From positions 1 through 35,898 of the forward strand of contig JAUXTU010000004.1 of NCBI GenBank assembly GCA_030679145.1: a stretch of 35,898 nt of DNA, in the 5' to 3' direction. The DNA comes from Bacteroidota bacterium. Lineage in GTDB: Bacteria > Bacteroidota > Ignavibacteria > UBA10030 > UBA8401. Positions 1 through 35,898 of the stretch are shown here, piece by piece (position 1 is the stretch's first letter; the number at the start of each line of letters is the position of its first letter). Below the pieces are notes generated by a model. The model was not told where the DNA came from, made no database searches, and worked only from the letters and a program-made list of their open reading frames with translations. Made by a program: the position numbers and the translations under genes.

Positions 1-1
1 T

Positions 2-517
2 TGGAACGAAATTGGCGGAGCAGATTACCGCTTCACATTGAAAGATGCTTCAACAGATTGGACACAGTATTTCTGGATCGTTACCGTACCGGCAGATGCA
101 AAAGCGATCTCTGTTCGTGCACGAACCTGGCCCTTATGGACTGGTACTTCCTACTGGGATGATATGGTTGTGAACGGAATTGAAACTGCTCCAACGAGTG
201 TACGTGAACATCCGACGGCAAGTTCAACGCTTTTGCCTGAACAATATTCATTGGAACAAAATTATCCGAATCCATTTAATCCGACGACAAACATCGTCTA
301 TAATTTGGCGAACAGTGGACCGGTAAGACTTGAGGTGTTCAACATCATAGGACAAAAAGTTGCAACAGTTGTCGATGAAGTTCAGAATGCAGGCACGTGG
401 AACGTTCGTTGGAACGGTTCTGATGCTGCCGGAAAACAAGTCAGTAGCGGCATCTATCTCTATCGTTTGACGACAGGTTCATTTGTCTCTACGAAAAAGA
501 TGATGTTCATCAAATAA
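2..517 (+). CDS. C-terminal part of a secreted T9SS cargo protein (5' truncated by window)
   Basis: The reading frame is open to the left edge of the window, so the true start lies upstream; the TTG at 38 is only the first in-frame start-like codon. The visible 171 residues begin with a beta-rich stretch ending in SYWDDMVVNG, which resembles the end of a jelly-roll carbohydrate-binding or galactose-binding-like domain. A type A T9SS sorting domain follows: LPEQYSLEQNYPNPFNPTT, then the FlgD-like beta strands and the closing MMFIK. The family role is export across the outer membrane by the type IX system with cleavage or anchoring through the C-terminal domain. A hairpin terminator follows 14 bp after the stop, so this gene ends its own transcript. 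The catalytic or binding identity lies outside the window. Confidence 0.85.
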   Translation, partial: WNEIGGADYRFTLKDASTDWTQYFWIVTVPADAKAISVRARTWPLWTGTSYWDDMVVNGIETAPTSVREHPTASSTLLPEQYSLEQNYPNPFNPTTNIVYNLANSGPVRLEVFNIIGQKVATVVDEVQNAGTWNVRWNGSDAAGKQVSSGIYLYRLTTGSFVSTKKMMFIK

Positions 518-530
518 CATCTTCACTTTT

Positions 531-580
531 TGGTGCGATGCTCTTCCGAACAGGAAAGAGTATCGCACCAAATCTTATTT
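531..580 (+). terminator. Hairpin terminator after the first T9SS gene
   Basis: Arms at 531-547 and 553-570 (TGGTGCGATGCTCTTCC against GGAAAGAGTATCGCACCA) pair almost completely, with one bulged A and one G-U pair, around a five-base loop. A modest T-rich stretch follows to 580. It separates the upstream cargo gene from the receptor-led gene train. Confidence 0.75.
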
Positions 581-604
581 TTACGATCACGTTCCCACAA
601 ACAA

Positions 605-3298
605 ATGATGAAACAAGCGCTCGGTATTCTGTTTACAATATTTATTCTTACAGTAAATATTTTTGCAGGATCAACAGGAAAGATTGCCGGAAAAGCAGTT
701 GATGCAAAAACGAAAGAACCGCTTCTTGGTGTAAATGTTATTATCGATGGAACCAAGTCCGGTGCTTCAACGGATATTGACGGTAATTATAATATTCTAA
801 ATGTAGCTCCTGGTACCTATACGCTTCGTGCTTCAGCAATTGGTTTTCGTTCTATAACAATTTCGCAAATCAAAGTATCTGTTGACCTTACAACACGCAT
901 TGAATTTTCATTGTCTGATGAGACAGTCCATCTCAATCAGGAAGTTCTTATTATTGCACAGCGTCCGATTGTTCAAAAAGATCTTACATCGACATCATCT
1001 AAAGTCAGCGCAGATCAGATCAAAGCCCTTCCGGTTGAAGATGTTGCAGGATTGGTAAATTTACAAGCGGGTGTAGTTGAAGGACATTTCCGAGGAGGCA
1101 GATCAGGTGAAGTGCTCTACTTAATAGATGGAATTCCGGTCAGTGATTCGTATTCCGGTGGTGCAGGTGTGAGCGCAGAAAACCAATCGATCCAGGAACT
1201 CGAAGTGATCAGCGGAACATTCAATGCGGAATACGGGCAGGCAATGTCTGGTATTGTAAATCAAGTAACAAAAGATGGAACAGAAAAATATCACGCAACT
1301 GTCTCCGCGTATGCAGGCGATTACATTAGCGGCAGAAAAAATTTATTCTTAAATCCCGATTCAGCACGACGCGGGAATTTGACAACACCTATCCAGCCGA
1401 CGGACGATTTCAATCAGATCAATCCTTCTGATATTTACGATCTTCAGGGAACACTCAGCGGACCGATCATCGGTTCCGACATAACATTCTTTTTATCAGG
1501 GCGCAAATATTCCAACGATGGATATTTGTACGGCAGAAGAATATTCAATCCGAACGATTCTGCAGATTTCAGTTCAAATACACCTTCATTGTGGTATCGC
1601 GGTGCAACAGGGGATAATGCTTATGTCTCGATGAATTATGAACATCGCTACACGATGCAGGGAAAGATTACGATTCGTGCATTCGGTTCTGACAAGTTCC
1701 GACTATCCTATTTAGGACAACAGCGCGACTGGAAAAATTATGATCATCAGTATAAATACAATCCTGATGGCGCATACAAGAGTTTCTCAACGGGGACCCT
1801 TGCAAGCATCAACTATGTGAATGTGTTAAGTTCCGAAACATTTTCTGATATCAATGTTGCATGGTATAGAACAAAAGAAGAATCATACGTTTTTGAAAAT
1901 CCTACTGATACGAGTTTTCCAGTCTATACGCGAAAGGACCAACAAACAGGCTCATCATTTCGTACTGGTTGGGCCGAAGATGTTCAATTTCATCGAGAAC
2001 TACGTTATTGGCTCGCCAAAGCTGATTTTGTAAGTCAGATAGATAATCAGAACCAGATTAAAGCAGGGTTAGAATGGAAGACCTATCGGTTATGGATCAA
2101 TAATTTTGGGATTCTGAATGACCAGACTACAAATTATATTCCTCGGTCTTTTTATTTTGGCAGGTCAGAATTTGCCAAAGTTATTATCCGCCCGCTACAA
2201 GGGTCATTTTATCTACAGGATAAAATGGAATCCGAAAGTTTTATTATGAACATTGGAATCCGGTTCGACTATTTTAATTCAAAAGACAGTGTATTAACCG
2301 AACAACTGCATGTGAAACAATTGGAATTGAAGATTAGAGCAGGACGAAAGCCAGCCGATTCAGAATTTCAGATAAGTCCACGATTTGGATTGGCATTTCC
2401 AATTACCGATCAAGGTGTACTTCATTTATCGTATGGGCATTTTTTTCAGGTACCACAGTTCGATCTAATATATTTGAATCCTTCATACAACATCAACGCA
2501 ACGGAATCATTTCAGGTTGGAAATCCGGGATTGCGTTCAGAACGGACTGTTGCGTATGAACTTGGATTGCAGCAGCAAGTGGCAGAATTCATTGGAATCG
2601 ATCTGACAATCTATTATAAAGATGTTCGCAATCTAATCGGAACACAAATATTCGATATCGGAAATGGAAATAAATATTCGCAATATGTTAATCAGGATTA
2701 CGGAAATACCCGCGGATTCATTTTCTCCGTAGAAAAAAGATTGAACGACGGATTTGGCGCATCACTCGATTATACATTTCAGATTGCAAAAGGAAATGCT
2801 TCGGATCCGAACTCTGTTTTTCTCGACAACACCCAATCTGATCCCCCCAGGGAAAGCCAGCGGCAACTATCACCATTGGATTGGGACCGAAGGCATTCAC
2901 TCAATATATCACTCACATTTGGTCAACCGGATGATTTCATCATAACGTCAATCGGCAGACTTGGAACCGGATTGCCATATACACCGGCATTGCAAAATCA
3001 GCGCACGGGATTGATCAACAGCGAAAATCGTCCGTTAGTGTATACCATCGACCTCTATGCAACAAAGTATTTGTCGTTCGGAGATTATTCGTTGAGTATA
3101 TTTGCTAAGATCTATAATCTCTTCGATACTGAAAACGAATTGAATATCTTCACCGATACAGGTCGTGCAAATTACAGTATCCAAGCAGGATATTCCGGAA
3201 GACCGCACGGAGTCAATTCAATAGAAGAGTATTATACTCGCCCAGATTTTTATTCTGCACCGCGTCAAATTGTCGTCGGTGTTGAACTGATTCTTTAA
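605..3298 (+). CDS. TonB-dependent outer-membrane receptor with N-terminal carboxypeptidase-regulatory-like domain
   Basis: An 897-residue outer-membrane receptor. From the chosen ATG at 605 (a second ATG follows at 608) there is a signal peptide ending near NIFAG, a CarboxypepD_reg-like domain at about residues 24-105 (GKIAGKAVDAKTKEPLLGVN), a plug domain at about 145-245 with GEVLYLIDGIPV and FNAEYGQAMSGIVN, and then a long beta-barrel to the C-terminus. The open frame extends back to a TTG at 530, but that codon sits inside the terminator hairpin, so it is not the start. The architecture is that of SusC-like or CarboxypepD_reg receptors that import ligands using TonB-ExbBD energy. No SusD-type lipoprotein follows; instead a large surface protein starts 12 bp after the stop. 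The transported ligand is not readable from sequence; the gene train suggests an oligosaccharide. Confidence 0.92.
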   Translation: MMKQALGILFTIFILTVNIFAGSTGKIAGKAVDAKTKEPLLGVNVIIDGTKSGASTDIDGNYNILNVAPGTYTLRASAIGFRSITISQIKVSVDLTTRIEFSLSDETVHLNQEVLIIAQRPIVQKDLTSTSSKVSADQIKALPVEDVAGLVNLQAGVVEGHFRGGRSGEVLYLIDGIPVSDSYSGGAGVSAENQSIQELEVISGTFNAEYGQAMSGIVNQVTKDGTEKYHATVSAYAGDYISGRKNLFLNPDSARRGNLTTPIQPTDDFNQINPSDIYDLQGTLSGPIIGSDITFFLSGRKYSNDGYLYGRRIFNPNDSADFSSNTPSLWYRGATGDNAYVSMNYEHRYTMQGKITIRAFGSDKFRLSYLGQQRDWKNYDHQYKYNPDGAYKSFSTGTLASINYVNVLSSETFSDINVAWYRTKEESYVFENPTDTSFPVYTRKDQQTGSSFRTGWAEDVQFHRELRYWLAKADFVSQIDNQNQIKAGLEWKTYRLWINNFGILNDQTTNYIPRSFYFGRSEFAKVIIRPLQGSFYLQDKMESESFIMNIGIRFDYFNSKDSVLTEQLHVKQLELKIRAGRKPADSEFQISPRFGLAFPITDQGVLHLSYGHFFQVPQFDLIYLNPSYNINATESFQVGNPGLRSERTVAYELGLQQQVAEFIGIDLTIYYKDVRNLIGTQIFDIGNGNKYSQYVNQDYGNTRGFIFSVEKRLNDGFGASLDYTFQIAKGNASDPNSVFLDNTQSDPPRESQRQLSPLDWDRRHSLNISLTFGQPDDFIITSIGRLGTGLPYTPALQNQRTGLINSENRPLVYTIDLYATKYLSFGDYSLSIFAKIYNLFDTENELNIFTDTGRANYSIQAGYSGRPHGVNSIEEYYTRPDFYSAPRQIVVGVELIL

Positions 3299-3310
3299 CG
3301 TTTGGATCTT

Positions 3311-6300
3311 ATGATGCAGAAGAACCTTTCTCGATTTGTTTCCCTTTCCGTTTGTGTAATGATCATTGCCGCTTCGTTACAAGCGCAGCAATATTTTATT
3401 GATCCAAGTAAAGGAAATATAGTTTACACAAAAAAAGGAATTCTGGACGGAAATCTGATCAGAACCCTTTTTTATAATCATGGAGAAATAGCATACCACA
3501 GCAACCACCCTTCCGGTGAATGGCCGAAAGGAACCGGACATGAATATCTTGACGGTGTCGCGGTGATTGTTCAAGCCGAAGTAAAAGACAAGAACAATAT
3601 TTTAATCCATCCGCTTGAAACGAATTACCGAGAATTTATCCGCAAAGACCCGGTTTCAAAAATTCCGTGGGGATGGGAACCGCTTCCCGGATACGCAAAT
3701 GCAATTCAGGATGAACCGGCAATGAGCAACAAATCGTCAACGTGGCCTTCTCGTTGGCCGGATCGTTCCACGGAATGGAACGGACTATGGAATGGATTCT
3801 TCGGACGGGGAATTTTAAATGCGGATCTGGAAACATATTTCAGAATGGATGATGCAGCGGACAAGCAATATCAATATTTCCCCGATCCGTCCGATTCATC
3901 ACGAGGTGGTTTAGGATTACAGGTTGCAGTCCGTGGATTTCAATGGTCGCAAGTTTTGGCTGCCGATGTTATCTTTTGGTATTATGAGATAACGAACGTT
4001 GCACAACAAGATTATTCAAAAGTAGTGTTTGCACAATATATTGATTGGGGAATCGGCGGTACTGATGATTCCAGCGATGACAGAGGATTGTTTGACAAAG
4101 AATTGGACATTGCTTATGCATTTGATGGTGACGGAATTGGTTCTCCCGGCAGTTGGTCTCCGGTGGGAGTTGCAGGTTATGCATTCTTGGAAAGTCCGGG
4201 TATTACAAAGGATTCGCTTGGTGTACCGCAGAATCACGATGATGATGATGACGGCATCACTGACGAAAGCAGAGAAAACGATGCCGGAACAAAGATCACA
4301 GGTAAATCGAATGTTATTGCAGCAATCAGTGCGCAGGTGAACACAACAAATTTTTTGCGATTCTATAACTATACAAAACTGGATGATCTTCCTGCAGTGC
4401 AGCAAGGATATTGGTGGACTGGCGACGAGAACGCGAACTGGCGCGGATTCACAGACTTGAATGCAGACGGCGATTGGGATGATGGTGAACCGTTGAATGA
4501 TGACGTTGGTTCCGACGGACTCGCACCCCTCGATCCAAATTACCTTACTCCTGACGCAGACGGAAGCCAGGGGAACGGAAGACCAGAACAAGGTGAACCG
4601 AGTTTTGGTTCTCTTGATAAAGATGAATCCGATCAGATCGGATTAACCGGATTCAATATCTTTCCGGTTCACTTTTATGAATTGCACAATGATGAACAGA
4701 ACTGGAATGTGTTGACGACTGAAACCGATACAGCAGGCTTGCAGCAATTGAATGACGTAAATCTTGGAATGTATTTTTCTGCGGGAGCCCGCTCGAATGC
4801 TCAAACCGGATTCTCCGGAAATCTGTTCCCATTGAGAAAATTGCAAACAGAACGGTTCTCGATGGCGCTCTTGTTTGGAGATGACCGTAACGATCTGATC
4901 CGCCGAAAAAAAACTGTTCAACAAATCTATAATGCAAATTATCGTTTTGCAAAACCTCCTGATAAACCACTTGTCGTTGCTGTTCCGGGAAATCATAAAG
5001 TAACTCTCTATTGGGATAGTCATGCTGAACAATCATACGATCCGTTCCTTCAACAATTTGATTTTGAAGGATACAGAATCTATCGCAGCACGGAATCGAG
5101 CTTTCTTGAAAATCTTGTCATTACTGATGCGTACGGTAAACAAACATTCCGCAAACCTCTTGCGCAATTCGATCTTGTTGACAGTATCAAAGGATTACAT
5201 CCGCTTGATATTAATGGTGTGAAATTTGATCTTGGAACCGATTCAGGTTTACGCCATACATACATTGATAACGATGTGCAAAACGGTCAAACATATTATT
5301 ATGCAGTAGTATCGTACGATCGTGGATTTTATGTCCGAACACTTGATGGAAAAGATGACGGCATTGCACCATCTGAATGTACGGCGATCATCCGTACCGA
5401 TCTCAGTGGAAATTCAAAACCTGATATCAATACCGCTGTAGTTACTCCGCGCGCACCATCTGCAGGATATGTTTCACCGGGCGTTGACGGCGGGATTCTT
5501 CACTCGGGACCAGGAACCGGAAGTTTTGGAATTGAAGTACTCAATCCTGATTCTGTTAAATCGGGACATCTGTACCGAATAACATTTCAGAATAATTCTG
5601 CTTTTCAAAATAATCCCAAACCATCATTCTCAATTACTGATGAGACCAACGGCATTGTTCAAGAACAAAATAAAATTGTCGTCGGTAACCCTGAAGAATC
5701 TTCGATCATTGACGGATTCATTGGTTACGTGAGAAACGATGGTTCGATTGCTGTCTTAGATTCAGAGTGGAAGAACGGAAATTCGAATGTCACTGTCAAA
5801 ATCAATTCGTTAGAAGCTGATCCTGCATATTCGGCGGTTGCCGTAAAGTACCCTGCAGATTATGAAATTCGTTATTCCAATCAGATCGTTGATTCGTCAA
5901 CGCAGACAGGATTTTTTGATCCGTTAATCCCGACAAAATTCACGATCTGGAATACAACGGAAAATAAAAAAGCGCAGTTCATTCTTATTGATACCCGCAA
6001 TGATTCATCCCTGGCACCGGGAAACAAAGTGATCATCATTGCCGGAGACACTCTCGGAAAACCTGCTCAGCAAGGAAATTATCGAGCTGCATGGAAGATT
6101 GAAATGTTCATCGATACCCTTGCAGGACCGTTGAAACTTCCGCAGCCGAATGATATCTATTCTTTTGCAACAGCAAAACCGTTTCGCACCGGCGAATCAT
6201 TCCAGTTCAAGATGAAGGGTTCGAATATTGATGGCAGCAAAGCAAAATCCGATCTGGACAAAGTTGCGGTCGTTCCAAATCCATATGTCGGAGCCGCCTC

Positions 6301-6568
6301 TTGGGAACCGCAGAACCTTTTCCGGACAGGAAGAGGGGAACGTCGTATTCAATTCATCAACCTGCCTGCAAAATGTACGATCAGGATATATTCTGTTGCC
6401 GGAAATCTTGTGAACACATTGCAGCACAATGCCGATATCGACAACGGCCAAATGCCGTGGGATCTTGTGTCTAAAGATGGGATGGATATCAGTTACGGAA
6501 TTTATATTTTCCATGTCGATGCACCTGGTATCGGTGAAAAGATCGGCAAATTTGCGGTCGTTAAATAG
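3311..6568 (+). CDS. Large secreted surface protein with Asp-rich (Ca-binding-like) segments, FN3-like region and T9SS-like tail
   Basis: A 1,085-residue exported protein; ATG at 3311 (or 3314) is preferred over the TTG at 3302 because the signal peptide, ending near ASLQAQQ, then starts correctly. Two acidic stretches stand out, at about residues 309-322 (HDDDDDGITDES) and 381-405 (DLNADGDWDDGEP); both resemble calcium-binding loops of thrombospondin-3 or dockerin type. At about 555-680 there is a fibronectin-III-like region (KVTLYWDSHAEQ, FEGYRIYRST, QTYYYAVVSYDRG). The last ~90 residues (VVPNPYVGAASWEP to KFAVVK) match a FlgD-like T9SS sorting tail. I do not recognise the N-terminal two thirds. 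Position between a TonB receptor and a PorV-like protein suggests a surface partner of the receptor. It is not SusD: no lipobox and no TPR-like helices. Confidence 0.8.
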   Translation: MMQKNLSRFVSLSVCVMIIAASLQAQQYFIDPSKGNIVYTKKGILDGNLIRTLFYNHGEIAYHSNHPSGEWPKGTGHEYLDGVAVIVQAEVKDKNNILIHPLETNYREFIRKDPVSKIPWGWEPLPGYANAIQDEPAMSNKSSTWPSRWPDRSTEWNGLWNGFFGRGILNADLETYFRMDDAADKQYQYFPDPSDSSRGGLGLQVAVRGFQWSQVLAADVIFWYYEITNVAQQDYSKVVFAQYIDWGIGGTDDSSDDRGLFDKELDIAYAFDGDGIGSPGSWSPVGVAGYAFLESPGITKDSLGVPQNHDDDDDGITDESRENDAGTKITGKSNVIAAISAQVNTTNFLRFYNYTKLDDLPAVQQGYWWTGDENANWRGFTDLNADGDWDDGEPLNDDVGSDGLAPLDPNYLTPDADGSQGNGRPEQGEPSFGSLDKDESDQIGLTGFNIFPVHFYELHNDEQNWNVLTTETDTAGLQQLNDVNLGMYFSAGARSNAQTGFSGNLFPLRKLQTERFSMALLFGDDRNDLIRRKKTVQQIYNANYRFAKPPDKPLVVAVPGNHKVTLYWDSHAEQSYDPFLQQFDFEGYRIYRSTESSFLENLVITDAYGKQTFRKPLAQFDLVDSIKGLHPLDINGVKFDLGTDSGLRHTYIDNDVQNGQTYYYAVVSYDRGFYVRTLDGKDDGIAPSECTAIIRTDLSGNSKPDINTAVVTPRAPSAGYVSPGVDGGILHSGPGTGSFGIEVLNPDSVKSGHLYRITFQNNSAFQNNPKPSFSITDETNGIVQEQNKIVVGNPEESSIIDGFIGYVRNDGSIAVLDSEWKNGNSNVTVKINSLEADPAYSAVAVKYPADYEIRYSNQIVDSSTQTGFFDPLIPTKFTIWNTTENKKAQFILIDTRNDSSLAPGNKVIIIAGDTLGKPAQQGNYRAAWKIEMFIDTLAGPLKLPQPNDIYSFATAKPFRTGESFQFKMKGSNIDGSKAKSDLDKVAVVPNPYVGAASWEPQNLFRTGRGERRIQFINLPAKCTIRIYSVAGNLVNTLQHNADIDNGQMPWDLVSKDGMDISYGIYIFHVDAPGIGEKIGKFAVVK

Positions 6569-6579
6569 GAAAAGAATGT

Positions 6580-7617
6580 ATGATGAAACGATCTGTAGTA
6601 GTATTGATATTTTTTCTTTGTGTGGTATTTAACCTCTATTCACAAGCAGTGAATAAGAATGTTTCTAAATCAGGAACAACAGCAGCCACATTCCTTGAAA
6701 TTCCGGTAAGTGCGCGTGCAGTTGCACTGGGTTCCGCATTTTCTGCAGTGGCGAATGATGCTTCGAGTCTCTATTGGAATCCTTCCGGTGCTGCTCGATT
6801 GGAACAGACTGAAGTTGTCTTTACGCATATGAACTGGATCGCCGATCTAGGATTTGACTATTCGGCGGTTGCAATTCCGGTTGAAGGGTTTGGAACACTT
6901 GGAATTAGTTTTACTGCCTTAACAATGAGTGATATGGCTGTTCGAACAATTGAACGGCCGGAAGGGACGGGAGAATTATTCAGCGCATCAAGTATTGCTC
7001 TTGGTGTTCATTTTGCAAGAAATCTCTCTGACCGGTTCTCGATAGGATTCACAGGAAAATATATCCAGGAAAGTATTTGGCATATGAGGTCACATGCATT
7101 CGCATTGGATATAGGTGTATTGTATACGACTGAGTTTTTCAATAATATGAAGATTGGTGCGATCATCTCAAACTTTGGAACCGATATGCAGATGACAGGG
7201 CGTGATGCGCGTTTGTTTGAACGGATCGATGATCAGAAAATGGGAAGCAACGATCGTATTCCTGTGAATATTGAAATGGATTCATGGTCGCTTCCGTTGA
7301 ATTTTCAATTTGGCATTGCCACCGATCTGTTTGCTTCAGATGAACAATCATTTACTGTTGCAATTGATGCGCTTCATCCCAGTGACAATTATGAAAGTAT
7401 CAACCTTGGCGCTGAATATAGTTTCTTCAAAACGCTTGCGTTACGAGGCGGATACCGCGCCTTAGGTCTTCCCGACAGTGAAGGAGGACTTTCATTCGGC
7501 GCAGGATTTAAGGGAGATCTGTTCGGCGGCGGAATCGTTGCTGGACTTGATTACGCGTATTCCGATTACGGTCGTTTAAAATCATCGAATGTTATTTCGC
7601 TTGCAATCATTTTCTAA
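6580..7617 (+). CDS. PorV/PorQ family outer-membrane beta-barrel protein
   Basis: 345 residues, start at ATG 6580 or 6583, with AGGAAAAG just upstream. A signal peptide ends near LYSQA. The family signature follows directly: a short N-terminal segment, then FLEIPVSARAVALGSAFSA, NDASSLYWNPSGAAR, and alternating beta strands consistent with a 14-strand FadL-like barrel, ending in an aliphatic-aromatic IIF. In Bacteroidota, PorV is the T9SS shuttle that carries cargo with type A sorting domains to the attachment complex, and PorQ works with PorZ. A PorV-like gene placed directly after a T9SS-like cargo suggests a dedicated shuttle, though a porin role for the locus substrate is also possible. 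Its TAA stop shares one base with the ATG of the next gene. Confidence 0.87.
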   Translation: MMKRSVVVLIFFLCVVFNLYSQAVNKNVSKSGTTAATFLEIPVSARAVALGSAFSAVANDASSLYWNPSGAARLEQTEVVFTHMNWIADLGFDYSAVAIPVEGFGTLGISFTALTMSDMAVRTIERPEGTGELFSASSIALGVHFARNLSDRFSIGFTGKYIQESIWHMRSHAFALDIGVLYTTEFFNNMKIGAIISNFGTDMQMTGRDARLFERIDDQKMGSNDRIPVNIEMDSWSLPLNFQFGIATDLFASDEQSFTVAIDALHPSDNYESINLGAEYSFFKTLALRGGYRALGLPDSEGGLSFGAGFKGDLFGGGIVAGLDYAYSDYGRLKSSNVISLAIIF

Positions 7618-8918
7618 TGATAAAATATTTACTCTCTCTTTATGTATCGATCATCATCATTGGTTGTTCGGAAAAGAATTCCAATGACACCGCACACTCA
7701 GATGATGTTGTTACGCTGACCTATTGGCCTGCTCCAAATCCTCAAGAAGTTCAACTTGCAGATCTCATTGTAAAAGATTGGAATCGTCTTCATCCGAAGA
7801 TACAGGTGAAGATGCAGCCAATCCCGGTAAGTCAATCGACCGAAGAAGTATTGCTTGCTGCGATTGCCGGACGAACGACGCCGGACGTATGTTCCAATAT
7901 TTGGCCCGGTGCACTTGCCGAATTTACACGATTAGGCGGATTGATCGATATTGATCGTTTTCCCGATTTTGATTCTGCCATTACAAGCAGAACACCGAAA
8001 GATCTTGTAGAATCATTACGCGATCCGAATGGACATTTTTATCAAATGCCATGGAAAACAAATCCGGTAATGATGTTCTATAATAAAAGATTATTTGAAG
8101 TGAGCAGTGTTCCAATTGTTCCTCGAACGTATTCGGAATTCTTTGCCGCCGCAAAAAAAGTCACGCGCGATACGGATGGCGATGGACAGACAGATGTTTG
8201 GATGGGGGAACGCGACATCCGGCCTATCTGGTGGCAGCGGTGGTTTGATTACTATTGTTTCTATATCGCTGCTTCCAACGGGAAAACATTTTTTGTGAAT
8301 GGGGAGCCAAATTTAGATAAAGAAGCATCAACGACGGTGCTGCAATTTTTCAGAACCTGTTATGAAGAGAATTATTTTCCGCATACATTCTTTCAGGGAG
8401 GCGATCCATTCCTGCTTGAACGGAAAGCAACACATTTTGCGGGACCATATCTGATCGCAACGTTGCAGTCATTAGCACCGAATCTTCGGTATGGTGTGGT
8501 CCCAATTCCTGTTCCTGACAACCATCAAGGACCGGTTCATACGTATGGCGATTATAAAAACATTGCAATTTTCAGCACGACGAAACATCCAAAAGAAGCG
8601 TGGGAATTTGTAAAGTTTCTTGTCCAAGCAAAATACGATATGAAACTGCTGGAGATCGCAAATCAGATTCCGATCCGCTCTGATCTGTTGACGAATCCGT
8701 TGTTCGCAGACTATTTTCAAAAGAATCCAATGATGGTAGAGTTTGCGCAGCAGGCGGTTACAACACGAAGTGTCGATGCAGCACCTGATCTTAAAGAAAT
8801 ATTTGATGCGATTTCGCAGGAATATGAAGCAAGCGCAGTCTACGGGAAAAAAACTCCTCTCGATGCTACACTCTCAGCACAAAAACGGATCAAAGTGATC
8901 GTTGATTGGAACAAGTGA
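7617..8918 (+). CDS. Sugar ABC transporter substrate-binding lipoprotein (family 1)
   Basis: 433 residues. The N-terminus is a lipoprotein signal with lipobox IIGC (Cys17). The body has the family-1 solute-binding protein layout (UgpB/MalE-like): VTLTYWPAPNPQEVQLADLI, a TTPDV motif, a PWKTNPVMMFYNKRLF segment, and a C-terminal region with KEAWEFVKFLVQ. Such proteins bind oligosaccharides or glycosides in the periplasm and hand them to paired permeases. The start codon overlaps the preceding stop by one base, and the 3' end overlaps the next gene, so expression is probably coupled to both. A DTDGDGQTDVW segment inside looks like a calcium-binding loop. Substrate is inferred only from the neighbouring beta-mannosidase. 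Confidence 0.92.
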   Translation: MIKYLLSLYVSIIIIGCSEKNSNDTAHSDDVVTLTYWPAPNPQEVQLADLIVKDWNRLHPKIQVKMQPIPVSQSTEEVLLAAIAGRTTPDVCSNIWPGALAEFTRLGGLIDIDRFPDFDSAITSRTPKDLVESLRDPNGHFYQMPWKTNPVMMFYNKRLFEVSSVPIVPRTYSEFFAAAKKVTRDTDGDGQTDVWMGERDIRPIWWQRWFDYYCFYIAASNGKTFFVNGEPNLDKEASTTVLQFFRTCYEENYFPHTFFQGGDPFLLERKATHFAGPYLIATLQSLAPNLRYGVVPIPVPDNHQGPVHTYGDYKNIAIFSTTKHPKEAWEFVKFLVQAKYDMKLLEIANQIPIRSDLLTNPLFADYFQKNPMMVEFAQQAVTTRSVDAAPDLKEIFDAISQEYEASAVYGKKTPLDATLSAQKRIKVIVDWNK

Positions 8919-9790
8919 AAAAATATAAAGTAAAATATGATCGGTCTGCGTATCTCTTGGTGCTTCCGTACATCATATTCTTTTTGATGTTTGTTGCGTA
9001 TCCGTTGATCTTTTCACTTGTCCTGATCTTTCATCGGTGGGATATCGTCACACCAATGCAGTGGGTTGGGTTGAAGAATTTTGAACGATTGGTTGTCGAT
9101 CCTCTTTTTTTTAAATCGATCGTAAACACATTAACATTCCTTTTAATTCACATTCCGTTGCAGATCGCCGTTGCGCTGGGATTTGCTTTACTGCTGAACT
9201 CAAAGATAAAATTCCGTTCGGTATTCAGAACGATTTATTTTCTGCCGGTGGTTGTGTCGGGTGTTGTTGTGACGATCTTGTGGCAGCAATTATATTCATT
9301 CGATTCCGGATTACTCAATAAATTATTGATGGTATTTGGCATTCCGAGAATTCCATGGATCGTCAGTCCAGAGATGGCAATGCCGTCGGTTGCAATTATG
9401 GCAACGTGGAAAAATGTCGGTATTTACATCATAATGTTTCTGGTTGGATTACAAAATATTTCCGGAGAATTGTACGAAAGCTCGAACATAGACGGTGCGT
9501 CACGGGTCCAACAATTCTTTTCGATTACATTACCGCTATTGAATCCGACCATTGTTGTCGTTCTCGTGCTTTCAACAATCGGCGGTTTTTCTCTCTTCAT
9601 TGAACCGTATGTGTTAACCGGTGGAGGACCGATGCAAAGTACGTTATCGGCAGTTCTCTATATTTATAATCAGGCGTTCTATTTTAATCATATGGGGTAT
9701 GCAGCCACACTTGGATTTGTATTCGCTATCGTCATTTTTGCGGTCATTATGATCCAGAAAAAAGCTGTGGAGACAGAATCAACAGTATGA
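8915..9790 (+). CDS. Sugar ABC transporter permease, MalF/UgpA type
   Basis: 291 residues with six hydrophobic segments. The cytoplasmic EAA-like loop is visible at about residue 184 onward (ELYESSNIDGAS, then QQFFSITLPLL), which docks the ATPase. I chose GTG at 8915, which overlaps the TGA of the binding-protein gene in a GTGA arrangement; the TTG at 8906 is in frame but less likely. It pairs with the next gene to form the membrane channel. No ATPase gene is present anywhere in this window, as is common for CUT1 sugar importers that share an MsmX/UgpC-like ATPase encoded elsewhere. Confidence 0.92.
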   Translation: MKKYKVKYDRSAYLLVLPYIIFFLMFVAYPLIFSLVLIFHRWDIVTPMQWVGLKNFERLVVDPLFFKSIVNTLTFLLIHIPLQIAVALGFALLLNSKIKFRSVFRTIYFLPVVVSGVVVTILWQQLYSFDSGLLNKLLMVFGIPRIPWIVSPEMAMPSVAIMATWKNVGIYIIMFLVGLQNISGELYESSNIDGASRVQQFFSITLPLLNPTIVVVLVLSTIGGFSLFIEPYVLTGGGPMQSTLSAVLYIYNQAFYFNHMGYAATLGFVFAIVIFAVIMIQKKAVETESTV

Positions 9791-10596
9791 AACAGATAAT
9801 AAAATATTCGTTGTTGATTCTTGGAGCGGCTGTTTTTGCTTACCCATTTTTATGGATGTTTGCGGCATCGTTGAAACCGGAGATCGAAATCGGCGGATTC
9901 AGTTTATGGTCTTCAAATTTCAGTTTCAAGAATTACGAACAAGTATTTGCCCGAATCCCGATCGCCCGCGCATTCTTCAATAGTGTTCTTGTTTCATCCA
10001 TAACGACTCTTTCAGTTGTTGTATTTGGTTCGATGATTGGTTATGCGCTTGCTCGATTGAATTTCCGCGGACGCAACTCACTCTATTATCTCATTCTCTT
10101 CACGATGATGATTCCGTTCCAGATAACGCTCATTCCGCAATATGTGTTGATGGTAAAATTAGGTATCACTGATTCATATTTGGCATTGATCGCTCCAACG
10201 ATGATCAGCACACTTGGTATCGTAATGTTCCGTCAATTCTTTATGAGTATTCCGCAGGCATTGATCGATGCAGCACGGATAGATGGATGTTCAGACTTTA
10301 AAATAATTTTTGCAATTATTTGGCCGCTCTCTCGTCCTGTTGTAATAACGGTTGCGATACTTTCGTTTATGGCAAGTTGGAATGAAGTGTTGTGGCCGAT
10401 CATTGTTGTTCGTGAACGGACATTGATGACACTGCCGCAGATCGTAACTCTGTTCACCATTGGCGGACAAGCGGAAGCATTACTCGGATTACAGCTTGCA
10501 GCAGCAACATTGCTTGCATTGCCGATCATCATTGCATATTCATTCTTCCAACGATACTTCATTGATAGTATGGTTTCATCAGGAGTAAAGGGATGA
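9787..10596 (+). CDS. Sugar ABC transporter permease, MalG/UgpE type
   Basis: 269 residues with six predicted membrane segments. It begins with the typical MalG-like N-terminus (FAYPFLWMFAASLKP) and carries the EAA loop at about residue 157 onward (ALIDAARIDGCSDFK, then IIWPLSRPV). The ATG overlaps the previous stop by 4 nt (ATGA), and its own stop overlaps the next ATG the same way. It is the second half of the heterodimeric CUT1 channel with the preceding permease. No sign of truncation. Confidence 0.93.
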   Translation: MKQIIKYSLLILGAAVFAYPFLWMFAASLKPEIEIGGFSLWSSNFSFKNYEQVFARIPIARAFFNSVLVSSITTLSVVVFGSMIGYALARLNFRGRNSLYYLILFTMMIPFQITLIPQYVLMVKLGITDSYLALIAPTMISTLGIVMFRQFFMSIPQALIDAARIDGCSDFKIIFAIIWPLSRPVVITVAILSFMASWNEVLWPIIVVRERTLMTLPQIVTLFTIGGQAEALLGLQLAAATLLALPIIIAYSFFQRYFIDSMVSSGVKG

Positions 10597-12122
10597 AACG
10601 GGTGTTGTTTTTTGCAGTTGTCCTCTTCAGTTATCTTGAAGCGCAAGTCGATTCTTCTATCGTTGCAACAGTTGCTTCATACCACATATCATCGGACGAT
10701 CTGCTGACGAGTTTTGAATTCGGTCCCGCATTTGTAAAACGCCGCCGCGATCCAGTTCGTGAACATTTAAAGTATATGGTTTATGAGAGACTTCTTGCTC
10801 TTGAAGCTGAACAAAATGGGTTAAAATCAGTTGAGTTTGTCAACGATCGGATACACGCATTGGAAGAAGATGGTGCTGTTGAACAGTTGTATCGGCAGGA
10901 TATACTTTCTCAGGTGAAATTATCAGATGAACAGATCTCAAACGATACGAGAAAAGCAAAGATCACTATATCATTGCGATGGATCTACAAGCCGACGAAA
11001 CTTGGAGCAGAACAAATTGAAAAGATGATCAACGCTGGAGCAAAGTTCGATTCGCTCTTTTCATTACAATTTGATTCAACAGTGAATGTGGACGGTAGAT
11101 CGTTAGAAACGACATTATTAAAACTTGAGCGAGATAATGAAGAACTTTCAAAAATAATTTCGACGCTTAAAGTCGGAAAAATTTCAACTCCAATACCACA
11201 AAAAGATGGTTTCTATATTTTCCATCTGGATAAGGCAGAACAGAATCCGATAACGACTGAAAGCGAATTTGCAGAACTGAAGAATCAGGCGATTGAGATC
11301 CGGACGAAACTCATTGCCGAAGGGTTGGCTGATCAGTACGTGAAGAATATGATGAAGCCGAACAATCCTATTATCAAAGCGGACGGTTTCAATATTTTGC
11401 GGGCATATCTTGCCGACAAAGGTCTATCGCGCGACACTAAAGTGAAGTGGGATATTCCTTCCACATTTATGACCGAAGCGGGTCCACAGCCGATCAGGAA
11501 TTCCGGGAATTACTTGAACCGTCCTTTGGTCACATTCGGCGGACGGACGATCACGATCCGTGAATATGCTCAATGGTATGATATCCGTCAGTTTCAATTT
11601 GACACCCGTTCATTGGAAGCATTCAATTCCAGTGTAAAAAAAACGATCTGGAAAATGGTGCAAGATAGATTATTGAGTGAAGAGGCATACAAACGAGGAT
11701 TAGAGCGGCTTCCGTTTGTTGCAAACGAAACGAAAAAGTGGGAATCGAAATTATTGTATCTGTCTCAGCGTGCAGCATTGGTTCGAACAATTGATGCATC
11801 GGACAGTGTGCTGAATAAGTATTACAATCAGCATAAGAGTGGATACAAGAATGCACAAGGGAAGCAAATGAAGTTTATCGATGTTCGAGAATCAGTCAAA
11901 GGGGATTTTTTCAGCAGAGAAGAATCGCTTTTATTATTAAAGACAATCGAAGCATTGCAAAAAAAGTATCCAGTCATGATTAATGAATCTGAGTTGAAGC
12001 GATTATCAAAAAAGATTTCATCAGATTCACAAGCCATCGAGACTGTTTTCTACAAACCGGGAGGAACATTTCCTCGTGTAGCGTTTCCCACGATCGATGA
12101 AGCGTGGAGCAAAGTGCAATGA
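10593..12122 (+). CDS. Exported SurA/PpiC-like parvulin-type peptidyl-prolyl isomerase or chaperone
   Basis: 509 residues with a short signal peptide (VLFFAVVLFSYLEAQ). The order resembles SurA: an N-terminal helical chaperone segment (residues 20-115, with RDPVREHLKYMVYERLLALE), then a parvulin-like domain at about 120-215 (ITISLRWIYKPTKL, KFDSLFSLQFD, KDGFYIFHLDKAE), then a second helical module at about 300-420 (TITIREYAQWYDIRQF, DRLLSEEAYKRGLERLPFV). SurA-type proteins escort outer-membrane barrels through the periplasm. ATGA overlaps on both sides place it firmly between the sugar permeases and the carbohydrate-active genes, an unusual location. It may serve the receptor, the PorV-like barrel or the exported enzymes of the same train. 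Whether the isomerase site is active cannot be told here. Confidence 0.75.
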   Translation: MKRVLFFAVVLFSYLEAQVDSSIVATVASYHISSDDLLTSFEFGPAFVKRRRDPVREHLKYMVYERLLALEAEQNGLKSVEFVNDRIHALEEDGAVEQLYRQDILSQVKLSDEQISNDTRKAKITISLRWIYKPTKLGAEQIEKMINAGAKFDSLFSLQFDSTVNVDGRSLETTLLKLERDNEELSKIISTLKVGKISTPIPQKDGFYIFHLDKAEQNPITTESEFAELKNQAIEIRTKLIAEGLADQYVKNMMKPNNPIIKADGFNILRAYLADKGLSRDTKVKWDIPSTFMTEAGPQPIRNSGNYLNRPLVTFGGRTITIREYAQWYDIRQFQFDTRSLEAFNSSVKKTIWKMVQDRLLSEEAYKRGLERLPFVANETKKWESKLLYLSQRAALVRTIDASDSVLNKYYNQHKSGYKNAQGKQMKFIDVRESVKGDFFSREESLLLLKTIEALQKKYPVMINESELKRLSKKISSDSQAIETVFYKPGGTFPRVAFPTIDEAWSKVQ

Positions 12123-14668
12123 AGCGTTTTCTGACAATACTATCAGTAATCCTAGTTATGCAGTGTGCAATAGCGCAAGCAACAAACCCACTCATATTTC
12201 CTTTTGACAAAAAATATGGACAGGTGGAAGTTGGCGGACCGTTTGTAGGAGTAGAATTTCATAAGAGCAGACCTTTACCGTCACGAATTAGCTTTTATTA
12301 TCCTGTTGCAAACAGTATCGATCTCAGCACAGACTACTGGAAACGGGATGAATCGCGGCCGTTCGCATTCGGAGTGAAGATCGGTAATGAAAAGAAGAAA
12401 TGGATCGGAAGAGATGGATGGCGCTACGAACTCAGTCCTCATACAGTGACGTTCTTTGATGAAGATGCATTCATATCATATCAATTGAAATATGAGTTCT
12501 GTTTGAATGAACCGGCGATGGTTGTATCGTTAACAATGATAAATAAAACAAAAACCACGCAACAGATTGCGACATATTCGCAACTATTGTTAGCATTACG
12601 AACGTGTCAGACCTATAGCCGGAAAGATTCTTCCGCTGTGCGATATATATCGGAAAACCAAACGATCGTTGCTAAATTTTCAGATTCAGATACTAAACTT
12701 GCCTCTACATTTGTTGTGAACGCCGGGGAAAAAGCATCAAAAATATGGTGTGATGCAAATGAACTTTCCGTTACCGATGGTGGTTTGAGTCTCTGGATCG
12801 ACAGTTCTCTATCGTCGTCTGCTGAACGTTCTAACGACCCGAAAAGGACTCGCGGTGTTGCGGCATTTGAATATTCAAAATTACTTCAGCCGGGCGATAC
12901 GATGACCATTGTTCAGGTGATCGGCAGCTCAACACAAAATGAAGCAGAACAAAAAATATCTACTCTCTCGAAAGAATGGAAATCTAAAGTTGAACTCTAC
13001 AATAATTTTGTAACTGCAACCTCAACAACCGACACTTATTTCCATACGAATGATTCTATCATCGATCGCACAGTGAAATGGTCGAAAGCGATCTTGACAT
13101 CCAACGCTCATTATCTGAACGGACAAATTGTCCCAATGCCATGCCCGGCAGAATACAATTTTTTCTTCACTCATGATTTGCTGATGACGAATCTTGGGGC
13201 AGTTAATTACGATCTCAACCGCGTGAAACAGGATCTGCTCTATGTTTCGTCTCTTGCACAAGACTCTATCATTCCTCATGCATATTACTGGAGAGATGAC
13301 GCTTTCAAGACCGAATTATGCACGCCATCCAACTGGAATCATTTGTGGTTCATTGAAGTTTCTGCAAGTTACCTGAGGCATTCACTGGATACAACAACGC
13401 TTCGTCAATTGTATCCATTGATAAGCAAAAGTCTAACAGAGGTAATGACGCAATTGAACAACGATCATCTGATGCATGCATTCCGTCCTGATTGGTGGGA
13501 TCTTGGTTGGAAAGAAGGATCCAGGACATATATCACTGCGCTGAGTATTCGCGCAATTGAAGATTATTTGTTTATTGCATCGTTCATTGATCACAAGAAT
13601 CCTTCGTTGTTGGGATTGGAAAAAAATGCTATTGAAATGCGTTCTGCTCTTGTCTCTAAATTGTGGGATGATTCACTGAATTATCTTATCAATTACAATG
13701 GAATCGAAAAAGATAATCACAAATACATGGGTTCACTGATTGTCCCTGCATATCATCTGCTTGATCATGACAAATCACAAAAAATGATCGAGTCTGTCAA
13801 GAAGGATTTGTTGGCACCCAATACCGGTATTAGGGCGGTGATGCCATCCGATTTTCACAAAGACTCGGTCATCAAATATTTTAAAATTGCGGGAAATGAA
13901 GCAGGGGATGAATACACGTATATCAATGGAGGCGTATGGCCTCATAACAATGCGTGGTTTGCGTTGGCGTTGAATTCTATAGGAAAAAGCAAAGAAGCAT
14001 TAGAGTTTGTAAAACAAACGATGACCATCGACGGTATCGCAAACAGTCCTAACGGAATTCCTGCGATGTATGAATACCGCTATTCCAATGAATCTTCTCC
14101 ACGATACGGCGAGATCGATAAGCCTTCCTTTCTTTGGGCTGGAGGATTTTATATCTATACAATGTATACGCTTGCCGGGATGAATGATAATGTCTGGAAT
14201 CTATCCGTTTCCGCAGATCGTGCACAGTTTGATTCTACGGTTCGATTCAATTATCAATTTGAAACGATCAAAGATGTAATGATAAGCGGAAAAGGGAGAC
14301 ATTTAGAATCATTTACTGCAAATGCAAAAAAGATTCCCTCACTCATTCTTCCATTAGGGGAGCGATCACGTCGGAATCTTTCTTTTTCATTTGGAAATAT
14401 TTCGGAACCATATCTTGTCAAAGCGAACACAATCGTGCATGCAGTTGAGTATGCTGCGGCAAAGAAACAACTTAGCTGCAAAGTATCATCGTTCAATGGA
14501 CATTATACCACGCTGAATATAATTGCGCAGAAAAAACCTCGGCAAGTTCTTCGGAATGGAAAGAGTGTTAAGAGTTTCGTCACAACAAAAAATCCAGACA
14601 ACACTTTTGATATTGCAATATCATTTGTTGCCGGAATTTCAAATGAAAATATTCTAGTGAAATGGTAA
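12119..14668 (+). CDS. Exported (alpha/alpha)6-barrel glycosidase-like protein, family not assigned
   Basis: 849 residues; ATG at 12119 overlaps the previous TGA (ATGA) and is followed by a clear signal peptide ending near AIAQA, so the upstream GTG at 12104 is rejected. An N-terminal beta-sandwich (about 25-270) precedes a helical barrel region (about 300-700). Aromatic and acidic motifs typical of six-hairpin enzymes occur: FFFTHDLLMTNLGAVNYD, HAYYWRDDAF, DWWDLGWKEGSRTY, YINGGVWPHNNAWFALAL (about residue 597) and KPSFLWAGGFYIYTMY. The overall plan (beta domain, helical barrel, beta tail) resembles GH63, GH65, GH94 and glycogen-debranching C-terminal enzymes, but I cannot place it in one family. 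It lacks a T9SS tail, so it is probably periplasmic. It is coupled to importer and parvulin genes upstream. Confidence 0.7.
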   Translation: MKRFLTILSVILVMQCAIAQATNPLIFPFDKKYGQVEVGGPFVGVEFHKSRPLPSRISFYYPVANSIDLSTDYWKRDESRPFAFGVKIGNEKKKWIGRDGWRYELSPHTVTFFDEDAFISYQLKYEFCLNEPAMVVSLTMINKTKTTQQIATYSQLLLALRTCQTYSRKDSSAVRYISENQTIVAKFSDSDTKLASTFVVNAGEKASKIWCDANELSVTDGGLSLWIDSSLSSSAERSNDPKRTRGVAAFEYSKLLQPGDTMTIVQVIGSSTQNEAEQKISTLSKEWKSKVELYNNFVTATSTTDTYFHTNDSIIDRTVKWSKAILTSNAHYLNGQIVPMPCPAEYNFFFTHDLLMTNLGAVNYDLNRVKQDLLYVSSLAQDSIIPHAYYWRDDAFKTELCTPSNWNHLWFIEVSASYLRHSLDTTTLRQLYPLISKSLTEVMTQLNNDHLMHAFRPDWWDLGWKEGSRTYITALSIRAIEDYLFIASFIDHKNPSLLGLEKNAIEMRSALVSKLWDDSLNYLINYNGIEKDNHKYMGSLIVPAYHLLDHDKSQKMIESVKKDLLAPNTGIRAVMPSDFHKDSVIKYFKIAGNEAGDEYTYINGGVWPHNNAWFALALNSIGKSKEALEFVKQTMTIDGIANSPNGIPAMYEYRYSNESSPRYGEIDKPSFLWAGGFYIYTMYTLAGMNDNVWNLSVSADRAQFDSTVRFNYQFETIKDVMISGKGRHLESFTANAKKIPSLILPLGERSRRNLSFSFGNISEPYLVKANTIVHAVEYAAAKKQLSCKVSSFNGHYTTLNIIAQKKPRQVLRNGKSVKSFVTTKNPDNTFDIAISFVAGISNENILVKW

Positions 14669-14672
14669 AAAG

Positions 14673-16085
14673 ATGAAATCAGGATTCATTAAAAGTAGAA
14701 AATGTTTTTTTAATATAATGATTGTGCTCATCACCTTCAGCGTGACGATATTTGCACAGCAATCGTTCGTTAATTTTTCACACATCGAACATCTCTCCGA
14801 ACGCATTTATCTTAGTGGCGATTCGGTAAGTATTATTCGAATCTACGCTGATTATCCTTCATACAACTGGGTTGATGCGAGCAGCGAAGGAATTACCTGT
14901 GTAGATGATGCGGCGCGCACAGCGGTTGCATATCTACGTCATTATGAATTGACGAAGAACGCAGTGAGCAAAAACAAAGCAAAAGAATATCTAAAATTTG
15001 TCATCAAACTTCAGGCAGAGGATGGACAATTCTATAATTTTATCTATGCTGATCATTCGATCAATCGAGATGGAAAGACAAGCTTTAAATCATTTGGCTG
15101 GTGGGCGGCGCGCGGTGTATGGTGCTTTGGATTAGGATATAGGATATTTGAGAAGGAAGATCCTCAATTTGCCGCACTGCTTAAAACGGGAATAGAAAAA
15201 ACATTCGTCCACATTGATACTCTACTGCATCAATACGGAAAGAAAAAAGAAATTTCCGGCTACGCTATCCCGCAATGGCTTCTGTATGAATCCGGTTCGG
15301 ATGCGACAACAGAACTTGTTCTTGGATTAACTGAATATTACACTGCAACAGCTGATACGAAAGTCCGATCATATATTGAAAAATTCTGCGATGGAATGAT
15401 GCAGATGCAAAGCGGCGATATTCGAACGTATCCGTTCGGACTCCATCGTTCCTGGGAAACGATGTGGCACGCATGGGGAAATGGGCAGACCCAAGCATTG
15501 GCGCAAGCAGGAAAGGTATTGAAGAATAAAACTATGATCGCATCGGCACAACGCGAGGCAGAAGGTTTTTACAGCCGATTGTTGATACAAGGATTCAAAC
15601 GTGAATTTGATGTTGCAGATTCATCGAAGAAACGTGAATTTGAACAGATCGCATACGATATCAGACCGATGGTGATTGGATTGATTCGGTTATATGAAGC
15701 GACAAATGACAAAAAATATTTAACAATGGCGCAGATCGCCGGCTCGTGGTTCTTCGGAAACAATGCCGTGAATGTTCAAATGTATGATCCGTTGACCGGA
15801 AGATGTTTTGACGGAATTCATAGCTATACAGAATTCAATAAGAATTCAGGGGCTGAATCGACCATTGAAGCTTTAAATGCAATCATTGAACTTGAACAGT
15901 ACGACAAAACAAACGATTTCAGTAAATACCGCCGGACAAACAGTGGTGAAAATAAAAAATTCATTTTCGCAATTTATTCTAACGGCAACGATGAAGCGGG
16001 GTTAGTAATCGATAAAAAACAAGGCTCTCTTTCTATGATGACAGGTAAACCATTTACCGACTTTAAAAAGAAGAATCTGAAGTGA
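14673..16085 (+). CDS. Exported six-hairpin-like carbohydrate-active candidate, family not assigned
   Basis: 470 residues, starting 4 bp after the previous stop, with a hydrophobic signal segment (IMIVLITFSVTIFAQQ). The sequence is a series of helix pairs in the style of an alpha/alpha toroid: GITCVDDAARTAVAYLRHY, KLQAEDGQFYNFIY, FGWWAARGVWCFGLGYRIF, YAIPQWLLYESG, HRSWETMWHAWGNGQTQALA, EATNDKKYLTMAQIAGSWFF, and NSGAESTIEALNAIIELEQ near the end. The paired Asp in CVDDAAR and the Glu in GAESTIEA are candidate catalytic residues, but this is a guess from pattern only. There is no T9SS tail, so a periplasmic location is likely. It overlaps the next gene by 4 nt (GTGA). Function beyond a glycosidase-like fold is unknown to me. 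Confidence 0.65.
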   Translation: MKSGFIKSRKCFFNIMIVLITFSVTIFAQQSFVNFSHIEHLSERIYLSGDSVSIIRIYADYPSYNWVDASSEGITCVDDAARTAVAYLRHYELTKNAVSKNKAKEYLKFVIKLQAEDGQFYNFIYADHSINRDGKTSFKSFGWWAARGVWCFGLGYRIFEKEDPQFAALLKTGIEKTFVHIDTLLHQYGKKKEISGYAIPQWLLYESGSDATTELVLGLTEYYTATADTKVRSYIEKFCDGMMQMQSGDIRTYPFGLHRSWETMWHAWGNGQTQALAQAGKVLKNKTMIASAQREAEGFYSRLLIQGFKREFDVADSSKKREFEQIAYDIRPMVIGLIRLYEATNDKKYLTMAQIAGSWFFGNNAVNVQMYDPLTGRCFDGIHSYTEFNKNSGAESTIEALNAIIELEQYDKTNDFSKYRRTNSGENKKFIFAIYSNGNDEAGLVIDKKQGSLSMMTGKPFTDFKKKNLK

Positions 16086-19000
16086 GATTGGAAAAAATCA
16101 TATTGACTCTTTTTGCGTTCTCGGAAATGTTTGCACAACAGATAAGTATCCCGAGAATCGAACAAATGGCGAATCTTCCGCAGCCGTATGCAATGCGTGA
16201 TTGGAAGTCCGTTGCAAAAGGATATGATTCTCTCGTGTTCAACTATAATGCAAGCGGTCAGTATCTGCCGTTGAGTTCATTGTATTCAAACACCGTGAAT
16301 TATCCGGCAACATCAAGTTTTAAATTGAAATCATACGTTGGTTCGCCGGGTTTAGGAGGAGAAGGAATCAATTGTCTTCCTGCTGTCATTGGAGCTGAAC
16401 TTGTCGGGATCAACAAGAGAAATCAAAACGGAAACGATTGGGTGGCGATGTGCAAAGAATGGTTCAACACTCTTCCTGCAGAAAATGTATATCTGAATTC
16501 TCCTCGCGGTTCAAGCGGTGATGATTGGTGGTACGAAACAATGCCGAATGTTTTTTTCTATCAGTTATATGATTTGCATCCGGAGATTTCTGAATTCAAA
16601 GTACAATCCACCATCGTTGCAGATCGATGGCTAAAAGCGATGACAGTGATGGGTGGAAGTGCGACTCCGTGGCATCTTCCTAATATGGATCACCGTGCGT
16701 GGGAATTATCAACGATGACACCGAATGATATTGGTGTTCATGAACCGGAAGCGTCGGGTGCGATTGCATGGTTGATGTATCAGGCGTTTGTGAAGACCGG
16801 AGAGGAAAAATATCGTATCGGGGCGGAATGGTCGATGGAATTTCTTAATTCGCTCTCGCTCAATCCATCGTATGAATTGCAGCTTGTGTACGGAACATAC
16901 ACCGCAGCCCGAATGAATGCAGAACTCGGAACATCATACGATCTTGAAAAGATATTCAATTGGAATTTCGAGGTGGGACCGTTTCGTTCATGGGGAGCAA
17001 CACTTGGTACGTGGGGAAGTTACGATGCTTCAGGGCTGATCGGTGAAGTTGATCAATTCCAACCGAGTTATGCTTTTTTAATGAACACTGTTCAACATAT
17101 CGGAACGCTCGCACCGATTGCCCGATACGACGACCAATATGCACGTGCAATCGGAAAATGGGTTTTGAATGCTGCGAATGCATCACGCCTTTTTTATTCC
17201 AGCAGTTTACCCGATACAAATCAGGATGGAGAAAGTTGGTCGAAAGTGAATGATCCAAATTCGACCATCGGATATGAAGCATTGAAACAAACGGAAAATA
17301 GCGTCAGTCCATTCGCAACCGGTGATGCAATGAAAAATAACTGGGCTGCGACGAACTTTGCGCTGTATGGTTCATCGCACGTTGGATATTTAGCCGCGGT
17401 TGTTGAAACGACAAATGTTGCCAAAGTTTTGCAATTGGATTTATTAAAGACCGATTTCGGTCATTCACCGGCATACCCAACATTCCTGTATTTCAATCCA
17501 TTTGATTCAACGGTTTCAGTGTCGATCAATGTCGGAACTGGAGCAGCTAATCTGTATGATGCAGTGACAAATGTTTTTGTAAAAAATAATGTGACGAATC
17601 AAACATCATTCACGATTCCCGCAAACAGTGCAAGAGTATTGGTTATTACTCCGTCAGGCGGAACAGTTTCATATTCAGATGAAAAAATGTTGATCAACGG
17701 AGTTGTTATCGATTATCGTTCTTCGCAAACGGTTGCTAATCATTCTCCGAGAATAAAATCGACGGCATCATCACACGATACAATCATCACCAATAATTTT
17801 GCAGAATTCTTTTGCACAACAATAGATATTGACGGCGATTCGCTTACAATCCAATGGTCATCGAGCCACGGAACACTTTTTGGCGAAGGTTCACAGGTAA
17901 CGTGGAAAGCACCCGATACGTCGGGTCAATATTCAATTATTTGCAAAGTTACAGATTCAAAAAATGCTTCTGTTTCTGATACGATCACTGTTCTCGTTGT
18001 TGTTGGAATCAATCATCTTCCATCAATTAACAAACTTCGTGTTACGCCGCGAAAAATAAATATTAATTCATCGGCAAGCGCCGAATGTACTGCAACGGAT
18101 AGTGATGACGACACGTTGAACTATGTTTGGTCATCAAATAACGGAACAATTACGGGGAAAGGAACTTCAATATCATGGAAAAGTCCGTTAACGGAGGGAA
18201 ATTATTGGCTTTACTGTATTGTGAATGATGGTCACGGTGGAATGACAAAAGACAGTATCTCAATTGAAGTACGGGATTTTTCTAAATATGTGAAGGGAAA
18301 TCTTCTTGCATATTACCCCTTCAATGGAAATGCGAACGATCTTTCCGGAAACAATAGAAATGGAATTGCGAGCAGCGCGCAATTAGTTAATGACAGAAAC
18401 GGTAATGCCAACAGCGCATATTTATTTGATGGAATCTCAAGTTCAATTAAAATTTCAAGCGATAATGGTCTTAACATTCAAAACGCTTTTGCATTGAATT
18501 TTTGGATGAAGATCGGTGCATTCTATAATCGTGAACAGTATCCAATATCGCATGGTAATTATTCGAATCGGTGGAAAGTTTCCATCTCCAATAAGCGGCT
18601 CCGTTGGACAGTTAAAACATCAATGGGCATAAAAGATCTTGATTCCGAATCAGAACTGGTAGTTGATTCATTGTACAATATTTCCGCAATCTATAATGGT
18701 TCCGACATGGAAATATTTTTGAATGGTGAACTTGATGCATTTGTTCCGTGGAACGGTTTACTGCAGCAAACGGCTATTGATCTTACGATAGGTCAGGTGC
18801 TGCCAAATGATAATAACTATAACTTCAACGGAGTTCTGGATGATATTCGTTTTTTTGATTATGGACTATCTGTTGATGAAATAGCGGCATTTTCATCACG
18901 GCTGACTTCGGTAAGTAATAATACACCAATTACGGTTCCAACAACAATAGCGCTAGATGTATATCCAAATCCGTTCAATCCATCAACGACAATTCGCTTA

Positions 19001-19201
19001 TCACTTCCTGTAAGTGGACATGTTAGTGTGAGAATATTTGACCTGCTCGGAAGAGAAGTTTCATCAGTTGTTGATGAATACCTGCAGAGCGGTACAGTTG
19101 ATCTGCAATGGAACGGAGAAGGAAAATCCAGCGGTATCTATTTCTGCGTTATGACGACAAATGCTCATTCAATTGTAAAAAAACTTGTATTAATGAGGTA
19201 G
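16082..19201 (+). CDS. Secreted multidomain T9SS cargo: helical catalytic-like domain, two Ig/PKD-like domains, LamG domain
   Basis: 1,039 residues, GTG start at 16082 overlapping the previous TGA. After a signal peptide (LFAFSEMFAQQ) a ~480-residue helical domain with many Trp residues (GEGINCLPAVIGAEL, GDDWWYETMPNVFFYQLYD, HRAWELSTMTPNDIGVHEPE, GTWGSYDASGLIGEVDQF) looks like a third alpha/alpha-barrel enzyme or lyase. Two Ig/PKD-like repeats follow at about 554-640 and 643-733, each with DxDxDxL and a W-K-(A/S)-P motif. A LamG/concanavalin-like domain lies at about 741-930 (LLAYYPFNGNANDLSGNNRN, SIKISSDNGL). The final ~80 residues are a T9SS type A tail (LDVYPNPFNPSTTIRLSLPV). It is thus probably surface-anchored or released, unlike its two upstream neighbours. 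The family of the N-terminal domain is not recognised. Confidence 0.78.
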   Translation: MRLEKIILTLFAFSEMFAQQISIPRIEQMANLPQPYAMRDWKSVAKGYDSLVFNYNASGQYLPLSSLYSNTVNYPATSSFKLKSYVGSPGLGGEGINCLPAVIGAELVGINKRNQNGNDWVAMCKEWFNTLPAENVYLNSPRGSSGDDWWYETMPNVFFYQLYDLHPEISEFKVQSTIVADRWLKAMTVMGGSATPWHLPNMDHRAWELSTMTPNDIGVHEPEASGAIAWLMYQAFVKTGEEKYRIGAEWSMEFLNSLSLNPSYELQLVYGTYTAARMNAELGTSYDLEKIFNWNFEVGPFRSWGATLGTWGSYDASGLIGEVDQFQPSYAFLMNTVQHIGTLAPIARYDDQYARAIGKWVLNAANASRLFYSSSLPDTNQDGESWSKVNDPNSTIGYEALKQTENSVSPFATGDAMKNNWAATNFALYGSSHVGYLAAVVETTNVAKVLQLDLLKTDFGHSPAYPTFLYFNPFDSTVSVSINVGTGAANLYDAVTNVFVKNNVTNQTSFTIPANSARVLVITPSGGTVSYSDEKMLINGVVIDYRSSQTVANHSPRIKSTASSHDTIITNNFAEFFCTTIDIDGDSLTIQWSSSHGTLFGEGSQVTWKAPDTSGQYSIICKVTDSKNASVSDTITVLVVVGINHLPSINKLRVTPRKININSSASAECTATDSDDDTLNYVWSSNNGTITGKGTSISWKSPLTEGNYWLYCIVNDGHGGMTKDSISIEVRDFSKYVKGNLLAYYPFNGNANDLSGNNRNGIASSAQLVNDRNGNANSAYLFDGISSSIKISSDNGLNIQNAFALNFWMKIGAFYNREQYPISHGNYSNRWKVSISNKRLRWTVKTSMGIKDLDSESELVVDSLYNISAIYNGSDMEIFLNGELDAFVPWNGLLQQTAIDLTIGQVLPNDNNYNFNGVLDDIRFFDYGLSVDEIAAFSSRLTSVSNNTPITVPTTIALDVYPNPFNPSTTIRLSLPVSGHVSVRIFDLLGREVSSVVDEYLQSGTVDLQWNGEGKSSGIYFCVMTTNAHSIVKKLVLMR

Positions 19202-19207
19202 TGTGAA

Positions 19208-21661
19208 ATGAAGCGGGTAGAATTAAATGATTCATGGAGTGTCAAAGCGAATGATGCATATACATTATTGCTGACTGATCATCAGCGTGTATTAGACTGG
19301 TTTCCTGCTCATGTTCCAGGAACAATTCATACAGATCTGCTTGAGCAAAAAATAATTCCCGACCCATTCTATAGAATGAATGAAAATGATGTCCAGTGGG
19401 TGGAAAATCTTCAATGGAATTACCGCAAAGAATTCAGTGTTGATGCGGCTCTTTTAAAAGAGCAGCATATCACTCTTGTGGCAGAAGGATTGGATACGTA
19501 TGCAGAGATACTGATCAACGGAAAATCCATTGCAGTAACAGAGAATATGTTTGTTGAACATCGTATTGATGTTAAAAAATATTTGAGAGCCGGAAACAAT
19601 ACGATCGAGATTCATTTTGATTCGCCGGTTGTTCGTTCCAAACAATTAGAAAACAAATATGGAAAGCTACGTGTGGCATTGGAACCTCACCGTGTATACG
19701 TTCGAAAAGCACAATATTCATACAGCTGGGACTGGGGACCAAAACTTACAACATCGGGAATATGGAGACCGATCTATCTTGAAGTATCGTCCGGACCTGT
19801 ATTGCGAAATCCGTTTGTTAAAACTCTGAATCTGACAAAAAAATCTGCAACGATTGAAGTTTCCGTGGATATTGAGCATTTGAAATCTCCCGTAAAAGTA
19901 ATGGTGAGGATTGAAGGAAATAAATATTCCAATGAAATAGTTAAGCAGGCGACATCATCTACGTTAAAATTCAAAATGAAGATAGATGCCCCGAGCATTT
20001 GGTGGCCGAATGGTTATGGTGAACAACCGCTGTACGATGTAACATTCAGTCTCCAAAATAATAATGGAACAACATCTGAAGCAGCAACAACATTTGGAAT
20101 TCGAACGATAAATCTACTGCAGGAAAAAGACAAAGAGGGGAAATCATTCATCATTGTTGTAAACGGAGAAAAAATATTCTGCAAAGGAGCCGATTGGATT
20201 CCGAGTGATAATTTCATTCCTCGAATTTCCGATTCAAAATATGAACGACTGCTGACGTTGGCGCGTGATGCAAATATGAACATGATGCGTGTATGGGGAG
20301 GAGGAATCTATGAGCAGGATGCATTCTATACTCTCTGCGATAAACTCGGCTTGTTAGTCTGGCAGGATTTTATGTTCGCGTGTGGTGAATATCCGCAGAC
20401 GCCGTGGTTCTTGAAGCTGGTGAAAGATGAAGCAACAAAAGCTGTTACACGGTTACGCAATCATCCGAGCCTTGCCGTTTGGTGCGGAAACAACGAATGT
20501 GAATGGCTGTTCTGTACTGAAAATCCTGAAAAAACAGCGGATGATATGACCGGCTCAGTGATCTTCAGGGAACTTCTTCCCACGATCGTAAAAAAATTAG
20601 ACAATTCCCGTCCGTATTGGAGAAGCTCGCCGTTTGGTGCGGGATTTCCAAATGACGAAACGAATGGAACGCATCATCAATGGACCGTCTGGAGTTTTTG
20701 GAAAGATTATAAAGAGTACGAAAAAACCAATGCCCGATTTGTTTCCGAATTTGGATTCCAGGCTCCTGCAAACATCAGAACGTGGGAAGAAGCAACGCTT
20801 CCCGAAGACAGAACACCGCAGCATCCTGTGATCGAACATCACAATAAGCAGGTGGAAGGTCAGGAACGATTGTTCCGTTTTCAGGCAGGACATTATACCG
20901 TCGGGAAAAATTTCAATGACTTCGTCTATCGCGGACAGCTTGTTCAAGCCAACGCATTGAAAACGGCGGTTGAACATTGGCGCAGAAGAAAATTCAATAC
21001 CTCCGGAGCACTGTATTGGCAATTGAATGATTGTTGGCCTGTTAGCAGCTGGGCGGTGATCGACAGCGGGCTCAGACCAAAAGCAGCGTATTTCTACACA
21101 AAACGCTTCTTCGCAAAAGTATTGGTCTCGATCAAAAGGAATGAAAACAATATCGAAGTGTGGGGGACAAATGATTCTCTTGATCGATTCAAGGGAATGC
21201 TGCAGGTTCAACGGTTGACATTTACCGGCGACAAAAAATTCAGCAACGAGATTGAAATTGTGATCAAGCAGAACAGTTCATCAAAGATCTTTGCAATGCC
21301 GATCGACCCGAATAATAGTGCGGATCAATTTGGATCATATATCGCAGCACAATTATTGTCGGATGGCTATGTGATCAGTGAAAACAGGTTCTTTTTTGCC
21401 GAACCGAAACATTTACATCTTCCCCGTCCAAAAATTACGAACAAAATTCTTGAGAAGAAAGAGAATAGTTATCAAATAAGCATTCAAACGGATCTGTTTG
21501 CAAAAGATATAAGGATTGAAATTGAAGGATGCGACGCAGAATTCAATGACAATTATTTTGATATGGATGCAGGAGCGTTGAAGATCATTCAATGTAAAGT
21601 TCCTGAGTCGGAAAAACGTATCGAAGGAAAGATTGTTATAACATCACTGCGAAATGAATGA
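19208..21661 (+). CDS. GH2 beta-mannosidase (cytoplasmic)
   Basis: 817 residues, normal for the family. Domain order is GH2 sugar-binding jelly roll (1-190, with WNYRKEF, AEGLDTYAEILING, SYSWDWGPKL), an Ig-like domain (200-300), and the TIM barrel (from about 310). Beta-mannosidase hallmarks are clear: KGADWIPSDNF, MRVWGGGIYEQDAFY, WQDFMFACGEYP, the acid/base Glu430 in WCGNNECEW, and the nucleophile Glu514 in FVSEFGFQAP. It removes terminal beta-D-mannose from mannosides or manno-oligosaccharides. There is no signal peptide, so it acts in the cytoplasm on imported substrate, in line with the ABC importer of the same gene train. It starts 6 bp after the previous stop (GTGTGAAATG context), so it is cotranscribed. 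It is the strongest clue to the substrate of the locus. Confidence 0.93.
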   Translation: MKRVELNDSWSVKANDAYTLLLTDHQRVLDWFPAHVPGTIHTDLLEQKIIPDPFYRMNENDVQWVENLQWNYRKEFSVDAALLKEQHITLVAEGLDTYAEILINGKSIAVTENMFVEHRIDVKKYLRAGNNTIEIHFDSPVVRSKQLENKYGKLRVALEPHRVYVRKAQYSYSWDWGPKLTTSGIWRPIYLEVSSGPVLRNPFVKTLNLTKKSATIEVSVDIEHLKSPVKVMVRIEGNKYSNEIVKQATSSTLKFKMKIDAPSIWWPNGYGEQPLYDVTFSLQNNNGTTSEAATTFGIRTINLLQEKDKEGKSFIIVVNGEKIFCKGADWIPSDNFIPRISDSKYERLLTLARDANMNMMRVWGGGIYEQDAFYTLCDKLGLLVWQDFMFACGEYPQTPWFLKLVKDEATKAVTRLRNHPSLAVWCGNNECEWLFCTENPEKTADDMTGSVIFRELLPTIVKKLDNSRPYWRSSPFGAGFPNDETNGTHHQWTVWSFWKDYKEYEKTNARFVSEFGFQAPANIRTWEEATLPEDRTPQHPVIEHHNKQVEGQERLFRFQAGHYTVGKNFNDFVYRGQLVQANALKTAVEHWRRRKFNTSGALYWQLNDCWPVSSWAVIDSGLRPKAAYFYTKRFFAKVLVSIKRNENNIEVWGTNDSLDRFKGMLQVQRLTFTGDKKFSNEIEIVIKQNSSSKIFAMPIDPNNSADQFGSYIAAQLLSDGYVISENRFFFAEPKHLHLPRPKITNKILEKKENSYQISIQTDLFAKDIRIEIEGCDAEFNDNYFDMDAGALKIIQCKVPESEKRIEGKIVITSLRNE

Positions 21662-21715
21662 AAAATTTACGAGATTGAATATCAGACTGATATCAAGAGT
21701 TCAAAAGATCTATTT

Positions 21716-23017
21716 ATGGAAAAAAAGATTATGAATGCAATAATACATACTGCACCAAAGGTTAAACGAGATACCATACGATTGATGCGGGACACTTCCC
21801 GGGTAATTACCAGAACGCTTATTCCTGATGATATTCCGCGCATCAAAAGGACTATCAATAGAGTTTTGAGTTTAACAGATATTAAAGCGGCGGAAGTATT
21901 GGGAAACGTAAAACGTGATTTTGGCAATCGTCATAAGGATTTGGACAAAGTTCTTAAAAAACATTTTGATCTGGTCGCCCACCATGTTTCTCAGACAGCT
22001 TCGCTCAGCCAGATACGTAAAGATCTGATCGGAGCGTATTTCACCATGGAATATTCGATCGAATCTGCTGCGCTCTTTAATCCTTCCATCGTGCCGCATC
22101 CCGATCAGTCGAATCTTAGCGAAGGAAGTCTTCGTTTTGTGATGAGTCTCCGCGCAACAGGAGAAGGGCACATTTCTTCAATTGTATTCCGATCTGGTGT
22201 TATTGGAAAGAATGCTGAGATCGTATTCGATGAGAAAAGTAAATTTTCAGAAACCGCCGAAGTTCAGCGGCAATCAAATAACGGAAATTCAAACTATACC
22301 GTACAATTTCGACCCGATCAAAAATTATCGGAGAGAGTGATCTTTCCTGTTCTCAAAAGCGAAAGTAAGGGAATAGAGGATGCACGATTTGTCCGGTTTG
22401 TGGATGATAATGGTGAAACAACATATTACAGCACGTATACAGCATATGATGGATTTACAATCCTTCCACAATTCATTGAAACGAAAGATTTTCTCACTTT
22501 CAACATTATTACGCTGAACGGGAAAGCGGTTCAAAATAAAGGAATGGGTCTGTTCCCCAGAAAGATCAATGGAAAATATTACATGCTCTCCCGTCAGGAT
22601 GGCGAGAACAATTATATTATGGTTTCTGATGATCTCCATTTTTGGGATAAAGCAGAACTCATTCAAGAGCCCTGTAATCCATGGGAAGTTGTTCAGATAG
22701 GAAATTGCGGTTCACCGATGGAAACAAGCAAAGGATGGCTGGTGATCACTCATGGTGTCGGTCCTATGAGAAAGTATTCTATCGGTGCGATACTACTTGA
22801 TCTGGAGAATCCCAAAAAAATCAATGCGCGATTAGAAGAACCACTATTAGAACCAAACGAAGAAGAGCGAGAAGGGTATGTTCCGAACGTAGTCTATTCC
22901 TGCGGTTCGCTCATTCATAATAATACATTGATACTTCCGTATGCGATGTCTGATATTACTTCGGGCGTTGCCACCGTGAATGTTGATGAATTGATCGGTT
23001 ATATGAATCCTCTGTAA
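21716..23017 (+). CDS. GH130 family mannoside phosphorylase or mannosidase
   Basis: 433 residues without signal peptide. A ~120-residue helical N-terminal extension rich in Arg/Lys precedes the five-bladed propeller. GH130-like motifs include RATGEGHISSIVFRSG (about 143), GIEDARFVRF with candidate catalytic Asp222, YYSTYTAYDG, GMGLFPRKINGKYYMLSRQD, and EGYVPNVVYSCGSLIHNN near the C-terminus. GH130 enzymes cleave beta-mannosides by phosphorolysis or hydrolysis. The motif EDAR, where I recall EDPR in characterised mannosyl phosphorylases, hints at another subfamily, so reaction type is left open. The gene follows the beta-mannosidase by 54 bp and ends at a terminator; a weakly spaced AAAAGA precedes the start. 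Its role fits the last step of beta-mannoside use in the cytoplasm. Confidence 0.88.
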   Translation: MEKKIMNAIIHTAPKVKRDTIRLMRDTSRVITRTLIPDDIPRIKRTINRVLSLTDIKAAEVLGNVKRDFGNRHKDLDKVLKKHFDLVAHHVSQTASLSQIRKDLIGAYFTMEYSIESAALFNPSIVPHPDQSNLSEGSLRFVMSLRATGEGHISSIVFRSGVIGKNAEIVFDEKSKFSETAEVQRQSNNGNSNYTVQFRPDQKLSERVIFPVLKSESKGIEDARFVRFVDDNGETTYYSTYTAYDGFTILPQFIETKDFLTFNIITLNGKAVQNKGMGLFPRKINGKYYMLSRQDGENNYIMVSDDLHFWDKAELIQEPCNPWEVVQIGNCGSPMETSKGWLVITHGVGPMRKYSIGAILLDLENPKKINARLEEPLLEPNEEEREGYVPNVVYSCGSLIHNNTLILPYAMSDITSGVATVNVDELIGYMNPL

Positions 23018-23044
23018 CATTTTGGTAACTTTCGGATGGGGAAA

Positions 23045-23083
23045 AAGGAACGGCATTGATCATCAAGGCCGTTTCTTGTTTTT
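23045..23083. terminator. Bidirectional terminator between the GH130 gene and tRNA-Leu
   Basis: Ten-base-pair stem AAGGAACGGC (23045-23054) with GCCGTTTCTT (23068-23077), one G-U pair and a 13-base loop. A T-run (GTTTTT) follows on the plus strand; an equivalent run (TTTTT) follows on the minus strand because five A residues precede the left arm. It can therefore serve both convergent transcripts. Confidence 0.8.
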
Positions 23084-23101
23084 ACTGAGTATTTTTTATT
23101 G

Positions 23102-23182
23102 TACCGAGGAAGGGACTCGAACCCTTAATGCGTGAGCGCTAGCTCCTAAGGCTAGTGTGTCTGCCAATTCCACCACCTCGGC
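23102..23182 (-). tRNA. tRNA-Leu (anticodon UAG)
   Basis: On the minus strand the acceptor GCCGAGG pairs with CCTCGGT, with a G-U at the end. The D-arm TGGTGGAATTGGCAGACA is the usual leucine form. The anticodon stem is CTAGC/GCTAG with loop CTTAGGA, giving anticodon TAG. A longer variable region is present, and the T-arm AAGGG TTCGAGT CCCTT is intact. The 3' CCA is not encoded (discriminator A, then CAA). The length of 81 nt fits a class II tRNA. A spurious reading frame on this strand spells the common EVVELADTLALG tRNA-Leu shadow. Confidence 0.95.
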
Positions 23183-23195
23183 GTAGATTACAATA

Positions 23196-23227
23196 CAAAT
23201 ATACGAAAGGATCATCGCTTCTCCAAA
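23196..23227 (-). promoter_or_regulatory. Bacteroidota-type promoter for tRNA-Leu
   Basis: Read on the minus strand: TTTG (23227-23224), 20-base spacer, TATATTTG (23203-23196), matching the TTTG-N19-21-TAnnTTTG consensus of the Bacteroidota primary sigma factor. It lies 13 bp upstream of the mature tRNA 5' end, leaving a leader of a few bases. Confidence 0.65.
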
Positions 23228-23588
23228 AACCGATAAAAATATTTTTAAACACTGAAAAGTAATATTAGATATCGGTAAAAACGATGTTGATAAATGACAG
23301 ATTACTGATAATTTGTACGAATCAGTTAAGTTATAAATTTGTTTAATGATTTTTGGAGATGCCATAAGTGTTTTTACCTAGCAATTAGAGTGGATGAGAA
23401 TACAGAATTTTTTTTAGGAGATGTTTCCCATGTTGGCATAACCAGGGTGTGATTAAAATCAAAAGAATAGTAGACTTTATGGTTTTGATACATTACATTT
23501 AAGATAAAACAGTCCGATTTCAAATTATTTACGTTATACACCATGCTGGTAAGTTGTAAAGAACATTCATTCATCAATAGGAGGAATT
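23228..23588. other. AT-rich intergenic spacer between tRNA-Leu and the CHRD gene
   Basis: No convincing gene on either strand. A possible plus-strand promoter is TTTG (23312-23315), an 18-base spacer, and TAAATTTG (23334-23341); the spacer is one base shorter than the usual range and would give a leader of about 240 nt. A strong ribosome binding site (AGGAGGAA) at 23579-23586 sits directly before the CHRD gene. Confidence 0.4.
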
Positions 23589-25322
23589 ATGAAATATGTA
23601 ATACGATTTACAGTGTTTTTGCTGTTTTTGGCTACAACGAATCTTCTTGCTCAAGAAATATTTTTCCGTATTAGGCTTGATAGCACCGGCACAGGGGGTA
23701 CATCTATTGCGAAAGGAACCGGTTTTGCAATATTAAGCAATGACAAGAAAACTCTTCGATACGATATTACGGTAAATAAATTATCAGGAAATATCAGCGC
23801 CTCCCACTTTCATTATTTGCCGACCACCGGAGTTGTTCAAGCGATTACGTTTACCGGTAAAACAGCAACGGGAACATGGAGCAATATTCCGGATACATTG
23901 ATTGATGCATTGTTTAGTGACAAAATTTATGTCAACATTCATACTGCTTCATTTCCAGGCGGTGAAATACGCGGAAAAGTTTTAGGAGACCAATTTGGAT
24001 ATCCGTTGATCCTTAACGGATCAGCAGCTGGAACTTCATCCAGCGGACGAGGGACAGGATATATTAAAATCAACGACAATGGAAGCAATAACGGAGTTGC
24101 AACACGCATTTCGTATCGTGCAACATATGCAGGAATGAGCGGAAATATTACAGCGGCACACTTTCATATACTTCCCAGTGGCGGTGTTATCCATCCTGTT
24201 GCTTTTGTTGATAGTACATTAGATGAGGAATGGATCAATCCGCCCGATAGTATTTTCTCTGCATTGCTTCGTAAGAATTTATATTTGAATGTTCATTCGA
24301 CTGTTTCGGCCGGTGGAGAAATTCGTGCAAATACTCCGGACTTTGTCGGCGAGATCCCTTTTTCTGGAATCCTTGACGGCACGCAGGCATCAACCGCATC
24401 AACTGCAAAAGGAACTGCGTGGGCGGTGCTGCGTCCTGATCTTACGTTGAAGTACAATGCAACGTATGCGAAACTTCAAGGAACGTTTAGTGCAGCGCAT
24501 TTTCATACAGCAACCGGCGGCGGCGTTATCCATCCGGTCAGTTTCGTCAAAAATCATCTTGCCGAAGAGTGGACCGGATTGAGCAATGCAAATCTTTCGG
24601 ATTTGTTGACTGGGAAAGTATATCTCAATATTCATTCTTCAACAGCAGCCGGAGGAGAAATTCGCGCGAATATGAAATATCAAGGTCACAATGGAATGCT
24701 TGCAGGAGAATTGAACGGAACCCAGGCATCCACAACTTCACAGGCAAAAGGGACAGTCTGGGTCGTTTTAGGAGATAGTGCTCAATATCATGCAACCATT
24801 GCAAACTTAGAAGGAACGTTCAGTGCGGCACACTTCCATATCTCGCCAGCCGGAAGCGTTATTAAGCCGGTGACATTTATCGATAGTACGACAACAGGAT
24901 ATTGGTCACCAGGAATTTATGAGACTGAATTGGCAAAGGGAAATGTATATTTGAATGTACATTCTTCAATTGCCGCCGCTGGAGAGATACGTGGCAACTT
25001 AAAACTTGGAAGCGGTGTTGTGACTTCTGTCGGTTCTCAAGTATCTTCGGCTGCTCCGGAAAAATTTATACTTGAGCAAAATTATCCTAATCCATTCAAT
25101 CCGACAACAGTTATCAGTTATCAGTTACCAGTTACCAATCATGTATCATTAAAAGTATACGATGCAATTGGAAGGGAAGTAGCAACATTGGTGAATGAAG
25201 TAAAAGAGGCAGGATATTATTCTACGACATTCAATGCAACAAAATTGTCGTCCGGAATGTACTTTGCACGATTGCAATACGATGGTAGATATCAATTGAA
25301 GAAAATGGTATTGATTAAATAG
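23589..25322 (+). CDS. Secreted protein with four CHRD domains and T9SS sorting tail
   Basis: 577 residues with a signal peptide ending near NLLAQE and a strong ribosome binding site. Four tandem CHRD domains can be counted at about residues 22-134, 137-252, 254-367 and 369-476. Each carries a (S/A)AHFH or SHFH motif in the middle and a closing Y(V/L)N(I/V)H(T/S)-x5-GGEIR motif (AGEIR in the last). Domains 2-4 open with similar GTQASTxSxAKGT-type strands, showing internal duplication. The T9SS type A tail starts at about 491 (FILEQNYPNPFNPTT) and ends KKMVLIK. CHRD domains are found in chordin and in many uncharacterised bacterial exported proteins; their bacterial function is unknown, and the conserved His residues suggest possible metal binding. 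It is a single-gene unit: promoter region upstream, terminator downstream. Confidence 0.92.
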   Translation: MKYVIRFTVFLLFLATTNLLAQEIFFRIRLDSTGTGGTSIAKGTGFAILSNDKKTLRYDITVNKLSGNISASHFHYLPTTGVVQAITFTGKTATGTWSNIPDTLIDALFSDKIYVNIHTASFPGGEIRGKVLGDQFGYPLILNGSAAGTSSSGRGTGYIKINDNGSNNGVATRISYRATYAGMSGNITAAHFHILPSGGVIHPVAFVDSTLDEEWINPPDSIFSALLRKNLYLNVHSTVSAGGEIRANTPDFVGEIPFSGILDGTQASTASTAKGTAWAVLRPDLTLKYNATYAKLQGTFSAAHFHTATGGGVIHPVSFVKNHLAEEWTGLSNANLSDLLTGKVYLNIHSSTAAGGEIRANMKYQGHNGMLAGELNGTQASTTSQAKGTVWVVLGDSAQYHATIANLEGTFSAAHFHISPAGSVIKPVTFIDSTTTGYWSPGIYETELAKGNVYLNVHSSIAAAGEIRGNLKLGSGVVTSVGSQVSSAAPEKFILEQNYPNPFNPTTVISYQLPVTNHVSLKVYDAIGREVATLVNEVKEAGYYSTTFNATKLSSGMYFARLQYDGRYQLKKMVLIK

Positions 25323-25340
25323 CAATAAGTATTTCTTGTC

Positions 25341-25377
25341 TGCGGTGTTCAAATCATTTGGACACCGCATTTTTTTT
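25341..25377 (+). terminator. Rho-independent terminator after the CHRD gene
   Basis: Stem TGCGGTGTTC (25341-25350) with GGACACCGCA (25360-25369), with one T-G pair, followed by an eight-base T-run. This is a textbook intrinsic terminator 18 bp after the stop codon. Confidence 0.88.
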
Positions 25378-25418
25378 ACCAATTAGATAAGCATGACCCC
25401 CGTGAAAGATTTGTTACA

Positions 25419-25781
25419 ATGGACTTTGACGGAATCACGCGAACCAATTCGCCTTCGATGGGAGCGTTTGATGGTTCGGGTTTATCCTCGGTAGATGCGG
25501 GCAATGTTGTTGCCCCAAAAATATTTGCACTTGAGCAAAACTATCCCAATCCGTTCAATCCGTCGATGCAGTTACGTTTTGCGGTTCCTGTTTCGGGATT
25601 TGTGTCGTTGAAAGTGTACGATATTTTCGGAAAAGAAGTGACGACACTGGTGAACGAAGTAAAGGAAGCGGGATATTATTCTGCAATGTTCGATGCATCG
25701 AAACTTTCAAGCGGAATATATTTTGCGCAACTAATATCTGACGTCAACATTCAACACAAAAAAATGCAGCTCATTAAATAG
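25419..25781 (+). pseudogene. Orphan C-terminal remnant of a T9SS cargo gene
   Basis: The frame encodes 120 residues from ATG 25419, but there is no signal peptide and no ribosome binding site, and the frame stays open upstream through the preceding terminator to about 25329. The first ~25 residues (MDFDGITRTNSPSMGAFDGS) look like the closing strand of a beta-helix or choice-of-anchor-Q-type domain, which commonly ends DxDGxxR...GAY/F. Then comes a complete T9SS type A tail (FALEQNYPNPFNPS to KKMQLIK). A sorting tail with no export signal cannot work by itself. I infer the 3' end of a larger gene whose body was lost or replaced. A gene caller would list it as a short T9SS-domain protein. Confidence 0.7.
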
Positions 25782-25822
25782 TAAAGTGCAATTCTATTTT
25801 ACTCTTGCTTTCATTTATTTTG

Positions 25823-25969
25823 TAACTAATGTTACGCAAAAAGAATAATCGCCTAACAAATAAAGTCGTCATGCCCGAATGCTTTAGTCGGGCATCCATT
25901 TCAATAGATTCCCTCTTAAAACGTGAGGGAATGACGGTTGTTTTTTCGGTTTTTGCGTAACATCGGTTA
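25823..25969. mobile_element. MITE-like nested palindromic element
   Basis: About 147 bp bounded by 20-base inverted arms at 25823-25842 and 25950-25969; the inner 14 bases (ATGTTACGCAAAAA and its complement) are perfect. Inside are two hairpins, ATGCCCGA/TCGGGCAT (25871-25878, 25888-25895) and ATTCCCTC/GAGGGAAT (25908-25915, 25925-25932), bracketed by CGTCAT/ATGACG. No coding capacity. The structure fits a miniature inverted-repeat element or a REP-type palindrome; target-site duplications are not obvious. Confidence 0.6.
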
Positions 25970-26006
25970 TAATATATCTCGCCAACTATAAATATAGGAG
26001 AGGAAT

Positions 26007-26672
26007 ATGAGAACTACATTTTGGGGAATAGTGGTATCTGTAATGCTGCCAGTATCTCTCTACGCACAGAGTGGCAACATCAATAACACTCTCGGCACCG
26101 GAGGATCATTTAAAGTAAAAAGTGCAGCGAGCGATTCTCTTTTTGTAGTCAAAGAGAATGGCAGCGTCGGTATCGGTACCGACAGTCCTGGAGAAAAACT
26201 TGATCTCAATGGAAACCTGAATGTGAGGGGGACAATTACAATCAACTCCGCCACCCGATACTACTCAATTGCAGGCGCAGAACTACAACCATGGAACAAT
26301 ACAAGTTTCAGTTACCAGAAAGGTGCTGAGGCGGTAAACGGATTGATCAGCGCTGAAACTATTGTGTTCTACGTTCCCGTGCATCTTCCCCACGGTGTTA
26401 CGATCACAATAATAAATGTCTTCGTGCTCGATAGTGATGCAATTCAGGAGATGACCGTAGAACTGCGAAGAAGCAATTTGGTGATTGCAACCGGTTCGTC
26501 CAGCGGTTCCCCGGGATCGACGACCATCACCATGTCGGATTTATCAGAGACAGTGAACAACTATAATTATTCCTATGTCCTAAGGGTCGTCTGGACTACC
26601 AGTGCCAATCCGTTACAGCTTCAATTCCAACGAGCCTTGATCACGTACTCGGTAAACAACCCTGCTCCCTAA
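26007..26672 (+). CDS. Secreted protein with conserved GSVGIGT head and unrecognised beta-rich tail
   Basis: 221 residues with signal peptide (VMLPVSLYAQS) and ribosome binding site AGGAGAGG. The head (residues 22-75) contains NNTLGTGGSFKVKSAASDSL and ENGSVGIGT followed by a P-x5-LD-x-NG motif, a repeat-like module seen at the N-terminal side of many Bacteroidota surface proteins and tail-fibre-like proteins. The tail (about 80-221) is beta-rich (ETIVFYVPVHLPHGVTIT, EMTVELRRSNLVIATGSSS) and unfamiliar to me. No T9SS tail. The next gene repeats the same head on a different tail. Function unknown; probably surface or extracellular. Confidence 0.72.
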   Translation: MRTTFWGIVVSVMLPVSLYAQSGNINNTLGTGGSFKVKSAASDSLFVVKENGSVGIGTDSPGEKLDLNGNLNVRGTITINSATRYYSIAGAELQPWNNTSFSYQKGAEAVNGLISAETIVFYVPVHLPHGVTITIINVFVLDSDAIQEMTVELRRSNLVIATGSSSGSPGSTTITMSDLSETVNNYNYSYVLRVVWTTSANPLQLQFQRALITYSVNNPAP

Positions 26673-26731
26673 AAACAAAGATATAAACTCCCATGAAATC
26701 AACAATAACATACATTACAGGAGATCGAACT

Positions 26732-27394
26732 ATGAAACGAATTTTTTATACATCGTTTTTGGGTATGTTGTTTTCAGTAACGCTGTACAGTCAAAGCGGA
26801 AGCATCAACAATACTCTCGGCACCGGAGGATCGTTTAAAGTAAAAAGTGCCGCGAGCGATTCTCTGCTTGTTGTGAAAGAGAATGGCAGCGTCGGCATCG
26901 GGACAAGTAACCCCGCAAGTACATTGGATGTTAACGGACAATTGACTGCCGACCAGGTCAAAGTGGATGGCATTCCATCGTTCTTCGCCGTACATATTCC
27001 GGAATCTGATTTAATCACGGGTCATGTGTTGGCAACATGGAATGAAACAACATCTCCCGGCGTACATGACAACTCAGCAAGTTTCGATCAATCCACAGGG
27101 CAGTTCGTTGTTCCTCGGGATGGATTCTACTCCCTGACGAGCCACATTGAGTTGTTTTCGGCGGGTGTTTCAGGAGCACACCTTTACGTAAGAGTTGATG
27201 GAGTGATCACTGGATTGGCCGACTATACTCCTACGAGTTATTCCGGCGCATCTGCGATGCTTAGCGTTGCAGGTGTCCTGAAGTTGTTGGCAGGACAAAC
27301 GGTGACATTACTCATTACAGCACCCGACGCTACTCCCGGTTTTTTTTCTGCGGAGCAGGGATACTTCAGCGGTTTTTTGATCAGTGACTTCTAA
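26732..27394 (+). CDS. Secreted protein with the same GSVGIGT head and a C1q-like C-terminal domain
   Basis: 220 residues from ATG 26732, chosen because CAGGAG lies about ten bases upstream and a signal peptide (FYTSFLGMLFSVTLYSQS) then begins at once; the ATG at 26693 would add 13 polar residues. The head (NNTLGTGGSFKVKSAASDSL, ENGSVGIGT, STLDVNGQL) is nearly identical to that of the preceding gene, also at DNA level. The tail (about 85-220) has the pattern of a C1q/TNF-like jelly roll: ASFDQSTGQFVVPRDGFYSL, HLYVRVDG, LSVAGVLKLLAGQTVTLLI and a final GYFSGFLIS. Such domains form trimers and bind varied ligands. It sits 59 bp after the paralogue, so they may be cotranscribed. Confidence 0.75.
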   Translation: MKRIFYTSFLGMLFSVTLYSQSGSINNTLGTGGSFKVKSAASDSLLVVKENGSVGIGTSNPASTLDVNGQLTADQVKVDGIPSFFAVHIPESDLITGHVLATWNETTSPGVHDNSASFDQSTGQFVVPRDGFYSLTSHIELFSAGVSGAHLYVRVDGVITGLADYTPTSYSGASAMLSVAGVLKLLAGQTVTLLITAPDATPGFFSAEQGYFSGFLISDF

Positions 27395-27468
27395 TTATGG
27401 TGAAAAACACAACCACTTTTTCTTATTCGATTCTTATAAATTTATAATTATAGAAAGGAAAATTTCAC

Positions 27469-28254
27469 ATGAGGCGAATTTTGAGTTACCTTTTTATTCC
27501 ATCATTGCTTTGTCTTATTCCTTTCTCAGCAAAAAGTCAAAGCACGATAGAGTTTCAATCGGGCACACAGATCGAAGTCACTACCGGCGCAGATATTTGT
27601 GCTGATAACGTTATTATTAACGGCTCTTATTCCGGTAGCGGAACGAAGTGCGGAGGTGCTCTTCCTGTGGAGCTTGTTTCATTCACTGTCTCGTCTCATT
27701 GGTCGAATGCAGAATTGTATTGGACAACAGCGACGGAAATGAATAATTATGGATTTGAAATTGAGAAGAGCAGAATTCAGAACACAGAAGTCAGTAGTAA
27801 AAATAAAATAGAAGCGTGGGGAAAAATTGCATTTGTTGAAGGGAATGGAACAACGAATGTTCCGAAAGAATATTCTTTTACCGACAAAAATATTTCTATA
27901 GGAAAATACTCATACCGCTTAAAACAAATCGACCGCGACGGGAAATTTGAATATTCGCATGAAGTAGAAGTAGTGATTTCGCCGATACCGCAGATGTTTG
28001 CGCTGATGCAGAATTATCCGAATCCATTTAATCCAACAACAGTGATCAGTTATCAGTTACCAGTGAACAGTCATGTGTCGTTGAAAGTATATGATGCGAT
28101 CGGCAGAGAAGTGGCAACGTTGGTGAATGATGTGAAGGAAGCTGGATATTATTCTGTAACGTTCGATGCATCGAGACTTTCAACAGGAATGTATATTTAT
28201 ATTTTGAGAGCGGAAAATTTTGTTGTGTCGAAGAAATTGCTGCTATTGAAATAG
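27469..28254 (+). CDS. Small secreted T9SS cargo protein
   Basis: 261 residues with signal peptide (LLCLIPFSAKSQ) and ribosome binding site GAAAGGAAA. A short beta-rich segment (TIEFQSGTQIEVTTGADICA) precedes an FN3-like region of the type commonly found before T9SS tails (LPVELVSFTVSSHWSNAELY, then WTTATEMNNYGFEIEKS and YSYRLKQIDRDGKFEYS). A complete type A tail starts at about residue 176 (FALMQNYPNPFNPTTVISYQ) and ends KKLLLLK. The DNA of its tail is closely similar to that of the CHRD gene tail. No enzymatic domain is visible; a structural or adhesive role is possible but not shown. Confidence 0.82.
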   Translation: MRRILSYLFIPSLLCLIPFSAKSQSTIEFQSGTQIEVTTGADICADNVIINGSYSGSGTKCGGALPVELVSFTVSSHWSNAELYWTTATEMNNYGFEIEKSRIQNTEVSSKNKIEAWGKIAFVEGNGTTNVPKEYSFTDKNISIGKYSYRLKQIDRDGKFEYSHEVEVVISPIPQMFALMQNYPNPFNPTTVISYQLPVNSHVSLKVYDAIGREVATLVNDVKEAGYYSVTFDASRLSTGMYIYILRAENFVVSKKLLLLK

Positions 28255-28807
28255 TTGAGTCATTGAGATGATCTCCTAATAATCAAATTTATCCATCATT
28301 TTTGAAAATTGCTTGATAGTAACAAACACACCCAAAAATATAAATTTTACTTATCAAGGAATAGTGTATATTGAATTAGGACAATTCTATCCGTTAACAG
28401 CATCAAAAGGAAGCCACATGACGATAGATCTGTCTCATTGTAATACAGTCCCATGCTTTTCTCTCCAATCTTCCTACTGTAACAGTGGTAATACTGTTGG
28501 GGTACCTTTCCTTTATTATCACCTTCAGCTTGTCTGATCGATGGTGTTAAATTCTCAAATATAATCTTTTTAAAAACTTTCAGCGTCATAGATGATCGTG
28601 TTGAACGTTGATTCTGTTCTCATTTGAATAGTCTAAACGGACTAGCGTCCGGTATCTTCTCCCTGAGGATTTATTTCGCGGGAAACAATATTTGGAAAGA
28701 ATTATCCTGATGAAAATGGGATAGAAAGCTATTCATAGAAAAGAAATTTTAATAAAAATAATCAACAACAATTTTACACTGCACAAACATTTAAAAGGAG
28801 AAATACT
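28255..28807. other. 553-bp intergenic region without supported gene
   Basis: AT-rich spacer. Short frames on both strands (for example 28313-28537 plus and 28347-28589 minus) overlap one another, lack ribosome binding sites and show no family pattern. Only the ribosome binding site AAAAGGAG at 28794-28801, serving the next gene, is clear. No terminator hairpin was seen after the previous gene. Confidence 0.5.
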
Positions 28808-30634
28808 ATGAAAAACAAAATGATCCTTCTTGCCACACTATTTTGGGTAGGATTGAGTTTGCTGAACGCCCAAGAAAATTTTCCGGAAAAATGGGCTGCA
28901 AAATTTAACCTTTCGCCGGATAATTTGAAACAGTATAATCCGGACGGATCGCTGGTTGTGGGTGCTAATGAAGAAGAAATTTGTATGCTTAATGGTATGG
29001 ATGGAAAGGTACTCTGGTCTTATGAATACAAGGATAAATTGGGTATCAAGTCGTTCGAGTATCAATCGTGGAATAAAAAAGCCGGGGTGATCATGCTCCT
29101 TGAAAACAAAGATGATAATTGCCACAAGATATTCCTCGACGAAAAAACTGGTAATGAATTATGGAGAACCGATCGGCTGACTAATTTTGGTAATTATTTG
29201 ATCGATGGCACATTCCGTGATAATTATGTTCAGGAATTATATGCGACCCCTTTTTTCGATGGGAAGAACGTGGAACTTGTGGAAATAAAAACCGGAAAAG
29301 CATTATGGAGTAACTCGCAATTTAAAGATTTCAAGGATGATGATTTCGAATTGTTTACGCTGGCTGAAGAAGGTCTTGTCGGAATCATGAATGCAGATAA
29401 ATTTGGTTACATCGACCTCAAAACTGGTAAATCTGTTGCACGAGGAAAGATTTCTCCGAATTCGGATGCAATTACACTGAGCGAGAAGGATCTGCGAGTG
29501 AGCATTGATTATGGAAAACACGAGTTTCTCTCCTTTACACGAAAAATGACCCTCTCTGCAACTAAGATATCTACAAATCAGAAAGTGTGGGAAACATCTT
29601 TCGAGGGGACCGTTTATGAGTCATGGGCAATATTTTCCGGTGAGAGCGTACTGGGGCAACTGTTGAAGGGGGGCAATAAAGTGATCACATTTGATGTAGT
29701 AGGGGACAACGTGATCGTCATCTATGAGGGCATTTCGGTATTTGATTTAAAGGACGGCCGGAAGTTGTGGAGTGCTGCGTATGAGAGCGTAGACTATGAG
29801 GGTGGTTTAAAGGTTGTTCAAATATTAAACGTTGCGGCAAGACTGATATCCGGAGACGGTATTTTTCTGGTCGATCGCAAAACAGAAAAAATTCATAAGT
29901 ACGATCTCGCAACCGGAAAAGAGCTATGGACAGCGCCAGGTATATCTTCCGATGACATTATTCCTTGCATGATTCTAAAGAACCACACGCTATTGGTTCA
30001 ATTCGGCGGGTACATGAGCGTTCAGACCTTTTTTACTGGAGACCAGGTCTATCAAAGTGAATCCAAGTTCGCAGGCGACTCATATGGAATCCGGGCTTAC
30101 AACGCTGAAACCGGATCTCTACTGTGGGATACTGACAAAATGAAGTCTGTGCTAAAGGAGGAATTCGGCGAGCGCATTACGGATCTCATAATCAACGGAG
30201 ATTATGTCTACGTGTGCGGGGAAAAAACTCTTTTTGCGCTCGAAGTGCAGACGGGAAAGCCAAAATATACCGTCAACATCAAAGACCTCAAGATTGATGC
30301 ACCTTTTTATTTGACACTGTCTGAATCAGGGCAACGTTTATATCTTGATTGCGACGAAGGAATAGCGGCATTTAATATCGCTGATGGCAAGAAGATCTAC
30401 TCAAACAATACGGATAAGAATTTCGGCAGATTTTCACAAGGCAAAAATTATTTTTCGTGGAATGGGGTAGAGCCGTTGGAACTTTCCAAGTTTATCGGAT
30501 TTGATCTGAACACGGGCGCAATCAAAGGAGAATATGAAATGAATAGTGACACGCCTCAGTTGACCGATGATGGAGAATATCTTATTCGATTCGACGGTAA
30601 GAACGTTATCAAACTAAGCATGAACAAAAAATAG
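28808..30634 (+). CDS. Exported PQQ-type beta-propeller repeat protein
   Basis: 608 residues with a signal peptide (LATLFWVGLSLLNAQE) and a good ribosome binding site. It has at least nine PQQ-like blade motifs of the form D-x-TG-x-x-LW: GMDGKVLWSYEY, EKTGNELWRTD, IKTGKALWSN, LKTGKSVARG, LKDGRKLWSA, LATGKELWTA, AETGSLLWDT, VQTGKPKYT and IADGKKIYS. This suggests an eight-bladed or larger propeller of the quinoprotein-like or BamB-like type. Catalytic residues of true quinoprotein dehydrogenases are not evident, so a binding or scaffold role is more likely. It has no T9SS tail of its own, yet a truncated tail remnant begins within six bases of its stop in another frame. Confidence 0.83.
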   Translation: MKNKMILLATLFWVGLSLLNAQENFPEKWAAKFNLSPDNLKQYNPDGSLVVGANEEEICMLNGMDGKVLWSYEYKDKLGIKSFEYQSWNKKAGVIMLLENKDDNCHKIFLDEKTGNELWRTDRLTNFGNYLIDGTFRDNYVQELYATPFFDGKNVELVEIKTGKALWSNSQFKDFKDDDFELFTLAEEGLVGIMNADKFGYIDLKTGKSVARGKISPNSDAITLSEKDLRVSIDYGKHEFLSFTRKMTLSATKISTNQKVWETSFEGTVYESWAIFSGESVLGQLLKGGNKVITFDVVGDNVIVIYEGISVFDLKDGRKLWSAAYESVDYEGGLKVVQILNVAARLISGDGIFLVDRKTEKIHKYDLATGKELWTAPGISSDDIIPCMILKNHTLLVQFGGYMSVQTFFTGDQVYQSESKFAGDSYGIRAYNAETGSLLWDTDKMKSVLKEEFGERITDLIINGDYVYVCGEKTLFALEVQTGKPKYTVNIKDLKIDAPFYLTLSESGQRLYLDCDEGIAAFNIADGKKIYSNNTDKNFGRFSQGKNYFSWNGVEPLELSKFIGFDLNTGAIKGEYEMNSDTPQLTDDGEYLIRFDGKNVIKLSMNKK

Positions 30635-30639
30635 CAAAC

Positions 30640-30780
30640 GAAGTTTTGATGAACGAAGTAAAAGAAGGGGGATATTATTCAGCAACATTCAATGCGTCGA
30701 AATTATCTTCCGGAATATATTTTGCGAAATTACAAAGCGGTGATAAAGTACAGTTAAAGAAGATGATGCTCCTTAAATAA
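30640..30780 (+). pseudogene. Truncated T9SS sorting-tail remnant
   Basis: From 30640 the frame reads EVLMNEVKEGGYYSATFNAS and ends KKMMLLK at the TAA of 30778-30780. This is the second half of a type A sorting tail; the NYPNPFNP half is missing and nothing upstream in this frame encodes a protein. It lies in a different frame from the propeller gene, which stops at 30634. I infer that the propeller gene was placed against, or recombined into, the 3' end of an older T9SS gene. Confidence 0.7.
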
Positions 30781-30818
30781 GAATTAGATGAGTAATTGAG
30801 CATTATGAATACACAGTT

Positions 30819-30870
30819 GGGACGATCGTCTTGCCCTTCAGTTTGAAGGGCGGGACAATCGTCCCTTTTT
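30819..30870 (+). terminator. Strong hairpin terminator before the sensor kinase
   Basis: A long stem pairs 30819-30839 with 30845-30865 (GGGACGATCGTC..GCCCTTC against GAAGGGC..GACAATCGTCCC) with a five-base loop and two mismatched positions in the middle, followed by TTTTT. It closes the secreted-protein region. Confidence 0.85.
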
Positions 30871-30959
30871 ATTGTACGCTATTTTTATTTTGGTATATAA
30901 ATGCTTACGTTACAGCGAAATCATAAATAAATCCCTATTTCATTAAATCGAATCAATTG

Positions 30960-33900
30960 ATGAGAATATTATTTACAAACAATGCAGGTTGGTTTCATAA
31001 ATTCTTTTTATTGAACAGCGTAATATGTTTTTTCCTTCTAATAAATCATTCTGTGTACGCTCAAAATTCTCCGCTGCAGTTTGAACACATTTCGATAGAA
31101 TCCGGTCTTTCGCAATCCAGTGCACGCTGTTTGCTTCAAGATCGTTACGGTTTTTTATGGATCGGCAGTCAGGACGGATTGAATCGGTATGATGGGTATG
31201 AGTTTAAAGTCTACAAATATGATGCGTTAGACTCCAATTCGTTGACTGGTAATTTTATTTCCTGTCTTCTTGAAGATCGTGAGGGATTGTTATGGATCGG
31301 AACAATTGGCGGACTGACTCGATTCGATCCTGTTAATAATACATTCACACGATATTTCCCGGATAAAAAAAATAATTCAGCGTTACAAGGTGAATCGGTG
31401 CTTGCATTGTGTGAAGATAATGATGGAAATATTTGGGCGGCGACATATCTTGGCGGCATAAGTAAGTTTGATAAGAAATCAAATTCATTTAAAACGTTTG
31501 TAAATGATCCGAATGATCCCAAAAGCATCAGTAATAATTTTGTGACTGATATTTCAAAAGATAATAAGGGAAATTTATGGATTGGAACTTTTGGCGGTGG
31601 ATTGAATAAGTTATTTCCACGAACCGGAACATTCGATCATTATTACAGCGATCCTCAAAGAAAGAATTCTCTCAGTTCAAATATTATTACATCGTTAGTA
31701 TGGTATTCAGATGATACGTTGCTTATTGGTACGCATAATGGTTTTAATGTTTTTAATCCAAAAACCAATGTTTCTGCTCTCTATACTAATGATCCTAACA
31801 ATGATCGAAGTATAAGCAGTAATCCAATCCAAAAAATATATCTGGATACGACAGGACGGATCTGGATTGGAACATACGATGCCGGATTGAATCGCTTCGA
31901 CAAGGTCACGGGAACATTTATCCATTATCAAAAAAATGAAAATGATCTTCGCAGTCTTAATTCCAACAGCATTCCTGCGATCTTGGTGGATAGAAATAAC
32001 GTTCTGTGGGTTGGTTCGGGAACGAACGGTCTGAATAAATGTAATTTAAACCCGAGAATGTTTTCAATCATAAAGAACAACCGAGAGAATAAAAATTCGC
32101 TCAGCAGTAATATGATCCGTTCGATATTTGAAGGCAGCCGCGGGAATATTTGGGTTGGGACAGATGTTGGGTTGAATAAAATTGAAAAGCAAACAAAAAA
32201 TATTACACGATACATTTCGGAACCGGCGAACAAATCCACACTAAGCGACAACAGGATATGGACGATCAATGAAGACAAGAATGGTATTCTGTGGATCGGA
32301 ACGCAATCCGGACTGAACAAATATGATCCGGTAAAGAATGTTTTTATTCGATATGTATATGATCCTAAGGATCCAAAAAGTATTCCGTACAACCTTATTG
32401 TAAGTATTTATATCGACAGTGCTAATATTTTATGGCTTGGGTCTTCCGGCGGCGGTTTAATACTATATAATTCTCGCAAGAATGAATTCAAACAATACTT
32501 TCACCGAGATGAAGATCCAAATAGTATCAGTGACAATATTGTATTTGAAGTCTACCAGGGAAGATCCAAACTAATCTGGATATGCACGCCGACCGGACTC
32601 AATTCATTTGATCCAACCGCCAAAAAATTCGTCCGCTATACGCAATTGAAATTTTCCAATCGGTCTCAAGAATCAAAAACTATTTTTTCGATCTACGAAG
32701 ATGAGCAAGGGATATTATGGCTTGGAAGTTTGGGTGATGGTCTGATCCGATTTGATGTTGAACAACAACAAGTGAAAAATTATACCGAGAAAGATGGGCT
32801 TCCAAATAATGTTGTGTATGCCATTGTTCCGGATTCAAAGAGCAATCTTTGGCTCTCTACGAACAAAGGTTTATCCAGATTTGATAAAACAACTGAGAAA
32901 TTCAAAAATTATGATATGACCGATGGATTGCCGAGCAACGAATTTAATTCCGGTGCAAAGTTGAGAACACACGAAAACAAATTATATTTCGGGGGGATAG
33001 AAGGTATTGTTCATTTTGATCCGTTGAATGTGCAAGAGAACAAATATATTCCTTCTGTTATCGTCTCGCGATTTAAAGTACTTGAAAAAGAATACCGGAA
33101 AGATAAGACATACTATGGCGGCGAAGAGATTCACCTAACATATGCTGACAATTATTTCTCATTTGAATTTGCAGGATTGGAATTTACCGAGCCTACCAAA
33201 AATCAGTACGCATACAAATTAGAAGGACTTGATAATGATTGGATATATTCAGGAAACCGGCGTTATGTTGGTTATACGCATTTAGAGCCGGGAGAATTTA
33301 CTTTCCGGGTGAAAGCATCGAATAATGATGGGCTGTGGAATGATAAGGGAATTGCGATCAAAATAATTATCTCGCCTCCATTTTGGAAAACGTGGTGGTT
33401 CATTGCTTCAATGATAATTCTCATTTCTGGAATTATATATTCATGGATACGACAACGAATAAATCGATTGAAGAAGGAAGCAAAATCACAGGAATTGTTC
33501 TCGAAACAATTGATGGAAGTGTACGAAATAGAACGGAAAAGGATTGCATCGGAATTGCATGATGGACTTGGTCAGAATTTATTGATCATAGCAAACCGGG
33601 CAAAGATGGGATTGAAAAAGGAAGAAATGCCATCGATGCAAAAAGAGTTCGAGATCATCTCCTCCAGCGCATTGGAATCGATCAATGATGTCCGGAAGAT
33701 TTCCTACAATCTTCATCCGCTGCAGATCGACGAAGTAGGAATTACTACGGCGATTGAATCAATGTTGAAACGGATTGCAACACTCATCGACAACAAATTA
33801 TCATTTACTATTGAGAATATTGATGGCATTCTTTCTGAAGAGAAGCGTATCCATTTCTATCGAATCATTCAAGAGACATTGAACAATGCAATAAAGCATT

Positions 33901-34127
33901 CTTCAGCAGAAACTATTGAAGTGATAGTTGTAAAAGAAGAGGGGTCGATCAGGGCAGTTATTAAAGACGATGGCAAAGGATTTGATTCAAAGATTAAAGG
34001 GGAGGGATATGGAATGCGCAGCCTTAATGAACGCATAAAGATCCTTGGCGGAAAGTTTACAATCGAATCTTCACCCGGTGGCGGAACGGTTATTAAAATC
34101 ATTATTCCAATAAATACCAAAGAGTAA
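30960..34127 (+). CDS. Two-component sensor histidine kinase with periplasmic Reg_prop double propeller
   Basis: 1,055 residues from ATG 30960 (a TTG directly precedes it). Order: N-terminal membrane or signal segment (about 13-35), 14 Reg_prop motifs of the form LWIGT-x-x-GLN-x-(F/Y)D (about 55-690), enough for two seven-bladed propellers, a Y_Y_Y domain (about 740-805, QYAYKLEGLDNDWIYSGNRR), one membrane helix (about 810-832, WWFIASMIILISGIIYSW), a HisKA_3 dimerisation domain with phospho-acceptor His867 in ASELHDGLGQN, and a HATPase_c domain (N-box QETLNNAIKHS, G1 DDGKGFD, G2 GYGMRSLNERI). This is the architecture of glycan-sensing kinases related to hybrid two-component systems, but with no receiver or AraC domain of its own. 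A NarL-type regulator follows 8 bp downstream. The signal sensed is unknown; surface glycans are the family precedent. Confidence 0.93.
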   Translation: MRILFTNNAGWFHKFFLLNSVICFFLLINHSVYAQNSPLQFEHISIESGLSQSSARCLLQDRYGFLWIGSQDGLNRYDGYEFKVYKYDALDSNSLTGNFISCLLEDREGLLWIGTIGGLTRFDPVNNTFTRYFPDKKNNSALQGESVLALCEDNDGNIWAATYLGGISKFDKKSNSFKTFVNDPNDPKSISNNFVTDISKDNKGNLWIGTFGGGLNKLFPRTGTFDHYYSDPQRKNSLSSNIITSLVWYSDDTLLIGTHNGFNVFNPKTNVSALYTNDPNNDRSISSNPIQKIYLDTTGRIWIGTYDAGLNRFDKVTGTFIHYQKNENDLRSLNSNSIPAILVDRNNVLWVGSGTNGLNKCNLNPRMFSIIKNNRENKNSLSSNMIRSIFEGSRGNIWVGTDVGLNKIEKQTKNITRYISEPANKSTLSDNRIWTINEDKNGILWIGTQSGLNKYDPVKNVFIRYVYDPKDPKSIPYNLIVSIYIDSANILWLGSSGGGLILYNSRKNEFKQYFHRDEDPNSISDNIVFEVYQGRSKLIWICTPTGLNSFDPTAKKFVRYTQLKFSNRSQESKTIFSIYEDEQGILWLGSLGDGLIRFDVEQQQVKNYTEKDGLPNNVVYAIVPDSKSNLWLSTNKGLSRFDKTTEKFKNYDMTDGLPSNEFNSGAKLRTHENKLYFGGIEGIVHFDPLNVQENKYIPSVIVSRFKVLEKEYRKDKTYYGGEEIHLTYADNYFSFEFAGLEFTEPTKNQYAYKLEGLDNDWIYSGNRRYVGYTHLEPGEFTFRVKASNNDGLWNDKGIAIKIIISPPFWKTWWFIASMIILISGIIYSWIRQRINRLKKEAKSQELFSKQLMEVYEIERKRIASELHDGLGQNLLIIANRAKMGLKKEEMPSMQKEFEIISSSALESINDVRKISYNLHPLQIDEVGITTAIESMLKRIATLIDNKLSFTIENIDGILSEEKRIHFYRIIQETLNNAIKHSSAETIEVIVVKEEGSIRAVIKDDGKGFDSKIKGEGYGMRSLNERIKILGGKFTIESSPGGGTVIKIIIPINTKE

Positions 34128-34135
34128 CGGAGAGT

Positions 34136-34780
34136 ATGAAAAAAATATTCATTGCTGACGATCATCCGATCTTTCGGAAAGGATTGATAGAAATTATTTC
34201 AGCAGAGCCTGGCTTTGAAGTCGTCGGAGAATGCGGGGATGGAATTACTGCGTTAAAATATATCGCCGAAAAGAAACCTGATATCGCATTGCTCGATATT
34301 CAGATGCCAAAAATGAACGGCTTTGATGTGCTAAAGAAGATCAATGAATTAAACCTCCCAACGAAAGTAGTTTTTCTAACAATGCACAGCGAAGAAGATA
34401 TTTTTGAAAAAGCAATGGAGCTTGGCGCGAAAGCATATCTGTTAAAAGAATCCGTTACGGATGATATCGTTCAGTGTATCAACAATGTTTTACAAGGGAA
34501 GTTTTATGTTTCCGGATCCATTTCCAATTACTTATTCACCTTGAATAATAAGCTGAAGACAGGAAATGAAAAATCAGGTCTTCAAAAACTCACTTCTACA
34601 GAAACGAAGATCCTGAAACTGATCGCTGAAAAAAAATCCAGCCGTGAAATTGCTGACATACTGTATATAAGCGTCCGCACGGTTGAGAATCACAGAAATA
34701 ATATCTGCACGAAACTCGACCTCCACGGAGCAAACGCTCTTCTTCCATTTGCTCTCGAAAATAAACATCTCCTCGTTTAA
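34136..34780 (+). CDS. NarL/FixJ family response regulator
   Basis: 214 residues with ribosome binding site CGGAGAG. The receiver domain (1-120) has the acidic pocket (Asp8, Asp9), phospho-acceptor Asp54 in ALLDIQMP, Thr82 and Lys104 in YLLKES. The LuxR-type helix-turn-helix lies at about 148-205 (LTSTETKILKLIAEKKSSRE, then IADILYISVRTVENHR). It is the cognate partner of the kinase 8 bp upstream: HisKA_3 kinases pair with this regulator class as a rule. Target genes are not known; the neighbouring secreted-protein clusters are candidates. REP-like palindromes follow its stop. Confidence 0.93.
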   Translation: MKKIFIADDHPIFRKGLIEIISAEPGFEVVGECGDGITALKYIAEKKPDIALLDIQMPKMNGFDVLKKINELNLPTKVVFLTMHSEEDIFEKAMELGAKAYLLKESVTDDIVQCINNVLQGKFYVSGSISNYLFTLNNKLKTGNEKSGLQKLTSTETKILKLIAEKKSSREIADILYISVRTVENHRNNICTKLDLHGANALLPFALENKHLLV

Positions 34781-34801
34781 CATTTGTCGTAAATTGACGC
34801 C

Positions 34802-34856
34802 ATTCCCGCGTGTGCCGCTTTACGGCATCCCGTAAAGCGGGATTTTTAGCGGGAAT
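34802..34856. repeat. REP-like palindrome
   Basis: Outer arms ATTCCCGC (34802-34809) and GCGGGAAT (34849-34856) enclose a perfect 11-bp stem CCGCTTTACGG (34815-34825) with CCGTAAAGCGG (34830-34840), loop of four bases. It belongs to the ATTCCCGC..GCGGGAAT style of dispersed intergenic palindrome seen in many bacteria and may also end transcription of the regulator gene. Confidence 0.75.
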
Positions 34857-34871
34857 CTATCCTATGGATGC

Positions 34872-34919
34872 AACCTTGCGAAGGTTTAGTGAAACATTCT
34901 TCTTAACCTTCGCAAGGTT
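34872..34919. repeat. Paired palindromic repeat AACCTTGCGAAGGTT
   Basis: AACCTTGCGAAGGTT at 34872-34886 and its exact reverse complement at 34905-34919, separated by 18 bases. Each copy is also a hairpin by itself (AACCTT/AAGGTT with a three-base loop). Thus the region can fold as two small hairpins or one 15-bp stem. T residues follow the second arm, so a terminator role is possible. Confidence 0.75.
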
Positions 34920-35016
34920 TATCTTCTTATCGAGTTGCACCCTAAGTATTCCTACTCATAACAATTGAGTATTCCTCGCTATTCCAAATCCAGACAAATT
35001 TGTCCAATTTCAAACA

Positions 35017-35382
35017 ATGAAAAAAGACAATGTCATAAAAATTATGGTCGTTGATGACAACAAGCGTATGCGTGAGGTCATCAAAGATACGCTCGCTATG
35101 ATTCCGTGTTCCTTCATTGAATGTTCCAACGGTCAAGATGCTGTTGACCGTTATGATAGTTCCTTACCCGATTGGGTGCTGATGGATGTGATGATGAAAC
35201 CGATGAATGGTATCGCAGCACTTTCAGAAATAAAAAAGAATCATCCTGAAGCAAAAATAATTATGGTAACCAATTCCGTTGAAGAAGAGATCAGCACTGC
35301 ATCGTTCAAAGCAGGCGCGACTGCATTCGTACGGAAAGAATCTCTATTTCAAATTCCGGATTTGATATTGAAATCAAAATAA
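35017..35382 (+). CDS. Stand-alone response-regulator receiver protein
   Basis: 121 residues made of one receiver domain. Acidic residues Asp13 and Asp14, phospho-acceptor Asp57 in VLMDVMM, Thr85 in MVTNS and Lys107 in VRKES are all present, so it should be phosphorylatable. There is no output domain, as in CheY- or Spo0F-like proteins; it could act as a phosphate sink, relay or protein-binding switch for the nearby kinase. No clear ribosome binding site precedes the ATG (upstream bases are CCAATTTCAAACA). Separated from the NarL-type gene by 236 bp of palindromic repeats, so probably a distinct unit. Confidence 0.87.
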   Translation: MKKDNVIKIMVVDDNKRMREVIKDTLAMIPCSFIECSNGQDAVDRYDSSLPDWVLMDVMMKPMNGIAALSEIKKNHPEAKIIMVTNSVEEEISTASFKAGATAFVRKESLFQIPDLILKSK

Positions 35383-35412
35383 ACTATCACACAATTAATT
35401 AAAGGAGTTAGT

Positions 35413-35898
35413 ATGAAAAAAGTATACAATTTACGAACCATGTTATTTTTTGTTTTACTCTTGCCGTGCATAGTTTTCCACTCGTTGTCTGCACAATGGT
35501 CAACCAACCCCGCAGTAAATAATGCAATTTCAACTGCGGCTAATACTCAATCTACTCCAACAATTGTCAGTGATGGTTCTGGCGGAGCGATTATTACGTG
35601 GAAGGATTATTGCAGTGGAACGAATCACGACATTTATGCACAGAGAATCAATGCATCCGGAGTTGTGCAGTGGACAGCAGATGGTGTTGTTATTTCAACC
35701 GCGGCTTATGATCAATATTCTCCAACAATAGTCAATGATGGTTCTGGCGGAGCTATCATTACGTGGCAGGATAATCGCAGTGGAGCAAATTGGGACATCT
35801 ATGCACAGAAGATCAATGCTTCGGGAGTTGTTCAGTGGACAGCAGATGGTGTTGCTATTTCAACCGCGTCGAGTGATCAATCTTCTCCAACAATTGTC
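35413..35898 (+). CDS. Start of an exported tandem-repeat protein (3' truncated by window)
   Basis: ATG at 35413 follows the ribosome binding site AAAGGAG, and the frame stays open to the window end (162 codons). A signal peptide (MLFFVLLLPCIVFHSLSAQ) is followed by near-identical 55-residue repeats with the core DGSGGAIITW, (N/H)xDIYAQ(R/K)INASG, VVQWTADGV and ISTA. One full unit, a second nearly full unit and the start of a third are visible. In relatives such repeats run to hundreds of residues and end in a T9SS tail; here that is an expectation, not seen. Probably a surface beta-propeller or adhesin-like protein. Starts 30 bp after the receiver gene. Confidence 0.85.
   Translation, partial: MKKVYNLRTMLFFVLLLPCIVFHSLSAQWSTNPAVNNAISTAANTQSTPTIVSDGSGGAIITWKDYCSGTNHDIYAQRINASGVVQWTADGVVISTAAYDQYSPTIVNDGSGGAIITWQDNRSGANWDIYAQKINASGVVQWTADGVAISTASSDQSSPTIV
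35554..35898 (+). repeat. 165-bp coding tandem repeats
   Basis: The triplet CCA of the SPTIV/TPTIV motif recurs at 35557, 35722 and 35887, exactly 165 bp apart. Units are nearly identical at DNA level (for example GATGGTTCTGGCGGAGC and CAGTGGACAGCAGATGGTGT in each), pointing to recent duplication. The array continues beyond the window. Confidence 0.9.

Follow-up and report, generated by a model that had tools for sequence, protein, structure and literature searches.

Glycan uptake in Bacteroidota is generally identified with the SusC/SusD pair (SusCD). Like SusC/SusD PULs, the locus described here sets a TonB-dependent receptor (TBDT) beside a large surface protein, with CAZyme genes running in the same direction, and it belongs to a kind that has many paralogous copies per genome. 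Its surface protein, S1088, sets it apart: this protein has no SusD match, is predicted to consist mostly of beta structure, ends in a type IX secretion (T9SS)-like tail where SusD has a lipobox, and is accompanied by a PorV-family barrel of its own. A further difference is that an ABC importer serves the inner membrane. A metagenome study, in the part cited, reports susCD to be scarce in the CAZyme clusters of Ignavibacteriales, finds none in Kapabacteria, and calls the machinery distinct (PMC10576277).

Parts of this arrangement are known from other systems. BtuB-BtuG also joins a TBDT to a non-SusD surface partner, which, unlike S1088, is described in the cited part as a surface lipoprotein for vitamin B12 (PMC10404256). 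T9SS substrates with a cognate barrel include PorZ/PorQ and the SprB/SprF type B pairs, and type B genes are usually clustered, according to the sections cited (PMC10202324). There, as proposed here, the C-terminal domain of the surface protein is handled by a PorV-like barrel, but the present locus has a variant of the type A-like tail, a barrel of the PorV/PorQ family and a TBDT as third member. The beta-1,2-mannoside cluster of Thermoanaerobacter likewise couples an ABC importer with GH130 phosphorylases; in contrast to our locus, the description cited names no outer-membrane parts and places two ATPase genes in the cluster (PMC4264767). In the xylan PUL of Rhodothermus marinus (Rmar_1067-1081), Rmar_1070-1074 are listed as a TonB receptor, a sorting-domain hypothetical protein, a hypothetical protein, another sorting-domain hypothetical protein and a GH10 enzyme, which is the order of locus L174 (TBDT-S1088-PorV-CBM9/CTD-GH10), a likeness by listed annotation and not by sequence; in the text cited these genes are set beside a SusCD pair and are not presented as a unit (PMC6987092).

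The window is the whole stretch of DNA that was analysed, 35,898 nucleotides long. Between 605 and 23017 it carries 12 genes, all on the + strand and separated by gaps of -13 to +54 bp, in the 5'-to-3' order TBDT, S1088, PorV-family barrel, ABC solute-binding protein (SBP), two permeases, parvulin, three helical-barrel enzymes, GH2 and GH130 (Table 1). Taking the best start codon for each gene gives junctions of, in order, +12, +11, -1, -13, -4, -4, -4, +4, -4, +6 and +54 bp. The train opens at 605 with an ATG, after which comes a signal-peptide-like stretch, and closes at 23017 with the stop of GH130. The earlier note had described such a one-directional train with close or overlapping junctions and without SusD, and this description stands: all named genes are present in that order with both limits exact, the SusD family matches none of the 12 train proteins, and the SusD model used genome-wide (PF07980) has 0 matches in the organism's own genome.

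Table 1 Features of the gene train and of the region upstream of it
Feature	Position	Strand	Supporting match or remark
T9SS-secreted surface protein, C-terminal part (contig start cuts gene)	2..517	+	PF18962 and FlgD_ig tail
Hairpin with U-tract, between upstream gene and TBDT	529..580 (about)	+	found by eye, then folded
TBDT: CarboxypepD_reg extension, plug, barrel	605..3298	+	PF00593 (E 6e-22), PF13715, PF07715
S1088, large surface protein, T9SS-like tail	3311..6568	+	1085 aa from ATG 3311
PorV/PorQ-family outer-membrane barrel	6580..7617	+	NF033709 213.8 bits, cut-off 90
Lipoprotein SBP, CUT1-type sugar ABC importer	7617..8918	+	SBP_bac_1 1.6e-25
ABC permease, MalF/UgpA type (PermF)	8906..9790	+	BPD_transp_1 6e-14; UgpA, MalF models below cut-off
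ABC permease, MalG/UgpE type (PermG)	9787..10596	+	BPD_transp_1 1.2e-19; UgpE 114 bits, cut-off 297
SurA/PrsA-like parvulin	10593..12122	+	Rotamase_2 3.9e-13
Exported helical-barrel glycosidase-like protein, GDE_C/GH94-like	12119..14668	+	PF06202, PF17167 above cut-off
Exported helical-barrel protein, YPO2471 (7tem) family, GH9/GH127-like	14673..16085	+	7tem E 5.5e-78
Helical-barrel enzyme of the cell surface; Ig-like, LamG and T9SS sorting domains	16082..19201	+	PF13385, PF18962
GH2 beta-mannosidase-like enzyme, no apparent signal peptide	19208..21661	+	5n6u E 4.9e-194; Mannosidase_ig domain
GH130 phosphorylase or hydrolase	21716..23017	+	nearest beta-1,2-mannoside phosphorylases; 9fj8 E 1.3e-36

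Synteny speaks against a chance association of these genes: the order TBDT-S1088-PorV-SBP-PermF-PermG is the same in 39/39 loci of named genomes that hold all six core genes. This six-gene order was found in Ignavibacteria, Kryptonia, Neomarinimicrobiota, Calditrichota and Rhodothermia. Among the 53 loci with at least 6 kb upstream of the SBP, S1088 was found in 47, PorV in 45 and TBDT in 41, and all three were found in 26 of the 38 loci with at least 9 kb. The trio is absent within 10 kb in one Rhodothermus record (L145), whose close relative G062 has it. Conserved gene order in Ignavibacteria, Kryptonia and Calditrichota had been suggested as the check on the train, and its lack in relatives as the point that would speak against it; the receptor-importer linkage turns out to be kept there and across several phyla. 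The nearest named orthologues lie in MAGs labelled Bacteroidetes, Ignavibacteriales and Ignavibacteriae, which agrees with the Ignavibacteria-like host that had been assumed.

Comparison within the genome and among relatives points to the TBDT-S1088-PorV trio as a more important unit than the whole train. The organism's own genome has 11 such modules; of the 27 TBDT plug domains encoded there, 12 belong to loci that also have S1088 and PorV. We also hand-picked 20 S1088 loci in relatives from the matches listed, ranked below the orthologues of this operon, before their TBDT and PorV neighbours were seen (for some, a nearby ABC gene was already known at picking); TBDT is directly upstream in 18, one of the two remaining loci being at a contig edge, and PorV directly downstream in 19. 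For own-genome S1088-like proteins with an ordinary type A tail, TBDT or PorV adjoins in 0/3. There are exceptions: L184 has no TBDT in the 6.8 kb upstream of S1088, C98 has two S1088-like genes and no PorV match nearby, the gene order differs in C29, and an extra gene separates S1088 and PorV in C71. The trios accompany carbohydrate cargo (GH10, GH13/CBM20, GH127, GH94), with enzyme sets that differ between modules; in the own genome the cargo scan covered part of the modules. Carbohydrate enzymes are not the only cargo, as one module in G062 adjoins an N-acetylmuramoyl-L-alanine amidase. The 1,085-residue protein and the PorV-like barrel had earlier been taken for accessories; the comparison suggests that they form the core of the novelty.

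The S1088 protein of the window has no match in Pfam or NCBIfam. Its AF2 model, of moderate quality (pLDDT 70.5, pTM 0.55), predicts a mutarotase-like supersandwich at about residues 33-549 followed by further beta domains (VIA Z up to 19.8), a fold likeness that alone shows no function; the supersandwich entries matched are mostly catalytic proteins, and carbohydrate enzymes share the predicted supersandwich. Since hhalign of the N-region against the families of an 854-aa enzyme, the TBDT and the GH2 gave nothing (Prob at most 0.27), this similarity is one of fold only. At the other end, the profile of residues 991-1088 matches T9SS type A tails moderately well (hhalign Prob 74.5, E 2.7e-5), and when S1088 was tiled, only the C-terminal tile matched such tails, the other 11 tiles scoring at or below 1.11; the Pfam/TIGRFAM T9SS models PF18962 and TIGR04183 did not match the tail. 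The lipobox pattern occurs in 0/28 S1088 proteins and was not seen by eye in the window protein, on a pattern test only. SusD is missing from the 50 VIA entries listed for the model, which is not evidence of absence. Four weak matches to sequences of solved structures (three cyanovirin matches on the C-terminal region and one Sal-like protein) were rejected as non-specific, and a Foldseek search with the whole model returned many Ig/FN3 proteins at poor rmsd, among which PorZ (5m11) and PorU were discounted.

The barrel of the window falls below the equivalog cut-offs for the T9SS core proteins PorV and PorQ (75.7 bits for NF033710, cut-off 250; 95.7 bits for NF033711, cut-off 220) and below that for PorV2, and 9 of the 9 further module barrels tested exceed the NF033709 cut-off. 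An SprA_N search found the T9SS translocon in the own genome (E 5.4e-55, one copy). We propose that the PorV-family barrel is the dedicated shuttle and anchor of S1088. The parvulin, whose gene is often directly downstream of PorV in relatives, probably acts as a chaperone in the envelope on which the surface components depend. The TBDT scores 54.2 bits against the SusC/RagA subfamily model TIGR04056 (cut-off 368.25) and is therefore not a SusC by the NCBI cut-off.

Taken together, we propose that S1088 takes the place of SusD, being exported by the T9SS, held by an uncleaved tail on its own PorV barrel and passing glycan to the TBDT. It is rather probable that the locus is an envelope-spanning system for glycan uptake and degradation without SusD, working as follows. 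S1088 would cross the outer membrane via the T9SS, and its C-terminal domain, left uncleaved, would remain attached to a dedicated PorV-type barrel that does the work of SusD's lipid anchor. The supersandwich and the following beta-domains would sit on the TBDT as the glycan-capturing partner. Glycan would be cut at the surface by the LamG-containing enzyme, fragments would enter via the TBDT, and the exported helical-barrel enzymes would trim them in the periplasm. The lipoprotein SBP would capture the trimmed fragments, the two permeases would import them with the help of a UgpC/MsmX-like ATPase whose gene lies outside the train, and GH2 and GH130 would complete the degradation in the cytosol, GH130 probably yielding mannose 1-phosphate. 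For the more general claim we see about even chances: that TBDT-S1088-PorV corresponds to SusC-SusD without having been recognised as such and is in wide use across the Bacteroidota/FCB group beyond the class Bacteroidia, with a T9SS-secreted supersandwich protein as glycan-capturing partner, an uncleaved sorting domain on a dedicated PorV-family barrel, and an ABC importer receiving the sugar. The literal form of this claim, SusD replaced everywhere, was rejected, as SusD and S1088 families coexist in 27 of 118 phylum genomes (hand count).

For the inner-membrane step, the train holds the SBP and two permeases of a CUT1 importer, and the lipobox-like Cys17 of the SBP is found in 14/14 aligned orthologues. 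The train has no MalK/UgpC-like ATPase gene; one UgpC-like ATPase gene elsewhere in the own genome (C96:20265-21344, 494.5 bits, cut-off 432) is a candidate partner. Co-occurrence of ATPase and SBP did not discriminate, the ATPase being present in 15/17 genomes with this SBP and in 31/43 without it. A hybrid of TBDT and ABC uptake lacking SusD, with ABC import foreign to the lineage, had been suggested; the conserved receptor-importer linkage upholds the hybrid, but the importer is not foreign here, because three classes of CUT1 permease (by our own grouping) lie near S1088 genes and in one relative (G026) a starch-type TBDT-SusD-SusE set stands upstream of the ABC importer, at the place expected for the trio. 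An S1088 gene is found within 30 kb of at least 38 of the 111 PermG-like genes, in 37 cases on the same strand; the expected number is about 5.3. This comparison took in all 111 PermG places and, for every S1088 place listed, its main piece, and 38/111 is a lower bound. Twelve of these are orthologues of the operon's own PermG and 26 are others.

The substrate is probably a mannose-containing glycan, as suggested by the GH2 and GH130 sequences and the modelled GH76-like fold. The beta-mannoside proposed earlier gains from the GH2, a strong beta-mannosidase relative also found in 7 long loci of relatives (L046, L047, L051, L052, L054, L058, L060), and from the GH130, nearest to 1,2-beta-oligomannan phosphorylases, but it is not established. 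The system may also work as proposed on another substrate, be it alpha-mannan, a mixed mannose glycan or another glycan, a possibility that we hold only tentatively. GH130 reaches the Pfam GH130 cut-off and falls below those of all three NCBIfam models matched (148.8 of 450 bits for NF052550, 150.1 of 550 for NF050092). The surface enzyme (AF2 pLDDT 90.7) has its nearest fold in GH76 alpha-1,6-mannanases (VIA Z 23.1 to 6u4z), and the uncharacterised YPO2471-like protein is the commonest enzyme beside the importer, in 26/28 loci with at least 8 kb on both sides of the SBP; a literature search for papers naming YPO2471 found none. GH76 enzymes have an adjacent catalytic Asp pair. The surface enzyme has DD at residues 133-134 as a candidate for this pair, and the incomplete conservation of the dyad (second Asp 19/21, first below 17/21) counts against the alternative substrates. 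The frequency of GH2 and GH130 beside the importer cannot be counted fairly, since in the window both lie more than 10 kb past the SBP, outside the flank taken.

Less probable, and in our judgement unlikely, is that S1088 is an adhesin, structural protein or enzyme merely co-expressed with a TBDT that imports alone, PorV just exporting S1088 in an ordinary TBDT-plus-ABC PUL. T9SS cargo does include many enzymes and adhesins, as stated in the part of PMC10202324 cited, and the mostly catalytic supersandwich matches and the TBDT-less locus L184 point the same way. Against it stand the TBDT upstream of S1088 in nearly all picked loci, the recurrence of the module beside different enzyme sets, and co-variation. 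The co-variation set had 35 modules, of which 28 remained after short or broken genes were removed; the window's own module is outside the 28, and two C114 entries have one TBDT and PorV in common. Seven partial correlations were calculated, uncorrected. The N and middle parts of S1088 co-vary with TBDT beyond the contribution of PorV and tail (partial r 0.34 and 0.50, 0/500 permutations) and not with PorV (-0.11 and 0.03). In favour of the proposed anchoring on the barrel, the tail gave 0.19 with PorV (3/500 permutations, weak) and -0.04 with TBDT. Since the tail-PorV signal is weak and the TBDT-PorV partial correlation is high (0.67), the pattern may partly reflect shared inheritance. That the TBDT is instead an Oar-like receptor for surface protein display, with glycan entering via another porin and the ABC importer linked by co-regulation only, is very improbable: its sub-threshold OMP_b-brl_4 match (28.6 of 30 bits), its failure to reach the SusC cut-off, the tabling of Myxococcus PopC/Oar under TBDT-linked protein secretion in the cited part of a review (PMC11658791) and the amidase in G062 are outweighed by the carbohydrate cargo of the trios and by the TBDT-SusD-SusE set in the comparable place of G026.

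With S1088 as the TBDT's proposed glycan-capturing partner, the trio is a concrete candidate for the missing glycan-uptake machinery of Ignavibacteriales and Kapabacteria. In this little-studied branch related to Bacteroides, a three-part surface unit seems to replace SusC/SusD, coupled to an inner-membrane ABC pump. If true, it would join type IX secretion to nutrient uptake, assign a function to a recurrent kind of protein whose window member lacks Pfam and NCBIfam matches, make PULs predictable in lineages in which SusCD-based tools detect few, and be testable in cultured Rhodothermus relatives.

Upstream of the TBDT, the hairpin is likely a terminator or attenuator (MFE -30.7 kcal/mol, z -6.95; 0/200 shuffles equally good). 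Promoter and terminator pattern scans stayed at background level, and the hairpin was not among the sites they listed. The earlier note was silent on this hairpin, on the missing ABC ATPase gene and on the LamG and T9SS sorting domains of the third helical-barrel protein. The gene preceding the hairpin is probably a transcription unit of its own. T9SS-tailed proteins lie upstream of the TBDT in many relatives, and in one of them this protein has a CBM_4_9 match below the cut-off.

The window carries a train of twelve genes on one strand, in the order TonB-dependent receptor (TBDT), surface protein S1088, PorV/PorQ-family barrel (PorV), ABC solute-binding protein (SBP), two CUT1-type permeases (PermF and PermG), parvulin, three helical-barrel proteins, GH2 and GH130, with successive junctions of +12, +11, -1, -13, -4, -4, -4, +4, -4, +6 and +54 bp. 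Read gene by gene, it bears out the gene description and limits in the earlier note. The absence of SusD is likewise upheld, since none was found on the train's proteins and a PF07980 search of the own genome gave zero matches; S1088 itself has no match in Pfam and NCBIfam at E 0.01. An ABC ATPase gene is absent from the train, and the sole UgpC-like gene of the own genome to exceed the model cut-off lies on contig C96. A hairpin with a U-tract precedes the receptor gene. Downstream, a run of small secreted proteins and a two-component pair are also seen, and a LacI-family regulator precedes the locus in relatives; its window equivalent, if any, would lie beyond the contig start. The source organism is Ignavibacteria-like: its closest named SBP relatives (89, 82 and 79% identity) carry the MAG labels Bacteroidetes, Ignavibacteriales and Ignavibacteriae.

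Coordinates of features in the window and in fetched loci (L numbers; G numbers are relatives' genomes)
Sequence	Position	Strand	Feature	Detail
Window	~529-580		Hairpin with U-tract	-30.7 kcal/mol, z -6.95; between upstream T9SS-tailed surface protein and receptor
Window	605-23017	one strand	Twelve-gene train	
Window	3311..6568	+	S1088	1,085 aa; second gene of train
Window	12119		GDE_C/GH94-like enzyme	
Window	14673		YPO2471-like protein	470 aa
Window	16082		Surface helical-barrel enzyme	
Window	19208		GH2	
Window	21716		GH130	
Window	23589-28254		Small secreted proteins, past tRNA-Leu on opposite strand	Several T9SS-tailed; one has four CHRD domains, one is C1q-like
Window	30957-34780		Sensor kinase and response regulator	Two-component regulator-propeller type (Reg_prop/Y_Y_Y/HisKA_3)
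L045	778-1830		LacI-family regulator	
L050	825-1865		LacI-family regulator	
L051	605-1612		Zinc-type sugar or alcohol dehydrogenase	Inserted
L050	15661-17949		MGH1-like helical-barrel enzyme	Inserted
L168	11620-14679		GH2 open frame	DUF559/MTES_1575 endonuclease-like domain inside (DUF559 E 4.2e-35)
L173 (G026)	C3:5001-25000	one strand	SusD-type starch locus	
L178 (G062)	2470-4122		N-acetylmuramoyl-L-alanine amidase	

Of the 60 genomes in the relatives set, among which the own genome is counted, 17 have the SBP (E 1e-30 or better). Scanning named genomes turned up 138 relatives; the best 80 loci of these were mapped with profiles made from genes of the window and its relatives. PermF was present in all 74 with at least 1 kb downstream and PermG in all 64 with at least 2 kb; where at least 6 kb upstream was available (n=53), 47 carry S1088, 45 PorV and 41 TBDT, and with at least 9 kb (n=38) the three occurred together in 26. 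The order TBDT-S1088-PorV-SBP-PermF-PermG, which the earlier note proposed to look for in Ignavibacteria, Kryptonia and Calditrichota, was kept in 39 of 39 six-gene loci of the same best 80 of 138. Record titles among the conserved loci name these groups as well as Neomarinimicrobiota, Balneolaceae and Rhodothermia; Roseithermus sacchariphilus is represented by its complete genome. Other records, with labels such as Stahlbacteria, Gemmatimonadota, Latescibacterota and Blastocatellia, have the importer part but no trio detected within the flank that was fetched. The hybrid receptor and ABC uptake reading stands. The finding is genuine, is conserved in several phyla and goes beyond the first description. 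Some relatives' operons hold inserted genes (L050, L051) that are found nowhere in the window train.

Our main result is that TBDT-S1088-PorV is a recurrent unit. In the own genome, eight high-scoring S1088 genes, the window's included, fall into seven such modules, one with a tandem S1088 pair; four more divergent modules of the same order (contigs C69, C117, C49 and C71, the last with an additional gene between S1088 and PorV) bring the total to 11. As exceptions, the gene order differs on C29, and C98 has two S1088-like genes at the contig end with no PorV match. On C111, C57 and C103 (L031, L034 and L035), S1088-type N-terminal regions sit on ordinary T9SS type A tails, with neither TBDT nor PorV adjoining. 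Loci with S1088 and PorV account for 12 of the 27 TBDT plug domains of this genome. In relatives, 20 S1088 places were chosen before their TBDT or PorV neighbours were known, and then fetched: the immediate upstream gene was TBDT in 18 (of the two misses, L194 has 92 bp of room and L184 is a real absence) and the immediate downstream gene was PorV in 19 (the miss, L182, has 3 bp of room). Genome G062 shares 92% identity with a Rhodothermus record (L145) across 3 kb; all five S1088 places fetched from G062 were trios, and seven matching pieces were counted in that genome. No trio was seen in the 10 kb upstream of the L145 SBP. Locus L174 reads TBDT-S1088-PorV-CBM9/CTD-GH10, the same gene order, though likened by order and not by sequence, as R. 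marinus Rmar_1070-1074, of which Rmar_1071-1073 are given as hypothetical (PMC6987092). No description of the unit was found in the literature searched, which covered few subscription papers or bioRxiv preprints. A sensor kinase and response regulator pair similar to that of the window adjoins another trio (L028).

The trio seems to be a counterpart of SusCD that does without SusD. Within the relatives set, S1088 was found in 51 of 60 genomes (E 1e-20) and SusD (PF07980) in 7. In a phylum-wide sample of 118 genomes, SusD was found in 62 and S1088 in 48 (E 1e-40), with both in 27 by our count; S1088 was found in none of the 19 genomes with at least 10 SusD matches, copy numbers being lower bounds since the searches scored limited candidates per genome. 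For the organism's own class (n=29), the figures were 19 with S1088 and 7 with SusD, at one or two matches each. In G026, which gave no S1088 at E 1e-20, a starch-type locus is likewise coupled to an ABC importer: TBDT-SusD-SusE (the TBDT cut at the fetched edge) lies upstream of a T9SS-tailed amylase, the SBP and two permeases, and GH13, GH57 and a UgpC-like ATPase share their strand (L173). The trio and the SusD type therefore occupy comparable places.

The AF2 model of S1088 is of moderate quality (pLDDT 70.5, pTM 0.55). In this predicted model, VIA placed residues ~33-549 on the supersandwich of a dextran dextrinase (Z 19.8, rmsd 3.2, 257 aligned), with further supersandwich matches to galactose mutarotase, bacterial glucoamylase and enzymes of GH94 and GH116; a comparison with the GH94-like enzyme of this operon gave no relation in sequence. 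The last 98 residues show a moderate match to T9SS type A tails, and the other 11 tiles had no match; SprA is encoded in the own genome, and a lipobox pattern was seen at none of the S1088 N-termini of 28 modules. S1088 may be anchored at two sites, the tail on its dedicated barrel and the N-terminal part on TBDT. This division was examined by partial correlation of distances across the 28 modules (seven tried). Tail distances followed PorV (partial r 0.19, 3/500 permutations) and not TBDT (-0.04), while those of the N-domain and middle followed TBDT (0.34 and 0.50, 0/500 permutations) and not PorV (-0.11 and 0.03); the PorV-side effect is small, TBDT and PorV themselves correlate strongly (0.67), and shared inheritance is only partly removed.

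As to the substrate, the GH2 is nearest to beta-mannosidases (5n6u, E 4.9e-194) and the YPO2471-like protein groups with the solved YPO2471 (7tem, E 5.5e-78). The predicted fold of the surface enzyme (pLDDT 90.7) is nearest to GH76 alpha-1,6-mannanases (Z 23.1), while conservation of the GH76 adjacent Asp pair is only partial. A mannose-containing glycan is likely; the beta-linkage proposed earlier is plausible but unproven.

Other modules carry different enzymes. A scan of own-genome contigs C60, C114, C78 and a small part of C6 gave GH2/GH16/GH3 (C60), GH127 (C114) and GH94 (C78), and G062 modules carry GH10, a glucoamylase-like PF10091 with GH3, and GH13. An amidase adjoins another G062 trio; the cargo may therefore reach past polysaccharide uptake. 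Across the 60 genomes, at least 38 of 111 PermG-like genes lie within 30 kb of S1088, 37 on the same strand, as compared with about 5.3 expected from density, and 12 of these at least 38 are orthologues of this operon. We group the CUT1 permeases near S1088 into three classes: those of this operon, those of a GH94/PF10091 type (own C78, G016) and those of a starch-like type (G051). A UgpC-like ATPase gene is encoded at a distance of 4.5-18 kb from S1088, and on the opposite strand, in 12 of 47 cases (see also L171-L172). An endonuclease-like domain was also seen inside a GH2 open frame (L168).
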